Shown here: piece after piece, positions 1 through 64,000 of the stretch | Position numbering within the stretch: position 1 is the first letter of the stretch | Layout: the number at the start of each line of letters is the position of its first letter | NCBI RefSeq assembly: GCF_000381085.1 | Contig: NZ_KB905901.1 | Span: 124,001-188,000, forward strand | Length of the DNA stretch: 64,000 bases | Source of the DNA: Thiomicrorhabdus arctica DSM 13458 | GTDB taxonomy: Bacteria; Pseudomonadota; Gammaproteobacteria; Thiomicrospirales; Thiomicrospiraceae | Direction of reading: 5' to 3' | Position numbers and translations under genes: made by a program | The notes under the pieces: model-generated | What the model was told of the DNA's origin: nothing | Database searches by the model: none | What the model saw: the letters and a program-made list of their open reading frames with translations, nothing else

Positions 1-85
1 AGAAATCAGGTGTGATTTCTGGAACTTTGCTGAGTACTGTTTGAATAGGCGAACCAGACATCTCTAATAAAAATTTTTGAGACAT
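1..85 (-). CDS. N-terminal fragment of a second COG4705-type membrane protein (cut by window edge)
   Basis: Only 28 codons are visible. An ATG at 85 is preceded on the minus strand by AAGGA about 9 nt upstream, and the frame runs open off the window. The visible part contains LSKVPEITPDF, which matches the start of the complete neighbour upstream (LLNKVPQVVLLFW). I infer a tandem paralogue of that multi-pass membrane protein. The 19-bp gap to the neighbour's stop suggests one operon. The function is unknown; the paralogy call rests on a short stretch. Confidence 0.55.
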   Translation of the reverse strand, partial: MSQKFLLEMSGSPIQTVLSKVPEITPDF

Positions 86-104
86 CGTAGTGTTCCTTAT
101 GATG

Positions 105-878
105 TTATTCAAATTTGGGTTTTGGTGCTGTTACGGTAGAAAAGACAACCCCTAAAAGGATCACGGTTAAGAAACCTGCACTGGTATATGCTGCACCGAT
201 ACCGAGCCCACCATTTACGACATCTTGTGATAAGTAATCACCCAAATAAGCCCCAAGTGGACGGGTTAAAATATAGACCAACCAAAAGCTAAATATACCG
301 TTTAAATGCCACTTAAAATGTGCAATAGCAATCAGTGCTATCGCTGTTCCAAAAAGGATCAAAGAATTAGCATAGCCTAATCCAAGGCTTTCCGCCAGTA
401 AATCACCTGCCGCTGTGCCTAATGCAAAGGTAAAGAGAATCGTTAGCCAATAATAAAGTTCACGTTTTCGGGTATTGATGAATTGAATATCCAGCGTTTT
501 TTCAGCGCGGTACCAAAGGCCAAAAGTAAGCAATAAGGCAATCGAAAATCCAGCGGTTGCGGTTTCTAAAGAGACCCCCATATTATCGACTAGGTTGTCG
601 GTCACTAATGTCCCTACTACACTAATCAACACGACATTGAGCCAATAGAGCCAAGGAATGTATTGAACTTGTCGAATTTGATAAACCAAAGCCGATCCCA
701 ATAGGGCAAACATGATCCAAGAAGTATTGACGAGACCAAAATTTAAATCCACCGCTAAAAAATCTGCGGCCGTTTCACCTACGGTTGTAGATAGGATTTT
801 AATTATCCAGAAGAGTAAGACGACTTGAGGTACTTTGTTGAGTAATATTTGACTCATGTTCGTTGTTTTCGTATTCAT
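105..878 (-). CDS. COG4705-type multi-pass membrane protein
   Basis: A 257-residue, very hydrophobic protein with about eight predicted membrane segments and an internal repeat: the motif T-x-G-E-T-x-A-D-x-L near the N-terminus recurs as G-T-A-A-G-D-L-L-A-E-S and again as R-P-L-G-A-Y-L-G-D. Repeats of this kind, with an acidic residue in each, are typical of COG4705 membrane-anchored proteins of unknown function. I prefer the ATG at 878, with GGGG 7 nt upstream, over a TTG four codons earlier. The gene starts 12 bp after the PepSY gene stops, so the two are probably co-transcribed. The substrate is unknown; transport of an ion or small solute is only a guess. Confidence 0.7.
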   Translation of the reverse strand: MNTKTTNMSQILLNKVPQVVLLFWIIKILSTTVGETAADFLAVDLNFGLVNTSWIMFALLGSALVYQIRQVQYIPWLYWLNVVLISVVGTLVTDNLVDNMGVSLETATAGFSIALLLTFGLWYRAEKTLDIQFINTRKRELYYWLTILFTFALGTAAGDLLAESLGLGYANSLILFGTAIALIAIAHFKWHLNGIFSFWLVYILTRPLGAYLGDYLSQDVVNGGLGIGAAYTSAGFLTVILLGVVFSTVTAPKPKFE

Positions 879-890
879 GTTGTGCCCCAA

Positions 891-1190
891 TTAATCTTGT
901 TTTTGCTGCAAAATTTTGCCAGTGTTGGCATCTATTTTTATATCCCAAGCTAAGGGCTTATTGACGATTTCTATTTCATATACGGCTCGAGGGTCATCAC
1001 CTTCGAATTGCGCACTAACTGTTTTCCCGCCAGTGGACTGTTCGGCAATCTTTACGGCTTCAATTAAGGTAATCTGCATATCTTGTACAGCAAAATTTTC
1101 CTGCTCTGAGGCAAAAACGCAGGTTGAGGCACCTAAAGTACCGATTGTAAATAGACTAGGAATAAGTAGGTGAGTCATAACATTTTTCAT
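891..1190 (-). CDS. Exported PepSY-domain protein
   Basis: A 99-residue protein when started at the ATG at 1190, which has GGAG 8 nt upstream; an in-frame ATG 18 codons earlier lacks such a site. Residues 1 to about 28 form a signal peptide ending near VFAS. The rest is a single PepSY domain: an amphipathic helix (TLIEAVKIAEQSTGGK) followed by beta strands including YEIEIVNKPLAWDIKIDANTGKIL. PepSY domains are small periplasmic or extracellular modules linked to peptidase inhibition or to redox and metal partners. It is the first gene of a probable operon with the two COG4705-type proteins. The specific role is not known. Confidence 0.8.
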   Translation of the reverse strand: MKNVMTHLLIPSLFTIGTLGASTCVFASEQENFAVQDMQITLIEAVKIAEQSTGGKTVSAQFEGDDPRAVYEIEIVNKPLAWDIKIDANTGKILQQKQD

Positions 1191-1351
1191 AATATTGCTC
1201 CAAAGGTTATAGATAAAGTTTAGATTCATGCTTAATTTAAACAATGAAAATTAGCTAAAAATTAGGAGGTGGAATGAGAATAGAAATATGACTTTATGTG
1301 AATACTACCATCACTGTTTTTTAAATTAATCGACTTAGCTTAGAGTGATGT

Positions 1352-2695
1352 TTAATCAACAGAGTTGTTTAGGTTGTGCACTAAGGTTTTATAAGCGGGA
1401 TGGTTTCTGAGTAGCATTCTGCCTGCTTCAATCAGTTTGTCCACTTCATCTTTTGTCAAAGTAAAAGAGCTGGTAATGGCATTAAAAAAGTCACTGCGTA
1501 GCGGTTCTTTAATGCCGCTAAAGCCCACTTCGATAAAATAATCCGTTACCTTTTTTTCAGGCGTAGAAAGTTCTTGGCTCCAACGTTGCATCCCTTTTTG
1601 AAACAGTTCAATCGTCGCGGCATTATAACGATGGAGTTGAATGTCCGAGACCGCATTAATCGTACTTTCTATGCTTGGAACTTGATTGGTCTTGCCAATA
1701 TCTGGACTGGAATGAGTAGAGGCATTGACGGCAATAACGGCAAAGTGACTTACAGGTTTTCGGTTGAGTTTTTTGAGGATTTGTTGAGCACCTCCTGAAA
1801 GTTCCATCACTTCATAAATTGCACGTAGTCCTAAATTATCTGTAATTCCACCATCCACAAGATGAATATATTTTAAGTTTTTATCGGTTTTTAGGTATTT
1901 ATGAAGGTCTTGTTGGGTCGCTTTCACTTCCTGACTGGAATGCGATGTCTGTTTAGAATTAAGTAACATTGCATTCTGTTTATTCTTGCAGTTTTGGTAG
2001 TTCTCAATAATAACGGGGTCAAAAATAAACGGCACCGAGGAGGATGCTGCGACGGCATTAGCAATAGGAAAGTCATTGATATTGGAACACAGTAGATCAA
2101 AGTATTCTTGAGTAAACGAAAAGCGGATGCCATTGCCTAAGTCTGAGGCATTAATCACAATGAGTGGTCCATTCTTTTTTTGTAAATCTGCATACGTTGC
2201 ATGTTTAAACACAGAAGTTTCATAAAATTCTATTGTTCGATCCGTACGCCCTTTGGTTGAGAACCAAAGCGTGGGGTTAAAAAGACTTTCTAGAAGTATT
2301 GTTGAGATGTCTCTACGTAGAAAGACCTTTTCAAATTTTTTGAAGGTTTTGTCGCCGTGTAGGCCGTAATAGGCCGCGGTAAAGCTGCCACCTGAAACAG
2401 AACTGATCACATCAACTTCATCTAAAAGTCGATACGAGTGTCCATTGCGTTGTATCTGAGTATCCCGAAGTTCTTTGAGCACACCATACGCAAGAGCGGC
2501 GGCGCGAGAACCTCCTCCCGAAAAAGACAGTAATAAGCTAACATTTCCCTGTGGTTTGCTGCTCATAACGGATTGCAGTGAATAGCCGGGTAGAGAGGCT
2601 TCGGTTGTCTTTTGAGAGTTAGTAATGGCCCCAAAAGTAGTACAACCTGATAGAAAGATGCCGGAAGTTACTATTATGCTAAGAAGCTTTATCAC
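1352..2695 (-). CDS. Patatin-like phospholipase family lipoprotein
   Basis: Predicted serine acyl hydrolase anchored in a membrane by a lipid. The GTG at 2695 gives a compact lipoprotein signal (MIKLLSIIVTSGIFLSGC, acylated Cys at residue 18); an upstream GTG at 2794 in the same frame would add 33 residues in front of it, so I chose the shorter form (447 residues). The patatin signature is visible: oxyanion motif GGGSR at about residues 60-64, nucleophile Ser in SSVSGGSF at about 101, and the Asp-Gly-Gly of the dyad in HLVDGGITDN at about 280. Such proteins hydrolyse phospholipid or lipid ester bonds; the substrate here cannot be inferred. It is divergent from the PqiA-like gene to its right. 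Confidence 0.82.
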   Translation of the reverse strand: MIKLLSIIVTSGIFLSGCTTFGAITNSQKTTEASLPGYSLQSVMSSKPQGNVSLLLSFSGGGSRAAALAYGVLKELRDTQIQRNGHSYRLLDEVDVISSVSGGSFTAAYYGLHGDKTFKKFEKVFLRRDISTILLESLFNPTLWFSTKGRTDRTIEFYETSVFKHATYADLQKKNGPLIVINASDLGNGIRFSFTQEYFDLLCSNINDFPIANAVAASSSVPFIFDPVIIENYQNCKNKQNAMLLNSKQTSHSSQEVKATQQDLHKYLKTDKNLKYIHLVDGGITDNLGLRAIYEVMELSGGAQQILKKLNRKPVSHFAVIAVNASTHSSPDIGKTNQVPSIESTINAVSDIQLHRYNAATIELFQKGMQRWSQELSTPEKKVTDYFIEVGFSGIKEPLRSDFFNAITSSFTLTKDEVDKLIEAGRMLLRNHPAYKTLVHNLNNSVD

Positions 2696-2850
2696 GACTA
2701 TACTCAGAGAGAAAGGAATATGGGGAATTTTATCACTATTTTTTAGATTAACCAGACGGAGTCGCGTTAAACTCCTAAAATAGAGGTTGATCACATTGTC
2801 GTTAAAGAAGCGTATAATTTACCAATTCAATTTTTAGGAGAGGATTGGTT

Positions 2851-3477
2851 ATGCCGTTTCGACAAAAAATAGGGTTAGTGCTTTTAATGGGCGCGTATTT
2901 ATTATTGATCCCAGGATTAACCGAACCGGTATTGCATATCACCACGACTTTAGATAAAGGTGAGCTGACGGCATTGGGTAAAGAAGCGATTCTAAACAGT
3001 GGGAGTATTCCTAATTTTTTGATGCCGATGACCTTGGAAGTATTTAATCAGATTCAGGTCAGTGGATCGGTGGTGATTCAAGATACCGCTAAAAGTATTT
3101 TAGGCACGGCGGAAGGGTTATGGCGAGATGGTAATTTACTGGTCGCTTTTTTGATTGTGTTTTTCAGTGTGGTTATCCCTGCCTTAAAGCTCGGTTTGTT
3201 AGGATTTTCCTATGCGATGCAAAGGTTTTCATGGAGTGGCCGTTATGCAACATGGAGCGCTTTGTTGAGCAAGTGGTCAATGGCAGATGTCTTTGTTATG
3301 GCATTGATTATCTCTTTTTTAGCCATTAAAGCCAGCGCGAATACTTCCAGTCTATTGCAAACCCATATCCAACTTGAAAACGGTTTCTATTACTTTTTAG
3401 GCTATTGCTTGGTATCAATTTTATCAAGTCAGCTGTTGGTTAATGAGAGACGTTCTGAGTCCATACCTCAATCATAG
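2851..3477 (+). CDS. PqiA-family (paraquat-inducible protein A) membrane protein
   Basis: A 208-residue protein with about four membrane segments: N-terminal anchor GLVLLMGAYLLLIPGL, a roughly 90-residue extracytoplasmic segment, then three helices. The sequence KWSMADVFVMALIISFLAIKASA is the hallmark of the PqiA domain. E. coli PqiA carries two such modules and works with MCE proteins in lipid traffic across the envelope; this is a single module with no MCE partner nearby. The ATG at 2851 is preceded by AGGAG (2836-2840) and AGGA (2841-2844); a TTG two codons earlier is less likely. Transport of lipid is family-based inference. Confidence 0.75.
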   Translation: MPFRQKIGLVLLMGAYLLLIPGLTEPVLHITTTLDKGELTALGKEAILNSGSIPNFLMPMTLEVFNQIQVSGSVVIQDTAKSILGTAEGLWRDGNLLVAFLIVFFSVVIPALKLGLLGFSYAMQRFSWSGRYATWSALLSKWSMADVFVMALIISFLAIKASANTSSLLQTHIQLENGFYYFLGYCLVSILSSQLLVNERRSESIPQS

Positions 3478-3699
3478 TCCTTCTTTTTAATGTCCAACAA
3501 ACTGTCGGAAACGTCAGCCCGGGGAGGGTATACCATCCCTCATACCCTGCCAATTTCGCGATAGGTCTATTTTGATCGCTATTGTTGCAATCAATATTAT
3601 AGTGGCTGTACCGTTTCCATCCCGTCTATCAGACTCAAAATGTCTAGCTCATCAGAGCCACTCTCAGCGTCGCTTATGGATTCAGTATGTTTACTTTCC

Positions 3700-4041
3700 T
3701 TATTTGTTTTGACCGTCACATGCTGATTGTTCTTCCTTATTTGCACAGCACTCGTTTGGCGATTTTTTTATAAGAGTATCAGCGCTGGCCTTGCCCACTG
3801 GTTCACAACAGGAGCCAGTAGTGTCTGAAGCGCAGCATTGTCCAGTGATTTTATCTTTACCAAAGAGCGTCGTCGCAGGACACCAGCCGGTAAAAGATGC
3901 TTGCAATGCGTTTAAACCAGCAGCCATTGTCAGCCATAACCAAGTCGGTTGAGTGAAATCAATTTGTCCGCTAAGGTGTGCTAAAGCAGCTGGTATTAAA
4001 ATCATTAATGCGATTAAACGCATCATTATATTACCTTTCAT
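3700..4041 (-). CDS. DUF2892 (YgaP-type membrane domain) protein with Cys-rich tail
   Basis: A 113-residue protein. Residues 5 to about 60 form two membrane helices of the DUF2892 type, ending in the familiar GWCPATTLFG segment. An unusual hydrophilic tail of about 45 residues holds CC pairs (GQCCASDTTGSCCEP, NECCANKEE) and a final Cys, eight cysteines beyond the helices. This suggests metal or thiol chemistry; DUF2892 domains often sit next to rhodanese or metal-resistance genes, but no such partner is adjacent here. The start at 4041 has GGAG 6 nt upstream. The function is unknown. Confidence 0.72.
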   Translation of the reverse strand: MKGNIMMRLIALMILIPAALAHLSGQIDFTQPTWLWLTMAAGLNALQASFTGWCPATTLFGKDKITGQCCASDTTGSCCEPVGKASADTLIKKSPNECCANKEEQSACDGQNK

Positions 4042-4421
4042 GGTGTTCTCCAGAAGTGTTAAAAATCAAAAATATATGGTTTGAATTAAGCTAAATCCCC
4101 AGCCTTATCAAACAGAAGGCCGTAGCGAATACTCCTACAAAAAAGGCTAAAGTAGGTCACTGGTTTTTTTTGCAACATCATATTTTGACAATATCTATAG
4201 CAAGGCGTGAGCAGCGTGATCAAAAGAGGCGTTAGGGCCAAAGTCTAATTACTTAAAAGCAATATCGTTGATTACTTGTTCAAACATTACCGCATCTAAA
4301 TGGCTGGAGTATGGTTATTATATTTGGTAATACAAATATAATAAAGTGCTAATTTGCTTAACCGTGTGGTTAAGGCCTCTTCAGTAGAGAAAGTATGGCA
4401 ATTTAGAGGAGAAGAGAGGCT
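4042..4421. other. Gene-free region with one strong inverted repeat
   Basis: About 380 bases with no convincing reading frame on either strand. It contains a perfect 12-bp inverted repeat (4315-4344) and a smaller hairpin, CTTAACC-GTGT-GGTTAAG, at 4357-4374. It presumably includes the promoter of the DUF2892 gene, but the inverted repeat lies about 275 bases from that start. Confidence 0.5.
4315..4344. repeat. Perfect inverted repeat, 12-bp arms
   Basis: Arms TTATTATATTTG (4315-4326) and CAAATATAATAA (4333-4344) are exact reverse complements separated by 6 bases. The composition is almost pure AT. The shape suits a dimeric regulator's operator, but no regulator gene is near. Confidence 0.6.
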
Positions 4422-4583
4422 TTAGTGATTTAGGTTCTCAGGTTGTGCCGCTTTAAGCTTTTTACGTCTTAACTGATGCGCCAGTTTGATGAGCTGGCTT
4501 TGCAATTTCCAAAATAGATAGGCCGGCATATTACAGGTTTTACAGGTTTTACGCTCGGTCATCAATTTGTGCTTGTTTGACAT
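4422..4583 (-). CDS. Small CxxC protein downstream of the lytic transglycosylase
   Basis: A 53-residue frame (ATG at 4583) starting 24 bp after the transglycosylase stop on the same strand. The protein is highly basic, with a CKTC motif at residues 14-17 and a charged helical C-terminal half (FWKLQSQLIKLAHQLRRKKLK). An AAGAAG stretch upstream may be a weak ribosome binding site. A single CxxC could bind metal with a partner or as a dimer. I do not recognise the family. The close operon-like spacing and clean composition favour a real gene. Confidence 0.5.
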   Translation of the reverse strand: MSNKHKLMTERKTCKTCNMPAYLFWKLQSQLIKLAHQLRRKKLKAAQPENLNH

Positions 4584-4607
4584 ATAAATGCTTCTTTTGG
4601 AAGATTG

Positions 4608-5861
4608 TTAAGACTTTTCGTCTTTATTGGCGCTGAGCGTGTGTTGCAAAAGGTTTAACATTCTAATCGAGGGGTAACCATCCGCGGCCAGTTGATTTTT
4701 TATTTGAAAGTTGCGTAATGCCTTTTTGGTTCTGCTTCCGGCAATGCCATCGGCTTCGCCCACATCATACCCAAGGGTATTTAGAAGGGTTTGAATCTGT
4801 TGCATTTCTGCAGTGCTCAACCCTTTATCATCCTTGGGTTGGCTTTTGGTTAAAAGCGGTTTCCCGACAATTCGATCGGCTAAGCGGCCGATGCCAATAG
4901 CGTATTTATCAGAGTTGTTCCAACGCTTAATCACTTTAAAATTATCGTACACTAAAAAAGCAGGGCCGCGAAAATCACTGGCGAGTAATAGTCTCGCAGG
5001 CATATCTATCTGCGTAGACAAAGAACGGTTATTGGCTTGTTTTATACCTAACGTTTGCCACTCTTTTAAGCTGCGTTGTGTTTTGCCATCGGCTAAAGCA
5101 TAGTCAAAGTCTTCTGGTAAATGTACTTCGCGTCCCCAATTTTGTTCTTTCTGCCAACCCAGTTGTTCTAAAAAGTGGCCCGCAGAGTAAAGTGCATCAG
5201 GCAAACTGTCCCATAAATTGATTTTGCCATCGCCGTCACCATCGACGGCATATTTTAGATAATTTGAGGGCATGAATTGGCATTGCCCCATCGCACCCGC
5301 CCATGAACCTTTCATCTCTTTCGGCGTCACATAACCTAAGTCAATAATTTGCAGTGCATTGATGAGCTGTTTCGAAAAAAAGCTTCTGCGACGGGGATCA
5401 TAAGAGAGCGTGGCGAGTGATTCAATGATGGGTATATTGCCAGTGTAACTGCCATAGTTAGTTTCCATACCCCAGAAAGCCACTAAAATACGTTCAGGAA
5501 CACCATATTTCTGTGTGACTTCGTGTAATAGTTTACGGTGTTTTTTTAGGTTCTTAACCCCACTTTGTATACGTTGGTCAGAGACTGCGCGATTATAATA
5601 TTCAAAAAAAGTACTGGTAAATTCTGGTTGTCGACGATCTAGTTCCAAAACCTTTTGATTCAAATGCACATCTGCAAACGCATGACTTAAAGTTGAGCTA
5701 GAAATGCCTGCTTGAACCGCTTGAATTTTAAAATCAACCAACCAACGTTGAAAGTCTTGTTCCATCTCAGCCACGGGTGTGGTTTCTGTCACTTGTGCTT
5801 GAGCAGAGAGTGTCGTAAACACTGAAATACTCACAAGGCATGTCGCTAAAAATGTATTCAT
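4608..5861 (-). CDS. MltB-family lytic murein transglycosylase with peptidoglycan-binding domain
   Basis: Periplasmic enzyme that cleaves the glycan strand between MurNAc and GlcNAc, forming 1,6-anhydro-MurNAc. It has a signal peptide (residues 1 to about 22, ending SAQAQ) and no lipobox, so it is soluble, unlike E. coli MltB. The SLT_2 domain spans about 30-330 with the catalytic Glu133 in WGMETNYG and the GSWAGAMGQCQFMPSNY substrate-binding segment. A C-terminal PG_binding_1 domain follows (about 345-410: GLSTAEMQQIQTLLNTLGYD...GIAGSRTKKALRNFQ). At 417 residues it fits the MltB family with a peptidoglycan-binding extension. It is followed at once by the small CxxC gene. Confidence 0.9.
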   Translation of the reverse strand: MNTFLATCLVSISVFTTLSAQAQVTETTPVAEMEQDFQRWLVDFKIQAVQAGISSSTLSHAFADVHLNQKVLELDRRQPEFTSTFFEYYNRAVSDQRIQSGVKNLKKHRKLLHEVTQKYGVPERILVAFWGMETNYGSYTGNIPIIESLATLSYDPRRRSFFSKQLINALQIIDLGYVTPKEMKGSWAGAMGQCQFMPSNYLKYAVDGDGDGKINLWDSLPDALYSAGHFLEQLGWQKEQNWGREVHLPEDFDYALADGKTQRSLKEWQTLGIKQANNRSLSTQIDMPARLLLASDFRGPAFLVYDNFKVIKRWNNSDKYAIGIGRLADRIVGKPLLTKSQPKDDKGLSTAEMQQIQTLLNTLGYDVGEADGIAGSRTKKALRNFQIKNQLAADGYPSIRMLNLLQHTLSANKDEKS

Positions 5862-6025
5862 TTTAATGGGTCTTTTCTAGAGTATTATTGAAAATAGGGG
5901 TAAACCGCTAAGGTTTAGGTATCACATTAATACATTCTACCTAAACTAACCAAAAGAAGGAGATAAAACAGTTTAAAATTACTCCTAATTATAAAATGCC
6001 TGCACCGCTAAAAATTGGATGATCT

Positions 6026-8227
6026 ATGTTGAAATGTTTTGCCACCTCCGCGGGTGGTTTGAGTGAATTATTACGAGAAGAACTTATGTCTTTGGGGGCT
6101 GAAAATGTCAAGGCACAGCCAAGAGGAGTCACATTCGAAGCGGATTTAGAAACCGCTTACAGGGCTTGCTTATGGTCACGTTTAGCCAATCGAATTTTTC
6201 TGACCGTTTTGGAAGTTGAGCTCGAAAACCAAGAAGAACTGACCACAGAAATCGCTCAGATTGAGTGGAGTGATCATATGGACTCCTATGGCACTTTCTC
6301 GGTCTCATTTTCTGGAAAAGGCATGGGCATCGAACATACCAACTTTGGTGCACTTAAAATCAAAGACGGCATCGTCGACCACTTTATGGACAAGAACGAT
6401 GAGCGTCCATCGGTTAATACAGAGAATCCAAACCTGCGAGTCCACGGTCATTTAAACCGTAATCAACTGACCCTTAGCATTGATTTAATCGGTTATAGCC
6501 TACATCAACGTGGTTATCGTGAAGGCCAACAGGTTAAAGCCCCTTTGAAAGAGAATGTGGCGGCCGCACTGTTAATGCGTGCGGGCTGGCCAGCGATCGC
6601 TAAAGAAGGCGGTACGCTCTACGACCCTATGTGTGGTTCAGGTACCTTTTTAGTCGAGGCGGCCTTGATGGCTTCTGATGGCGCGCCAGGTTTACATAAA
6701 CATGACCGTATGATTCTCAATGCCTGGAAAGGGCACGATGCGGATTTATGGAAAGAGTTGGTGGCTGAAGCCAAAAACCGTCAACTACTTGGTTTGAATA
6801 ACTTACCGAAAATTGTTGGTTCTGATGCATCGCATCGTTCTTTAGACATTGCTGAAGAAGCTATTTTGAATGCGGGTTTTGCAGACTATATCGAAGTTAA
6901 GCAGATGACAGCGGAACAAGGTCGTCGTTGGGGCGACTGGCAACCAGGCCTGGTCATTACTAATCCGCCTTATGGTGAACGTTTAGGGGAAAAGGAAGAG
7001 GTTAAAGTCCTATATACGGCTCTAGGTAGATTTCTTAAAAATGAATTTGAAGGTTGGCAAGCGGCCGTCTTAACCTGTAATCCTGAGTTGGGCATGTATT
7101 TAGGGCTTAAAGCCAAGCGGAGCCATAATTTCTTTAACGGACCGATGGAGTGTAAGTTATTTCGGTTTGACGTCACGGAAGAATTTCATCGTGAACCCGC
7201 GATTAAAGGCGGTGCGGATTTAGCGGAAGGTGTACAAAGCGCTTACCCTGATTTAGCGGAATCGGAAGGTGCGATTATGTTCGCCAACCGTTTAAAGAAA
7301 AATTTAAAGCCATTACGCAAATGGGCTAAAAAACACGAAATTAATGCCTACCGCGTTTATGATGCGGATATGCCCGAATATTCTCTGTCGATTGATTTTT
7401 ATCATACCGAAGAGGGCGGTGATTGGTTGGTGGTTAATGAATATGCCGCGCCTAAAACGATTGATAAATCGAAAGCGAAGCGACGTCTGTATGAAGCCTT
7501 GTCAGTTCTACCAAGCGTGTTTGAGCTACCAGTGGAACGCATTAACTTTAAAATCCGCGAAAAACAGAGCGGCAGTGCTCAATATGAGAAGCTTGAAGAG
7601 AATAAAGAGTTTTATACAATCATTGAGAATGGCACTAAGTTGCGTGTCAACTTCACGGATTATTTAGACACGGGTATTTTTCTAGATCATCGTGATGTGC
7701 GTGCGTTTGTGGCGTTGAAGTCACACCGTAAAAGTTTATTGAACCTCTTCTGTTACACCGCAACGGTGACGGCACAAGCTGCCAATCAAGGCGCTAAAAG
7801 CAGCTTAAGTCTGGATATGTCTAAAACTTATTTAGCTTGGGCGAGACAGAATTTAATCCTCAATGATTGCGATGAGTCACAACACCTCTTAAAACAGGTG
7901 GATGTAATTGATTGGTTGGATATGGAGAGCCAAGCGACCAGCCAAGGGTTTGATGTCATTTTCTTAGACCCTCCGTCTTTCTCAACCTCGAAAAGAATGG
8001 AAGGCACGTTGGATATACAACGTGATCATGTGGATCTTATTCAAAAAACCATGAAATTATTAAATCCAGGCGGTCAGTTAATTTTCTCAAATAACTTCCG
8101 CAAGTTTAAGTTGGACGAAGCCAGTCTGGAAGGTGTCGCGATAGAAAATATCACTAAGCAAACTATGCCTAGAGATTTTGAACGCAATACTAAAATCCAC
8201 CAGGCCTGGGTATTCACGAAAGCTTAA
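6026..8227 (+). CDS. rlmL: Bifunctional 23S rRNA methyltransferase RlmKL (m2G2445 and m7G2069)
   Basis: A fusion of two SAM-dependent RNA methyltransferases that modify helix 74 of 23S rRNA during ribosome assembly. The N-terminal part has a THUMP RNA-binding domain (about 45-155) and the RlmL catalytic domain, with the N2-guanine motif NPPY at about 312-315 (ITNPPYGERLGE). The C-terminal RlmK domain begins near residue 460 and carries the FLDPPSFS motif at about 648. The length, 733 residues, is slightly above the 702 of E. coli. The start at 6026 has only a weak ribosome binding site. It stands alone, with a hairpin just past the stop, and carries two copies of the 12-bp palindrome in its reading frame. 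Confidence 0.95.
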   Translation: MLKCFATSAGGLSELLREELMSLGAENVKAQPRGVTFEADLETAYRACLWSRLANRIFLTVLEVELENQEELTTEIAQIEWSDHMDSYGTFSVSFSGKGMGIEHTNFGALKIKDGIVDHFMDKNDERPSVNTENPNLRVHGHLNRNQLTLSIDLIGYSLHQRGYREGQQVKAPLKENVAAALLMRAGWPAIAKEGGTLYDPMCGSGTFLVEAALMASDGAPGLHKHDRMILNAWKGHDADLWKELVAEAKNRQLLGLNNLPKIVGSDASHRSLDIAEEAILNAGFADYIEVKQMTAEQGRRWGDWQPGLVITNPPYGERLGEKEEVKVLYTALGRFLKNEFEGWQAAVLTCNPELGMYLGLKAKRSHNFFNGPMECKLFRFDVTEEFHREPAIKGGADLAEGVQSAYPDLAESEGAIMFANRLKKNLKPLRKWAKKHEINAYRVYDADMPEYSLSIDFYHTEEGGDWLVVNEYAAPKTIDKSKAKRRLYEALSVLPSVFELPVERINFKIREKQSGSAQYEKLEENKEFYTIIENGTKLRVNFTDYLDTGIFLDHRDVRAFVALKSHRKSLLNLFCYTATVTAQAANQGAKSSLSLDMSKTYLAWARQNLILNDCDESQHLLKQVDVIDWLDMESQATSQGFDVIFLDPPSFSTSKRMEGTLDIQRDHVDLIQKTMKLLNPGGQLIFSNNFRKFKLDEASLEGVAIENITKQTMPRDFERNTKIHQAWVFTKA
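6943..6954. repeat. 12-bp palindrome ACCAGGCCTGGT, exact, inside rlmL
   Basis: Exact copy within the reading frame, encoding Pro-Gly-Leu of the sequence QPGLVITNPPY. Confidence 0.9.
8199..8210. repeat. 12-bp palindrome, one mismatch, at 3' end of rlmL
   Basis: ACCAGGCCTGGG: it differs from the exact unit only at the last base, and lies in the last codons of rlmL. Confidence 0.7.
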
Positions 8228-8230
8228 AAC

Positions 8231-8257
8231 GATGAGGCTACATTCAGTAGCCTCATC
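8231..8257 (+). terminator. Hairpin after rlmL, possible terminator
   Basis: A perfect 11-bp stem (GATGAGGCTAC / GTAGCCTCATC) with a 5-base loop begins 3 bases after the rlmL stop. No T-run follows, so it could be a Rho-dependent end or an RNA-stabilising hairpin rather than an intrinsic terminator. Confidence 0.45.
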
Positions 8258-8458
8258 CCCTCATAGGGTCTTAACGATGAAGTACATCAAACAGACTGGG
8301 GGCACAACCTTAATATTGCCATTTTCAAGGCTAAAATTCACAAAATCCTCTTATCCGTATGCGATTACAAACTTCTTGCTCAAATCTTGAGACAGGTCAA
8401 CTTTTAAAAAGTTAGGATGGTTTATCCTTGCGCATTCTCTCATTTTGGAACGAGCAAT

Positions 8459-9841
8459 ATGGAACAAAAAATACAGTTTGATGAGGCATTGATTAAACGC
8501 TACAACCAATCAGGACCTCGGTACACCTCTTATCCAACCGCGGTGCAATTTGATGAAGCCTTTGGTTTAGATGATTATAAGGCGGCTGCTCAGCGTAGTA
8601 ATGATTCTGGTCGTGGTTTGTCTCTGTATTTTCATATCCCTTTTTGCGATACGGTCTGTTTCTTTTGTGCCTGTAACAAAGTATGGACACGCGACCGCTC
8701 AAAAGCGGCGCCTTATTTACAACGGCTGTTTAAAGAAATCGAACTGCAATCTCAGTTGTTTGACCCCAAACGAAAAGTTGAGCAATTGCATTGGGGCGGA
8801 GGGACGCCAACCTTTATCAATAATGATGAGATGAAGCAGTTGATGGATAAAACCCGGCAACACTTCAATTTATACGATGATGATTCGGGTGAATACTCTA
8901 TTGAGATTGACCCCCGTGAGGCAAGTCGCGAGTCGGTTAAATTGTTGCGTCAGCTCGGCTTTAATCGCATGAGTTTGGGAGTGCAAGATTTTGATCCTAA
9001 GGTGCAGAAAGCGGTCAATCGTATTCAAACCCAAGCGGAAACCTTTGAAGTCTTGGAAGGTGCGCGTGAAGCGGGTTTTATGTCAGTCAATGTCGATTTG
9101 ATTTATGGCCTGCCGTTACAGACGGAGAAGGGTTTTATCAACACACTCGATAGAGTCCTGGAGGCAGAGCCGGATCGTTTTTCAATCTTCAATTATGCCC
9201 ATATGCCGAGTATGTTTCCGACCCAGAAGAAGATGAATGAAGCCGACATGCCTTCATCGGATGAGAAGTTGGCAATTTTACAGGCCACGACCGAACGTCT
9301 TTTAGAGGCCGGTTATGTCTATATCGGCATGGATCACTTTGCTAAGCCCGATGATGAACTGGCGATTGCACAGCGTAACGAAACCCTGTATCGCAATTTT
9401 CAAGGCTATTCAACGCATGCCGAGTGTGATTTAGTCGGTATGGGGGCGACCTCAATTTCATTGATCAACAATACCTATGCACAGAACCGTAAAGGGTTAG
9501 ATGACTATTATACGGCGATCGATGCGGGTGAGTTGGCGGTCTTTAGAGGGGTTGAGTTGAGTGAAGATGATGAGTTACGCCGCGATGTTATTACCGGTTT
9601 AATTAGCCATTTTCATCTGAATTTCTCAAAGATTGAAGCTCAGTGGAACATTGGTTTTAAAGAATATTTCGCCAAAGAGATGGTCAATTTACAACCCATG
9701 ATAGAAGACGGATTGATTAGCCTCACAGAGGATGACTTATACGTTTCTGCAAAAGGAAGGCTATTGATTCGTAATATCTGTATGGTCTTTGATGCTTATT
9801 TAAAACCCGGGGCAGAGAATCGTTTTTCAAGAGTGATTTAA
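8459..9841 (+). CDS. hemN: Oxygen-independent coproporphyrinogen III oxidase HemN
   Basis: Radical-SAM enzyme of heme synthesis that decarboxylates coproporphyrinogen III to protoporphyrinogen IX without oxygen. The 4Fe-4S cluster ligands are Cys63, Cys67 and Cys70 in HIPFCDTVCFFC, with a further Cys72 as in HemN proteins. Other marks are GGGTPTF and the substrate-loop start RYNQSGPRYTSYPTA near the N-terminus. I chose the ATG at 8459 (460 residues, close to the usual 457) with GGAA upstream, because the 14 codons before it do not match the family. Upstream there is a short inverted repeat (CTCAA-N3-TTGAG, 8379-8391) but no proper FNR box. Confidence 0.95.
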   Translation: MEQKIQFDEALIKRYNQSGPRYTSYPTAVQFDEAFGLDDYKAAAQRSNDSGRGLSLYFHIPFCDTVCFFCACNKVWTRDRSKAAPYLQRLFKEIELQSQLFDPKRKVEQLHWGGGTPTFINNDEMKQLMDKTRQHFNLYDDDSGEYSIEIDPREASRESVKLLRQLGFNRMSLGVQDFDPKVQKAVNRIQTQAETFEVLEGAREAGFMSVNVDLIYGLPLQTEKGFINTLDRVLEAEPDRFSIFNYAHMPSMFPTQKKMNEADMPSSDEKLAILQATTERLLEAGYVYIGMDHFAKPDDELAIAQRNETLYRNFQGYSTHAECDLVGMGATSISLINNTYAQNRKGLDDYYTAIDAGELAVFRGVELSEDDELRRDVITGLISHFHLNFSKIEAQWNIGFKEYFAKEMVNLQPMIEDGLISLTEDDLYVSAKGRLLIRNICMVFDAYLKPGAENRFSRVI

Positions 9842-9874
9842 GATCACTTTTAATTAAATAACAGATAAAAACAT

Positions 9875-9903
9875 AAAAAACCGAGACTTCGCTCGGTTTT
9901 TTT
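9875..9903. terminator. Bidirectional intrinsic terminator between hemN and the ElyC-like gene
   Basis: Stem CCGAG / CTCGG (9881-9896) flanked by six A on the left and seven T on the right, so it can stop transcripts from either strand. Confidence 0.85.
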
Positions 9904-9968
9904 ATGCCTAAAAGCTAGGGTTCTTACTTGACCCTACGCTCACATGATTTTTTAAAGCCGCAGGGCAT

Positions 9969-9980
9969 GCCTGGCCTGGT
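9969..9980. repeat. 12-bp palindrome, two mismatches, after the ElyC-like gene
   Basis: GCCTGGCCTGGT, lying 12 bases past the stop of the minus-strand gene at 9993. A degenerate member of the palindrome family. Confidence 0.5.
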
Positions 9981-9992
9981 TAGATGGATTGT

Positions 9993-10832
9993 TTAACTTG
10001 AGATTACATTTGGCTTTGGAAACCAAGTAGCCGTCTTGCCCGTGTAATAATAAACGGTTAAGCCAATCCATTCTCGCCAAGCAGGTTCAAGGGATTTAAG
10101 GTGATCATACAAATCAAAATCCCATTGTCTTAATGTGGCGCGATTAGAGTGGTAATCAACTGGGTAAGGAATCACATTGATATTTTGTTGTCGAGCAACG
10201 CCTACCGCGCGTGGCATATGAAACGCCGAGGTGACTAGAAAGTAAGTCCCTGTTGTTTTGCCCTTGGAAGGTTTAGGCAGTAGTGGTTTAGTATTTTTAA
10301 AGTTCTCATAGGTATTACGAGATTTGGACTCAATAACTAAACGATTTGAATCGATGCCGATGGTCGTCAGAATTTTTCGGGCAATTGCACCTTCACCACT
10401 CCTGTTTTGTAGGGTTAAAGAACCGCTACCACCGGTAAATATCACTGGCGCGTTTGGATAAAGTTTCGCTAAATGGGCAGCACCAATATAACGATCTCCG
10501 CCAATGCCTAATTCGGCCACTTGCCAGCTGAGAGAACGCTTTAAATCTTCACCACCTCCGAGCAAAATAATACCATCAATATTGGCAGGCAATTTTTCAG
10601 GCATGGTAAATCGAGCTTCTAAAGGTTGCATTAAATAGTCACTGACAGGGTAAGCCATGATTATAAAACTGATGAGTGCACTCGGAATCAAGATTATTTT
10701 AGCGGCGCGTATTTTATTGAATGCCAGTAGCAACCCACTAAGTGATAATGCAAAGATGATTAAATTGCCTGGGCTTAAAAAAGCCCAACTTATTTTAGAC
10801 AGTTGAAAAAACAGGTCATCGAAAAGTAACAT
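9993..10832 (-). CDS. YdcF/ElyC/SanA-type DUF218 membrane protein
   Basis: A 279-residue protein with two N-terminal membrane helices (about 15-35 and 40-62), then a DUF218 domain. Landmarks are IILLGGGEDLKRS, APVIFTGGSGS, a conserved ESKSRNTYEN block and FLVTSAFHMPRAVGVARQ. The layout matches E. coli ElyC, which affects envelope lipid-carrier metabolism; biochemical activity in the family is not settled. AGGA lies about 9 nt before the ATG. It stands alone between hemN and clpB, convergent with hemN. Confidence 0.82.
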   Translation of the reverse strand: MLLFDDLFFQLSKISWAFLSPGNLIIFALSLSGLLLAFNKIRAAKIILIPSALISFIIMAYPVSDYLMQPLEARFTMPEKLPANIDGIILLGGGEDLKRSLSWQVAELGIGGDRYIGAAHLAKLYPNAPVIFTGGSGSLTLQNRSGEGAIARKILTTIGIDSNRLVIESKSRNTYENFKNTKPLLPKPSKGKTTGTYFLVTSAFHMPRAVGVARQQNINVIPYPVDYHSNRATLRQWDFDLYDHLKSLEPAWREWIGLTVYYYTGKTATWFPKPNVISS

Positions 10833-10920
10833 AAAGATTTGTCCTGGTGTTCCGCTATTTGATTTAAAGTAAGTTTAGCTCTTTTTAAGAGAAAAGATGG
10901 GATGAAAAGAAAGTTTTGTC

Positions 10921-10948
10921 CTTGAATGTAGAGTTATTGTCCTTATAT
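10921..10948 (+). promoter_or_regulatory. Sigma-32 (heat-shock)-like promoter of clpB
   Basis: CTTGAA at 10921-10926 matches the sigma-32 -35 element, followed after 14 bases by CCTTATAT (10941-10948), which agrees with the -10 consensus CCCCATNT at six of eight positions. It lies about 40 bases before the clpB start, as expected for a heat-shock chaperone gene. Confidence 0.65.
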
Positions 10949-10989
10949 TTTATTTAGTTAAGACGATTTACTTAAGGAGTTTGCCCGTA

Positions 10990-13560
10990 ATGATGGATAA
11001 ATTTACCACGCAGTTTCAGACCGTTCTCGGTGAGGCGCAAACATTAGCCATAAGCCATGATAATCAATTTATTGATCCTGTTCATATATTGTCAGTATTA
11101 GTGGGTGAGCAGAGCCATCTATTGCAGTTGGCACAAGTGAATGTGCCCCTTTTGAGTCAATCGTTGGCTGAAAAAATCTCTAGTTTACCAAAAGTGTCTG
11201 GTAGCCAGGGCAATGTGCACCTGTCACAGCCAGCGGCAAACTTATTGAATGCCATGGAAAAGCAAGCGCAACAGCTCGGTGATGCTTTTATTGCCAGTGA
11301 ATTATTTTTTGTCGCTTTATTAGAGACCAACGATACGGCCGCACAACTGTTTAAAAAAGCCGGCGCCAATGCCGCACAAATTAATAATGCAATCGAACAA
11401 GTCCGTGGAGGCGAAAAAGTGAACGATCAAAATGCAGAAGAGAACCGTCAGGCATTAGAAAAATATACCGTCGATTTAACCGCGCTTGCAGAATCCGGTA
11501 AATTAGACCCTGTTATCGGGCGTGATGATGAAATTCGTCGTGCCATTCAGGTGTTGCAACGCCGTACTAAAAACAACCCCGTGCTCATAGGGGAACCAGG
11601 CGTCGGTAAAACCGCGATTGTCGAAGGTTTGGCACAACGTATTGTGAATGGTGAAGTGCCAGAAGGCATTAAGAATAAAAGAGTTTTATCTTTAGATTTA
11701 GCAGCGCTTTTGGCGGGCGCAAAATACCGTGGAGAATTTGAAGAACGTCTAAAAGCACTATTGAAAGATTTAGAAAAAGAAGAGGGCAAGGTCATCCTCT
11801 TTATTGATGAAATTCACACATTGGTTGGGGCTGGTAAAACTGAAGGCTCCATGGATGCAGGTAATATGCTGAAGCCGGCATTGGCACGTGGTCAATTACA
11901 CGCTATTGGTGCCACGACTTTGGATGAATATCGAGAAAATATTGAGAAAGATGCGGCCTTAGAAAGACGTTTTCAAAAAGTCATTGTTGATGAGCCTACA
12001 GAAGAGGATACCATTGCGATTCTACGTGGCCTAAAGGAACGTTATGAAATTCATCACGGTGTCGATATTACCGATGGTGCAATTATCGCTGCGGCACACT
12101 TGTCGCAACGCTATATTACCGACCGCCAACTGCCAGATAAGGCGATTGATCTGATTGATGAAGCGGGTTCACGAATTCGTATGGAGATTGATTCGAAACC
12201 AGAGATTATGGATAAACTGGATCGTCGTCTTATACAGCGAAAAATAGAGCAAGTAGCACTGAAGAAAGAAAAAGACGATGCATCTAAGAAGCGTCTTAGA
12301 ATTCTTCAAGATGAAATCAAATCTCTTGAAAAAGAGTATTCAGATTTAGAAGAGATCTGGAAACGCGATAAAGCCGCATTACAAGGAGCACAAAAATTTA
12401 AAGAGGCCTTAGAAGCCGCCAAAATTGAATTAGAATCTGCTCGAAGAGCGGGTGATTTGGCAAAAATGTCAGAAATTCAGTATGGCAAAATCCCTGATCT
12501 TGAAGCTAAAATAAAAGCCGCTGAAGTGGCTGAAAGTGAAGCCGAGTCTGGTGATGAAATGCATCTGTTAAAGAATAAAGTGACTGAGGATGAAATTGCC
12601 GAAGTGGTCGCGCGTTGGACGGGTATACCAGTCTCACGTATGTTGGAAGGAGAGCGTGAAAAGCTTCTAAACATGGAAGAAGCTTTAGGTAAGCAAGTTA
12701 TTGGTCAAGATGAAGCGGTTAAGGCCGTGTCAGATGCGATTCGTCGTTCTCGTGCAGGCTTGTCTGAGCCTGGACGTCCAAATGGCTCCTTCCTGTTTTT
12801 AGGGCCTACAGGTGTGGGTAAAACAGAGTTGACCAAAGCATTAGCTGATTTCTTGTTTGATACCACGGATGCCATTGTCAGAATAGATATGTCGGAATTT
12901 ATGGAAAAACATTCTGTGTCTCGTTTGGTGGGGGCGCCTCCAGGGTATGTGGGCTATGAGCAAGGTGGTTATTTAACCGAAGCGGTTCGCCGTAAGCCTT
13001 ATTCCGTTATTTTATTAGACGAAGTCGAGAAGGCGCATCCTGATGTGTTCAATATTCTACTGCAGGTGTTGGATGATGGTCGTCTCACAGATGGTCAGGG
13101 GAGAACAGTCAATTTTAAGAATACCGTGATTGTCATGACCTCTAATTTAGGTTCGCAAATCATCCAAGAAAAAACCGGTAAAGCTTCTTATGAAGAGATG
13201 AAAGCGGATGTGATGGAAGTCGTTGGCGGACATTTTAGACCTGAGTTCATTAACCGAATTGATGATATTGTTGTTTTCCACCCATTAGATAAAGCGCAGA
13301 TCCGTGCCATCACTGGGATTCAGTTACAAAGTTTAAGAAGTCGTTTAGCGGGTTCTGAGATTAACTTGGAATTGGATGAGGCTGTTTTAGACTTATTGGG
13401 CGAGGCAGGTTTTGATCCAGTATTTGGAGCAAGGCCATTAAAACGCGTTATTCAACAACGTATTGAAAATCCATTAGCTCAGAAAATACTGAAGGGTGAA
13501 TATCCGGCGGGGTCAACGATTCATGTTACGTTGCAAGACGGAGCAATCCAATTTAATTAA
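10990..13560 (+). CDS. clpB: ATP-dependent disaggregase chaperone ClpB
   Basis: Hexameric AAA+ chaperone that works with DnaK to pull proteins out of aggregates. Order: N-terminal Clp repeat domain (about 1-145), NBD1 with Walker A GEPGVGKT at about 201 and Walker B LFIDEIH, a coiled-coil middle domain (about 400-520, rich in K/E/L), NBD2 with GPTGVGKT at about 606 and the DEVEKAH Walker B, and a C-terminal small domain. At 856 residues it is the normal length. I prefer the ATG at 10990 (AGGAG at 10975-10979) to a TTG three codons upstream. The sigma-32-like promoter and a strong terminator make it a single-gene transcript. Confidence 0.97.
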
Positions 13561-13607
13561 TTCCGACAGGGATTTATTGAAGGTTGATAAATTGAAATTT
13601 TGAGGTT

Positions 13608-13642
13608 AGCCACTTACTCCTACAGGAGTAAGTGGCTTTTTT
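13608..13642 (+). terminator. Intrinsic terminator of clpB
   Basis: Perfect 13-bp stem (13608-13620 with 13625-13637), loop TACA, followed by a run of six T. Confidence 0.92.
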
Positions 13643-13704
13643 GTATCCATAGTGACAACTTTAATGAACGTTGTTTGGATAAGTTAGAAAAAGTTAATCA
13701 GAGA

Positions 13705-13974
13705 TTACTCGATGATGTTATCGGCTTTCTTGATTTTTTTATAAGCTTTTCTAACCGCTTTAGAAACGCGGTTTTCTACTTCGATATGTTCATCGGTAGA
13801 CATATAGAATGACATATCAATATCGTAGCGAATATAACGCGGTGCTATACGATTTAAAGCGATACAAGCCATATCAGCTAACGTGTTTTCATCATTAATC
13901 TTATCTGCATAATGCTCTTTGATTTCATTAAAAACCAAACGTTCATAATAGTTGTGAACCGTATCCATCGCCAT
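13705..13974 (-). CDS. ComFB-family protein
   Basis: An 89-residue protein matching the small late-competence ComFB fold. It begins MAMDTVHNYYERLVFNEI and has the central DMACIALNRIAPRYIRYDIDM block typical of the family, then a basic helix with KAVRKAYKKIKK. ComFB-type proteins have been linked to competence and, in cyanobacteria, to cyclic dinucleotide binding; the function in gammaproteobacteria is not established. GGAG lies 5-6 nt before the ATG. It stands alone, convergent with clpB, with no other competence gene in the window. It is of interest next to the uptake-sequence-like repeat described under findings. Confidence 0.8.
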   Translation of the reverse strand: MAMDTVHNYYERLVFNEIKEHYADKINDENTLADMACIALNRIAPRYIRYDIDMSFYMSTDEHIEVENRVSKAVRKAYKKIKKADNIIE

Positions 13975-14098
13975 CGTGGCTCCAATGTGTCGCTAACGTT
14001 AATGTGTGCATTTAAGGACTATTTAATTCAGCTTTTCAGTCAGCTTTAATTAAATTTAGAGCTCAACTATACCGCAGTTTGTTCGATAAAAAAAGAGT

Positions 14099-14152
14099 AA
14101 AAAAAAAGCACCCCTAAAGCGGCCAAGCGGATTCATCGCTAGAGGCTTTTAA
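14099..14152 (-). terminator. Probable terminator of the purH-purD transcripts
   Basis: On the minus strand an imperfect stem beginning AGCCTCTAGCG and closing CGCTTTAGGGGTGCT is followed by nine T, about 40 bases past the purD stop. The stem has mismatches, so this is moderate support only. Confidence 0.5.
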
Positions 14153-14190
14153 AGATGCTATAAGTCCAGTTTTAGAGCTTAATGAAAAAA

Positions 14191-15477
14191 TTACTGCTCT
14201 CTTGAAACGGCTCTATGACCAATGTCATTACGGTAGTATGCCTCTTCCCATGTCACCATTTTCAGGCCTTCATATGCACGCTTTTGCGCAGCGGTCACGT
14301 TTTCACCTAAAGCTGTCACGCAGACAACACGTCCACCTGTGGTGATCACTTCTCCCTTTTCATTTAAACTTGTGCCAGCATGGAAAACTTTTAGGTCTGG
14401 AGCATCGGCCTTGTCTAGACCTGAAATGATATCACCCTTTCGGTATTCGTCAGGATAGCCGCCAGCGGCCATCACCACTCCTAGCGCCGCTCGACTGTCC
14501 CACTGAGCCGCGACGGTATCCAACTTACCGGCAATTGCCGCTAAGCACAGTGTTGCTAGATCAGATTGTAAACGCATCATAATGGGTTGCGTTTCAGGGT
14601 CGCCAAAACGGCAGTTGAATTCAAGTACCTTAGGGATGCCATTATGGTCAATCATGACGCCTGCGTATAGAAAACCAGTATAAGGTAGGCCATCCTTTGC
14701 CATGCCTTTAATGGTCGGTTCGATGATCTCTTTCATAATACGATTATGAATTTCACGTGTGACCACAGGGGCAGGCGTATAAGCACCCATGCCACCGGTA
14801 TTGGGGCCTGTATCACCGTTATTACGTGCTTTGTGGTCTTGTGAGGTGGCCATGGGTAGGATGTTTTTACCATCTGCCATAACAATGAAACTGGCTTCTT
14901 CACCGACTAAAAATTCTTCAATAACAACACGAGAACCGGCATCGCCAAACTTATTGCCAGCTAACATGTCTGTCACAGCATCTTTCGCTTCTTGCATCGT
15001 ATCCGCCAGAATAACACCTTTTCCAGCCGCTAATCCATCGGCTTTAATGACAATAGGCACGCCCACTTTATCTAAATAAGCATGTGCTGGTGCGATTTCG
15101 GTAAAGACGTCATAAGCCGCAGTTGGGATATTGTGCCTGGCTAAAAAATCTTTAGAGAACGCTTTAGAGCCTTCAAGCTGTGCGGCATCTTTATCAGGAC
15201 CAAAACACTTTAAGCCAGCCGCTCTAAAGTCATTAACCACACCCAAGACTAAAGGAACTTCCGGACCAACAATCGTTAACTCGATAGTATTCTCGGTTGC
15301 AAAAGCGACCAGGCCTGGTAGGTCATCCGCCGCGATATTCACATTGATTAAATTTGCTTCAAGTGCTGTTCCAGCATTGCCCGGTGCTACAAAGACTTGT
15401 GAAACGGTGTCTGCTTGAACGGTTTTCCAAGCCAAGGCATGTTCACGGCCACCGCCACCAATAATTAATACTTTCAT
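14191..15477 (-). CDS. purD: Phosphoribosylamine-glycine ligase PurD (GARS)
   Basis: ATP-grasp enzyme joining phosphoribosylamine and glycine to GAR, the second step of purine synthesis. It starts MKVLIIGGGGREHALAWK (nucleotide-like N-domain), has the KADGLAAGKGVI ATP-grasp loop at about 143-155, the GPNTGGMGAYTP segment at about 223-234 and the FNCRFGDPETQ metal/ATP motif at about 284-294. At 428 residues it matches E. coli (429). It follows purH on the same strand, but an ERIC-like hairpin separates them, so co-expression may be modulated. Confidence 0.97.
   Translation of the reverse strand: MKVLIIGGGGREHALAWKTVQADTVSQVFVAPGNAGTALEANLINVNIAADDLPGLVAFATENTIELTIVGPEVPLVLGVVNDFRAAGLKCFGPDKDAAQLEGSKAFSKDFLARHNIPTAAYDVFTEIAPAHAYLDKVGVPIVIKADGLAAGKGVILADTMQEAKDAVTDMLAGNKFGDAGSRVVIEEFLVGEEASFIVMADGKNILPMATSQDHKARNNGDTGPNTGGMGAYTPAPVVTREIHNRIMKEIIEPTIKGMAKDGLPYTGFLYAGVMIDHNGIPKVLEFNCRFGDPETQPIMMRLQSDLATLCLAAIAGKLDTVAAQWDSRAALGVVMAAGGYPDEYRKGDIISGLDKADAPDLKVFHAGTSLNEKGEVITTGGRVVCVTALGENVTAAQKRAYEGLKMVTWEEAYYRNDIGHRAVSREQ
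15308..15319. repeat. 12-bp palindrome ACCAGGCCTGGT, exact, inside purD
   Basis: Exact copy in the purD reading frame, encoding the Pro-Gly-Leu of LPGLVAFA. Confidence 0.9.
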
Positions 15478-15597
15478 TGTTAACTACTCTTTCTATGTTG
15501 GGATAATGCTTTAGCTCATTTCTAAATAACCTAAAGCATTATTAAAATAGGGTATTAAATTCTGTTTTTGAACATCCTAATATCAGATGTATTATTA

Positions 15598-15715
15598 GGA
15601 AGGAGCCGTTTGCTCTAGTTCAAGGCGGGTAAAAGAACCGAAGCGGAGCGTACATTAAGTACGTGAGCATCGGCCGCTTTTACCCAACGCAGAAATTGAG
15701 TAAACAAGCCCTTCC
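15598..15715. repeat. ERIC-like 118-nt imperfect inverted repeat between purH and purD
   Basis: The whole interval folds into one long hairpin. GGAAGG pairs with CCCTTCC at the ends, GTTTGCTC with GAGTAAAC (one mismatch), GCG with CGC, GTAAAAG with CTTTTAC, CCGA with TCGG, and CGTAC with GTACG at the tip. The tip, GGAGCGTACATTAAGTACG, closely resembles the central part of the enterobacterial ERIC repeat (GGAGCTTACAT / AAGTAAGTGA). It lies 8 bases past the purH stop. Confidence 0.75.
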
Positions 15716-15723
15716 GGAAAAAT

Positions 15724-17286
15724 CTAGTGTTTGAAGTGTCTCATTCCTGTAAACACCATTGCAATACCATGTTCATTGGCGGCATCAATGATTTCTTGGT
15801 CACGCATGGAACCTCCTGGGTGAATCACGGCTGTAATGCCTGCTTCTGCCGCAGCATCAATTCCGTCACGGAATGGGAAGAATGCATCTGAAGCCATTAC
15901 CGACCCTGGTACGACTAAGCCTTCGTCAGCCGCTTTAATGCCTGCGATCTTCGCAGAATAAACACGGCTCATTTGTCCTGCACCAACACCGATTGTCATG
16001 CCATCTTTAACGTAAACAATCGCATTAGATTTAACATATTTTGCGACTTTCCAAGCAAATAACAGGTCAGCCATCTGCTTATCGGTCGGCGCTCGTTTTG
16101 TGACAACGGTTAGGTCATCAGCCGCGACCGATCCTAAATCACGGTCTTGAACCAATAATCCACCTGTGACACGCTTATAGTCATATGCGGGCTGTTGACT
16201 GATAAGTGCGCCGCATTCCAATAAGCGTAGATTTTTCTTCGCTTCGATAATGGCTTGCGCTGCATCAGTCACCGTTGGAGCGATAATCACTTCAACGAAC
16301 TGACGATCGACAATCGCTTGTGCTGTTTGGGCATCCAACTCGCGATTGAAAGCGATAATTCCGCCAAAAGCGGAGGTAGGATCGGTTTTGTAAGCACGAT
16401 CATAAGCTTCAAAAAGAGTATCGCCAATTGAAACACCACAAGGGTTGGCATGCTTGACGATCACACACGCGATTTCATCAAAGGTTTTAACTAACTCAAG
16501 AGCCGCATCCGTATCCGCGATATTATTGAAAGAGAGCGCTTTACCTTGCAGTTGTGTAGCCGTTGAAATAGAGGCTTCATTCTGATTGTGCTCTGTGTAA
16601 AAAGCGGCTTTTTGGTGAGGGTTTTCACCATAACGCATGGACTGTTTTTTTACAAACTGAGAACTGTAGGTACGTGGGAAAGCATCATTCTCTTCGGTGT
16701 TAAACATCGTTCCGAAATAGTTAGCGATCGCGCCATCGTAACGTGCCGTTTGCTCAAAGGTTTTAATCGAAAGATCAAAACGTGTAGTCTGTGAAAGTTG
16801 GCCGTTATTGCTGGTCATTTCAGCCAAGATTCGTGCATAGTCCATAGGATCGGTGACGACAGCAACGTCTTTATGGTTTTTAGCCGCAGAGCGCAACATG
16901 GTTGGTCCACCGATATCGATGTTTTCAACAGCGTCTTCTAAAGAGCAGTTCGCTTTGGCTACTGTCGCTTCAAATGGGTAAAGGTTGACCACGACCATAT
17001 CGATTGGATCTATGCCATGTTCAGCCATAATCGAATCATCCGTTCCACGACGACCTAAAAGACCACCGTGAATTTTTGGATGAAGGGTTTTAACACGTCC
17101 ATCCATCATTTCTGGAAAACCGGTGTATTCAGAGACCTCTGTCACGGCTAGGCCAGCTTCTGACAATACCTTAAAAGTGCCGCCCGTTGAGAGGATAGCA
17201 ACGTTCATTGCAATTAATGACTCAGCAAACTCTAAAATGCCGGTCTTGTCTGAGACGCTAATTAATGCGCGACGTACTGGTTTCAT
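15724..17286 (-). CDS. purH: Bifunctional AICAR transformylase / IMP cyclohydrolase PurH
   Basis: Catalyses the last two steps of IMP synthesis. The N-terminal MGS-like IMP cyclohydrolase domain (about 1-195) has [15 protein letters not shown] and [10 protein letters not shown]. The C-terminal AICAR transformylase domain has [14 protein letters not shown], the [11 protein letters not shown] catalytic Lys-His segment and the closing [25 protein letters not shown]...FTGMRHFKH. At 520 residues it is close to E. coli (529). GGAG lies 8 nt upstream of the ATG. It follows fis in the conserved order dusB-fis-purH-purD. Confidence 0.97.
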
Positions 17287-17342
17287 GAAACTTTCTCCAA
17301 AAATTAAAATCTACAAAAATAGGGGATAAATCGTCAAAAGGT

Positions 17343-17597
17343 CTAAATTAACTGAAACTTCTGCATCTTCTTTCTTAAGGTATTGCGGTTAATGCCTAAG
17401 ATGAGTGCTGTTTGAGTTTGATTGTATTCTGTCTTCGCTAAGACAAACTCTAACATCGGTTTTTCAACCTGATGAATGACCATTTCATAAAGATCACAGG
17501 TCGTCTGTTCCTGAAGCGTGTCAAAATAAACCTCAAGGGTCTGGGTGACTTGTTCGCTCAGTGAAAGAGTGTGTTTTTCGGCGGCTGGTTTACTCAT
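17343..17597 (-). CDS. fis: Nucleoid-associated protein Fis
   Basis: Small dimeric DNA-bending protein. The C-terminal helix-turn-helix TQTALILGINRNTLRKKMQKF is the diagnostic Fis motif; the middle helices (VYFDTLQEQTTCDLYEMVIHQVEKPMLEFVL) form the dimer. At 84 residues it is shorter than the 98 of E. coli, missing part of the flexible N-terminal arm. It lies downstream of dusB, the arrangement in E. coli, where the two form one operon with growth-phase control. The gap of 89 bases is not close enough to prove co-transcription. Confidence 0.93.
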   Translation of the reverse strand: MSKPAAEKHTLSLSEQVTQTLEVYFDTLQEQTTCDLYEMVIHQVEKPMLEFVLAKTEYNQTQTALILGINRNTLRKKMQKFQLI

Positions 17598-17686
17598 AGA
17601 ATATTCAATTCAATCTGTTTAGTTAATGTTAAATATCAGGTAGTGTTTACTTCAAAAAATGATGTACAAAAAATAGACACTGAACG

Positions 17687-18667
17687 TTAATATGGCTTAC
17701 TCAATAAAGGCTCAAAAAAACGCTCGATGATTGCAAGCTGGGCTTCTGGTGTTTGTAGTTGGTTGAACTGTTTGCGTAACTCTAGGCCTGCCGGAAGATG
17801 TTGTCCATACCAGCCGATGTGCTTACGAGCTATCCGTACCCCGAGCAACTCACCATATAACGTATGAATGCCTGATATATGTCGAATAATCGTTTGATAA
17901 AATTCATCGAACGAGGGCTCAGCAAATTTACTACCCGTTTTAAGGTAATGATTTATCTCACGAAAGATCCATGGGTAGCCTTGTGCGGCTCTGCCAATCA
18001 TAATGCCGTCAACGGCCGTATATTTTAATACAAATTCGGCTTGTTCGGGTGTGCAAATGTCACCATTTGCAATCACAGGGATGTCGATCGCCTGTTTAAC
18101 GGCTTTGATGGTCTCATATTCTGCCAAACCTCTAAATTTATCTTCACGAGTTCGACCGTGGATAGTGATGGCTTGTAGACCTTGTTGTTGAGCAATGTGT
18201 GCAATTTGCAAAGCATTGCGATTTTCTGCATCCGTACCCGTGCGTGTTTTGACAGTCACAGGCACATTGACCGCTGACACAACGGCGGCAAAAATATCGG
18301 TCACTCGACCTGGATCAGCCATTAAAGCGGAACCGGCTGCCACACTGCAGACTTTCTTAGCAGGGCAGCCCATATTTAAATCGATTATTTGTGCGCCTAA
18401 GGAGACTTGCCAAGCGGCAGCTTCGGCAAGTTCATTTGGGTCTGTACCAATTAATTGAATGGCACGCGGCTCTGGATCGTTCAGATTCGCTTGGCGAGTG
18501 GAAGATTTTTTAGACTCCCATAACTGTTTTTTAGACGCCACCATTTCGGCGAGCGTATAACAGGCGCCATTTTGTCGGCAAATGTCTCTAAAAACAGAAT
18601 CGGTAATCCCCGCCATGGGTGCAAGCACGATATTGTGTTCAAAAAGGTGAGAACCAATCTGCAACAT
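17687..18667 (-). CDS. dusB: tRNA-dihydrouridine synthase DusB
   Basis: FMN-dependent enzyme that reduces uridine in the tRNA D-loop. The TIM barrel begins APMAGITDSVFRDICR; the catalytic Cys is in NMGCPAKKVC, followed by the GSALMADP segment. Further marks are VTVKTRTGTD, ITIHGRTREDKFRG, IPVIANGDI and GIMIGRAAQGYPWIF. The adjacent fis gene supports DusB over DusA or DusC. At 326 residues the length is normal. The 30-bp perfect palindrome at 18685-18714 lies just upstream of its start. Confidence 0.95.
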   Translation of the reverse strand: MLQIGSHLFEHNIVLAPMAGITDSVFRDICRQNGACYTLAEMVASKKQLWESKKSSTRQANLNDPEPRAIQLIGTDPNELAEAAAWQVSLGAQIIDLNMGCPAKKVCSVAAGSALMADPGRVTDIFAAVVSAVNVPVTVKTRTGTDAENRNALQIAHIAQQQGLQAITIHGRTREDKFRGLAEYETIKAVKQAIDIPVIANGDICTPEQAEFVLKYTAVDGIMIGRAAQGYPWIFREINHYLKTGSKFAEPSFDEFYQTIIRHISGIHTLYGELLGVRIARKHIGWYGQHLPAGLELRKQFNQLQTPEAQLAIIERFFEPLLSKPY

Positions 18668-18684
18668 TTGTCTAAAGACTCAAC

Positions 18685-18714
18685 TGTAAACTTACCAGGC
18701 CTGGTAAGTTTACA
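18685..18714. repeat. 30-bp perfect palindrome containing the exact 12-bp unit
   Basis: The core ACCAGGCCTGGT (18694-18705) is extended by nine complementary bases on each side (TGTAAACTT / AAGTTTACA), giving a perfect 30-bp palindrome between prmA and dusB. No T-run follows on the minus strand, so a simple terminator is not indicated. Confidence 0.9.
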
Positions 18715-18759
18715 TGTGGAGTGCTTAAAAGTAACACTGTCTTTTTTGTATTGAGCATA

Positions 18760-19635
18760 TTAAGTCCGGATGCCTGCTAAAAGACCCCATTCCTCATGTT
18801 GCTCAAAGGTGTCGAGTTCAACGCCTAGGTCACGATAATGGTTTACTAATCCTTCTGCCTGATTGGCTAACAGACCAGACAAAATCAATGTTCCACCAGG
18901 TTTTAGTAGACGGATAAACTCACCTGCTAATTCTTTAACGGGGCCTGCCAAAATATTGGCGACCAATATATCAACCGGCTCCGAATCAAAGTCTTTAACG
19001 AGTTCAAAAGAGATATTCTCATGGTTGCGTTCAGCATTTTGTCGGCTGGCAGTAATCGCTTGCGGATCAATGTCGGTACCCACCACAGAGGCCGCACCCA
19101 GTTTTTGAGCCGCTAAGGCAAGAATACCGGAACCACATCCGTAGTCAATGACACTGAGATTTTTTGGGGCATGTTGATCCAGCCAAGTTAAACAGAGCGA
19201 GGTTGTGGGGTGTGTTCCGGTTCCAAATGCCATTCCGGGATCTAGCATTAAATTCACAGCGTCTGGTTGAGGTGCTTCTAACCAGCTGGGAACAATCCAG
19301 AGGTTGTCTCCGAATTGCATGGGTTTGAACAGATCCATCCAGGCACGAATCCAGTCTTTGTCTTCAAGTTGCTCAATTTTATAGGCCGATGCAGGGACTT
19401 CGGGAACCTGTTGAGTCAGCTGTTGAATGATGGCTTGAGGATTGGTTTCGGCATCAAATAATCCAACCACCTTGGTTCTGTCCCAAATAGGGGTTGTGCC
19501 CAACTCAGGCTCAAAAATAGGTTGGTCTTGAGCATCCTCAAACGTCACTGACGCAGCGTTATTCTCCATAAAAGCATCTGATAGAGGTTCTGCAATCGCT
19601 TCTGAGACCACTGTATTTATTTGAATCCAAGCCAC
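18760..19635 (-). CDS. prmA: Ribosomal protein L11 methyltransferase PrmA
   Basis: SAM-dependent enzyme that trimethylates ribosomal protein L11. It starts at the GTG at 19635 with AGGAG 8 nt upstream (19644-19648), giving the usual AWIQINTVV N-terminus; an ATG 14 codons earlier would run through that site and the preceding hairpin. The N-terminal L11-binding domain spans about 1-110 and the Rossmann domain follows, with MLDPGMAFGTGTHPTT, VIDYGCGSGILALAA and VANILAGPVKEL (NxL motif). The length, 291 residues, is typical. It follows accBC, as in many gammaproteobacteria. Confidence 0.95.
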   Translation of the reverse strand: MAWIQINTVVSEAIAEPLSDAFMENNAASVTFEDAQDQPIFEPELGTTPIWDRTKVVGLFDAETNPQAIIQQLTQQVPEVPASAYKIEQLEDKDWIRAWMDLFKPMQFGDNLWIVPSWLEAPQPDAVNLMLDPGMAFGTGTHPTTSLCLTWLDQHAPKNLSVIDYGCGSGILALAAQKLGAASVVGTDIDPQAITASRQNAERNHENISFELVKDFDSEPVDILVANILAGPVKELAGEFIRLLKPGGTLILSGLLANQAEGLVNHYRDLGVELDTFEQHEEWGLLAGIRT

Positions 19636-19657
19636 TGTTTTATCTCCTTTTTTAAAA

Positions 19658-19710
19658 CACAAAGGCACGAAGACCAAAGTTTAATAACTTCGAGTCTTCG
19701 TGCCTTTGTG
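19658..19710 (-). terminator. Long hairpin between accC and prmA, immediately before the prmA ribosome binding site
   Basis: Perfect 17-bp stem (19658-19674 with 19694-19710) that can extend internally through AGTT / AACT. On the minus strand it is followed by only TTTT and then the prmA AGGAG about 10 bases on. It may attenuate accBC read-through or modulate prmA translation. The stem text (CACAAAGGCACGAAGAC) resembles a repeat I recall as scattered in many unrelated genomes. Confidence 0.6.
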
Positions 19711-19737
19711 GTTAAATCTTTTTTAGCCGAAGTAAAT

Positions 19738-21087
19738 CTAAACTAAATGTTCTAAACGTTCTTCTAAATAGTGAATATTACGTCCACCGTCACAGAATCC
19801 ACCGTCGTTCATGATTTCACGCTGTAGATGGATATTGGTTTCGATTCCCTTAATGACCATCTCGCTTAATGCGCTGTCCATACGACGAATCGCTGTTGTA
19901 CGATCACTGCCAAAGCAGATTAGTTTACCAATCATAGAGTCATAATGTGGTGGAACGGCATATCCAGTATAGATATGTGAGTCCCAACGAACCCCTAGAC
20001 CACCTGGCAAATGTAAACGCTCAATGGTGCCAGGAGAGGGCATGAAGTTTTTAGAAGGGTTTTCTGCATTTACACGACACTCAATGGCATGGCCTGTGAT
20101 TTTGATGTCTTCCTGTTTCAAACTAAGCGGTCTGCCCATGGCGATTTCAATTTGCGCCTTCACCAAATCAATCCCCGTAACCATTTCAGTTACGCAATGT
20201 TCAACTTGTAAGCGGGTATTCATTTCAATAAAGAAGAACTCGCCATTTTCATATAGGAATTCGAAAGTACCTGCGCCACGGTAGTTGATTTCGATACATG
20301 CATTCACGCAAGCCGCACCAATTCGAGCGCGTTGCTCTTCCGTCACCCCTGGAGCGGGCGCTTCTTCAACGACTTTTTGATGACGGCGTTGCATAGAGCA
20401 ATCACGTTCACCCAAATGAACCGCGTGGCCTTGACCGTCGGCTAATATTTGAATCTCGACATGACGAGGGTTTTCCAGGAATTTTTCCATGTAAACTTCC
20501 GGATTACCAAAGAAACTGCCCGCTTCAGATTTTGTCAGCTGAATCGATTTTAGAAGGCTGGCTTCAGTATGTACCACACGCATACCTCGTCCGCCGCCGC
20601 CGCCAGAAGCTTTGATAATAATTGGGTATCCAATCTCTTTGGCAACGCGATGGTTTTCGGCATCGTCTTCGCCTAAAGGTCCACCTGAACCAGGTACGGT
20701 TGGTACGCCAGCGGCTTTCATGGCACGGATGGCCATTACTTTATCGCCCATAATACGAATCGTTTCCGCTTTAGGGCCAATAAAAACAAAACCACTCTCT
20801 TCGACACGTTCGGCAAAGTCGGCGTTTTCAGATAAGAAGCCGTAACCTGGGTGAATCGCACCAGCGTCTGTGACTTCAGCCGCTGCAATGATGGCCGGAA
20901 CATTTAAATAACTGTTGGTTGAAGCTGGGGGGCCAATACACACCGATTCATCTGCTAATAGGACGTGTTTCAGAGTCGCATCAGCCGTTGAATGCACAGC
21001 AACCGTTTTAATGCCTAACTCTTTACAAGCACGTAAAATGCGCATTGCAATCTCGCCACGATTGGCAATAAGGATTTTTTCAATCAT
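19738..21087 (-). CDS. accC: Biotin carboxylase subunit of acetyl-CoA carboxylase
   Basis: Carboxylates the biotin on AccB using bicarbonate and ATP, the first half of malonyl-CoA formation for fatty acid synthesis. Landmarks are [21 protein letters not shown] at the start, the ATP-grasp glycine loop [14 protein letters not shown] at about 159-172, [21 protein letters not shown], and the catalytic [12 protein letters not shown] at about 287. At 449 residues the length is exactly as expected. GAAGGAAG lies upstream of the ATG, 12 bases after the accB stop, so the two are co-transcribed. Confidence 0.97.
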
Positions 21088-21099
21088 TTACAATCTTCC

Positions 21100-21558
21100 T
21101 TATTCGATGATGAATAGTGGTTGATCATACTCAACCGCTTCACCGTTAATGCCCATGATTTTCTTGACGGTGCCAGAGGCATCAGACTCAATAGGATTCA
21201 TGATTTTCATGGCTTCAATAATACACAGTGTATCACCTGTCGCCACCTGGTCACCGATTTGTACAAAGGCGCCAGCTTCAGGAGAAGGAGAGCCGTAAAA
21301 GGTTCCAACCATGGGTGACGTGACGGCATGACCACTGACTTCTGCAGGGGCTGCTGGCGTTGAAGTGGCTGCAACAATTGGCGCAGCTGCAGGTGCTGCA
21401 TGCGCTGCATATGGGGCTGAAGCAGCAGGTGCTGAAATGTAAACAGGTTCTTTGCTGCGGGTGATGCGAATATTGTGCTCACCTTCTTTAATTTCGATTT
21501 CAGCAATGTCTGACTGTTCGACGATTTCAATTAACTTACGAATTGAACGAATATCCAT
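21100..21558 (-). CDS. accB: Biotin carboxyl carrier protein of acetyl-CoA carboxylase
   Basis: Carries the biotin of acetyl-CoA carboxylase. The N-terminal domain ([23 protein letters not shown]) is followed by an Ala/Pro-rich linker (about 40-75) and the biotinyl domain with Lys118 in the EAMKIMN motif as the biotinylation site; the thumb-like insert [12 protein letters not shown] is present. At 152 residues it matches E. coli (156). AGGA lies 8 nt upstream. It is first in the accB-accC pair, about 100 bases after aroQ. Confidence 0.97.
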
Positions 21559-21660
21559 TTGGTGAATCCTCTGCTTTGATTGTTTTTTGTTTTTTTATTT
21601 GTATTTGATTTTGTGTATTTTTTTAACGACGAAAAGTAAGCACCGCTTAATAAAAAGTGA

Positions 21661-22098
21661 TTAACTCATTTTTTCTGAGGCCGCTAAAAATGCAAGTTCG
21701 TACCCTTTGGTGCCTAATCCTGCAATGACACCATCGGCCAAATCTGAAAAGTAAGAGTGTGCCCTAAAGTCTTCACGTTTGTGAATATTTGAGAGATGCA
21801 CTTCAATAAAAGGGATGCTTACCGTCGCTAATGCATCACGAATCGCAACACTCGTATGGGTAAATGCAGCGGGATTGATAAGGATGTAATCAGTCCCATC
21901 ATCCATCGCCTGGTGGATACGCTCTACAATTTCGTGTTCGGCATTACTTTGAAAGTTGAATAAGCGAATATTATGAATATCTGCCAGGGCTTCTAAAGAC
22001 TCAATGATGTCTTCTAGGGTTTGGCGACCATAAATTTCAGGCTCGCGACGACCGAGCATATTTAAGTTTGGACCGTTAATCACGAGAAGTGTTCGCAT
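21661..22098 (-). CDS. aroQ: Type II 3-dehydroquinate dehydratase
   Basis: Dodecameric enzyme of the shikimate pathway that dehydrates 3-dehydroquinate. It starts [21 protein letters not shown], with the catalytic Tyr23 in the flexible lid and Arg18, then [17 protein letters not shown] at about 75-91 and the catalytic His in [17 protein letters not shown]. At 145 residues it is standard. It lies upstream of accB on the same strand, a common gammaproteobacterial arrangement. AGGA precedes the ATG. Confidence 0.96.
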
Positions 22099-22406
22099 AA
22101 AGCTTATTCCTGTAAATCGAATTGCAAAATTATAACTGAAAGTAGAGTTGACTGCTATTTAAAACCGATAAAAGCAGGGTAATTTCTGCACGAAATGAGG
22201 TGTTCTGTTTTGAAAAGTAATAAAGTTAAAGTTTTTTGGCTTGAATAAGGCTGAGTGAAAGGCTGGGGTGGTGGAGTTTTACTTTCAGTGCGGTGTCTCA
22301 ATGAGACTGCTTAGGCATATCCACAGGCTTGTTATAAAAATGCCCTGTCAGAGATTGTCTGGACAGGGCATTTAATCTTGAGAAAATTGTTTAAATCGAT
22401 TGGATG
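22099..22406. other. Intergenic region between aroQ and dsbD
   Basis: About 308 bases upstream of aroQ and downstream of dsbD. Apart from the dsbD terminator and a short odd palindrome (GTCTCA-A-TGAGAC near 22295), I see nothing gene-like. It must carry the promoter for aroQ-accBC. Confidence 0.5.
22338..22373 (-). terminator. Intrinsic terminator of dsbD
   Basis: Perfect 12-bp stem (AAATGCCCTGTC with GACAGGGCATTT) and a 12-base loop, about 35 bases past the dsbD stop. The minus strand reads into a short T-rich stretch. Confidence 0.8.
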
Positions 22407-24701
22407 TTATTGATAGGCTCGGTTGATGTGCTGGACAAAGACATCGCCTGGTTTAAAACCAACCACACGTTGTGATTTTTGTTCTATCCCTGAAGCGTTA
22501 AAAAACAAAATCGCAGGAGGGCCGATTAAGCCAAATTTTTTCATAAGAGCTTTATCGATATCATCATTTTTGGTCACGTCAGCTTGTAATAGGGTGACGC
22601 CTGTTAAAGCTTGATGAACCTGTGGTTGGGTAAAGGTTAACTTTTCCATCTCTTTACAGCTGATGCACCAGTCAGCATAAAAATCGAGCATAACAGGTTG
22701 GCCTTTTGCAAGTTCAGCCTCTAATTCCTTAATGTTTTTAATCGTCTTGAAATTTAGGTGCTCAGATTGCAACTGAGCGCTATTTGAACTGCCCTTAAAC
22801 GTTTTTAAAGGATGAAACATATCGTTACTACCGCCCATTAATCCAATCAAAATCATGGTGCCATAAAGGAATAAAATTAATGCAAAACCTTTAACTAATT
22901 TTAGCCAACCTGATTTGGTGAACGTTGATTCAAATGCTCCCATATATACCGCTGAGATGATAAATAACATTGCCCAACTTAACATAGCGATCTCTGCTGG
23001 AATGATACGTTCGAGCATCCAAATTGCAATACCGATCAGCATGACTCCGAAGACGGCTTTGACGTTGTCCATCCAAGCGCCTGCTCGAGGTAGTAGCTTG
23101 CCAGCCGATGCTCCTAAGATTAATAGAGGCAGTCCCATACCAATGCTCATCGCAAACAGAGCGACCCCCCCTAACAAGGCATCACCCGTTTGACCAATGT
23201 AAATTAAAGCACCTGCTAAAGGAGGAGCAACACAAGGGCCGACAATCAAAGCCGATAAAAAGCCCATAATGGCAACACCCGTTAAGGTCCCGCCTTGTTG
23301 TTTATTGGACATGCTCGTGAGCTTGGATTGTAAACGATTAGGTAGTTGCAGGTCATAAAACCCAAACATAGACAGTGAGAGCAATATAAAAATGAAACTG
23401 AACGAGCCAATAATCCATGGGTTCTGGAAGGCCGCTTGAAGGTTCTCACCGAACATGCCAGCTAATACACCAGCGACGGTATAAGTCACCGACATCGCTA
23501 AGACATATACCAATGACATGATGAACGCACGTTTAGTGGTCAGTTTATGACCTTGGCCGACGATGATACTAGAAAGGATGGGGATCATTGGGAATACACA
23601 AGGTGTAAAGGCGAGCAGTAAACCAAAGATAAAGAAAGTCGCAATCACAATCCAAACACTGCTGTTTTTCAAAGTATCAGCGATTTGATCACTTTCAGAA
23701 AGCGCTTCACCCGTTGTAGAGGGCACACTATTTGATGTCTTTAACTCGGAATTATTTTGTTGAATCGTTTGTATGTCACCAGGGTCTAATGAGATCTGTT
23801 TTTTAATGGGAGGATAGCAAACGCCTGCAGAGGTGGAGCACCCCTGGAACTCCACTTGTATGACGGCTGATGATGTCAGGGTCTGGATAGGTAGGTGGCC
23901 TGTCATCAGCCCGTGATAAACCATGGTTTTCCCAAATAGAGGGTCATCAATTTGTTCTGCTTTAGGCAGTTGCAGTTCACCAATAGAGACGTCGCCATTC
24001 AACACGCGGACTTTAAACTTATCTTGGTAGAGGTGATAGTCGTGCGCGATGTTCCAACTCAATTCAAGTTGACCGTCCGCACTGATTTGGTAAGAAAACT
24101 GAAAAGCTTTTTCGGCATCCAGTAATTCAGGTTGATTGTTATCTTGTTTAAAAAAGTTATTCAGGGCGGATAAAGAATTCAATCCGTTAGAAGTCTCTGG
24201 TAAAGTTGCTTGACTTACGGCTTGAGTAGTCGGTAGTTCAATCTTAAAGGTACGTGTTTGCGGAGGGTAACAAACCCCAATTTTATCTGCACAACCTTGG
24301 TAACTAACGGTTAAAGTGGTGGTTATCGCGTTGTTTGAGCTGTTTTGAAAAGGCAGGCTCGCCGTAGCGGAGTGTTCATAAATTTCAGTTTTACCAAAGA
24401 TCGCATCATCAACCATCTTGGCTTTTGAATACTGTGCGGCTTGGACAGCAGTCGAGTCAGATGTGATTGACATCTTATCTCTATATAGATGATAGTCGTC
24501 AGCAATTTTCCATGAAAGAATAATGTTCTGGTCTTTTATTGTCGGCGGCTGCAACGTAAAGGCATCATCAACCTCAAGTAGCTCATCAGAGGCATACACG
24601 GCAGGGGAGTGTATAAATGATGTTAACAGTCCAACCATGAGTAAGTTCGCGAACAAACTGTTCATGATTTTTTTTAAAAAACTCGAGTTATTCTGAGGCA
24701 T
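22407..24701 (-). CDS. dsbD: Thiol:disulfide interchange protein DsbD with duplicated N-terminal domain
   Basis: Membrane reductant conduit that passes electrons from cytoplasmic thioredoxin to periplasmic DsbC, DsbG or cytochrome-maturation partners. After a signal peptide ending near VYAS there are two tandem DsbD-alpha domains, about 40-155 and 175-305, each with its Cys pair (YQGCADKIGVCYPP and FQGCSTSAGVCYPP) and a YHLY..DK segment. Then comes the eight-helix beta domain with CVFPMIP and VGPCVAPPLAG cysteines, and a C-terminal thioredoxin-like gamma domain with WCISC near 679. At 764 residues it is about 200 longer than E. coli DsbD, the excess being the extra alpha domain. Confidence 0.95.
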   Translation of the reverse strand: MPQNNSSFLKKIMNSLFANLLMVGLLTSFIHSPAVYASDELLEVDDAFTLQPPTIKDQNIILSWKIADDYHLYRDKMSITSDSTAVQAAQYSKAKMVDDAIFGKTEIYEHSATASLPFQNSSNNAITTTLTVSYQGCADKIGVCYPPQTRTFKIELPTTQAVSQATLPETSNGLNSLSALNNFFKQDNNQPELLDAEKAFQFSYQISADGQLELSWNIAHDYHLYQDKFKVRVLNGDVSIGELQLPKAEQIDDPLFGKTMVYHGLMTGHLPIQTLTSSAVIQVEFQGCSTSAGVCYPPIKKQISLDPGDIQTIQQNNSELKTSNSVPSTTGEALSESDQIADTLKNSSVWIVIATFFIFGLLLAFTPCVFPMIPILSSIIVGQGHKLTTKRAFIMSLVYVLAMSVTYTVAGVLAGMFGENLQAAFQNPWIIGSFSFIFILLSLSMFGFYDLQLPNRLQSKLTSMSNKQQGGTLTGVAIMGFLSALIVGPCVAPPLAGALIYIGQTGDALLGGVALFAMSIGMGLPLLILGASAGKLLPRAGAWMDNVKAVFGVMLIGIAIWMLERIIPAEIAMLSWAMLFIISAVYMGAFESTFTKSGWLKLVKGFALILFLYGTMILIGLMGGSNDMFHPLKTFKGSSNSAQLQSEHLNFKTIKNIKELEAELAKGQPVMLDFYADWCISCKEMEKLTFTQPQVHQALTGVTLLQADVTKNDDIDKALMKKFGLIGPPAILFFNASGIEQKSQRVVGFKPGDVFVQHINRAYQ

Positions 24702-24873
24702 AATTTTTTCTCATCTCATTTCTTATGAAGTATGGCTTGAAAGTTTGATCGTTTAACCTTATATAACTTGAAACTGATATAACGTCACAGACGGTTGTAA
24801 AGACCTTAAAAAGTCATGGAATCTATAGGTCAATTGCTTACTGTCAGCCATTCTATAATACTTTTTACAATTG

Positions 24874-24885
24874 GGCAGGCCTGGT
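24874..24885. repeat. 12-bp palindrome, two mismatches, between dsbD and fxsA
   Basis: GGCAGGCCTGGT; mismatched at the first two positions. It lies in the divergent promoter region of dsbD and fxsA. Confidence 0.5.
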
Positions 24886-24984
24886 TTGTCATACATTGCA
24901 TATTAATTAATGCTAATGAATATTAAAACGAGTATTGAAAAGAATCAATACGCTAAAAACCCCTACTGCTAAAGAGACCTTGAT

Positions 24985-25476
24985 ATGCGAATTTTATTTC
25001 TACTGTTGTTTGTTATTCCCTTAGTTGAGCTGTATTTTTTAATTCAGGTCGGTGAGAATATTGGCGCTTTGCCAACGGTTCTGTTAACGATATTTACCGC
25101 AATGGTCGGAATCGCTTTGATGAGGATACAAGGGTTGGCAATTATGCAGAAGGCACAGTTGTCCATGGCAGCGGGTCAGCCACCGACAACAGAAGTGATG
25201 GAAGGCGTGTTTATCTTTTTAGGAGGTATCTTTCTGTTTTTCCCTGGGTTGATCACTGACGGTATTGGTTTTCTGTTTCTAATGCCGTTTGTCAGGCACT
25301 TTTTAATTAAATTGAGTGTAAATGGTATGCAAAGCAGAGGGCAATTTCGTCAGAAAACACAACAAGATGAGTATTTCGAAGGTGAGTGGAGAGAATCAAC
25401 CCATGACACACGCCAGATTAAAGATGATGTGATTGAGGGTGAAATTATTGAATCTAGCGATTCGGTTAAAAAGTAG
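24985..25476 (+). CDS. fxsA: FxsA-family cytoplasmic membrane protein
   Basis: A 163-residue protein with three to four membrane segments. It begins MRILFLLLFVIPLVELYFLIQVG, continues with TIFTAMVGIALMRIQGL and the FIFLGGIFLFFPGLITDGIGFLFLMPFVR block that defines the FxsA family, and ends in a charged cytoplasmic tail. In E. coli, overproduction of FxsA alleviates exclusion of phage T7 by the F plasmid; the normal role is not known. In other gammaproteobacteria fxsA often lies near groESL, which is not the case here. Confidence 0.88.
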   Translation: MRILFLLLFVIPLVELYFLIQVGENIGALPTVLLTIFTAMVGIALMRIQGLAIMQKAQLSMAAGQPPTTEVMEGVFIFLGGIFLFFPGLITDGIGFLFLMPFVRHFLIKLSVNGMQSRGQFRQKTQQDEYFEGEWRESTHDTRQIKDDVIEGEIIESSDSVKK

Positions 25477-25546
25477 CTCAAAAAGGTTTATTGCCAAGGC
25501 GTGAAACGTTAGGTTTTTAATTTAGGTTTTTAATAAAAACTATTTG

Positions 25547-25558
25547 ATCAGGCCTGGT
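25547..25558. repeat. 12-bp palindrome, one mismatch, after fxsA
   Basis: ATCAGGCCTGGT within TTGATCAGGCCTGGTCAA, an 18-base near-palindrome, about 70 bases past the fxsA stop. Confidence 0.7.
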
Positions 25559-25646
25559 CAAGATAAAAAACGGAATTTAACAAAGCCTAAACACTTGCTT
25601 AGACATTAAGGTCATCCACTTAAGAGAATACAATCACACTCAAATC

Positions 25647-25668
25647 AAAAAGAGCCTTAAAAAGCTCT
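25647..25668 (-). terminator. Probable terminator of the epimerase gene
   Basis: On the minus strand AGAGC / GCTCT enclose an 8-base loop and are followed by TTTTT, about 50 bases past the stop at 25721. Confidence 0.55.
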
Positions 25669-25720
25669 CGCCTTAACCATTGACAAGCTCTTACTGCTTT
25701 TAAAAATGTTTATACCTGAC

Positions 25721-26557
25721 CTAAAATAAAGCAATATAGCCCTCTTTGTACGTTGGATATTTAAATGTATACCCAGTCGCTCTTATTTTGGCATTTGAGA
25801 TACGTTTATTGCTACGCATTAACCGGGCATTTTCAGATGCTTCTTTGTGTTGAATCTCTGGCACGCACAGTTCCTCGGCTAACCATTCATAGACTTCACA
25901 TGCCAAAGTGGGTTGATTGTCTACCCCAACATAAAGTGATTCAATGCTTTCTGGATTGTCTTCATTTAGATTGAGCAGGTGAGTGAGCATTCCAGCGCAA
26001 TCCGCCGAATGAATGCGATTACTCCAAACGTCCTCCATGCAGTGCGCTTTACCTGAACGCACCAAATCAATTAAATAGGTGCGCCCAGGGCCGTAAATTC
26101 CACCAAAACGAATAACCGTTGATGGAAAGTCACTCTCTAGAGCGATGACTTCACCTTCTAATATTCGTTTAGTTGAAAAACTAGTGTCATGTGTTGAGCT
26201 CGATTCACTGACCAGTTCACCTTCGTTTTGCCCAAATACTGAAGAGCTGGAGATAAAAAACAGACGCTTAATCTCTTGGTCTTTTAAGGCTTTAAGTAGA
26301 TTTTTTAAGCCAGAAACATAGGCTTGGTAGTAAGCAGAGTCTTTGAACTTACCTGCTGAGGCCATATAAAAAACATAATCAATCTCTTTTGGAAGGTCAT
26401 TGATTGGGGTGGATAAGTTCGCTTCGATAGGTTCGATGCAATCAGGCAAGGCATCAATATTTCGGCGTAAGCCAAATACTTTATGTCCTTGTTGTGCCAG
26501 CTCGGTGCCTAGTAAGCAACCAACATCACCGCAGCCTGCTATTAAAATATTTGCCAT
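25721..26557 (-). CDS. NAD(P)-binding extended SDR / epimerase-like protein
   Basis: A 278-residue protein with an N-terminal Rossmann fold. The nucleotide-binding motif is ILIAGCGDVGCLLGTEL (GxGxxG, as in the YeeZ-like group, rather than the GxxGxxG of true epimerases). There is a FFISSSSVFG strand with catalytic-type serines and VIRFGGIYGPGR, typical of extended SDRs; the usual YxxxK is not evident, the region reading SFSTKRILEGE. The substrate is unknown, and the enzyme may have lost or altered the canonical chemistry. GGGAG precedes the ATG. Confidence 0.75.
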   Translation of the reverse strand: MANILIAGCGDVGCLLGTELAQQGHKVFGLRRNIDALPDCIEPIEANLSTPINDLPKEIDYVFYMASAGKFKDSAYYQAYVSGLKNLLKALKDQEIKRLFFISSSSVFGQNEGELVSESSSTHDTSFSTKRILEGEVIALESDFPSTVIRFGGIYGPGRTYLIDLVRSGKAHCMEDVWSNRIHSADCAGMLTHLLNLNEDNPESIESLYVGVDNQPTLACEVYEWLAEELCVPEIQHKEASENARLMRSNKRISNAKIRATGYTFKYPTYKEGYIALF

Positions 26558-26703
26558 AACAATTTCTCCCTGTTTTGCCCATAGTAAATCAAAACGGAGA
26601 AATCAAAAAGCGAAATTAATGCTTAAAAAGTAAAATATTTTGTGAGTGGGGGGTGTTAGGTCTGGAAGGGCATCTTTGTGCGGATTTTGAGGTGAATTAA
26701 GGC

Positions 26704-26743
26704 AAAAAAACCGCGAGAGGATTAACTCCTTTCACGGTTTTTA
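26704..26743 (-). terminator. Intrinsic terminator of the FadL-family gene
   Basis: On the minus strand a stem of about 14 bp with one mismatch (AACCGTGAAAGGA / TCCTCTCGCGGTT) is followed by seven T, about 40 bases past the stop. Confidence 0.82.
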
Positions 26744-26780
26744 TAAGCATTACTTACTAATTTTAGCCAAGGCTAAGAAA

Positions 26781-28037
26781 TTAGAAGTTGTAACGAACAC
26801 TCATTGTATAAGCAGATTGTGAATGCTTAGTTGTTGTGTTCCCCATTCCTAGGGCTGTCAAATCACTCGTGACTTTGACTTCTGGAGCGATAACCACTGC
26901 AGCATCAATTGCAACGTTCTTAGTGATCTTATACCCACCACCTAGAGAGAAATGTTGCTCAGTAATTGCTGGGAAGAACACGTTGTTGAACATGTTTGTT
27001 ACCGCACCTGCGTAAGTAGTACCGTCTTGTTGTTTAATAGGGTTGTCTGCTTTATTGTAACCCGCTCCTACCCAATAACCATTTCCTTGGTATTTAGCAC
27101 CAACAGAAATTACATTTTGATCTTCCCATCCAAAATCGCTGTAACCTTTTGCATCGCTCCACTTAATTTGTTTAAAATCACCTGTTAATGTGATGTTATT
27201 CATTTTATATGCAATACCAGCTTTAAGTTCAGCTGGTTGCTCTAGGTTATCAGCGAATGCTGATGGGAAGCCTGCTGCCGGGTTAACAAAGGGCTGAGAT
27301 GCCGTAGAAAGTTGACCATCATATTTCATGTCGATTGCTGACGTATAGCTTGCAGCTACTGTCAAATCTTCGTTGATATCAAAATAACCACCCAGGCTAT
27401 ATCCAAATCCAAGGTCAGATGCTGCACCTTTACCGATGTATGTAGATGTTCCTGTTGGGTTTCCAGCGCCATCACGGTTTGGGTTTGCATAGTTGATATC
27501 TAAAGCACCATACTGGATGATTGGTGAGAAACCAATTCCAAAGTTGTCTTTATTGAATGCTAGAGTTGGTACAAAACGCATAATCTGTAAATTTGATTGT
27601 GCTTCAAATTGATTGTATTGACCAGTTGCAGCGTTAAGAGCATTTCCAGAGTAATCGACACCCATACCAGAAGTACCGTACATGCCGATACCAAACGTTA
27701 AAGATTCATTAATGCGGCTTGTTAGTGATACTGAAGGGATTACATATGTATCACCAGAGCTCGTTGCAAATGCTTGGCCATCCCCGTCTACTACACCATT
27801 GTTACTGACATCTGGTTGGAACAAGGTTCCACCAAAAGTAAATTCAGTGCCGGTGGATTTACCGATCATCGCAGGGTTAACAACGACGCTTTCAGCACCA
27901 TAAAATGCCGCAACACCTGTTCCACCCATTGCAGAAGACTGTGCGCCAACACCAGTCATGTTTGTGCCGTTTGTCGCCATTGCTGATGAAGCAAAGATGG
28001 TCGCTGAAACAGCTAGAGCTACTTTAGTCATTTTCAT
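26781..28037 (-). CDS. FadL/OmpP1/TodX-family outer membrane transporter
   Basis: A 418-residue beta-barrel protein for uptake of hydrophobic compounds. The signal peptide is residues 1-21 (ending SSAMA). The plug-like N-terminus TNGTNMTGVGAQSSAMGGTGVA followed by SVVVNPAMIG is the family hallmark (the NPA motif). Alternating amphipathic strands follow to the terminal YTMSVRYNF, ending in the Phe needed for barrel assembly. In FadL the substrate is long-chain fatty acid; other members carry aromatics or alkanes. Here the substrate is unknown. The long upstream region holds a candidate operator. Confidence 0.88.
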   Translation of the reverse strand: MKMTKVALAVSATIFASSAMATNGTNMTGVGAQSSAMGGTGVAAFYGAESVVVNPAMIGKSTGTEFTFGGTLFQPDVSNNGVVDGDGQAFATSSGDTYVIPSVSLTSRINESLTFGIGMYGTSGMGVDYSGNALNAATGQYNQFEAQSNLQIMRFVPTLAFNKDNFGIGFSPIIQYGALDINYANPNRDGAGNPTGTSTYIGKGAASDLGFGYSLGGYFDINEDLTVAASYTSAIDMKYDGQLSTASQPFVNPAAGFPSAFADNLEQPAELKAGIAYKMNNITLTGDFKQIKWSDAKGYSDFGWEDQNVISVGAKYQGNGYWVGAGYNKADNPIKQQDGTTYAGAVTNMFNNVFFPAITEQHFSLGGGYKITKNVAIDAAVVIAPEVKVTSDLTALGMGNTTTKHSQSAYTMSVRYNF

Positions 28038-28489
28038 TTTTTTATTTACTCTCTTAAGTGTATTTTAAGCCTTTGCGGAATAGTCAGTGCAAGGCTTATG
28101 GTCATTTAGTCGTTTGGCAGATTTTTTATCTGCGTAAATTTCATGAGTTACTATGCAATACAAAAAAAATATTTGGTAATCAAAAGAATTTAAGGGTTGA
28201 TTAATAAAGGTAATGCCTAATATTAGAGCAACTTAATATTTATAGGGGTATAAGTTTTAATAGAGTTTGTTATAGTTAACTTATTGAAATGTATGAGTTT
28301 TTAGTATTTTATATATATGTCATAATGTTTTATGAAACATGGTTTGTAAATAGGCTGTCATAAAACATTATTTTAATAATTAAATGGCAGAACAGAATAA
28401 ATTGATGAGGTGCCAAGTGGTCACTCATAAGAGTTAATTAGATTTGTCAACAATAGAGTGATCTAAAAATTAAATTTTGTTAGGGCAAT
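28038..28489. other. AT-rich control region upstream of the FadL-family gene
   Basis: About 450 bases without a gene, very AT-rich. It contains a 14-bp inverted repeat pair at 28322-28371. No other structure or frame is convincing. It must hold the promoter of the minus-strand porin gene. Confidence 0.5.
28322..28371. promoter_or_regulatory. Inverted repeat upstream of the FadL-family gene, candidate operator
   Basis: Arms ATAATGTTTTATGA (28322-28335) and TCATAAAACATTAT (28358-28371) are exact reverse complements 22 bases apart. The first arm overlaps a compact palindrome ATGTTT-TATG-AAACAT (28325-28340) of the kind bound by TetR-type dimers. It lies about 290 bases before the start codon. 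Confidence 0.5.
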
Positions 28490-28528
28490 AAAAAACCGCG
28501 AATGGATTGAATCAATTCGCGGTTTTTT
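28490..28528 (-). terminator. Strong intrinsic terminator downstream of the DUF302 gene
   Basis: ACCGCGAAT pairs with ATTCGCGGT around a loop of about 11 bases, with A-runs on one side and T-runs on the other, so it can act in both directions. It lies about 65 bases past the DUF302 stop. Confidence 0.85.
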
Positions 28529-28563
28529 ATTTTATTGGCTAGGCACTAGACGCTGTAAGTCAG

Positions 28564-28575
28564 ACCTGGCCTGGT
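28564..28575. repeat. 12-bp palindrome, one mismatch, after the DUF302 gene
   Basis: ACCTGGCCTGGT, 18 bases past the DUF302 stop on the minus strand and ahead of its terminator. Confidence 0.65.
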
Positions 28576-28593
28576 CACTTTAAAAGGCTTGGT

Positions 28594-29163
28594 TTAGAAT
28601 GCGCCCGTTTTACCGTTTTCTAGCATCTTCCACATGGCGTTACGAACTTGCATCGTCGCTTCAAGTAATTCAGGAGGCATTTTCTTACCCATCTTGATTG
28701 CCATATCCATATTCATTGTATAAAGATGAAGGCCATCTTCTTCCTCAATGATGTTGACACGACAAGGAAGGAACCCACCCATTGCTGGAGAGAAATCAAC
28801 CATTTTACGCGCAGTTTCTGGGTTACAGAAAGACATTACGTGCAGTACTTTAGATTCGACACCGCGTGCTATAAGCTCTTCAGAAAGCGGTAGTTCACCA
28901 ACGTTCTTAAGGTTGTAATTGGTGCCTACCGAGTTGATTGCATCCTTAACTTCTTCAAGTGTAATACCGTCGTCTACTTTAACTTCCCACATAGTAGCAT
29001 CAGCGATATCACCTTCTGACTCAACCCATTTGTCCCAGACAGACATGAATGTCTCACCGGCACCGTCATTTAGGTTACCGATGGCATTCATCGTTCCACA
29101 ACCAGAAAGGGTGGTTACAGCTGCAGCAAGAATACTTGCTTTTAATAAATTCACTAATTTCAT
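28594..29163 (-). CDS. DUF302-domain lipoprotein
   Basis: A 189-residue protein when started at the ATG at 29163 (GGAG 6 nt upstream); 14 codons upstream in the same frame are unlikely to be translated. It has a lipoprotein signal with the lipobox LSGC (acylated Cys22). The DUF302 domain occupies the C-terminal half: GITLEEVKDAINSVGTNYNLKNVGELPLSEEL, then VLHVMSFCNPETARKMVDFSPAMGGFLPCRVNIIEEEDGLHLYTMN. DUF302 proteins occur widely in sulfur- and metal-exposed bacteria, with no defined activity. It is separated from the porin gene by a terminator, so not in the same operon. Confidence 0.85.
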   Translation of the reverse strand: MKLVNLLKASILAAAVTTLSGCGTMNAIGNLNDGAGETFMSVWDKWVESEGDIADATMWEVKVDDGITLEEVKDAINSVGTNYNLKNVGELPLSEELIARGVESKVLHVMSFCNPETARKMVDFSPAMGGFLPCRVNIIEEEDGLHLYTMNMDMAIKMGKKMPPELLEATMQVRNAMWKMLENGKTGAF

Positions 29164-29301
29164 TTTGTTCTCCGTTGAATATAAGGTATTTCGCTCTTTA
29201 CTCACACTAGATTACGGGTTCTAAAGTAAAAAGCAATTTGATTTTTTTTGGTGGTTAATAACTTTTGTTTATTAAGAAATTCTAATACGCTAATATCAAT
29301 T

Positions 29302-30444
29302 TTACGTATTGAGGCTAAAGCCTAGTGTTCTTATGAGTTTATAAACATTTTCATTGTTAGACACATGTACTGAGTGGCAATGCCATTCTCGATAAATGGG
29401 AAAATTACGCCGATAAAACTCATACTTATTATGTATTTCTGTGATGGAATCGGCCCGAATGGCCGCATCATCTTGGTGTGAATTATGCGTTTTCTTAAAA
29501 AGGGAATTTAGAATGGTTTGTGTTGGTCCAGGCTCAGAAATCACAAGTTCTGGTAGCGCGCTTGGCAACTCTTTTTTCCAGGCCAGTTGTTGAGGGGTTT
29601 TCCAGAAATTGCACAGTGCCTGATAAACCATTTCACTGCCGGCCACTTTAGCTTCTAATGAATGGCCTGCTATATGGGGCGTTGCTAGGTAAGCTGTTTT
29701 ATATAGGGACTCTGAAATAGTTGGCTCGTTTTCCCAGCAATCTATCACATTGGCAAGCGTGGGGGTTTTGCACCAGGCGGATTCATTTATAATGCCTCCT
29801 CTGGCCGCATTGATAAGGATTTGATGCGGTAATATTTTTTCTAGGCGTTCAGCAGAAAGCAGGTCTAATGTTGCATCTTGACCACTCACGGTCAATGGTG
29901 TATGAAAGGTGATGATGTCTGCTTTAAGGCAGGTTTCTAAATCCACAAAACTTTCTTGCGAATTTTCCAAAGTTTGTTGGCGTTGTCTTGGTGGATCGTT
30001 TAACAGACATGTAATACCTAAGGCAGTTGCTTTTTCATGCACTAGATGGCCAACATGGCCAACTCCTATAATGCCTAAGGTTTTTTGTGTCAAATCAAAC
30101 TCTTTAGTTTCTGCCAGATCAAATAAAGCACTGATGACAAATTCTGCAACAGAGTTAGCGTTACAGCCTTGTGCAGAATAGAATGTGATGCCTTTCTCTT
30201 TTAAATAGGTTTGGTCAATATGGTCGAGCCCCACCACTGTACTGCCAACGAATTGGACAGAACTGCCTTTAAGCAATTCAGCGTTGACTTGAGTTCTGGA
30301 GCGAACAATTAATGCATCTGCATGTTTAATGGATGCGGCATCAATATTTTTGCCCGGCAGTGTTACCACTTCTCCGAGATGAGAGAAGATAGCTTTCGCA
30401 TAGGGGATGGCATCATCAATGATGATTGTTTTTTGGTTTGTCAT
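29302..30444 (-). CDS. pdxB: Erythronate-4-phosphate dehydrogenase PdxB
   Basis: D-2-hydroxyacid dehydrogenase of the DXP-dependent pyridoxal phosphate pathway, oxidising 4-phosphoerythronate. From the ATG at 30444 it is 380 residues (E. coli 378) and begins TIIIDDAIPYAKAIFSHLG; an upstream in-frame ATG at 30498 adds 18 residues without family support. It has the NAD motif GIIGVGHVGHLV, the catalytic Arg in INAARGGIINE, the Glu in WENEP and the His in TPHIAGHSLEAKVAGSEM. A C-terminal DUF3410-type dimerisation domain follows. It stands alone. Confidence 0.93.
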   Translation of the reverse strand: MTNQKTIIIDDAIPYAKAIFSHLGEVVTLPGKNIDAASIKHADALIVRSRTQVNAELLKGSSVQFVGSTVVGLDHIDQTYLKEKGITFYSAQGCNANSVAEFVISALFDLAETKEFDLTQKTLGIIGVGHVGHLVHEKATALGITCLLNDPPRQRQQTLENSQESFVDLETCLKADIITFHTPLTVSGQDATLDLLSAERLEKILPHQILINAARGGIINESAWCKTPTLANVIDCWENEPTISESLYKTAYLATPHIAGHSLEAKVAGSEMVYQALCNFWKTPQQLAWKKELPSALPELVISEPGPTQTILNSLFKKTHNSHQDDAAIRADSITEIHNKYEFYRRNFPIYREWHCHSVHVSNNENVYKLIRTLGFSLNT

Positions 30445-30654
30445 GGTTGAAAGGATCTTTGTGCCGTCTGTTGTGTAATTCCATACAATACGTTTCAAGG
30501 TTTGTTTTGTAAATAGTTAAATAATAGGGGGTCTAATTATTGAGTCCCTATAATAGGCATTGATGTCAGGTAGAAAAGATCGGTTAAGCCAAGTTTTGTT
30601 CAGGCTGTCATGCATTTAATAGTAATGATTACTAAAGAGTAGGGAGAAATTTAT

Positions 30655-31302
30655 TTGAACACAAAATCAGTTACAGAGTTAATTCCTAGCCAAAATGGTT
30701 TAATCGAGGTACGTTATAAAGCACTTTCATCTGAAAGTGAAGTTACAGATAAGGTCATGAAGTTGGTTGTTCTGAGTCATCCACATCCTTTATATGGTGG
30801 CACCATGAATAATAAAATTATCACCACTATGGAGCGTGCTTTTCAGTCGTTAGGTTATGTGACGGTAGCCTACAATTTTAGAGGGGTGGGCAAAAGTGAA
30901 GGGGAGCATGATCAAGGCATCGGTGAACAAAACGATTTAGTTGAGGTCATTGAATGGGCAAAGCAACGTTTTAAAAGCACGCATTTGACCTTGGCAGGCT
31001 TTTCTTTTGGCAGTTATGTGGCATTAAAAGCGTATCAGGAATTTAATAAAACACTTAGTGTCGATGCCTTGTGTACGGTTGCTCCACCCGTGGGTTTATA
31101 TGACTTTTCTGGAATTCATCCGGTGAAAGTGCCTTGGGTGTTAATTCAGGGAGGTAAGGATGAGGTTGTTTCATCGACTGAAATACTGCGGTGGGCCATG
31201 GCGGGAGAGCTTCAGCCCGATATCTATTGGCGAGCAAAGGCCGGTCATTTTTTACACGGTGAGTTAATCTGGTTAAAAAATATTATTTTGCTTGTTTATT
31301 AG
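30655..31302 (+). CDS. COG2945-type alpha/beta hydrolase
   Basis: A 215-residue hydrolase. It has SHPHPLYGGTMNNKI, the short-chain hydrolase signature of COG2945, then YNFRGVGKSEGEHDQG, and the nucleophile elbow GFSFGS with Ser at about 122. The acid and base appear as GGKDEVV and the late GAGHF-like KAGHFLHG. The start is a TTG with AGGGAG 8 nt upstream. The substrate is unknown. An unusually plain C-terminus (LIWLKNIILLVY) suggests the last helix is shortened or altered relative to relatives. Confidence 0.8.
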   Translation: MNTKSVTELIPSQNGLIEVRYKALSSESEVTDKVMKLVVLSHPHPLYGGTMNNKIITTMERAFQSLGYVTVAYNFRGVGKSEGEHDQGIGEQNDLVEVIEWAKQRFKSTHLTLAGFSFGSYVALKAYQEFNKTLSVDALCTVAPPVGLYDFSGIHPVKVPWVLIQGGKDEVVSSTEILRWAMAGELQPDIYWRAKAGHFLHGELIWLKNIILLVY

Positions 31303-31618
31303 GGTGCTACGGGTCTTTTTTTAATGTTTTTTTTAAAAATTAATAAATTGGTGATGTTTAGAATAATAAATATAAGCATTTCCTTATATTGAAGTTTACT
31401 TACAAATGCTTATAATGCCACATATTAGAAAATTCTTATATGCTAATAAGGTTGTGTTATGACGAGGTTGTAGCTACTCTTATCGACATGTAGGTTCAAT
31501 GATTACGTTGGTTTGTGAATGGGTTGTCTACCGTCGTGAAGAGAGATGCAATAGACCCCCCTATTGTAAAAGTCCCCCCGTTGGCGTCCTGTTTTGCATC
31601 AGGTTATTTGGAGTAAAA
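31303..31618. other. Control region of the efflux operon
   Basis: About 316 bases without a gene between the hydrolase and the TolC-like gene. It carries a good vegetative promoter and an overlapping inverted repeat. Nothing else gene-like is visible. Confidence 0.6.
31372..31416 (+). promoter_or_regulatory. Promoter with overlapping inverted repeat, upstream of the efflux operon
   Basis: TTGAAG (31389-31394) and TATAAT (31411-31416) are spaced by 16 bases. Exact inverted repeat arms ATAAGCATTT (31372-31381) and AAATGCTTAT (31404-31413) flank the -35 and overlap the -10. This geometry suits repression by a dimeric regulator whose gene is not in the window. Confidence 0.6.
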
Positions 31619-32974
31619 ATGAAAAAAAATAAAATACTAAAATTTAAGTTGTCGGCACTGGCGTTGGCACTCTCTTCATCCCTCTCTTTTAATGCCAAAG
31701 CAGAAACATATGATTTTAAACAATGTGTTGAAAGTGCTTTAAATCAAAACCCTGAAATGGACGTAAGTTCCGCACGTATTCATCAAGCCCAATCGGCCTT
31801 AGGCAAAGCAGAAGCCAGTCGTTTACCGCAAATTACCTTGTCAATGACAGGTTCAAACTCGGATAATGCTTTGAATGTGTTTGGTATGAAACTTCAGCAG
31901 CGGTCAGTAGATACACAAACAGATTTTCAGCCAAGTACTTTAAACAACCCAAACGCGCATACCGACTTTAATACCCGTATAGAGGTATTATTACCAGTCT
32001 GGAATGGGGGCAAAATAAGCAGTTATGAGGACCAAGCTGCAGCTATGATTCAGGCTGCACGTCAAGGAGATGTTGCAGTACAGCAGTATCTTACCTTCAA
32101 TGTCTACCAAGCTTATGAAGCCGTGCATGCCGCACGTTCTTATATTAATGTTGCTGAGCAAGCCAAACTAACGGCTGATGAATTTGTTAGAACGACTAAA
32201 AACTTAGTCGAGCAAGGAATTGTGGTTCGATCTGAATTTTTGAGTGCTAAAGTAAATCAGTCTTCGACTGAAGTCGCCTTGTTAAAAGCGCAAGGTCAAG
32301 AGCAAATCGCCTTAGATACTTTAAAGATGTTAATGAATGTTGATGTCAATCAGGAGGTTGATGTTGCTGAACGTACTGATTTGGAATTGCCGGCAACTTC
32401 AGTAGAGTCATTATTATCCATGGCAATGGCAACCAATCCTCAGTTAGAAGCCAAACGAAAGGAGGCATACTCGACAAAGTTTGCGATTGAAGCCGCGAAG
32501 GCAGACTACTATCCGAGTTTTAATGTTATGTTGAGACAAGAGTGGAATGATGAGGCTCCAGCTTTAAATCATAGCTCCTATACCGTTGCCGGTGTCGTTT
32601 CTTGGAAAATTACCGATTTTGGGGTAACCAGTAATTCAGTCGATATGGCCAAATCTGCAGCCCTTGAGAAAAAGTCTGCTTTACATTCTGAGGAGAATAA
32701 AACACGTCTTGAAGTCTTAACGGCATGGCGCAAAATGGAGGTGGCTATTAAGCAAGTTGACTTCAATATATTGGCCGTTGAACAGGCTAGTGAAGCTCAA
32801 AAATTAGTCCTGAAGCGATATGAAGGTGGTGTTGCTACTATGACAGAGGTGTTAGCGGCTCAAACTCAATTAGATAAGGCCAGAGCGGAACTTGTTGCGG
32901 CTAAATATGATGTCAATGTCTTTAAAGCCAAAATTCGCCTGGTCACCGGCACCATGAATATTAATCATTTGTAA
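31619..32974 (+). CDS. TolC-family outer membrane efflux protein
   Basis: Trimeric outer membrane and periplasmic channel of an efflux system. The ATG at 31619 follows GGAG and gives a clear signal peptide (MKKNKILKFKLSALALALSS...AKAE, about 29 residues); 40 upstream in-frame codons lack signal character. The body of 451 residues is alpha-helical with heptad-like Ala/Gln/Glu repeats, and two OEP repeats are recognisable from the NPEMDVSSARI and NPQLEAKRKEA segments. It is first in an operon with the adaptor and RND pump. Confidence 0.9.
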   Translation: MKKNKILKFKLSALALALSSSLSFNAKAETYDFKQCVESALNQNPEMDVSSARIHQAQSALGKAEASRLPQITLSMTGSNSDNALNVFGMKLQQRSVDTQTDFQPSTLNNPNAHTDFNTRIEVLLPVWNGGKISSYEDQAAAMIQAARQGDVAVQQYLTFNVYQAYEAVHAARSYINVAEQAKLTADEFVRTTKNLVEQGIVVRSEFLSAKVNQSSTEVALLKAQGQEQIALDTLKMLMNVDVNQEVDVAERTDLELPATSVESLLSMAMATNPQLEAKRKEAYSTKFAIEAAKADYYPSFNVMLRQEWNDEAPALNHSSYTVAGVVSWKITDFGVTSNSVDMAKSAALEKKSALHSEENKTRLEVLTAWRKMEVAIKQVDFNILAVEQASEAQKLVLKRYEGGVATMTEVLAAQTQLDKARAELVAAKYDVNVFKAKIRLVTGTMNINHL

Positions 32975-33042
32975 TGAGCGATGATGGTAGACAATATTTT
33001 TCAGACCTTTCAAAACAAATTTAAAGAAATAAAGGACTTATT

Positions 33043-34182
33043 ATGAGACAGATGTCTAAGATACTGACCGCATCAGTGCTGGTTACGATATTTGGTTTAA
33101 CAGGCTGTACGCAAGAGTCAGAACATTCTGAGGTGAGTGCTGTGCAGACATATAAAGTGCATGTGCAGACTGTAGAATTAGGTGAGGTTGAGTTGATGGC
33201 CGTTGTACCTGGCGCCATTGTTCCTGAACAAAAGGCACAGATTTCTTCACGTTTAATCGGTTATATAAAAGGTTTAGAAGTTAAGGTCGGGCAAACAGTG
33301 AAGCGGGGGCAGTTATTGTTTAGTATCGATTCAGCGGACATTAACAGTCAAATCGTTCAGGCAAATGCCGGGTATCAACAAGCGATTGCAGGGTTAAAAG
33401 ATGCAACATTGGATTACAATCGTTTTACGCAGCTTTACAAGGAAAAGTCCGTCTCTAAACAGCAGTATGACAAAATTCGTTTACAGTACAGTATTGCCCA
33501 ACAGAGTGTCGCAGCGGCTAAGTCTGCTTTAAATCAGGCAAAAGAACAACTTAATTACGCAAATGTTAAAGCGCCTTTTGAGGGAGTTATTGTAGATAAA
33601 ATGGCCGTTGCAGGAGATTTAGCTTCTCCCGGTAAGCCAATAGTTGTGATTGAAAATACAGCCTCTTTAATCGTGCAAACGGAAGTGGCTGGTGATTTAT
33701 TCGCGGTGATTAAAATGGGCGATGAAGCGACTGTTTTAGTTGAAGGACAGTCGGGACCTTTAGTTGGAACCATCTATACTTTGGTGAGCTCCGCAAACCC
33801 CAAAACTCGTACACACACCGTTAAATTAAGCTTGCCAGTGATAAATGATGTAAATAGTGGAACCTTTGCACGGGTTAGTTTTAAGCGTGGCGTTCGGCAC
33901 ACAATGATGGTTTCAAAAACAGCCGTCGTCAATAGAGCGGGAATTGAGGGGGTTTTTGTCAACAGAAGTGGTAAAGCCTTTTTTCATATGGTACGTACAG
34001 GTCTTGAGGTCGGAGATAAGGTCGAAATTCAAGCGGGTTTAGCATTAGGTGATCAAATTATTGTGGATAATAATCAACGCATATTAAACGGTGACAGAGT
34101 GGATATTATCGGACAAAAAGATCAAGTTGAACCAGAAGCAGTCATCAGCGATGCCATTGCGATAACTGTCAAAGGGGCGTGA
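33043..34182 (+). CDS. RND efflux periplasmic adaptor (membrane fusion) lipoprotein
   Basis: Connects the inner membrane pump with the TolC-like channel. It has a lipoprotein signal with acylated Cys22 (IFGLTGC). Next come a barrel-sandwich lipoyl half (GYIKGLEVKVGQTVKRGQLLFSID), a coiled-coil hairpin (about 100-150), the second lipoyl half (NVKAPFEGVIVDKMAVAGDLASPG) and a beta-barrel domain. At 379 residues it is typical. AAGGA precedes the ATG. Its TGA overlaps the pump's start region, so the two are translationally coupled. Confidence 0.92.
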   Translation: MRQMSKILTASVLVTIFGLTGCTQESEHSEVSAVQTYKVHVQTVELGEVELMAVVPGAIVPEQKAQISSRLIGYIKGLEVKVGQTVKRGQLLFSIDSADINSQIVQANAGYQQAIAGLKDATLDYNRFTQLYKEKSVSKQQYDKIRLQYSIAQQSVAAAKSALNQAKEQLNYANVKAPFEGVIVDKMAVAGDLASPGKPIVVIENTASLIVQTEVAGDLFAVIKMGDEATVLVEGQSGPLVGTIYTLVSSANPKTRTHTVKLSLPVINDVNSGTFARVSFKRGVRHTMMVSKTAVVNRAGIEGVFVNRSGKAFFHMVRTGLEVGDKVEIQAGLALGDQIIVDNNQRILNGDRVDIIGQKDQVEPEAVISDAIAITVKGA

Positions 34183-37100
34183 TGATGTCTGAAAATAAAA
34201 ATTCTGAGCATCAGGTGATTGAGCCTAAGATGAATATGGCAGGTAAGATCGCCACAGCCTTTATTCACTCTAAAATTACCATGATGATTGTCATTGCCAT
34301 TACCTTAGCGGGCATGATGGCGTTCTTGATCACTCCTCGCGAATATAATCCACAAATTGTCGTACCAGCTGCGAATATTATTGTGCATAAGGGGGGAGCG
34401 ACGCCAGAAGAAGTTGAAAATATGGTGGTTAAGCCATTAGAAACCATTTTAAGTGCGTTGCCAGGCGTGGATCACACCTTTGGTTATGCTGGAAATGATT
34501 TTGGTGTGGTGACGGTTCAATTTGAGGTTGGCGAGAATCAGGTAGACAGCTTGGTTAAAGTGTACAACCAGCTAATGCAAAATATGGACAAAATGCCACC
34601 TGATACTCAACCGCCGATTGTGAAACCGATCAATGTGGATGATGTGCCCATTATGACCTTGGCGGTTACATCAAAGGAGTTGTCAGGTTATGACCTGCGC
34701 GATGTTTCGCTTAAGTTAGTTGAGAATCTGCGAAATATTCCAGGGGTCTCTTTCACCGATGTTGTAGGGGGCCAAAAGCGAGCGGTAAATGTTTGGTTGG
34801 ATGCTCAGAAGATCTCGTTAACAGGCATGTCACTAGATGATATTAGTGAGATGTTATTAGGCAGTAACGTTTCAACACCTGTTGGTTCGATGATCAATAA
34901 TAACCAAAATCAACTGATTCGAGTGAATGGTTTCTTAGGGAGTGCTAAAGATGTCGGCGATATTATTATTAGCTTGGATAAAGACCGCCCGATTTACCTG
35001 AAAGACATCGCTAAAATTGTTGATGGTCCTCAAGAAACCGATGTCTATACGCGTATCGGCTTCGGTCCCTCGGCAACACTTTCCTCTAGGGGTGAACAGG
35101 CAGCGGTAACGATTACCATTGCAAAGCAACCTGGAACAAATGCCGTGGATGTGGCTAACCTCGTCGTTGATAAGTTAGAAGCACTAAAGAAAAGTGTTTT
35201 GCCAAGTAATGTCGATGTGGTGGTCACGCGCAACGATGGCGAAAAAGCCAATGCTGCAGTGAATTTATTGATGGAGCATTTAGGAATTGCTGTCGCCTCG
35301 GTCGTTGTCATTATGGTTCTCTTTTTAGGATGGCGTGAAGCAGGGATTGTGACTTTAACGGTTCCATTAATATTATTCGTTGTGTTATTTGTCGGAATGC
35401 TGGTCGATCAGACAATCAACCGTATTACTTTATTTGCACTTATCTTATCGTTGGGGTTGCTGGTGGATGCCGCCATTGTTGTCATCGAGAATATTCACCG
35501 GCATATCCATAATGGCTTTGACCCTGATAAATTTGATGAAGTCATTATTAAAGCAACCAACGAAATCGGCAATCCGACCAATGTCGCGACGATTGCCGTT
35601 ATCTTAGCATTCATTCCGATGTTGTTTGTTACTGGGATGATGGGACCATTTATGGCACCAATTCCCTTTAACGTGCCAGTCGCCATGATTGCTTCATTAT
35701 TGGTCGCTTACATGTTGGTACCGTACATGGCTTACCGTTTTTTAGGTAAAAAAGCCATTAAGGAGATGCAGGAAAGGGAGAGTCAAGACGCGCATCATGT
35801 CGAAAAAGAAGACTGGATGCAAAGATTGTATGTGACTTCGATTACCCCCTTAATCGACAGCCGTACTAAACGTAACCTCTTTTTAGGTGTCGTTTTGATT
35901 GCCTTAATAGGGTCCATGTTACAACCAGCATTGCAGTTTATGCGTGGTGATGACATGAATGGGCCTCTGCACTCTGCAGGGGTTGAAGTTAAAATGTTGC
36001 CTTATGATAATACCAGTACTTTTCTCGTTCAAGTAGACATGCCTGAGGGGACAGCACTAGAAGCAACGGATCGAGTGGTTCGTCTTGTGGGTGAGCGATT
36101 ATCTTTGACTCAAAATGTCACGGATTATAGTGTTTATTTAGGGATGCATGCACCGATCGATTTTGCGGGCTTGGTACGTGGTGATTTAATTAAACAAGGC
36201 GCTAATTTTGCTCAGATTCGTGTGAATCTAGTCGACAAACATCATCGTAATGTATCTTCGCATGACATTGTTATGAACTTGGATTCTGAATTGGCAGAGC
36301 TTAGAAAAGTCTTTCCAACCGCGAATATTAAACTGTATGAAACACCTCCTGGTCCACCCGTGACTACTCAAATTATGGCGGAATTATATGGGCCTGATTA
36401 TGATAAATTACGTGAAGCCGCGTTGGAGGTTGGAAAGTCTTTTAATCAAATCTACGGTCTGATTAACGTTGATGATTCGGTAACGTCTGACACTGAAACG
36501 TTTGAAGTCAATATCGATCGCGAACAAGCTAACTTGTTAGGCGTGGCACCTGCTCAGGTCGCCAAGATGTTGCGAGATTATATCAATGGTTATGAATTGG
36601 GTTATATGCATTTAAACAATGTTCGTGAACCTGTGAATATCATTGTACGTCTACCGCGTTCAGCAAGAACCGTTGCGGAGCAATTATTGTCTTTGCGAGT
36701 TCAGTCACGTAGCGGTGAATCCGTTCCGCTTTCATCCGTTGCTGATATCGAAAAAGTGATGCATGCAAAACCCATATTGGCAAGAGATCAGCATAAAATG
36801 GTCATGATTGGCGGCGAACTGCTGAAATCCAGTCCTGTTTATGCTGTGCTGTCATTGGATAAAATGTTAGATGGCGTGAAATTACCTGAAACAGGTGTGA
36901 CATTCCATACTGCGAACCTAGGGTTTGTTGCGGCGACACCTGATGATGTAATGGATTACACGATTCTTTGGGGTGGCGAAATGCGTCTGACATTAGACGT
37001 GTTCCGTGATATGGGCAGTGCGTTTATTGTCGCGTTAATCTTTATCTATCTAATCCTGGTAGGATATTACAAGTCATTCATGATACCCACGATTGTAATG

Positions 37101-37523
37101 GGAGCGATTCCTTTGACGATGATTGGGGTTTTCCCTGGTCACTGGTTAACCGATCAAGCCTTTACCGCGACATCCATGATTGGAGTCATCGCTCTCGCAG
37201 GGATAGTGGTGCGTAACTCATTGCTATTAATTGACTTCATATTAGAATATGAAAAAGAAGGTCGATCACTCAAGGAGTCCGTTATTGAAGCGGGTAAAGT
37301 ACGTTTCCGTCCGATTCTATTGACCGCCTTAGCCATTATGTTCGGTTCAATGATTATGGTTACAGATCCAGTATTCGGAGGGTTGGCGGTCGCGCTTATC
37401 TTCGGAACGCTCTCTTCTACAGTACTCACATTGCTGGTAATTCCATCGCTTTATTATATTTGGCGCTGGCATGGTGGTGTTAAACAGCAAGAAGAGGCCG
37501 CGGCGGCTTTAGTCAAGAGTTAA
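34182..37523 (+). CDS. RND-family efflux pump inner membrane subunit
   Basis: Proton-driven transporter of the AcrB/CusA superfamily, 1113 residues with twelve membrane helices. Helix 1 is near residue 30, and the periplasmic porter loops at about 55-330 and 570-900 contain the GGATPEEVENMVVKPLE and GVSFTDVVGGQKRAVNV segments. The helix 4 motif LGLLVDAAIVVIENIHRHI carries the proton-relay acidic residues. The loop segment GPLHSAGVEVKMLPYDNTSTF is unlike AcrB, so the substrate class cannot be told from sequence. Starts at 34179 (GTG), 34182 and 34185 (ATG) all overlap the adaptor stop; I chose 34182. A terminator follows. Confidence 0.92.
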   Translation: MMSENKNSEHQVIEPKMNMAGKIATAFIHSKITMMIVIAITLAGMMAFLITPREYNPQIVVPAANIIVHKGGATPEEVENMVVKPLETILSALPGVDHTFGYAGNDFGVVTVQFEVGENQVDSLVKVYNQLMQNMDKMPPDTQPPIVKPINVDDVPIMTLAVTSKELSGYDLRDVSLKLVENLRNIPGVSFTDVVGGQKRAVNVWLDAQKISLTGMSLDDISEMLLGSNVSTPVGSMINNNQNQLIRVNGFLGSAKDVGDIIISLDKDRPIYLKDIAKIVDGPQETDVYTRIGFGPSATLSSRGEQAAVTITIAKQPGTNAVDVANLVVDKLEALKKSVLPSNVDVVVTRNDGEKANAAVNLLMEHLGIAVASVVVIMVLFLGWREAGIVTLTVPLILFVVLFVGMLVDQTINRITLFALILSLGLLVDAAIVVIENIHRHIHNGFDPDKFDEVIIKATNEIGNPTNVATIAVILAFIPMLFVTGMMGPFMAPIPFNVPVAMIASLLVAYMLVPYMAYRFLGKKAIKEMQERESQDAHHVEKEDWMQRLYVTSITPLIDSRTKRNLFLGVVLIALIGSMLQPALQFMRGDDMNGPLHSAGVEVKMLPYDNTSTFLVQVDMPEGTALEATDRVVRLVGERLSLTQNVTDYSVYLGMHAPIDFAGLVRGDLIKQGANFAQIRVNLVDKHHRNVSSHDIVMNLDSELAELRKVFPTANIKLYETPPGPPVTTQIMAELYGPDYDKLREAALEVGKSFNQIYGLINVDDSVTSDTETFEVNIDREQANLLGVAPAQVAKMLRDYINGYELGYMHLNNVREPVNIIVRLPRSARTVAEQLLSLRVQSRSGESVPLSSVADIEKVMHAKPILARDQHKMVMIGGELLKSSPVYAVLSLDKMLDGVKLPETGVTFHTANLGFVAATPDDVMDYTILWGGEMRLTLDVFRDMGSAFIVALIFIYLILVGYYKSFMIPTIVMGAIPLTMIGVFPGHWLTDQAFTATSMIGVIALAGIVVRNSLLLIDFILEYEKEGRSLKESVIEAGKVRFRPILLTALAIMFGSMIMVTDPVFGGLAVALIFGTLSSTVLTLLVIPSLYYIWRWHGGVKQQEEAAAALVKS

Positions 37524-37545
37524 TTCTTATTCAGTTTGATCGTAT

Positions 37546-37573
37546 AAAAGCCAAGCTCATCTTGGCTTTTTTT
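37546..37573 (+). terminator. Intrinsic terminator of the efflux operon
   Basis: AAAAGCCAAG / CTTGGCTTTT stem with a 5-base loop and seven T, 24 bases past the pump stop. Confidence 0.9.
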
Positions 37574-37742
37574 ATGCCCGTAAGAAACCCGGCGGCAAAA
37601 AAAATGACCTAGTCTGATTAAGCCTTGTTGTGAATTAATATTACCAGACTATTTTCAGTTAGTTGAATATTGATGCAAGCGTTTTGGAAAGAACGCTGGG
37701 GTCTTAAGTATTGTATTCACTCAAGTTTGCAAGGACTGTCTT

Positions 37743-39176
37743 TTATAAAATAGTGCCCTGAGACCAAAAGCGGGGGTGAAGGTAGGAAGAGCCAGTGGCT
37801 TCAAAGCTCGTTTGAAGCCAGTTTGTTAGGTTGCTTAGTTCAGGATAGAGCCCATAAATAAAAACAACTAATGTCAGTAGAATGACAGCCAGGAAAAAGA
37901 TCGGTTTAGAATGTGTCGTTATTTTTGTATTCATTTGCATGTAAAGCCCATACATCCAACCAATAATGATGATTAAAGTGAGTTGACTTAATGGCATGAC
38001 CCATACACCACTGACTAACGCATGGAAGTTTGCTGTGATAAAAGCAGATGTTAAAGCGCTATACAAAATAGTTGATTTAGGATGCGTATTTATTTGTGCA
38101 GTGCCAAAACGAATCCATTTAATAAAACCATACAGGGTAATGGCCACTACTAAAATCGTCGCGATCACTCCCCATTCCGCAAGGAGTTGCAGAACAATAT
38201 TGTGTGGGTGAGCAGCGATTTCATTTTGATCGAGTTGTGCAAATTGCATGGGACCTATGCCAATCCACGGGTTTAAGGACGTTAATTGCAGTGCTGACAG
38301 CCAAAGACTGAATCGACCCGAGGAAGAGCTGTCAATTAAATGTTGGTTGGCAAGTATGAAGGTATCAGTGGAAAGGTAAATCATAAATATAACAAGGGCA
38401 TAAAGCATGATGCCACTGGCCAGTACCGATAGGTTTAGTTTCCACCATGCTTTACGATGGGATTTAAATAAAATTCCTGTTAGGAGAACCCCCAAAATTG
38501 TAGCGAGTACCACCCCGCGGCCAGAAGAAAAAAGTATATTCATCCACATAAATGCAGCAAGAAATAGGGTGATGTAGAAAATTTTAACGGAGTATTTTTG
38601 GTAATAAATAGCCGTTCCAATAATAATTGGCAGAACCATTCCTTGCCATTGATTCCCAAATCGAGGGTTAATAAACCCCGTGAACAATCCCGCAAAACTT
38701 GGCTCCAAAGCGCCTTGCAGCATCATAATAAATTGACTGATAAAGACCCCAAAGTGCAGTGAAATGGCAAAAACAAAAGCCGCCATTAACCATTCACTTG
38801 CTGTTATGGGGCTCTTAATGACAACAGACGCAATGTAGAGCGAGGATAAAAAAAGCAGCAGTAGCAGGCTAATGTCCAGAAAGGAATGTCTTGGTGACTC
38901 AGAAAATATGGCCGACAGAATGCCGATAAGAAAAAAAATAGATATAGCCCACCTAGAAGCAGTGGGAATGGTTTTAAGTGTCGTATATAGGGCATTGCGA
39001 ACATCACTGAGCAGTAGAGTGCAAATGCCTACTAACACAATGATGAATATCTGAAAAAGACGTTTTTCATCATAGCGGTTAAATTCATCTAAAAAATGAA
39101 TATTGGGGCTAAGTGACCATATCAGCAGAATAACAATAAAGGGTAAATAAAAAAGGTTAGTAGTACTAATTTTCAT
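37743..39176 (-). CDS. O-antigen ligase-like (Wzy_C domain) membrane protein
   Basis: A 477-residue protein with about eleven membrane segments. The large loop motif SSSSGRFSLWLSALQLTSLNPWIGIGPMQFAQ...IAAHPHNIVLQLLAEWG (about 285-325) is characteristic of the Wzy_C superfamily, which includes O-antigen ligase WaaL, Wzy polymerases and the protein oligosaccharyltransferases PglL/PilO. Sequence alone does not decide between them. It is divergent from the Tad pilus operon with a 480-bp AT-rich gap. That position is compatible with a role in glycosylating pilin or in surface polysaccharide, but nothing proves either. The start has no strong ribosome binding site. Confidence 0.8.
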   Translation of the reverse strand: MKISTTNLFYLPFIVILLIWSLSPNIHFLDEFNRYDEKRLFQIFIIVLVGICTLLLSDVRNALYTTLKTIPTASRWAISIFFLIGILSAIFSESPRHSFLDISLLLLLFLSSLYIASVVIKSPITASEWLMAAFVFAISLHFGVFISQFIMMLQGALEPSFAGLFTGFINPRFGNQWQGMVLPIIIGTAIYYQKYSVKIFYITLFLAAFMWMNILFSSGRGVVLATILGVLLTGILFKSHRKAWWKLNLSVLASGIMLYALVIFMIYLSTDTFILANQHLIDSSSSGRFSLWLSALQLTSLNPWIGIGPMQFAQLDQNEIAAHPHNIVLQLLAEWGVIATILVVAITLYGFIKWIRFGTAQINTHPKSTILYSALTSAFITANFHALVSGVWVMPLSQLTLIIIIGWMYGLYMQMNTKITTHSKPIFFLAVILLTLVVFIYGLYPELSNLTNWLQTSFEATGSSYLHPRFWSQGTIL

Positions 39177-39656
39177 ATTGAAATTGGCTAATCGTAGTTA
39201 ATTTAAGATGGATGATACATGAGTGTTGAGTGTTTTATACACTATAAAACGAATTGAAACGTTGAAGGGAATATCTTAGAAGTTCAAGGCTCATTATTTA
39301 TATATGACACTCCAAAAAACGAGTCTTTGTGTTAATAGAAGAGTTTTTTTAGGGGGCGGTCTAAGGAAGTGTTCTGGCGAATGTGTGTCATTTATACACA
39401 AATTTTTAAATAAAATAAATATTAGTATTTTCTTATATAAATTAAATATATGTATGGAATTATAAAACAATATCCTTTAATATCAATATGTTAAATGTGT
39501 ATTTATCATGCTTTAAAAGGTTAGAAGTTTTACTGATCCCCTAATCAAAAGATTTGTTTATGAAACCTCATAAATTCTATTGTAGTTAAGTTCTTTATCG
39601 CATTAAATACATTCAAGCCAAATGGCACATCAATAAACCTAAATGAGGATTTTCCC
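39177..39656. other. AT-rich divergent control region between the ligase-like gene and the Tad operon
   Basis: About 480 bases without a gene. It contains a tight inverted repeat GTTTTATA-CAC-TATAAAAC (39232-39250), a weaker TGTGT / ACACA pair near 39380, and one weak promoter before flp. No reading frame is convincing. Confidence 0.55.
39580..39608 (+). promoter_or_regulatory. Possible promoter of the Tad operon
   Basis: TTGTAG (39580-39585) and TTAAAT (39603-39608), spaced by 17 bases, about 50 bases before the flp start. No sigma-54 pattern is present. The match is weak. Confidence 0.35.
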
Positions 39657-39851
39657 ATGTTAAATGAAGCGAAAGTACAAAAACTGATTAAAGCTAAACA
39701 GGTTAAGAAACAGCAAGGTGCATCCATGATTGAGTACGCTTTAGTGGTTGCTGGAGTTGTAGCGATCGGATTTGTGTTATTTGGGGGAGCAACAGGTGGA
39801 ACAGTTGGTTCAGCAATTTCAGCAAAAGTCACTGCAGCAATTGGCACTTAA
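39657..39851 (+). CDS. flp: Flp-type type IVb major pilin
   Basis: A 64-residue prepilin. The basic leader ends KKQQG at residue 21 and is cleaved before ASMIEYALVVAGVVAIG, with the conserved Glu5-Tyr6 of Flp pilins. The mature pilin is about 43 residues, dominated by one hydrophobic helix plus a short hydrophilic tail. It assembles into Flp pili for surface adherence. It is first in the Tad operon. The processing peptidase TadV is not encoded in the window, so maturation must use a peptidase from elsewhere, perhaps PilD. Confidence 0.93.
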   Translation: MLNEAKVQKLIKAKQVKKQQGASMIEYALVVAGVVAIGFVLFGGATGGTVGSAISAKVTAAIGT

Positions 39852-39854
39852 TTG

Positions 39855-40364
39855 ATGCAGGAGAGTAGACTTAAATTAAAGTCTCAACATGGGGCTGTGA
39901 TGATTGAAACAGCCTATGTACTCCCCTTAGTATTAGGCGTAATGTTATTTATAGTTGAGCTAGTGGCTTATGCATTAAATAGCTTTGCCGTAAATGATGT
40001 GCTAACGGATATGCATACCAGCATATTGAGTGAAGTTTCAGCCGTGAGCAGTTTAGATGCCGGGGGCGTGTTGGGATTTACACCGCTTTATGCATCTTGC
40101 GTTGCGAATCAAGTCGTTTTGCCCGAGGGTAATAATGCTGCGATTGCTCAGATAGTAAAGAGCAGTTTAGCGACTAAAAATATTACTTTTTTAAACAGTA
40201 AGCCCGCCACTGCAACAATTACAAAGAATGTGGTTTCAGGATTTAATGTGTATATCATTAATTTTACAGGTGTCGCGAACTCTTTGGTATTACCAGAGTT
40301 TTTTGAAGTGCTGTTGCCCATTAATGTCAATACCATTGTCAGCATAAAAGACAGTTGTGTATGA
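39855..40364 (+). CDS. TadE-like minor pseudopilin
   Basis: A 169-residue protein with a prepilin-like N-terminus: short basic leader, Gly13, then AVMIETAYVLPLVLGVMLFIVELVAYAL, with Glu at position 5 of the mature form and the Tyr-Val-Leu-Pro seen in TadE/TadF. Pseudopilins of this type are processed like Flp and help pilus assembly. The ATG at 39855 starts 3 bases after the flp stop; there is no good ribosome binding site, so translation may be coupled. A TTG just before it is the other option. The exact TadE or TadF identity is uncertain. Confidence 0.78.
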   Translation: MQESRLKLKSQHGAVMIETAYVLPLVLGVMLFIVELVAYALNSFAVNDVLTDMHTSILSEVSAVSSLDAGGVLGFTPLYASCVANQVVLPEGNNAAIAQIVKSSLATKNITFLNSKPATATITKNVVSGFNVYIINFTGVANSLVLPEFFEVLLPINVNTIVSIKDSCV

Positions 40365-40449
40365 CCGTATGTCGACCCCTTTTATTTAGTATTTCTTTCA
40401 AATAATAGCTTTTTTCGAAGTTATTTCCTCCAAATAAAATGAGTATTTT

Positions 40450-41334
40450 ATGAAAATTCAACGCAGTGATGTCGTGCTGTATGGCGTCGCTTTTCTATCA
40501 GCCATACTCGCAATTGGATTAGTTTATGGCTATGTCGAGAATCGAGTCGCGGAGGCAGAGAGTAAAACTGAAGTTAAAACCGTAACTGTCATTGAAAAGC
40601 CAGATTTACGTTCGGTCATGGTGGCAAGCCGTGATATTTACCGCGGTGAAAAAATCGAAGTGGATGACGTTAAAGTTTTAATGGTGCCCGTTGAAGGAGT
40701 ACTAGCAACAGGGGTTCTAACACAACCTAAAGCCGCAATTGGACATGTTGCCAAACAGGATATGTATGCTGGCGAGTGGTTGATGGATCAAAAGATTGGA
40801 TTTCAGGACGTCAAAGTAAGCGGTGTTGAGGCATTACTTGAAAAAGGCATGCGCGCCATGCGTATTTCCGTTTCAGCTGAAACCGGTTTGTTAGGCATGC
40901 TAAATCCGAACGATCATGTTGATGTGATCAGTGTGTTTGAAAGCACAGACGGTAAACGCATGATTAGTCGCACGATTCTACAAAATATTGAGGTACTCTC
41001 TATTGGCCAGACTAACCGCATGGGGCAAATGAGTCAGGAAGTCGTGCAAGACTCTCAAAAAAATCAACAAGGTGAAGCTTTTGTTAAAGCCTCTATGGTG
41101 GCTCTTAATGTCAATATGCGACAAGCCGAAAAGTTAGCCTTGGCGCTGAATATAGGTGCTTTCCACCTTATTCTACGTGGGCCAGCAGATGTGGAGTTGA
41201 TTGAAACCGATGGTGTGAATGTCAAAGTGATGGAGCGCAGTAAACAGCGCCCACCTATCTATAAAGCCAAAAAAGATCGCGATGTCATACAGATAATGCA
41301 AGGTGGCCGCGTTCAAGAAGTGAGAACAAGATGA
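40450..41334 (+). CDS. cpaB: Flp pilus assembly protein CpaB/RcpC
   Basis: A 294-residue periplasmic protein anchored by one N-terminal helix (about 9-28). It has a SAF domain at about 55-125 (VMVASRDIYRGEKIEVDDVKVLMVP) and the RcpC/CpaB domain with LEKGMRAMRISVSAETGLLGMLNPNDHVDVI. CpaB-type proteins stabilise or gate the outer membrane secretin of Tad systems. The ATG has an AT-rich leader rather than a strong ribosome binding site. It overlaps cpaC by 4 bases (ATGA). Confidence 0.9.
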   Translation: MKIQRSDVVLYGVAFLSAILAIGLVYGYVENRVAEAESKTEVKTVTVIEKPDLRSVMVASRDIYRGEKIEVDDVKVLMVPVEGVLATGVLTQPKAAIGHVAKQDMYAGEWLMDQKIGFQDVKVSGVEALLEKGMRAMRISVSAETGLLGMLNPNDHVDVISVFESTDGKRMISRTILQNIEVLSIGQTNRMGQMSQEVVQDSQKNQQGEAFVKASMVALNVNMRQAEKLALALNIGAFHLILRGPADVELIETDGVNVKVMERSKQRPPIYKAKKDRDVIQIMQGGRVQEVRTR

Positions 41335-42935
41335 ATTTTTTTCAAAATACAATAGTAGATAAGGTACCGCAGGCGACTCTTATGAATAAGAAAGCATTGA
41401 TATTAGGTTTGACATTGATCGGAGTGTCTTTAGGTGCTCAGGCAGAACTCGCTAAAACCTATAACTTGACAGAAACAGATAGTCAGATTATTAAGTTCGA
41501 TAAAGGCTTAAAAAGAGCTTTAATTGCCAATCCCGAATTGGCAACTGTAAAAGTCTTAAGTAAAAATGAGCTGTTAGTAACAGGTAAAGAAGCCGGCAGA
41601 ACGCAGCTCATTATCACCTATCGAGACTCACCAAATATTGACCATAAGGTGGTCTTGAATGTAGCTCCAGATCAGTCGCGCCGTGAAGAGATCGAACAAA
41701 CATTAGCGCAATTGCTGAAAGGCTTAAACCCGCAAGGTACGGTTAAGTTTGAACTCAAAAATATTTGGATCAATGCGGAAGGCGCTATTCGACGTGAAGT
41801 CGATCAAATTGGTAATCAGATAGATGGAGACGCTAATCTCAAACAATCAGCCCGTCAAGATAAACAAATGCTGCAGAGTGAGAGTTCAGTAGGAAGCTTA
41901 AGTTCGCAACCATTGGCGGGGAATTATCTGGTGTTGTTATCAGGTGAAGTACAGAATAAAGCGCAAAAAAAGCGTATTAACTCGGTCATCTCTGCATTAG
42001 GTTTAAGTGTCATAAATATGATTAATGTGACCGGTCCTCAACAGATCAAATTATCGGTTCGTGTTGCAGAGGTTGTCAAAGGTAATCCATTTAGAAGTGG
42101 TTTTGCAGCACGAGATAAAACGGATCAATATGGCATTTTTCCGCCAGGAAATTTAGGTTCGACTGCAAACTTTTTATTGAATGTTGCGAGTGTCGCGCCA
42201 GGAACAGGTGCTGCTATTAATTTTCCACATGCAGATGGCTTTCAATTAGGGATAAATCCTCTAAACAGTAATTTGTTTGGGGTACTCTCTATTTTAGAAG
42301 GCAATCATCTGGCACGTATTTTAGCGAAGCCTGAGTTGATTGTTCAATCAGGTGAAACCGCTGAATTTCTTGTGGGAGGAGAAGTGCCCATTCCAGTTGC
42401 TCAAAATGCCCAGACGATTACCGTTTCTTATAAAGAGTTTGGTGTACGTTTACGTTTTAGTCCTATTATTACCGAGTCAGGCGAAATTCAAATGACGGTT
42501 GCACCAGAAATCAGTAGTATCGACGAAAGTTCCGGCTCTCAGACGGGTTCTATTGTTGTACCCGGGTTCCGTTCACGTAAAGCGACCACCACGGTCACTC
42601 TCGCTGCAGGGCAAAGTTTTGTCATCGGCGGACTGATTCAAGATAACTTCCGTAGTTCCGTCTCTAAAATCCCCCTCCTAGGGGATATTCCGATCATTGG
42701 TACTTTATTCCGTTCAACCAGTTATGAAAAGGATCAGTCAGAGTTAGCGATTTTAGTTACCCCTACCTTTGTTGATCCCATTGAACCAACATCAAAAATC
42801 ACGCTTCCAGGAGAAAATATAGATCGACCAAGCGCTGCTGAGGGATTCTTTAGCGGGAAGTTGGCTAAGTTGTTACCTCCTGGGGAGAGCGCGCTTCCTG
42901 AACTGTCTGTTCAGATCGGATTGGAGAAGCCTTAA
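41331..42935 (+). CDS. cpaC: Tad secretin CpaC/RcpA
   Basis: Forms the outer membrane channel for Flp pili. The start is either the ATG at 41331, coupled by overlap with cpaB, or the ATG at 41382, which gives a more ordinary signal peptide (MNKKALILGLTLIGVSLGAQA). The N-terminal pilus-formation domain (KTYNLTETDSQIIKFDKGLKRALI...VLSKNELLVTGK) is followed by a BON-like region and the secretin core with LNSNLFGVLSILEGNHLARILAKPELIVQSGETAEFLVGGEVPIP and VIGGLIQDN...KIPLLGDIPIIGTLFRS. At 534 residues it is somewhat longer than usual, with a Gln/Ser-rich insert near 170. Confidence 0.93.
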   Translation: MNFFQNTIVDKVPQATLMNKKALILGLTLIGVSLGAQAELAKTYNLTETDSQIIKFDKGLKRALIANPELATVKVLSKNELLVTGKEAGRTQLIITYRDSPNIDHKVVLNVAPDQSRREEIEQTLAQLLKGLNPQGTVKFELKNIWINAEGAIRREVDQIGNQIDGDANLKQSARQDKQMLQSESSVGSLSSQPLAGNYLVLLSGEVQNKAQKKRINSVISALGLSVINMINVTGPQQIKLSVRVAEVVKGNPFRSGFAARDKTDQYGIFPPGNLGSTANFLLNVASVAPGTGAAINFPHADGFQLGINPLNSNLFGVLSILEGNHLARILAKPELIVQSGETAEFLVGGEVPIPVAQNAQTITVSYKEFGVRLRFSPIITESGEIQMTVAPEISSIDESSGSQTGSIVVPGFRSRKATTTVTLAAGQSFVIGGLIQDNFRSSVSKIPLLGDIPIIGTLFRSTSYEKDQSELAILVTPTFVDPIEPTSKITLPGENIDRPSAAEGFFSGKLAKLLPPGESALPELSVQIGLEKP

Positions 42936-44200
42936 TGCGTGCAGGATTATCGACAAGCTCTATTGCCTTGAAACAAGCGCTTTATTTTGGGTCGGATGCG
43001 GACTTACAAGAAGCCGTACGTGTGTCCATTTTATCTAAATATGTGATGGAAGCTCAGGAGGAGATTCCACATGTATGGTCGGATAATGTGAGTTTGGTTT
43101 TATTAGAACATAATGGTGAAGCGCAAACCACGCTGCAAAGAATTAATGAAGTGCTGACCTTGGCAAAAGGGGTTTTGATTTACGTTTTGCTAAAAGATAA
43201 AGATGCCGATTTTATTATTGAAGCAAGTCATCAAGGTGTTCAAGGGTTTATTGAGTGTCCTAATGAAGTGTTTCATATTCTCTCTATCTTGCATATGCAA
43301 GACCGCAGACAAAAAGGCAAAAATGGGAATGTCTCTTCTTTATTCAGCTTAAAAGGGGGGGTAGGTTGCACTGCTTTAGCCACTAATATCGCTTCCCATC
43401 TGAATGATTTGACTGAAGGGCGTACAGTATTGGTGGATTTAAATATGCCTTTAGGTGACACGGCACTTTATTTAAATATGGAATCCAAACATCTATACAC
43501 CCTGACGGATTTTGTCTATAACCTTAATCGTTTCGATGAAAATTTAATTTATAAATCATTAAGTCGCCATGAGTCGGGTTTATATGTGTTGTCTTTACCA
43601 GGAGAGGTTGGGGAGTTAGACAATCTTAATGGTGAACTCATTAAAACTATTATTCAGTCTTTACGACGTTATTATGATCATGTTGTGATTGACTGCGCGA
43701 GTGATTTGTCAGACTTAACCTTAAGCTGTTTAGATGAGTCGGACAGTATTGTATTAGTGGCGGAACCTTCCTTATCCTCTTTACGCGCGGTGAATACCGC
43801 TATTCAGATTAGTCAGAAACTTGGTTATATCAAAGAATCCCTTAAACTCATTGTAAATCGAAGCACCAGTGGATGTGATGAAATGCTTGAAGAGGTGATT
43901 GATTCATTAAATATTGAGACTGTTGCACGAGTTGATAATGACTATTTAGGATTCAATGAATCCTTAAGAGAAGGGCAATTACTCAAAGAATACAAGCCGG
44001 AATCGAATGTAAACAGTCAGTTGTTGAATATTGCCAATATGCTGCATAACGGCAGCGTGCAGTTAGAGGTGGTAAAGTTGAAAGCACGAAAATCAAATAG
44101 GTTTGATTTTTTCAATACGTTGTTTAAGTCTAAAAAGTCTGAAGTGAAGCCTTCACCCTCTTCTGTCTCTGACGTGGACCAGAAGGCTGTGGTGTCTTAA
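42935..44200 (+). CDS. TadZ/CpaE-type pilus localisation ATPase
   Basis: A 421-residue MinD/ParA superfamily protein that positions the Tad machine at the pole. The N-terminal atypical receiver-like domain spans about 12-125. The P-loop region is SLKGGVGCTALATNIA (about 137-152), the deviant Walker A of the family with Cys replacing the usual Lys/Thr-side residue, followed by VLVDLNMPLGDTALYLNM and the HVVIDCASDLSDLTLSC switch. A Ser/Lys-rich tail ends the protein. The start codon overlaps the cpaC stop (TAATG). Confidence 0.88.
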   Translation: MRAGLSTSSIALKQALYFGSDADLQEAVRVSILSKYVMEAQEEIPHVWSDNVSLVLLEHNGEAQTTLQRINEVLTLAKGVLIYVLLKDKDADFIIEASHQGVQGFIECPNEVFHILSILHMQDRRQKGKNGNVSSLFSLKGGVGCTALATNIASHLNDLTEGRTVLVDLNMPLGDTALYLNMESKHLYTLTDFVYNLNRFDENLIYKSLSRHESGLYVLSLPGEVGELDNLNGELIKTIIQSLRRYYDHVVIDCASDLSDLTLSCLDESDSIVLVAEPSLSSLRAVNTAIQISQKLGYIKESLKLIVNRSTSGCDEMLEEVIDSLNIETVARVDNDYLGFNESLREGQLLKEYKPESNVNSQLLNIANMLHNGSVQLEVVKLKARKSNRFDFFNTLFKSKKSEVKPSPSSVSDVDQKAVVS

Positions 44201-45613
44201 ATGAGTATTCGCGATCGATTAAGACAAGTAGAACAAAAGCACCAAGCCACGACTGCTTTAGATATATCTGAATCTGTTAAGAAAGTGATTGCTCCGAGTG
44301 CACGGACGGCGTTAAACGAATCGAGCATGGCACAAGATATTACTTTTCAGGAAATTAAAGGTCGCTGTCAAAAGAAGGCCGCCGAAGATGAGGCCTTTTA
44401 TGAAGCAGATAGCAAAGAAACACGTCAAGAATTAAGACCCCGTTTAGAGATATTGGTACGTGAAATTGCGAGCGATATGGGGTATCCCTTATCAGAAATT
44501 GAAGTACGTCAATTGGGGGTAGAATTACTGGATGAAATATATGGTTTAGGCCCGATTGAACCTCTCCTCGCAGACCCAACTGTCTCAGATATACTCATCA
44601 ATGGCTATGACAATATTTATGTGGAGCGTGCTGGTCAACTTGAATTGACGGATGTGCGTTTTATCAGTGAAGAACATTTGCGTAATAAAGTCGATAGAAT
44701 GCTTTATTCCACTGGGCGTCGAGTGGATGAATCTTCACCTTTAGTGGATTCACGTTTACCCGATGGATCACGAATCAATATTATTATTCCTCCCTTATCC
44801 GTTGATGGCATTAGTGTCTCTATTCGACGTTTCCCAGAACAACATTTACGCGCAAAAGATTTGATTGCTTATGGGACCATGACAGAGCAGATGTTTCAAT
44901 TTTTAGATTATGCTGTAAAAGCGGGCTTGAATATACTGGTCTGCGGCGGTACAGGGTCAGGGAAAACCACTACTCTCAATATGCTTTCGGGGTTGATTCC
45001 AGAAAATGAACGGACGGTCACTATTGAAGACAGTGCCGAACTCAGAATGCAACAAGCCCATGTAGTACGTTTAGAAACTCGTCCACCCAATGCAGAAGGC
45101 ATTGGTGAAGTTACACAACGTGAGCTTTTGAAAAATGCCTTGCGTATGCGTCCTGACAGAATCGTATTAGGTGAGGTGCGTGGTGGTGAAGTTTTGGATA
45201 TGTTGCAGGCTATGAATACGGGGCACGACGGTTCACTTGCCACCTTACATGCCAACAGTCCACGCGATAGCATTTCACGATTGGAATTAATGATTAATTT
45301 AAGTGGTGTGGACATACCCGCTGCCTCTATTCGTAAACAGATTGCGAGTGCAATTGATCTGATTATTTATGTTAACCGTGGTAAAGATGGTCACCGACGA
45401 GTTGAATCCATTACCGAGGTGGTCGGTGTTGAAGAAGAAAACATCGTGTTGCAAGAAATTTATGTTTTTGAACATAAATTAGATAAAAGATCTGGCAGCA
45501 TAAAAGGCGTTTTTAGAGCAACAGGGTTACGTCCAGGGTGCGGTAAAAAATGTGAAGCTGTTGGTTACAGCTTGCCATCTGAACTGTTTAACTTTAGTCA
45601 GGAAGTGAACTAA
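44201..45613 (+). CDS. tadA: Tad pilus secretion ATPase TadA/CpaF
   Basis: Hexameric GspE/VirB11-type ATPase that powers Flp pilus assembly. Its 470 residues include a helical N-terminal domain, the VDRMLYSTGRRVDESSPLVDSRLPDGSRINIIIPPLS segment, Walker A GGTGSGKTTTLN at about 248-259, the Asp box TVTIEDSAELRM, Walker B LGEVRGGE and the His box GHDGSLATLHANSPRD. It starts on the base after the preceding stop (TAAATG), so coupled. A conserved C-x4-C-like end (RPGCGKKCE) is unusual and not common in relatives I recall. Confidence 0.94.
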   Translation: MSIRDRLRQVEQKHQATTALDISESVKKVIAPSARTALNESSMAQDITFQEIKGRCQKKAAEDEAFYEADSKETRQELRPRLEILVREIASDMGYPLSEIEVRQLGVELLDEIYGLGPIEPLLADPTVSDILINGYDNIYVERAGQLELTDVRFISEEHLRNKVDRMLYSTGRRVDESSPLVDSRLPDGSRINIIIPPLSVDGISVSIRRFPEQHLRAKDLIAYGTMTEQMFQFLDYAVKAGLNILVCGGTGSGKTTTLNMLSGLIPENERTVTIEDSAELRMQQAHVVRLETRPPNAEGIGEVTQRELLKNALRMRPDRIVLGEVRGGEVLDMLQAMNTGHDGSLATLHANSPRDSISRLELMINLSGVDIPAASIRKQIASAIDLIIYVNRGKDGHRRVESITEVVGVEEENIVLQEIYVFEHKLDKRSGSIKGVFRATGLRPGCGKKCEAVGYSLPSELFNFSQEVN

Positions 45614-46554
45614 TGGATTTAGGGTTTTTTATTGTTGCATTCGCCATTATGTTGCCTTTTGCCATCCTCAGTTTTGTGGTGTCTTTAAAAAAACAACAGC
45701 AAAAACAGCTAGCGGTGCGCCGTTTAATGTCGCGTATTGGTCTCAATAATCTTGAACAAAAAACAATTCAAGATCATTTGATGCAGCAAAAAGAGAAAAG
45801 TTGGTTTATCTGGTTTATCAGTAAATTCAAAAAAGCAGGATTAAATAATAAACATGCCATTATCAAGGTGGTTACTGCTCAAGCAATCTTACTGTTTATG
45901 AGCGCTTTTATTCTTTCGACAAAATTTAATGTCTTAAATGATAAGTTGATTTTACTCAGCATTATCTTGCCCCTCTTACCCAGTGCTTTTGTCTATTTTA
46001 AAATTCGTCAGCGCCAGACTGCTTTACGTCAACAATTTCCAGAAATGTTAGATTCCATTGTCCGTTCGTTACAATCTGGTTACGGGATCGATGGTGCGCT
46101 GGCTGCTGTCGGTGAGGATATGCAGGGGGCTTTGGCGCAAGAAATGAAAGAGGTGAATAAGCAGTTGACGATCGGGATAAGTATGCGCGATGTCTTGCGA
46201 GAATTTCAGCGTCGTGTTGATTTACCAGAAGCTCAATTTTTTGTCATCACCCTGATTATCCAACGTGAAACAGGTGGGCAACTTTCGCTGATTTTAGGTG
46301 AATTAGCTAAATTAATGCGTAGAAGAGTCAGCTTTCAAGCAAAAATCAAAACACTCACTGCTGAGTCTCGCTTTACGGCTTGGTTTATTGGTGGGGCTCC
46401 CATTGTTTATGTTGTTTATAAATATTTCTTTGATAAAGAATCTATGCAATTTTTTCTATATGACCCAACGGGATTCAAGTTATTTGTCGTTTCGCTGATA
46501 TTGATATTTACCGGCACACTGATTTTAAGACAGATGCTGAAAATGAGGTTTTAA
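45613..46554 (+). CDS. tadB: Tad inner membrane platform protein TadB
   Basis: A 313-residue protein of the GspF/T2SF fold with three to four membrane helices: one at about 1-25, a pair at about 90-135 and a pair at about 255-310. The cytoplasmic T2SF domain contains FPEMLDSIVRSLQSGYGIDGALAAVGEDMQGALAQEMKEVNKQLTIG and FVITLIIQRETGGQLSLILGELAKLMRRR. Works with TadC as the pilus platform on the inner membrane. The start overlaps the tadA stop (TAATG). Confidence 0.93.
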   Translation: MDLGFFIVAFAIMLPFAILSFVVSLKKQQQKQLAVRRLMSRIGLNNLEQKTIQDHLMQQKEKSWFIWFISKFKKAGLNNKHAIIKVVTAQAILLFMSAFILSTKFNVLNDKLILLSIILPLLPSAFVYFKIRQRQTALRQQFPEMLDSIVRSLQSGYGIDGALAAVGEDMQGALAQEMKEVNKQLTIGISMRDVLREFQRRVDLPEAQFFVITLIIQRETGGQLSLILGELAKLMRRRVSFQAKIKTLTAESRFTAWFIGGAPIVYVVYKYFFDKESMQFFLYDPTGFKLFVVSLILIFTGTLILRQMLKMRF

Positions 46555-46558
46555 AGAA

Positions 46559-47455
46559 ATGTCTTTTCCTTTTCTCTTATTAATGGTGGGCGGCTTAATA
46601 TTTATGAGTGCATGGTTGTTGACGAATCGTGTACTGAAGGTACAGATAAAACAGCTTAACATAGAACGCATCAAGTCTAGAGTGGGGCTTTCCAGCCAGT
46701 ATGTAAAACAATCCTCGAACTATAATCAGTGTTGGTGGTGCACGATTGGCCGCGCGATAGGGCCTGAAAGTCACAAAGAGATTAGTTTATTGCGGCGCCA
46801 ACTGATCAGTGCAGGTTATCGTCAAGATAGTCATATTGGATCTTACTTTTTTATTAAGTATGCCTTGATTGTGAGCTCGATTCTCATCACCTCCTTAGCT
46901 TGGAGCTGGCAAGGAATCTCTCCTTTGTGGATTATTTCAGTACCCATTGTGTTTTTATTGTTGCCTGAACGCATACTAATTCACCTTGGTCAGCGTCGAT
47001 TAGGTCTGATTAATCAGAACTTACCCGATTTTTTAGATATGTGTAATATCTGTATGAATGCCGGTTTGAGTTATTTGGTGGCACTCAAGCGTGTATCTCA
47101 AGAACTAAAAGAGGTACATCCAGAAATTTGCTATGAGTTTGAATATTTGTTGGATCAAATTCAATTAGGCGTGCCGCGTTCAGAGGCGTTACATCAGTTC
47201 GCAGAGCGTAACCCAACGAAGGATATTCAAACCTTAATACAAGTGTTGATTCAAAATGAAAAGTTGGGAAGTTCCATCAGTGCTGCGTTAAACGATTTTT
47301 CACGCCGCATGTACCAAACCAGGCAGGAGTTGTTAGAAGAGAAGGCCGCTAAAACCTCAGCAAAAATGGCGGTAGTGATTATGCCGTTTCTGATGGCGCC
47401 TTATCTTATTTTATTGTTAAGTGAAAAGTTTGTGCTGTTAGCACGGGGTATGTAA
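46559..47455 (+). CDS. tadC: Tad inner membrane platform protein TadC
   Basis: A 298-residue partner of TadB, also T2SF-type, with membrane helices at about 3-20, 95-135 and 265-290. The conserved segment LPDFLDMCNICMNAGLSYLVALKRVSQELKEVHPEICYEFEYLLDQIQLGVPRSEAL and the RNPTKDIQTLIQVLIQNEKLGSSISAAL block mark the domain. The order tadA-tadB-tadC is the conserved Tad layout, with a 4-base gap after tadB. A Cys-rich patch near residue 60 (NQCWWCTIG) is unusual. Confidence 0.92.
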   Translation: MSFPFLLLMVGGLIFMSAWLLTNRVLKVQIKQLNIERIKSRVGLSSQYVKQSSNYNQCWWCTIGRAIGPESHKEISLLRRQLISAGYRQDSHIGSYFFIKYALIVSSILITSLAWSWQGISPLWIISVPIVFLLLPERILIHLGQRRLGLINQNLPDFLDMCNICMNAGLSYLVALKRVSQELKEVHPEICYEFEYLLDQIQLGVPRSEALHQFAERNPTKDIQTLIQVLIQNEKLGSSISAALNDFSRRMYQTRQELLEEKAAKTSAKMAVVIMPFLMAPYLILLLSEKFVLLARGM

Positions 47456-48111
47456 TGTTTACACGAATTAAGAAAAGAAAGCAGAACAAAGTCAATAATT
47501 TTTTACGTGTGGCCATTCTACCAGGCCTGGTTGTTTTATTAGTGGGGTGTTCTTCTACCAAGACGAAGGTCGAAAATAACGTTGATTATTCAAAATATTC
47601 GCAACAAGATGCCCCCTTAGCAACGCAACTAAATGATCAAGACGAATATGAGTTTGCCCTGGATTTGGCCAGTTTGGCCATTGAACGTAAACAGTATTCT
47701 AGAGCGGAGGGGATTTTACATAAAGCCCGTAAGGTCAATCCTCAAGATGTCCGGATTTATCGCATGTTGGCTAAAGTTTATGAAGCTCAAGACAATAACA
47801 ACTATGCCTTAGTGGCGATGCAACAAGCCAATAAGCAAGCAACCAAAACCGTAGAAGATGAATCGGAGTTGGGACGTTTGGCATTGATGCAGGATAAATT
47901 TGTTTTGGCAGAGAATATCTACAAGAGCTGGTTAACGTCTACTGACATGAGTCGTCAAGTCAGTGCTTTGAATAATTTAGGCTTCAGTGCACTTTTACAA
48001 AAGAAATATGTAAGTGCAAAAATCTATTTTGAACAAGCGTTACAAAAAGATCCTTTAAACACCAAAGCACGTAATAATTTACTGCTTTTAAAAAACTTGT
48101 CGGAGTCTTAA
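47455..48111 (+). CDS. tadD: Tad pilus lipoprotein with TPR repeats (TadD-type)
   Basis: A 218-residue outer membrane lipoprotein with acylated Cys32 in the lipobox VLLVGC. At least three TPR motifs follow: AIERKQYSRAEGILHKARKVNPQD, IYRMLAKVYEAQDNNNYALVAMQQA, and NNLGFSALLQKKYVSAKIYFEQALQKDPLN. TPR lipoproteins of this kind (TadD, like PilF/PilW) help insert the secretin. The start overlaps the tadC stop. The exact 12-bp palindrome lies in the signal-peptide coding part. Confidence 0.88.
   Translation: MFTRIKKRKQNKVNNFLRVAILPGLVVLLVGCSSTKTKVENNVDYSKYSQQDAPLATQLNDQDEYEFALDLASLAIERKQYSRAEGILHKARKVNPQDVRIYRMLAKVYEAQDNNNYALVAMQQANKQATKTVEDESELGRLALMQDKFVLAENIYKSWLTSTDMSRQVSALNNLGFSALLQKKYVSAKIYFEQALQKDPLNTKARNNLLLLKNLSES
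47520..47531. repeat. 12-bp palindrome ACCAGGCCTGGT, exact, inside tadD
   Basis: Exact copy encoding Pro-Gly-Leu within the hydrophobic stretch of the lipoprotein signal. It is the only copy between about 28.6 and 49.5 kb. Confidence 0.9.
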
Positions 48112-49515
48112 ATGCGAACCAGTCAACGCCGCAAAATGCAACGTGGCGCAATTTCTTTGCTAGGCGCGGCCTCTATTGTCTTGTCTTTATTCTCATTTGA
48201 GCAGGTTTTGCAGTACACGAATGCCAAAATTCTGGATCGCGAATTAGACAATTACGCAAGAGATGTTGCAGCGGTGGCGTTGCGTTCTGAGTTGGCAATC
48301 ACCATGGATGGGATTAAAAACGGGACAATGAGTGCGAATCAAACACGTCTTGTAACAGATGATTTATTGATGCAAGTCAAAATGTATACCTATACCGATA
48401 GCCTTCAACCCAATTCTAAAAACCTCACTAAAAGGATCACTTTCGGGAATTTAGCAAGCTCGGCAATTTGTGACTCCATAGATCCAACGATTAGACAAGG
48501 GTGTTTTATACCTTTAACACGTGATCAGTTTAATCCAAGATCCGCGAAAACCCCCATTGATTTTAGTGCGGTGGCCGTACAATTAAGGAGTACCGATAGT
48601 TTCTACTCCTACACACCTCAAGGAAGAGCGATCTATGGCATGCCACAAGCCAATACGCTTACCGATTCGGGTTGTTATTGTAAAAATCGGTATGCGACAT
48701 GTCTGGATATGAATTTAACGGTAGCGGATTTGTCTTCTATGCCAAGTTCGGAGGCTGATGCCGTTATTATTAAGGGTTCGGATGCTAGAAAGAACTACTG
48801 TAATTACGGGTTTTCAGAGCCCAAAATCTCTAATTCAGTAGCGACTAAATATCCTTATATAAAATTTAATGATGCTTGGATTGGTAGACCGCCCGAAACG
48901 ATCAACTTTTTTATGTTTTACTCTACAAGTTATGATGGAGAAGCATTTAATCTCATTTTAAACCAGAAACCTGTGAGTGTCTTAAATGGTGACGATCCAT
49001 TAAAAAACACCTCCGGATTTGCAGCTTCGTTCAGTAGCTCTTACTGCTTCATTGGGTGTGGTTCGGCGGACCTTGCAGCTAAGGATCAAAGTTTGAGTGC
49101 CTTTGAAAAGTCAGACATATCACTCTCCACATCTCAGTCCGATTATCGATGTGAAAAACCTGGATTTTTTCTTTTTCCTACCACATATTCAAGTTGCGAT
49201 AGTGCCTCGAATAGTAATGATGTGGTTTTAGAAGATAGCACCTATATCGGTTATCAAGGCACCTGTATCCCTTCGACAAATACAACAAATGTGGCTATGT
49301 CTCGTTGTTTATCTTACAACGATGGTTCTACATCACATTATGAAAGTTGCCTTGAAATCGAACGAAGAAGTTCAATTTCAATGAATTTCTTCCAACGGAT
49401 GACCGCTTTTTTTCTAGGTCCTATTTTAAACTGGCAACGCTCTTATGAAGCTCTGAACTGCGAAATGCAACAGGTTCAATATAAAGGCTGGTTATTTTGG
49501 GGTGGTTGGATATAA
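48112..49515 (+). CDS. TadG-like pilus assembly protein
   Basis: A 467-residue protein with a short basic leader and an N-terminal helix (GAISLLGAASIVLSLFSFEQVLQYTNAKILDREL) as in TadG/TadE-like Flp assembly proteins. A large extracytoplasmic region rich in Ser, Thr and Cys follows; about 14 cysteines (for example SGCYCKN, SYCFIGCGS, YSSCDSAS) suggest several disulfides. The last gene of the Tad operon is often such a protein; the sequence beyond the first 60 residues is not one I recognise. It starts directly after the tadD stop. Confidence 0.75.
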   Translation: MRTSQRRKMQRGAISLLGAASIVLSLFSFEQVLQYTNAKILDRELDNYARDVAAVALRSELAITMDGIKNGTMSANQTRLVTDDLLMQVKMYTYTDSLQPNSKNLTKRITFGNLASSAICDSIDPTIRQGCFIPLTRDQFNPRSAKTPIDFSAVAVQLRSTDSFYSYTPQGRAIYGMPQANTLTDSGCYCKNRYATCLDMNLTVADLSSMPSSEADAVIIKGSDARKNYCNYGFSEPKISNSVATKYPYIKFNDAWIGRPPETINFFMFYSTSYDGEAFNLILNQKPVSVLNGDDPLKNTSGFAASFSSSYCFIGCGSADLAAKDQSLSAFEKSDISLSTSQSDYRCEKPGFFLFPTTYSSCDSASNSNDVVLEDSTYIGYQGTCIPSTNTTNVAMSRCLSYNDGSTSHYESCLEIERRSSISMNFFQRMTAFFLGPILNWQRSYEALNCEMQQVQYKGWLFWGGWI

Positions 49516-49528
49516 ATTTAAGGAAATC

Positions 49529-49540
49529 ACCAGGCCTGGT
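49529..49540. repeat. 12-bp palindrome ACCAGGCCTGGT, exact, after the Tad operon
   Basis: Exact copy 13 bases past the tadG-like stop. No ordinary terminator is visible there, so this small palindrome is the only structure at the operon's end. Confidence 0.9.
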
Positions 49541-49566
49541 TAATTCATCTGTTTGGTATTTGTGGC

Positions 49567-49595
49567 TAGACTTTAACGGGATTAGTCGCTATAAT
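49567..49595 (+). promoter_or_regulatory. Promoter of tRNA-Ser
   Basis: TAGACT (49567-49572) and TATAAT (49590-49595) are spaced by 17 bases, with the tRNA beginning 14 bases later. Confidence 0.6.
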
Positions 49596-49609
49596 CCGCC
49601 CATCATTTC

Positions 49610-49697
49610 GGAGAGCTGTCTGAGTGGCCGAAAGAGCACGCTTGGAAAGCGTGTATAGGGTAACCTATCGAGGGTTCGAATCCCTCGCTCTCCACCA
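49610..49697 (+). tRNA. tRNA-Ser (anticodon GGA)
   Basis: An 88-nt class II tRNA with encoded CCA. The 7-bp acceptor stem pairs GGAGAGC with GCTCTCC, the anticodon loop is TTGGAAA (GGA at 49644-49646, reading UCC/UCU), there is a long variable arm (TATAGGGTAACCTATC), and the T-loop is GGTTCGAATCC. The base before CCA is A; bacterial serine tRNAs more often have G there. Confidence 0.97.
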
Positions 49698-49723
49698 ATA
49701 TGGTTTAGAATGATTTCTATTAT

Positions 49724-49838
49724 GGTGACTCTATTTGTCCCCTCGCGACGCTAAGTTGGGAACTCCGCCAGGTCCGGAAGGAAGCAACGGTACCTTCTGA
49801 TGCGTGCGCCGAGGTAAGGCGGGTAGGGTTGCCACCCT
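49724..49838 (+). ncRNA. ffs: Signal recognition particle 4.5S RNA
   Basis: Contains the invariant SRP core CAGGTCCGGAAGGAAGCA at about 49778-49795 (GGAA tetraloop and asymmetric loop). The flanks CGCGACGCTA and GATGCGTGCGCCGAGGTAAGGCGGGTAGGG align well with E. coli 4.5S RNA, and the ends GGTGAC / GCCACC close the helix. It binds Ffh to target nascent membrane proteins. The ends are assigned by alignment from memory. The SRP RNA next to dnaX-ybaB-recR is a recurrent gammaproteobacterial order. Confidence 0.93.
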
Positions 49839-49848
49839 CTATTTTTTA
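49823..49848 (+). terminator. Terminator of the 4.5S RNA
   Basis: GGGT / ACCC stem at the RNA 3' end followed by six T (49842-49847). Confidence 0.7.
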
Positions 49849-50066
49849 TGTTCAAATTTATTGCGAATTTTTTGACATACTGTCAGTCCATTATTTATTC
49901 ATTCTCTTCTACTCGATTTTGCGTTCAATGAATCGCATAACCGCCTAAATTGTTCTCAATTCATACGCTTTTCAAGTTAAAATAAATCTAATTTTTATAC
50001 GTCTTTTATTGAATAATGTTCAATGAAACGTTCTGCAGCTATTGCGCCCTAAATAAGGTTTTATTG

Positions 50067-52565
50067 ATGAGTTATACCGTTCTTGCCCGTAAGTGGCGTC
50101 CTAAAAAGTTTTCGGAATTGGTCGGGCAAACCCATGTCATGCAGGCCTTGGCAAACGCTCTGGATCAGCAACGACTTCATCATGCCTATTTGTTTACCGG
50201 CACACGAGGGGTGGGCAAAACGACTATCGCCCGTATCTTCTCGAAAGCCTTGAATTGTGAAGAAGGTATCTCTTCAACCCCTTGTGGGGTGTGTGATACC
50301 TGCCGTTCGATTGATGAAGGGCGTTTTATTGACCTAATCGAGGTCGATGCGGCTTCGAAAACCAAGGTTGATGATACGCGTGAGATTCTGGATAACGTGC
50401 AATTTGCCCCCACTCAAGGGCGCTATAAAGTCTATTTGATTGATGAAGTGCATATGCTGTCTAAAAGCAGTTTTAATGCCTTGTTAAAAACACTGGAAGA
50501 GCCACCTGAGCACGTTAAGTTTTTATTGGCGACGACTGATCCGCATAAGCTACCGATCACTGTATTGTCACGTTGCTTACAGTTCAACTTAATGCGCTTG
50601 ACGCAATTGCAAATCCAAACCCATTTAGAATTCATTATGCAACAAGAAGGCTTGCCATTTGAAAGCAATGCCCTCGCTTTAATTGCCAAGGGGGCGGATG
50701 GTTCTGCTCGAGACGCCTTGAGTCTGTTAGACCAGGCGATCGCTTATGGTGCAGGTGAAGTTCTGTTTCAACCTGTGCAAACGATGTTGGGGTTGGTCGA
50801 TCAGCAGTTTAGTTTGGCTATCTTGCAGGCTTTAGCGGCCAATGACCCTGTCTTGGTCAAGCAAGCGGTTCAACAGTTGGCGAGCATGGGGGTCGATTAT
50901 CAGGCGTTGTTGTCTCAGCTCATCGAAACTCTGTATGCATTGTCTTATTATCAAGTGTTTGGAGATAATGCATCTTCTATGAGTGTGCCTGATGACATGC
51001 TTATATCACTTGCATCACAGATCGTTCCTGAAAGAGTTCAATTGTTGTATCAGATAGCGCTGTTGGCAAAACAGGACATGCAGCTTGCACCGGATATTCG
51101 CATTGGATTCGAAATGGCTTTGATTCGTATGTTAGCTTTTCAACCTGCGATTAGTGGCGTTGCAGCAGCGCCATCTGAAGACCGTGTAAATACACAACAC
51201 TCTGCTACTCGTCCTCAGATGGCAACGGCAACAGAAGATTCTAATCCACAGGCACCTGTCATGTCAGAGGGGTCTGATGTGCAAAATGCATTAGCGGGTT
51301 TGGCTACGGCCCGTTCATTAGTCGGCAAAAAAGTCGTTCCACGCACAGATTTTATTAAAGAGGAACAAACCACTGATTATGTCGACCAGCCTTCTTTAAC
51401 AGCAAAAATTCAGGATGAGCAAGTTTCGGTAGAAGCCTCTCCAACCGTTCCGAGTGTTGAAGATCCGTCGGGTGGCATGGTGATTTCGGCGCAGGAATTT
51501 AATCCGTCAGTGGATATGTCTCCTACACAGGGTTCTATCGAAAACCCAGGGCATTGGGAGCAAGAGGGTCCCAATCAAATGGATGAACAATACCCGGAAG
51601 GTTTTTTTGGTGAGCCAGTTGTTTCGCAAAGTGGAGAGAGGTTGGCGGATCCAATTGTTCCTAGTGCGACACAGGTGCCCGATATGTCATCGGAACCGCT
51701 CTCCAATATGTCCAATGGCCGTTCTCAGATGTCTAGCTCTGACCACCTCGCTAAAATTAAAGAGAGGTTGAAACAGCCTCTGGGAAAGTCAAATAAAGCA
51801 ACATCAGATCCGGCCGAATTTAACCAGGACAGTGTTGCTGACACGCACAAAATTAGAGACCCATTTAATGAACAGGGGCCTGAACACTCAATGTCCACTG
51901 GGAGCAATCTAGTTCAACCGCTTCTCAAAGAAAACCTGTCTCAATCAAGTGGTTTATCGGAAAGTTCGCCTGCCCAGAATGCACTGCATCAGTTACAGGC
52001 GATGCAGCATTCGTCGACTGAGGCCGTCGCTACAACGTTGCCTGTGGTTGAAGGTGGCCAGGGAGCTGCAATCAATACTCAGCAAGCTTGGAACGAACCG
52101 AACGAAACTCAAATGGAGCCCGAGTCAATATCCTCAGAGATTTTAGTAGATGAACCTGCTGAAGCGTTCGCAGAGATTTATTACACTTCGAATATTGAAA
52201 ACTGGTTAGAAATTATTAAACAACTCTCCTTAAAGGGGATGGCAGCAGAAATTGCACGTAATTCAGTATTGGTTGAATTTTCAGAGTTCTATATGGCGGT
52301 GAGTATCGATCCGACACAAAATTACTCAAATCAAGATACCGCATTGGCTCAGTTTTCGGAGGCGGTCAAAGCGCGTTTTGATGAAACGATGGTGTTAGAA
52401 TTTGTAACGGTTAGCGAGCATTTTACGCCCGCTAAACAAGCGCAGCAGTTGACGGCTAATAAACAGGCTCAAGCGGTACAGTCGATTGGTGAAGATGTGC
52501 TGGTAAAGACTTTTAGCCAACAGTTAGATATGCACGTTATCCCAGAGAGTATTCAACCTGTTTAA
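50067..52565 (+). CDS. dnaX: DNA polymerase III subunits tau/gamma DnaX
   Basis: Clamp-loader ATPase and replisome organiser. The ATG at 50067 begins the usual MSYTVLARKWRPKKFSELVGQ; 17 upstream in-frame codons are not conserved. Walker A is GTRGVGKTT (about 45-53), zinc ligands are Cys64, Cys73, Cys76 and Cys79, Walker B is IDEVHMLS and the sensor is TTDPHKLPITVLSRC. Domains I-III end near 375. A very long, low-complexity linker (about 380-700, rich in Ser/Gln/Pro/Glu) precedes the C-terminal tau domain. At 832 residues it is far longer than E. coli (643). An A6G tract at codons 421-423 could allow a gamma form. Confidence 0.95.
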   Translation: MSYTVLARKWRPKKFSELVGQTHVMQALANALDQQRLHHAYLFTGTRGVGKTTIARIFSKALNCEEGISSTPCGVCDTCRSIDEGRFIDLIEVDAASKTKVDDTREILDNVQFAPTQGRYKVYLIDEVHMLSKSSFNALLKTLEEPPEHVKFLLATTDPHKLPITVLSRCLQFNLMRLTQLQIQTHLEFIMQQEGLPFESNALALIAKGADGSARDALSLLDQAIAYGAGEVLFQPVQTMLGLVDQQFSLAILQALAANDPVLVKQAVQQLASMGVDYQALLSQLIETLYALSYYQVFGDNASSMSVPDDMLISLASQIVPERVQLLYQIALLAKQDMQLAPDIRIGFEMALIRMLAFQPAISGVAAAPSEDRVNTQHSATRPQMATATEDSNPQAPVMSEGSDVQNALAGLATARSLVGKKVVPRTDFIKEEQTTDYVDQPSLTAKIQDEQVSVEASPTVPSVEDPSGGMVISAQEFNPSVDMSPTQGSIENPGHWEQEGPNQMDEQYPEGFFGEPVVSQSGERLADPIVPSATQVPDMSSEPLSNMSNGRSQMSSSDHLAKIKERLKQPLGKSNKATSDPAEFNQDSVADTHKIRDPFNEQGPEHSMSTGSNLVQPLLKENLSQSSGLSESSPAQNALHQLQAMQHSSTEAVATTLPVVEGGQGAAINTQQAWNEPNETQMEPESISSEILVDEPAEAFAEIYYTSNIENWLEIIKQLSLKGMAAEIARNSVLVEFSEFYMAVSIDPTQNYSNQDTALAQFSEAVKARFDETMVLEFVTVSEHFTPAKQAQQLTANKQAQAVQSIGEDVLVKTFSQQLDMHVIPESIQPV

Positions 52566-52653
52566 GTTCGTCTTTACTCAGCTTAAAACCTGCGTTATAT
52601 TCAAACGCATAAACAGTAAAATTAATCGTCTTGTATGACAAAAGGAAAGAGTT

Positions 52654-52983
52654 ATGTTTAGTGGTAAAGGTGGTCTTGGTAATTTAATGAAGCAAGCGCA
52701 AGATATGCAAAAGAATATGCAAGCTGCGCAAGAAGAAGTCGCCAATATGGAAGTGGAAGGTGAATCGGGTGGCGGCATGGTTAAAGTCGTCATGACGGGT
52801 AAACATGAGCTGATCAAGGTCGGGATTGATGAGAGTCTGATGGACGATAAAGAGATGTTGGAAGACTTAGTTGCCGCTGCTGTTAATAGCGCCGCACGTC
52901 GAGTTGATGAACTCTCAAAAGATAAAATGAGTGGTCTAACCGAAGGCATGGATCTGCCTGCCGGTATGAAGATGCCTTTTTAA
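52654..52983 (+). CDS. ybaB: YbaB/EbfC nucleoid-associated protein
   Basis: A 109-residue DNA-binding protein with the family layout: [57 protein letters not shown]. The dimer forms a tweezer-like structure. The function is loosely defined (nucleoid binding, perhaps recombination). AAGGAAAG precedes the ATG. It sits between dnaX and recR, an almost universal arrangement. Confidence 0.94.
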
Positions 52984-53024
52984 TTGTTCTCTCCAAGCCT
53001 TAAATCTATGCAGGTCGATCATTC

Positions 53025-53624
53025 GTGAAAAGTCCGTTAATTGAAGAGTTGATCACTGCATTTCGAGTGCTGCCTGGCGTAGGACCTAAATCGGCTCAAC
53101 GCATGGCTTACCACCTATTGGAACGCAATAAAAAAGGCGGTCAGCAACTTGCAACCGTTTTGCATAGAGCCGTAGAGGAGATCGGGAATTGCATTTTATG
53201 CCGGACGCTGACGGAACAAGAAACGTGCAGTATTTGTGCTTCAAACAGTCGAAGAGCTTCAGAGTTGTGTATTGTAGAAAGCCCGTCCGATATTTCTGTC
53301 ATCGAGCAGTCCGGTATTTTTACAGGCAAGTATTTTGTTTTAATGGGACATTTATCGCCAATTGATGGAATCGGTCCTGAGCAATTGGGTTTGGATCTGC
53401 TGGAAAAACGCTTGGCAATAGAAACGATTGAAGAGGTTATTTTAGCAACCAATCCTACGGTTGAAGGAGAGGCGACAGCACACTATATTCAACAGATGGC
53501 CCGTGCCCATAGTATTAAGGTGTCACGCTTAGCGCAAGGGATTCCATTGGGGGGTGAGTTGGAGTATTTAGACAGTGGTACCTTGTCACAAGCTTTCTTA
53601 GCCCGGAATCTAATGGATTTTTGA
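53025..53624 (+). CDS. recR: Recombination protein RecR
   Basis: Ring-forming mediator that, with RecO, loads RecA on SSB-coated gaps. It has an N-terminal HhH motif ([20 protein letters not shown]), zinc ligands Cys56, Cys59, Cys68 and Cys71, the Toprim segment [43 protein letters not shown], and a C-terminal Walker-B-like strand ([17 protein letters not shown]). At 199 residues the length is normal. It starts at GTG with AGGT upstream, 41 bases after ybaB. Confidence 0.96.
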
Positions 53625-53649
53625 GTGACTGTCTTCCGTTTGTAAAATG

Positions 53650-53661
53650 ACCAGGCCTGGT
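53650..53661. repeat. 12-bp palindrome ACCAGGCCTGGT, exact, after recR
   Basis: Exact copy 25 bases past the recR stop and ahead of the terminator; extended by one pair to GACCAGGCCTGGTC. Confidence 0.9.
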
Positions 53662-53711
53662 CGGAATGGATATTTAGATTGTTGATAACATGTTTGACAC
53701 ATCTATTAAAA

Positions 53712-53753
53712 CACCCATAAAAAACCCCGCAATTGCGGGGTTTTTTATGGGTG
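53712..53753. terminator. 42-bp perfect palindrome, bidirectional terminator of recR and argF
   Basis: Symmetric about 53732/53733: CACCCATAAAAAACCCCGCA and its exact reverse complement meet at AATT. The GC stem with flanking A and T runs suits intrinsic termination on both strands between two convergent genes. Confidence 0.95.
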
Positions 53754-53771
53754 CAAGCAAGCTATAGAAAT

Positions 53772-54680
53772 CTATATTTTAGACATCAAAAACTCTAGTA
53801 AGGCTTTCTGCGCATGCAGTCTGTTTTCGGCTTCATCCCAAACGACACTATCTTTAGCATCGATCACTTCAGCAGAGACTTCTTCACCACGATGGGCGGG
53901 TAGGCAGTGCATGAAAAGGGCGTCTGGGTTGGCCTTTTGCATGATTTGCGCAGTCACTTGGTAGTCAGCGAATGCTCTCTCACGTAGTTTCTGCTCTTCC
54001 TCTTGACCCATGCTCGCCCACACATCAGTGGCAATCAAGTCAGAGTTTTCAGCGGCGTCAAATGCATTACGAACGATTTCAACACGACCTTTATGCAGGT
54101 TAACTAAATCCATATTAGGATCGTAACCTTCAGGGCAAGCAATCCGTAAATTAAAATCGTATTGCACAGCGGCATTGATATAAGAGTTACACATGTTATT
54201 GCCATCTCCTACCCAAGTCACGGTTTTGCCTTGAATACTGCCGCGGTGTTCTTGAAAGGTCTGCATGTCTGCCAGTAATTGGCAAGGATGGAAATCATCG
54301 GTAAGCGCGTTGATAACGGGTACTGTAGCGTGTTTGGCAAACGTCTCAACAATATCATGGCCAAAGGTTCGAATCATAATGCCATCAACCATGCTTGAGA
54401 TAACGCGCGCACTGTCTTCGATAGGCTCACCACGTCCAAGTTGGGTATCATTAGAAGATAAGAAAAGTGCATGCCCCCCCAGTTGTGTCATGCCCGCTTC
54501 AAAAGAGATGCGAGTACGGGTCGATGATTTCTCAAAAATCATCGCAAGGGTCTGGTTGCTAAGCGGTTCAAAGATCTCGCCTGCTTTTCGCATTTTTTTT
54601 AACTCAATACCACGTTGCATAATTTGCTGCAGTTCAGCGGGTGTTAAGTCATTTAATGTTAAAAAGTGTCTAACAGTCAT
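53772..54680 (-). CDS. argF: Ornithine carbamoyltransferase
   Basis: Makes citrulline from ornithine and carbamoyl phosphate in arginine synthesis. The carbamoyl-phosphate motif STRTR is at residues 53-57, [11 protein letters not shown] at about 132-142, and the ornithine-side [15 protein letters not shown] at about 259-273. At 302 residues it is the anabolic size. It lies 70 bases after argD on the same strand, so a two-gene arginine operon is likely. A bidirectional terminator closes it. Confidence 0.96.
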
Positions 54681-54750
54681 AGGTTCGGTCTTTTATTGGT
54701 TTGTATAACGCTTGGTCGTCTCGAGCGTTGCACGGTTAAAATGAATGGGT

Positions 54751-55929
54751 TCAATCCGTTATCGATAGAAAGTCGATAATCAGTTGTGAGAGCTTAGTGA
54801 CGAGTTCGTCTGTTTGTTGTTGGCTCATTACAAAACTCGGTAGTAAACGTACCGTATCACCACGTGTTACGTTAATCAGCAAGCCTCTTTCTAGAGCCAT
54901 TTTGACCAGTTCAGCACAGGGACGGTCAAGTTGAATGCCGATCATATAGCCTTGGCCACGAATGGAAGAAATGCCAGGTTGCTGTGTCAACGCCGATTTG
55001 AATTGGTTAAGCAGTAATGCACCCTTTTTGGCAATCGCAGGGATATAATTGTGTGTTTTGAGCACTTCGATTACCGCTAGACCTACCGCGCAGGCTAGAG
55101 GGTTACCGCCAAAAGTGGTGCCGTGATTGCCTGGAGCTAAAACATCTGTTGCTTTATTGTTGGCGATGCATGCGCCAATTGGCACGCCATTGCCAAGTGC
55201 TTTGGCGAGAGTTAAAACATCCGGCGTGATGTTTTCATGCTGAAATGCAAACCATTGGCCAGTACGACCCATTCCGGTTTGAATCTCATCTATCATCAGT
55301 AACCAGTTATTCGCATCACAGATTTTTCTGAGAGCCTTCAAATAGCCTTTTTGTGGCACATATACACCACCTTCGCCTTGAATCGGTTCGACTAAAATGG
55401 CCACAATGTCACGGTTGTCCGAAAGCGCTTCCACGGCCGCTACGTTATCAAAGGGTACACGTGTGAATCCGCCAACTAAGGGTTGAAAACCTTCGTGTAC
55501 TTTCGGGTTACCTGTGGCAGAAAGCGTGGCCATGGTTCGACCATGAAAGCTGTTTTCCATCACGACAATCGTTGGGTTTGTTATGCCTTGTTGATGGCCG
55601 AATTTTTTAGCAATTTTTATGGCAGCTTCATTGGCTTCGGCACCAGAGTTACAGAAAAACACCTGTTCCATACCTGAGAGTTCAATCAATTGGTCCGCTA
55701 ACATCTGTTGCTTCTTAATATGGTACAGGTTTGAGGTGTGAATCAGTTGCTGACTCTGTTTACAAATCGCTTCAGAAATAAACGGGTGAGCATGCCCTAA
55801 GCTGGTCACGGCAATACCACTGATGGCGTCTAAATACATTTTACCTTCACTGTCTTGCAAGGTCGCGCCATCGCCTTTTTCAAAGGTGACGGGTAATCTA
55901 GCATAGGTATTCATAATGTGGTTTGACAT
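54751..55929 (-). CDS. argD: Acetylornithine aminotransferase
   Basis: PLP-dependent class III aminotransferase of arginine synthesis, making N-acetylornithine. It has NSGAEANEAAIKIAKKF, the Asp of MIDEIQTGMGRTGQWFA and the PLP lysine in TLAKALGNGVPIGA at about 240. At 392 residues it fits ArgD; it may also act on succinyl-diaminopimelate, as in E. coli. AGGA precedes the ATG. No arginine-repressor box is obvious upstream; a stem-bounded 95-nt element is. Confidence 0.95.
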   Translation of the reverse strand: MSNHIMNTYARLPVTFEKGDGATLQDSEGKMYLDAISGIAVTSLGHAHPFISEAICKQSQQLIHTSNLYHIKKQQMLADQLIELSGMEQVFFCNSGAEANEAAIKIAKKFGHQQGITNPTIVVMENSFHGRTMATLSATGNPKVHEGFQPLVGGFTRVPFDNVAAVEALSDNRDIVAILVEPIQGEGGVYVPQKGYLKALRKICDANNWLLMIDEIQTGMGRTGQWFAFQHENITPDVLTLAKALGNGVPIGACIANNKATDVLAPGNHGTTFGGNPLACAVGLAVIEVLKTHNYIPAIAKKGALLLNQFKSALTQQPGISSIRGQGYMIGIQLDRPCAELVKMALERGLLINVTRGDTVRLLPSFVMSQQQTDELVTKLSQLIIDFLSITD

Positions 55930-56308
55930 ACTCGTTCTTTCCTATCACGCCTGTGGCGCAAACTAATAACACGATGCTTATAAACAAAAAAAGCAACCGA
56001 TGAGTTGAGTATTTTTAAATCATCTTAATTGTAAATCAACAAGTAAGACTTAAAAATGCCACCCAGTGCAGTTGCTTTTTTGAATGCAAGACATCCAAAG
56101 AAGTGATTTTAGCGAAACAGCAGAAAATATCAAGCAATTTCCTTATTTAGAGTTAAGGCGCAATGGAATTGAGGGCTGTTTTTAGCTTTATTGATCGATT
56201 ATTGGGGTTAAAATGAGTTTTAATGTGATTAAAGCTTGGATTAAAGGGAGGAGTTTAGGATAAAATATCTCCTTTATGTTTTATGAATAGATTTGTGGAG
56301 TAGTTTTA
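55930..56308. other. Divergent region between argD and ilvE with a 95-nt structured element
   Basis: About 379 bases without a gene. The left part holds a structured element at 55987-56081; the right part must hold the ilvE promoter (TAAAAT at 56261 is a candidate -10). No frame is convincing. Confidence 0.55.
55987..56081. repeat. 95-nt element closed by an 11-bp terminal inverted repeat
   Basis: AAAAAAGCAAC (55987-55997) is the exact complement of GTTGCTTTTTT (56071-56081). Inside, TTTTTAA pairs with TTAAAAA and CTTA with TAAG around an AT-rich loop. With T-runs at the ends on either strand, the RNA could be a terminator, an attenuator in the argD leader, or a small RNA. Confidence 0.6.
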
Positions 56309-57235
56309 ATGCAAACGATGGATGATAGAGACGGCGTAATCTGGTTGGATGGTGAGATGATTCCTTGGCGTGAAGCAAAGGTTCACGTGTTAACCCATAC
56401 ATTGCATTACGGGATGGGTGTGTTTGAAGGTGTTCGTGCCTATGAAGCCGAGCAAGGCCCGTCCATCTTTCGTTTAGATGCGCATACCAAGCGTCTGACT
56501 AACTCTGCTAAAATCATGAATATGGCTATGCCCTATGACAAAGCCACTTTGGATGCCGCACAGTGCGCGGTGGTTCGTGAAAATAATTTAAAATCGGCTT
56601 ATATCCGTCCGATGGCATTTTATGGCTCAGAAGGTATGGGACTGCGTGCGGACAACTTAAAAACTCACGTGATGGTTGCCGCTTGGGAGTGGGGCGCATA
56701 TATGGGAGAGGAAAACTTAACACGTGGCATTAAAATTGCGACCTCTTCATATACACGCCATCATGTGAATATCACCATGACTAAGGCCAAGTCGAACGGA
56801 TCTTACATGAACTCAATGCTGGCTCTGCAAGAGGCCGTAAGCCACGGTTGTGATGAAGCCTTGTTGTTGGATGTAGATGGTTATGTTGCTGAAGGTTCGG
56901 GCGAAAACTTTTTTATGGTCACGGATGGGGTACTTTATACGCCTGAGCTAACCTGCTGCTTGGATGGGATTACCCGTAAAACCATTATGACAATGGCCAA
57001 AGAAATTGGTCTTGAAGTGATTGAAAAACGTATTACGCGTGATGAAGTCTATATCGCAGACGAAGCATTCTTTACTGGAACAGCCGCCGAAGTGATGCCG
57101 ATTCGTGAATTGGACAATCGTCCGATTGGCACTGGTTCACGTGGTCCAATTACTGAAAAGCTACAAACTATGTACTTTGACATCGTCCATGGTCGTTCAC
57201 CAGCACATATGGATTGGTTAACGACCGTCGCTTAA
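56309..57235 (+). CDS. ilvE: Branched-chain amino acid aminotransferase
   Basis: Fold-type IV PLP enzyme for the last step of valine, isoleucine and leucine synthesis. It has WLDGEMIPWREAKVHVLTHTLHYGMGVFEGVRAYE, then the PLP lysine in HHVNITMTKAKSNGSYMNSMLA (Lys at about 160), EGSGENFFMV and the FFTGTAAEVMPIRELD region. At 308 residues it matches E. coli (309). The ATG follows GGAG with 8 nt spacing. It is followed by the small zf-CHCC gene. Confidence 0.96.
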   Translation: MQTMDDRDGVIWLDGEMIPWREAKVHVLTHTLHYGMGVFEGVRAYEAEQGPSIFRLDAHTKRLTNSAKIMNMAMPYDKATLDAAQCAVVRENNLKSAYIRPMAFYGSEGMGLRADNLKTHVMVAAWEWGAYMGEENLTRGIKIATSSYTRHHVNITMTKAKSNGSYMNSMLALQEAVSHGCDEALLLDVDGYVAEGSGENFFMVTDGVLYTPELTCCLDGITRKTIMTMAKEIGLEVIEKRITRDEVYIADEAFFTGTAAEVMPIRELDNRPIGTGSRGPITEKLQTMYFDIVHGRSPAHMDWLTTVA

Positions 57236-57263
57236 TACGTTTAGAAGAAAGAAGGAAAGTGTT

Positions 57264-57470
57264 ATGAGCGAAAACTCAACGAATTCAAAAATGCATTATG
57301 AAGTGACTTATGCCGATTTACCACTGCATTGTCCTACACCTGATATGAGTCAGTGGAACTCACATCCAAAGGTGTTTTTACCGATTGAAAAAACCGGTGA
57401 AGCTAAGTGCCCATACTGTGGTGCGGAGTATACCTTAAAAGATTTTGATCCTAGTCAATCTGGACACTGA
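57264..57470 (+). CDS. zf-CHCC zinc-finger protein
   Basis: A 68-residue protein with the CHCC zinc site as Cys23, His34, Cys49 and Cys52 (LHCPTPDMSQWNSHPKVFLPIE...AKCPYCGAEYTL). The family resembles the NDUFS6 subunit of complex I; the role in bacteria is unclear. The gene is often beside ilvE or LPS genes in gammaproteobacteria. AAGGAAAG precedes the ATG, 28 bases after ilvE, so one transcript. An exact 12-bp palindrome and a strong terminator follow. Confidence 0.9.
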   Translation: MSENSTNSKMHYEVTYADLPLHCPTPDMSQWNSHPKVFLPIEKTGEAKCPYCGAEYTLKDFDPSQSGH

Positions 57471-57480
57471 TTTTAACCTG

Positions 57481-57492
57481 ACCAGGCCTGGT
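57481..57492. repeat. 12-bp palindrome ACCAGGCCTGGT, exact, after the zf-CHCC gene
   Basis: Exact copy 10 bases past the stop and ahead of the terminator. Confidence 0.9.
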
Positions 57493-57526
57493 TGATTTTT
57501 AGATGGTTTAGAATTAAGTACAGGCA

Positions 57527-57568
57527 ATAAAAAAGCCACTTTAAATACGTTTAAAGTGGCTTTTTTAT
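57527..57568. terminator. Bidirectional terminator between the zf-CHCC gene and lpxL
   Basis: Perfect 19-bp stem (57527-57545 with 57550-57568), loop TACG, with six A and six T in the arms. Confidence 0.93.
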
Positions 57569-57616
57569 GGATGCTTGAAACGTTCATTCAAGATGGCTGT
57601 CCTGCGCAGTTTATCG

Positions 57617-58543
57617 TCAATATTCTTCCAAATTCCATCGGTTATGTACCCACAAATATTGACTTGGATTGCGACGAATTTCCATTTCATATAAATGGTG
57701 TAGACGTAAGGTGTCTTCGGCATCATCTCCAGATGGAAAGTTTTGTAACGCGGGTAAGAATTCGACTTCATATTGATGATTAGGCAACCGACGGGTGAAG
57801 GTTGGTACCACGGCACATCCAGTCAGCTTAGCTATTTTTGAAGTCGCCGGATTGCTTTTGGTGGTGTGTCCAAAAAAATCCACTTCGACATGACCCTTGG
57901 CGCGATAGCGTTGGTCTGGCAAAAACGTCATACTTTTACCTGCGCGTAAAACTTTTAGCATCAAACGTGTATTGGCATTAGAGACGGGCTCTACTTTTTG
58001 ACCATCACTAAACTCAATTGAGCGACCTTTGGCGACCAAATAATCCATTAAAGGATTGTCATGCGGGCGATAAACCGCGTGGTAATTAGTCAAAAAAGAG
58101 ACAAATAGACCCGTTAGTTCCAGGGTAGTGAAGTGTGGTGCAAGAATCAGTACGCCTTTGCCTTGTTGCTGGGCTTGCTGAAGGTTTTCCTCACCGATAA
58201 AGTTCACCATTTCTCTTTCACATGCGTTTGCATGGTTTTTCTTATGATCTCCCCACCAAACGATTGTCATTTCCATTAGGCTGATACCCAGTGATTCAAA
58301 GTGTGACTCAAGGATAGTTTGTTGCTCGAGGGGTGTTTTTTCAGGAAAGCATAGGCGAATATTGGCCAACGCCAAACGACGACGTTTTGATGAAAGTTTA
58401 TATAAAAGACGGCCGAGAAATTTGCCGACAGGGAATTTCCACTGATAAGGCAGGTGACCGAGTAGCTTAAGTAGGCCTATTCCCAGCCATATTCCCCAGT
58501 ATTTAGGGTGTCTAAAGCTCGATTTTGTCACAGTTTTAGGCAT
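57617..58543 (-). CDS. lpxL: Lipid A late acyltransferase, LpxL/HtrB family
   Basis: Inner membrane enzyme that adds a secondary acyl chain from acyl-ACP to Kdo2-lipid IVA. An N-terminal anchor (about 15-35) precedes the conserved HX4E catalytic pair in [11 protein letters not shown] (about 130-140), with [19 protein letters not shown] as the next conserved block. At 308 residues it is normal. The ATG at 58543 lies inside the msbA end (the stop is at 58536), with AGGA 10 nt upstream; another ATG at 58552 is too close to that site. LpxL and LpxM cannot be separated by sequence alone. Confidence 0.88.
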
Positions 58544-60278
58544 CGATATCATGTCCTAATTGGTACAATTTAGCATAGAAACCTCGACTCTCAATGAGTG
58601 TCTGGTGAGAGCCGAGTTCGATCAACTTTCCTTGATCTAATACGGCAATCTGATCCGCATTTTCAATGGTACTTAGGCGGTGTGCAATGATAATAACCGT
58701 TCTATTTTGCCTTAGATTATCCATGGCACTCTGAATCATTTTCTCACTTTGGTTGTCCAGAGCAGAAGTGGCTTCATCAAAGATTAAAATAGGGGCGTTT
58801 TTCAAAAAAGCGCGCGCGATTGCTAACCGTTGACGTTGCCCGCCTGAAAGTTGGTTGCCGTTTTCTCCAATATTCGTATCGAGGCCTTGGGGGAGTTTTT
58901 CAATAAACTCCCAAGCGTAAGCGGCTTTCGCGGCGGCCATGATCTTTGTATGACTCACATTGTTTAGCCCGTAAGCGATATTAGCGGCCACCGTGTCATC
59001 GAACAAGGTCACTTTTTGACTCACTAATGCGATCTGTTGCCTCAAAAAAACTCGATCTAGGGCTTGGATATTTTCGCCATCAAGTCTGATTTGACCTGAG
59101 GTAGGATCATAAAATCGAGCAATCAGGTTCACCAGGGTAGATTTTCCACTGCCTGATTGACCGACTAAAGCCGTCGTCTGACCTGCTGGGATTTTAAGGT
59201 TCAAATTTACCAGAGCTCGGTCTTGGCTGTTTGGATAATTAAAATCAACGTTTTCAAACTCTAGTTCACCGTGTAATTTCGTTAAGATTTTTTGGCCGTT
59301 ATTCGGTTCGTCAGGTTGATCAAGTAGTTCAAAGATGCTTTCAGACGCCGCCATGCCTTTTTGGATGACTTCATTGACGCTAGTCAGGCGTCGAATCGGC
59401 TCAAACACTAGCGCCATTGCCGTAATGTAGGCGAGTAATTCGCCGGTTGTGAATTGATTTTCGGCTGACATTTGTAACGCAATATAAACAATCCCCGCTA
59501 AGGCGATAGCCGCTAAAATTTGGACCAAAGGAACATTTAGTGCAGACACCTTAGTGACTTTCATCGTGTTATTAAGCAGTTCTGTTGCGCTGAACTGAAA
59601 ACGATTCTGCTCATATTGTTCCGCACCATAGACCTTTATGTCTTGATGGGCTGTAAGGCTCTCCTCCAGACGTTGAGTAAGTTGTCCCATATTCGATTGC
59701 ATGGCTTTACTGGAATGGCGCATCAACTTACTGGCTTTGTCGATAATCCAGGCCACGACAGGTCCAATCAAAAATAATATAAGCGTGAGTTGCCAGGAGA
59801 TATAGAGTAAATACGTAAGGAGAGCAAAAACAGTCAAAGTATCACGGATTAAAGTTACCCAAGCAGTAGAGAGCGCATTACTGGCTTGCGGTACGTCATA
59901 GGTGATTTTAGACATAAGTTTTCCAGTGCTATAGCTCTGAAATACATCAAACGGTAGGTGTTGCATTTTATGGTACATGTCTTTACGAATGGCAAGGATA
60001 GCCTTTTCAGCGATCCATTGGCTGAAGACCTTACTGAAATATTCGGCAATGCCCTTAACGATAAAGACGCCAGCCAACAGTAAGGGTATCAATACAAAAG
60101 AATCGGGGTTTTTGGCAATCAAGCTTTCATCAACCAGTTCTTTTAAGACCATCGCCGTTGCCGGTTCCATAGCTGCAATAACAAGGATGGCAAACAGTGT
60201 AATGGCAATCATGCCCTTGTAAGGCGTGATATAGGTTAACAACCGGCGGTAGAGTGATAAAGTCGCACGATCCAGCAT
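58536..60278 (-). CDS. msbA: Lipid A export ATP-binding/permease MsbA
   Basis: Homodimeric ABC exporter that flips lipid A-core across the inner membrane. It has six membrane helices in the first 330 residues, then the ATPase domain with Walker [10 protein letters not shown] at about 372-380, the Q-loop, the signature [14 protein letters not shown] at about 478, Walker [16 protein letters not shown] and the switch His. At 580 residues it matches E. coli (582). The ATG lies 4 bases after the phosphatase stop, and its end overlaps lpxL, so the three genes form one operon. Confidence 0.95.
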
Positions 60279-60281
60279 GAG

Positions 60282-60944
60282 TTACTCTCTTCTTAGGATT
60301 TTATTAACCACGATGTTGGCCCAGCCAGCACTTTGGAACTGCGCATCCAGTGCGGCTCTGTCATAGTGGTTGTTGACCCATTCTAAAAATGATATGTCAG
60401 GGTGCTGCTCTTGAAATGCGAGGAAGTTGTCAAAGAAGTAGTCTAGTTTTCCGGTTTCTGCCCAGCGAAAGTGGCCATATTTCATGCTCAGTTGTTTTAA
60501 AGAATCTTCAATGGTTTTATGCTGAATAAAGTGTGCATAAAATACACTCATTAGGCCCGCTCTATCCGCACCAGATTTGCAGTGTATCAATATGGGGTAT
60601 TCAGCTGATTCAAGCGTTTCTTTTGCTTTTAAAATATTGTCAACTTCAGGTAGGCTTCTAGAGGACATAGGAAGGTTGATGAGGGTGATTCCCGACAGCA
60701 TACAAGCTTCCTTTTCAAGTAAGTATTGCCCTGTAGTGTCAGCGCGTCGCATACTGATAATCGTTTTAATCCCCAGGTTTTTGTGTATCTTTTTAATGAA
60801 ACCTGGAGAAGGGTGGTTGCTGCGATACGCATCGCCAGAGATAGCATAAAAATTTCTGAATAATACCCGTAAAATTTCATGGTCTATAAACCACGCTTCT
60901 AGATGCGATTTAAATCTGCCCCAATTAGTTTGTAGATGAGCCAT
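60282..60944 (-). CDS. Dual-specificity/tyrosine phosphatase-like protein in the msbA operon
   Basis: A 220-residue protein with the Cys-based phosphatase P-loop HCKSGADRAG (CX5R, Cys at about 122) and an upstream general-acid region (INLPMSSRSLPEVD). The N-terminal YAISGDAYRSNHPSPGFIKKIHKNLGIKTIISMRRAD is typical of bacterial DSP-like enzymes such as the Siw14/Tyr_phosphatase-2 group. The substrate is unknown. Being first in the operon with msbA and lpxL, it may act on a phospholipid, lipid A phosphate or inositol phosphate (inference from context). AAGGA precedes the ATG. Confidence 0.82.
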   Translation of the reverse strand: MAHLQTNWGRFKSHLEAWFIDHEILRVLFRNFYAISGDAYRSNHPSPGFIKKIHKNLGIKTIISMRRADTTGQYLLEKEACMLSGITLINLPMSSRSLPEVDNILKAKETLESAEYPILIHCKSGADRAGLMSVFYAHFIQHKTIEDSLKQLSMKYGHFRWAETGKLDYFFDNFLAFQEQHPDISFLEWVNNHYDRAALDAQFQSAGWANIVVNKILRRE

Positions 60945-61128
60945 GAAGTTCCTTTTGATGTCGCATAATTAAGGAGCTATTTTAACCTTTTAACGTGATG
61001 AAATGATAGAATTGGGCTCTCAATTTAATGTCTGTTTTAGCACTTATTGTAAAGGCTTGAATTGTCAGTTCATCGAAGTTAGATTTTCGCGTGGTTTTAA
61101 TATTTAGGAATGAGTGGGTTAAATAACA

Positions 61129-62073
61129 ATGATCGTAGTCACAGGTGGAGCAGGTTTTATTGGTAGCAATATCGTCAAAGCTTTAAATGAACAGGGGCGT
61201 ACCGATATTTTGGTGGTGGATGACCTTAAAGACGGTACTAAGTTTGTGAATCTGGCCGATTGTGATATTGCGGATTATTTAGACAAAGAAGATTTTCAGC
61301 AACGTATCTTTGCCGATCAAGGGTTGCCAGAGATTGAAGTCGTGTTCCATGAAGGTGCCTGCTCGTCTACCACGGAGTGGGATGGCAAGTTCATGATGGA
61401 CAATAATTATGAATACTCAAAAGATGTTTTGAATTATTGTTTAGAAAATAGAATTCCATTTTTATACGCATCATCTGCTTCAGTGTATGGCGATGGCCCT
61501 GACTTTATTGAACAACGTCAATATGAAAAGCCTTTGAACGTTTACGGCTATTCTAAATTTCAGTTTGACCAATATGTGCGTAATATCTTGCCAAGGGCGA
61601 AAAGCCAAGTGGTTGGCTTTCGCTACTTTAACGTGTATGGTCCGCGCGAGCAGCACAAAGGCGATATGGCGAGTGTAGCGTTTAAGTTACATCATCAAAT
61701 CCTCGCGGGCGAAAACGTCAAGTTATTCGGTGAATATGATGGCTACGGGCCAGGCATGCAAACCCGAGATTTTGTGTATGTCGATGATGTAGTTGCGGTT
61801 AACTTATGGTTTGCTGAACATCCTGATAAATCAGGTATTTTTAATTTAGGGCCGGCCAAAGCGCAACCTTTTAAAGATGTCGCGCAAGCGGTGATTGATT
61901 ATCACGGCAAGGGTGAAATTGAATATATTGATTTTCCCGAGCACCTGAAAGGCCGATACCAGAGTTACACTCAGGCCGATAATAGCTTATTACGTGAAGC
62001 GGGTTATGTGGCTGACTTTAATACCGTTGAGCAAGGCGTCGCCATTTATTTGGATTGGCTAACGAGCCGATAG
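61129..62073 (+). CDS. hldD: ADP-L-glycero-D-manno-heptose 6-epimerase
   Basis: NADP-dependent extended SDR that makes the heptose donor of the LPS inner core. It has the dinucleotide motif [11 protein letters not shown] (residues 4-14), the heptose-epimerase [12 protein letters not shown] segment, [12 protein letters not shown] and the catalytic YGYSK at about 139-143. At 314 residues it is the standard size (E. coli 310). The next genes on the same strand are waaC and a glycosyltransferase, giving an LPS-core operon. Confidence 0.95.
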
Positions 62074-62082
62074 AGAATTAGT

Positions 62083-63114
62083 TTGCGTATATTACTCATT
62101 AAAATGTCCTCTATGGGGGATGTGTTTCATACTTTCCCTGCGTTATCGGATGCTTTAAAAGCGATGCCTGATTTACAAGTAGACTGGGTCGTCGAAAAGT
62201 CGTTTGCAGAAATTCCACAATGGCATCCTGCTGTGGATAAAGTCTATCCCATTGAGCTGCGCAAATGGCGAAAAAGTCTTTTTGCAAAACAGACGCGACA
62301 GGACATTAAAGTGTTTTTTGAGACAATCAACCAAACCAACTATGATTTAATTCTTGATGCGCAAGGGCTTTACAAAAGTCTTTGGGTAGGGAGAAGAGTG
62401 AGAGCTCCGATGAGCGGTTTTGATTTTGGGAGTGCTCGCGAACCCTTATCGAGTCTGTTTTACAAGAATAAGTATCGGGTTGCTAAAGACCAACATGCCA
62501 TCTTACGACTACGCCAACTCTTCGCTCAAGCATTAGATTATCCGCTCACTGAAAATGCGCTAATCATTTATGGATTAAATACCCAGGCCTGGTCAAAGCC
62601 AGAAATCCTTCTCGAAAATATTGGGCATGATGATTACTGGGTATTCTTGCATGGCACAACTTGGGAAACCAAGTATTGGCCAGAAGCCAACTGGATTGAG
62701 TTGTTACAAAAAGCTAATGCTTCAGGCGTTAAAGTTATTTTGCCTTGGGGGAATCAAGAAGAGCATGAACGTGCTTTACGTATTGCCAGCGCCACAGAAA
62801 ACAGCCAGACCTGGGTGCCAGATGAAATGTTAAGTTTAAATACGGTTGCTAAAGTACTCAAAAATGCCAAAGCGGTGGTTTCTGTGGATACTGGCTTATC
62901 ACATGTCGCGGCGGCTTTAGAAGTGCCAATGGTCGTATTGTATCGAGTAACGGACCCTAAGTTGGTTGGTGCAGATGGCTTGATGGTTAAACGTTTGCAG
63001 TCACCTTGCGCACCGCTTTACTTGAAGAAGTTTAAAAGTGTCCAACAACAAAACATGTCTTTGGAAGGGTTGGATGTTGATACTGTTTTGAATGCCATGA
63101 CAATAGGATTTTAA
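62083..63114 (+). CDS. waaC: Lipopolysaccharide heptosyltransferase I WaaC
   Basis: GT9 family enzyme that adds the first heptose to Kdo of the LPS core. It begins MRILLIKMSSMGDVFHTFPALSDALKAMP, the glycine-rich GT9 start, and contains the acceptor-side VDWVVEKSFAEIP and the donor-binding HGTTWETKYWPE, KAVVSVDTGLSHVAAALEVPMVVLYR. At 343 residues it is slightly longer than E. coli (319). The start is TTG with a GAGA site. It lies 9 bases after hldD. Confidence 0.92.
   Translation: MRILLIKMSSMGDVFHTFPALSDALKAMPDLQVDWVVEKSFAEIPQWHPAVDKVYPIELRKWRKSLFAKQTRQDIKVFFETINQTNYDLILDAQGLYKSLWVGRRVRAPMSGFDFGSAREPLSSLFYKNKYRVAKDQHAILRLRQLFAQALDYPLTENALIIYGLNTQAWSKPEILLENIGHDDYWVFLHGTTWETKYWPEANWIELLQKANASGVKVILPWGNQEEHERALRIASATENSQTWVPDEMLSLNTVAKVLKNAKAVVSVDTGLSHVAAALEVPMVVLYRVTDPKLVGADGLMVKRLQSPCAPLYLKKFKSVQQQNMSLEGLDVDTVLNAMTIGF
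62582..62593. repeat. 12-bp palindrome, one mismatch, inside waaC
   Basis: CCCAGGCCTGGT, encoding Gln-Ala-Trp within the reading frame. Confidence 0.7.
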
Positions 63115-63117
63115 TCA

Positions 63118-64000
63118 ATGTCTGATGCAAAGAAGACTCGCGTGCTTTACTTACCTTCGACCCCTTTAAATCTACTGGTTTCAGTCGCCCATGCAACCGC
63201 CTATAATAATGAACAAGATGCTCAATTAGTCCTTATTGATCAGAAGTCATTAAACAAAAATCCATACTTTAGTGCCTTAAAAGAGTGGGGCGAGGGCCCT
63301 TTTGAGCAGGTTGATATCTTGCCAGGAAAGGCTAAGGGACTTCATAAACTCGCTGAACGTAAAGTTAATTTTTCAAAATTGGTGAATATAGCCCAATCTT
63401 TTAAGCCCAACGTGATTGCGGTTGGCAGTGATCGCCGAGTTGAATTCCAGTTTTTAATGCAGTATTGCCGTCATAAAATAGGTCAAGTGTCAGGTTGGTA
63501 TATGGATGATGGTTTGTACTCTTATGCCGGACGTCCTTATAAACGGATTAAAGATAATGTTAATGGAGTATTAAAGAAACTTGTTTATGGTTTATGGTGG
63601 CAAGAGCCACCAACGATAGGCGCTTCAAGTTGGGTTGACCAGGCCTGGTTGTTTAGCCCAATACATGCTATTTCCGCATTACAACAAAAAAAGATTGCCC
63701 TGATTAAACCTGAATGGTTTGATCAGCGACAAGTTGTAGAGTTTAGTGAACGTGTATTGCTTCAATTTGATTTAGATCAAACAGTTAAAGATCGTATTCA
63801 GTTGGCTGATTTATTTCTATTAATTCCACACCCTAATAATATAGAGAAAATGATAGGGTATGAAAATCGCATAGAACTGTTTTTAACAGCACTCAATGAG
63901 TTGGGGTTAAACGTTGTGATTAAATATCATCCACGTTCGCTAGGCAACGATGCCTTAGACTTGGCCAAACGCTATAATACATTTGTTCTACCCAAGAATT
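63118..64000 (+). CDS. Partial putative glycosyltransferase (GT52 / polysialyltransferase-like)
   Basis: The first 294 codons of a protein that runs past the window edge. It starts MSDAKKTRVLYLPSTPLNLLVSVAHATAY, 3 bases after waaC. The visible part has STPLNLLVS near the start, a YMDDGLYSYAGRPYKR block and KYHPRSLGNDA near the end. These resemble the nucleotide-sugar-binding pattern of GT52-type LPS sialyltransferases or of bacterial polysialyltransferases, by general form only. The context in an LPS-core operon supports a glycosyltransferase. The sugar donor is not known. Confidence 0.6.
   Translation, partial: MSDAKKTRVLYLPSTPLNLLVSVAHATAYNNEQDAQLVLIDQKSLNKNPYFSALKEWGEGPFEQVDILPGKAKGLHKLAERKVNFSKLVNIAQSFKPNVIAVGSDRRVEFQFLMQYCRHKIGQVSGWYMDDGLYSYAGRPYKRIKDNVNGVLKKLVYGLWWQEPPTIGASSWVDQAWLFSPIHAISALQQKKIALIKPEWFDQRQVVEFSERVLLQFDLDQTVKDRIQLADLFLLIPHPNNIEKMIGYENRIELFLTALNELGLNVVIKYHPRSLGNDALDLAKRYNTFVLPKN
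63638..63649. repeat. 12-bp palindrome ACCAGGCCTGGT, exact, inside the partial glycosyltransferase
   Basis: Exact copy in the reading frame (VDQAWLF) with near-symmetric flanks TTGACCAGGCCTGGTTG. Confidence 0.9.

Follow-up and report, generated by a model that had tools for sequence, protein, structure and literature searches.

A dispersed GGCC-centred palindrome with flanking T-tracts in Thiomicrorhabdus and related bacteria, possibly a mark of self-DNA

The window analysed here is a stretch of 64,000 nucleotides from Thiomicrorhabdus arctica DSM 13458 (contig NZ_KB905901.1), in which 14 sites match a 12-bp palindrome with at most two mismatches. In 100 dinucleotide shuffles, the mean number of such matches was 1.38 and the maximum 5. 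The sites carry no strand assignment, and all 14 (eight exact copies, four with one mismatch and two with two mismatches) lie where the first-pass annotation had placed them. Exact copies inside genes are found at 6943..6954 (rlmKL), 15308..15319 (purD) and 47520..47531 (a TPR gene of the Tad cluster, which we take to be tadD-like), each read as PGLV, and another at 63638..63649 lies inside an open frame (63118-63999) that runs off the window. Four exact copies are intergenic, as had been claimed previously. The copy at 18694..18705 has prmA (minus strand, stop at 18760) upstream and dus downstream; the one at 49529..49540 lies between a stop at 49515 and a tRNA-Ser at 49610; the one at 53650..53661 occupies the recR/argF convergent gap, which holds a separate terminator-like hairpin at 53712; and the one at 57481..57492 follows ilvE, directly past a 68-codon ORF (57264-57470), a place kept in nine other loci. 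Copies with one mismatch are located near the 3' end of rlmKL (8199..8210), in a convergent gap after fxsA (25547..25558), directly past the stop of a DUF302 gene (28564..28575; minus strand, stop at 28594) and inside a heptosyltransferase gene, presumably waaC-like, where the copy reads QAWS (62582..62593) and the codons over the core are identical in Thiomicrorhabdus sp. Milos-T2. The two-mismatch copies fall in a convergent gap (9969..9980, between 9841 on the plus and 9993 on the minus strand) and in a divergent gap (24874..24885, between 24701 on the minus and 24985 on the plus strand). Eight copies, exact or near, are intergenic, and according to the called frames all of them except the one at 24874 are downstream of a stop codon.

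Genome-wide and cross-species counts, which had been named beforehand as the result that could overturn the finding, were strongly above expectation. The whole 2.55-Mb genome (Thiomicrorhabdus; G000) contains 333 exact 12-mers and no copy of the reversed pattern used as a control, and 464 kb of it (the window and 20 sampled stretches) contain 57 exact copies against 0.03 expected under an order-3 Markov model. Among 62 genomes of the order, 32 have an excess of CAGGCCTG, with 236-1173 copies each, and the other 30 contain 0-74. One of these CAGGCCTG-poor genomes, G024, carries 1025 copies of ACCGGCCGGT, and the 57 other genomes searched carry 0-20. This second count covered 58 genomes, 37 of them from the family, with 25 further family genomes belonging to the CAGGCCTG census only. 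The remaining 29 CAGGCCTG-poor genomes include members within two genera. In carriers, the density of the CAGGCCTG core is about 120-550 per Mb, and other edge dialects are GT/GT, CT/GT and CT/CT. One short word is over-represented genome-wide and has dialects among related species, as in the uptake sequences of Pasteurellaceae (USS) and Neisseriaceae (DUS); the word is also a GC-rich palindrome with very high over-representation, like the highly iterated palindromes (HIPs). In this marine sulfur bacterium, and in roughly one in two of the relatives surveyed, the word thus occurs hundreds of times, in spellings that differ between species.

The 12 bp first proposed do not cover the whole unit, which also takes in T-tracts at about 11 bp from the dyad in both directions. 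Moreover, CCAGG and CCTGG abut within the unit and do not overlap as had been stated. The CAGGCCTG and ACCGGCCGGT spellings both have GGCC in the middle and, further out, T-tracts whose centres lie 11 bp from the dyad. This also holds for coding copies, and therefore the unit spans about 24 bp and acts at the DNA level. The 8-bp GC core reads CAGGCCTG, or CCGGCCGG in one species, with one or two edge bases that depend on the species. In coding copies, positions +6 to +8 from the core are T in 497 of 1050 cases in six CAGGCCTG genomes (47%, background 28%) and in 382 of 816 in G024 (47%, background 29%). This excess falls to background at +9 to +12 and is seen on both sides of the core and in all three frames. 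Control sites, which drew on loci without the word (L093-L125), gave 35, 33 and 28% T for CAGGCCTG (23 sites) and 33, 13 and 27% for CCGGCCGG (15 sites). With its two-fold symmetry, its length of about 24 bp and its flanking T-tracts, each one helical turn away from the dyad, the unit may represent a recognition site that is read as double-stranded DNA, most likely by a dimer.

Placement of the copies is uneven. Among eight carriers sampled, seven show a 2.6-6.4-fold higher density of the core between genes, and convergent gaps are densest. In the G000 sample, 28 of the 57 exact copies fall within the 11.5% of the DNA called intergenic, with 1.31 copies per kb in convergent, 0.37 in tandem and 0.14 in divergent gaps; called coding frames hold 29 of 57 exact copies in G000 and 105 of 174 in G024. 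Base substitution would have built the word up at whatever places tolerate it, probably the gaps between genes, above all convergent gene ends, and coding frames with mild peptides. One stretch of G024, L218, has a single copy against about 7.9 expected (P 0.003, uncorrected, 23 stretches). L218 resembles an integrated mobile element, as labelled by eye.

Composition, codon use and mobile repeats are practically untenable as the source of the word. The excess over the Markov expectation, the empty reversed control and the occurrence in three coding frames speak against them, and three of the four coding copies examined (one at low identity) align gap-free over the site to core-less orthologues; no support for any of these three origins was found. 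Intergenic copies lie past stops, and in each of the seven genomes tested their average folding is better than that of flank-shuffled controls. In six CAGGCCTG genomes their two flanks match each other beyond chance (217 vs. 187.3, sd 8.6; 1 of 2000 shuffles), and at a shared place before argF in four loci the flanks differ yet are mostly perfect palindromes. These features would suit intrinsic terminators or 3'UTR hairpins, a reading to which we nevertheless assign very little likelihood. Apart from the many exact copies in coding frames, flank matching is absent in G024 and in coding copies, and a crude terminator caller placed the core within a called terminator in 13 of 164 intergenic cases. 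With the same caller, separate terminators were found at nearly equal rates in intergenic gaps with a core (36 of 164) and in core-less gaps (77 of 384; convergent and tandem, at least 60 bp), and in tandem gaps the orders stop-motif-terminator and stop-terminator-motif occurred 9 and 11 times. A general terminator role is thus rejected on coding copies, gap sharing and the few cores in called terminators, and the earlier remark that copies lie just past stop codons is correct, but the copies are not terminators. It is also highly improbable that the word is a Chi-like recombination signal, that is, an 8-bp GC-rich word stopping a RecBCD/AddAB-type enzyme from degrading the cell's own DNA. The range of core length and density of Chi covers the 8-bp core and the density of the word, and the coding copies lie in benign frames. 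However, Chi is non-palindromic and is recognised on a single strand, and symmetric T-tracts and enrichment in convergent gaps have no place in the Chi model.

A HIP1-type palindrome, which a DNA methyltransferase acting with a repair bias would create and maintain, has features in common with the word: the word is palindromic and GC-rich, and a single form dominates each genome and is replaced by others in relatives. The sections of PMC4390886 on HIPs describe the same pattern, with HIP1 of cyanobacteria being a GC-rich palindrome, over-represented genome-wide and replaced by other palindromes in some relatives. We consider this origin improbable. In profile searches, G000 matched neither the m5C (PF00145) nor the N4/N6 (PF01555) methyltransferase family, and the suggestion of a mark shaped by methylation is not supported. 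Among the 17 carriers searched for both families (a set that excludes carriers G006 and G008), eight matched neither at E<=1e-3 (G000, G010, G015, G018, G022, G024, G026 and G033) and the other nine matched at least one; a link to methyltransferases of these two families is therefore unsupported. The G024 core is devoid of adenine, and therefore adenine methylation of the core is not general. In addition, the word differs from HIP1 in its lower density, its T-tracts and its preference for gene ends; T-tracts and intergenic enrichment are absent from the HIP1 description in those sections of PMC4390886.

The main rival, which we regard as rather unlikely, is that a dimeric nucleoid-associated or chromosome-organising protein binds the word. 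Such a protein would sit at hundreds of dispersed sites, perhaps bending the DNA via the T-tracts, and be excluded from promoters, a scenario that we also find rather doubtful. Consistent with this view are the palindromic core and its symmetrically placed T-tracts one turn away, whose spacing is conserved through the core change, the spread of G024 copies across the whole chromosome and the failure to find canonical PilM in the family. On the other hand, scarcity of CAGGCCTG in 29 of 62 genomes besides G024, together with a core change in one species, would be unusual for a housekeeping organiser. Even spacing was looked for in G019 and G000 and not seen: spacing is random, with a CV of 0.94 over the first 68 listed positions of G019 and 0.91 over the first 100 of G000 (random, 0.99). 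SlmA and Noc sites are short, dispersed palindromes bound by dimers; they number in the tens and avoid the terminus region. The word shares their dispersed, short palindromic nature but occurs in hundreds of copies and has no terminus gap in G024, where 7 and 5 copies were counted in the stretches adjoining the skew switch (about 1.47 Mb), a slight dip against a mean of 7.6 over 23 stretches. These copies near the replication terminus speak against the SlmA/Noc type of the chromosome-organising site that the first-pass annotation had offered.

Our preferred reading, advanced tentatively from comparative analysis and short of confidence, is that a DNA reader of two-fold symmetry may bind the word and so recognise self-DNA, in the manner of uptake sequences. 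Uptake had been offered from the outset, and it accounts for much of the anatomy, but canonical PilM was not found in the family. The scarcity of copies in L218 supports it. As described in parts of PMC12616744 and PMC7811141, the USS of Pasteurellaceae likewise has a short GC-bearing core with AT-tracts beside it at set distances, many copies and dialects. Unlike the word with its symmetric T-tracts, the USS is not palindromic and has AT-rich regions downstream only. The DUS of Neisseriaceae resembles the word in having dialects within one family, absence in a relative and a permissive intergenic location, and in Simonsiella two DUS dialects overlap in a dyad, an arrangement read by its authors as possible dimer recognition (passages on DUS in PMC3630211). 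Those passages mention no symmetric T-tracts, which the word has. The DUS reader is the pilin ComP, whereas no reader was found for the word. Core density in carriers is below that of DUS (about 1900 per 2.2-2.3 Mb or more) and USS (spacing of about 1 kb). USS pairs are often terminators, according to part of PMC1852404, but the word's copies are not, and the 13 of 164 cases given above contrast with the inverted copies of DUS and USS. One-mismatch copies of the word are rarer than exact ones (31 vs. 57 in G000 and 53 vs. 174 in G024), and this counts against uptake because one-off DUS copies are reported to outnumber exact ones in all species in one passage of PMC3630211, with a figure of 21% more hits in K. 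oralis in a different passage. G035, which lacks both T-tracts and intergenic preference, also argues against it.

As for the type IV pilus machinery associated with DUS and USS uptake, canonical PilM was not found among 37 family genomes. PilM (PF11104) gave weak, partial matches in 32 of them (best E 8e-9 to 2e-4), the frames concerned being of a size that points to ftsA/mreB, and no match in the other five; in other families, E values were 1e-83 to 1e-146 in 16 of 21 genomes. ComEC and a type II secretion operon are present, and another machine may serve for uptake. For GspH/FimT (PF12019), 3 of 37 family genomes gave weak matches; as the pseudopilins of the type II operon also escaped this profile, its negative results carry little weight. 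Carriers and non-carriers are not separated by ComEC (33 of 37), by pilin-like N_methyl genes (22 of 22 genomes, E up to 0.05) or by Tad/TadB (11 carriers, 9 non-carriers), and no gene correlate of the word was found among ComEC, GspH, PilM, TadB and N_methyl pilins.

If the word is a self-DNA mark, USS and DUS would be the model for how it works. It would spread because DNA of kin is preferentially imported and recombined, reader and word would drift jointly into dialects, and loss of the reader would leave the word to decay. The word might even belong to a new class of self-DNA mark, a proposal we make with considerable reserve: symmetric, flanked on both sides by T-tracts at a distance of one turn, disseminated through import or recombination and co-evolving into dialects with a putative dimeric reader. 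That such a class would occur in bacteria without PilM-type pilus machinery is equally speculative. To our knowledge, only two bacterial families have firmly established dispersed uptake words. Two such families are named in the part of PMC7811141 on this subject. Unrelated chemolithotrophs that form a third family, having a word of their own, dialects, within-genus absences and several complete genomes, would provide a comparative set for a reader search and would test whether uptake words need type IV pili. The word also bears on why HIP1-like palindromes exist. No published description of it was found in the literature, including a search with the 12-mer; listed matches for the 8-mer and palindrome looked unrelated by title, no paper pairing a DNA uptake sequence with Thiomicro- names was found, and the main texts of PMC1852404 and PMC5217627 mention neither Thiomicrospira nor GGCC.

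No replacement word of comparable strength was found in samples of the non-carriers G003, G014, G020, G021, G025, G027, G074 and G076 (20-134 kb each), nor in loci L057, L059, L062, L063 and L064 (12.6-20.6 kb). The nearest candidate was GCATTAATGC, with 6 copies vs. 0.25 in 134 kb of G025. Among genus non-carriers, G004 and G021 have the highest CAGGCCTG counts (62 and 74; controls 15 and 20). That these copies are remnants of decay is a mere possibility, because other non-carriers also reach about four times the control, as G003 does with 32 copies against 8.

We found that the palindromic 12-mer ACCAGGCCTGGT represents a symmetric, dialect-forming DNA word that is present far above chance in about half of one family. 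Every one of the 14 copies reported in the window by the first-pass annotation was confirmed, against 1.38 matches expected from shuffling. The 12-mer occurs 333 times exactly across the window's genome; written in reverse, the pattern gives no hit. The RecR protein encoded in the window has its nearest matches among Thiomicrorhabdus records (94% in isolate NP51). The 8-mer core, CAGGCCTG, splits the 62 genomes of the order, all from one family, into two groups: copy numbers are 236-1173 in 32 genomes and 0-74 in the remaining 30, and controls with the reversed core gave 0-36 across all 62. Carriers make up 15 of the 32 genomes in the window's genus, 7 of the 11 in genus g6, all 9 in g5 and the only one in g3; in g2, g4 and g28, with nine genomes in total, counts are 0-67. 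Outside the family, 21 genomes of the same class gave 0-222 copies of the 8-mer (controls, 0-91). G024, a genome grouped with the 30 low ones, carries 1025 copies of its own spelling, ACCGGCCGGT. Two further genomes, G004 and G021, hold 62 and 74 copies of CAGGCCTG (controls, 15 and 20), which may be leftovers following loss of the word; their TadB proteins match that of the window at 67-68%, as near as the TadB of many carriers.

The unit extends beyond its core. The samples covered 464 kb of the window's genome (window included), 460 kb of G024 and, for each of six further carriers, 100 kb. Read from the core outward, the flank is roughly GT-Y-R-n-TTT in the window's genome and T-A-A-A-n-TTT in G024, and the edge bases differ among the remaining carriers. 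The T-tract lies at +6 to +8 from the core, its centre 11 bp off the dyad. In coding copies, T reaches 45, 50 and 46% at these positions, in six pooled CAGGCCTG genomes and equally in G024, and is down to background by +9 to +12 in both. No T-tract was seen at core sites of word-less loci (23 and 15 sites). The unit therefore spans about 24 bp, and the occurrence of the T-tract in coding copies and not at these control sites points to recognition at the DNA level. Since the word is symmetric, we infer that its reader is a dimer. Left-right matching of the flanks exceeds that of shuffles (1/2000) in intergenic copies of six pooled genomes, and no excess was found in their coding copies or in G024.

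According to simple longest-ORF gene calls, intergenic DNA makes up 11.5% of the sample from the window's genome and contains 28 of its 57 exact copies; for G024, the figures are 12.7% and 69 of 174. Core density is 2.6-6.4 times higher in intergenic than in coding DNA in seven of the eight sampled carriers, the exception being G035, where it is below coding. In those seven, convergent gaps show the highest density, and divergent gaps the lowest in six (G033, which has few copies, differs). Coding copies use all three frames, and the peptides they encode are for the most part short and mild (PGLV, QAWS or PAG, for example). Three of four examined (waaC-like, purD and tadD-like, the last at 47-55% identity) align gap-free over the site with core-less orthologues; the rlmKL copy had no orthologue among the loci compared. 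Spacing is random over the first 68 listed positions of G019 and the first 100 of the window's genome. A G024 stretch with a single copy, L218, resembles an integrated element: judged by eye, it has starts similar to those of ParA, ParB and a resolvase.

Individual sites can be conserved. A site 246-297 bp beyond ilvE, separated from it in the window by a 68-codon ORF, is kept in nine loci from several genera (L047, L054, L058, L061, L065, L066, L067, L077 and L081); the gap lacks the core in L057, L060, L062, L063 and L064. Another site, preceding argF, is common to L054, L058, L060 and L061, with differing, mostly perfect flanking palindromes. In the G035 samples (L249-L253), the commonest edge pair is CT/GT (AGCAGGCCTGGT, an asymmetric form; 15 of 39 copies), and neither T-tracts nor intergenic preference were found. 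In contrast to its relatives, genes hold 37 of these 39 copies.

The first-pass annotation had proposed an uptake sequence, a chromosome-organizer site or a methylation/mismatch-repair mark. The last was not supported: 8 of the 17 carriers searched for both cytosine-methyltransferase families had no match to either. G070, of genus g2, has nine C5 cytosine methyltransferase family matches, some fragmentary, versus 0-3 in the other 57 genomes searched. A separate hairpin terminator is about equally frequent in gaps with the core (36/164) and without it (77/384), and can lie to either side of the core. A mark of self DNA for import is, tentatively, the likeliest use, given that the uptake sequences of Pasteurellaceae (USS) and Neisseriaceae (DUS) share its placement, dialects, absences, depletion in islands and AT-tracts. 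Unlike these, the word has a lower density and forms no terminator pairs, and the pilus machinery for it was not found; these are the main objections. The site of a chromosome-binding protein is nearly as likely; its terminus-avoiding form is not supported, as G024 shows no such avoidance.

Regarding the machinery that an import mark would serve, ComEC was matched in 33 of the 37 family genomes, whether or not they carry the word, and canonical PilM was not found in the family genomes searched. The window contains a Tad-type pilus gene cluster (39852-49515), but Tad is uncorrelated with the word: window-type TadB occurs in many, not all, genomes of the genus, with and without it. Reading by eye revealed a type II secretion operon in the window's genome and, outside that operon, several large pilin-like genes adjoining a response regulator and a kinase-like gene (L318, 3109-8916).

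Other repeats also appeared in the samples. In G014 (L032, L037, L041 and L043), a GACAA 5-base unit is repeated in tandem, about 22 times. In G020 (L264-L268), a repeat containing GCAGCTAAGA, presumably a CRISPR array, occurs about 97 times per 100 kb.
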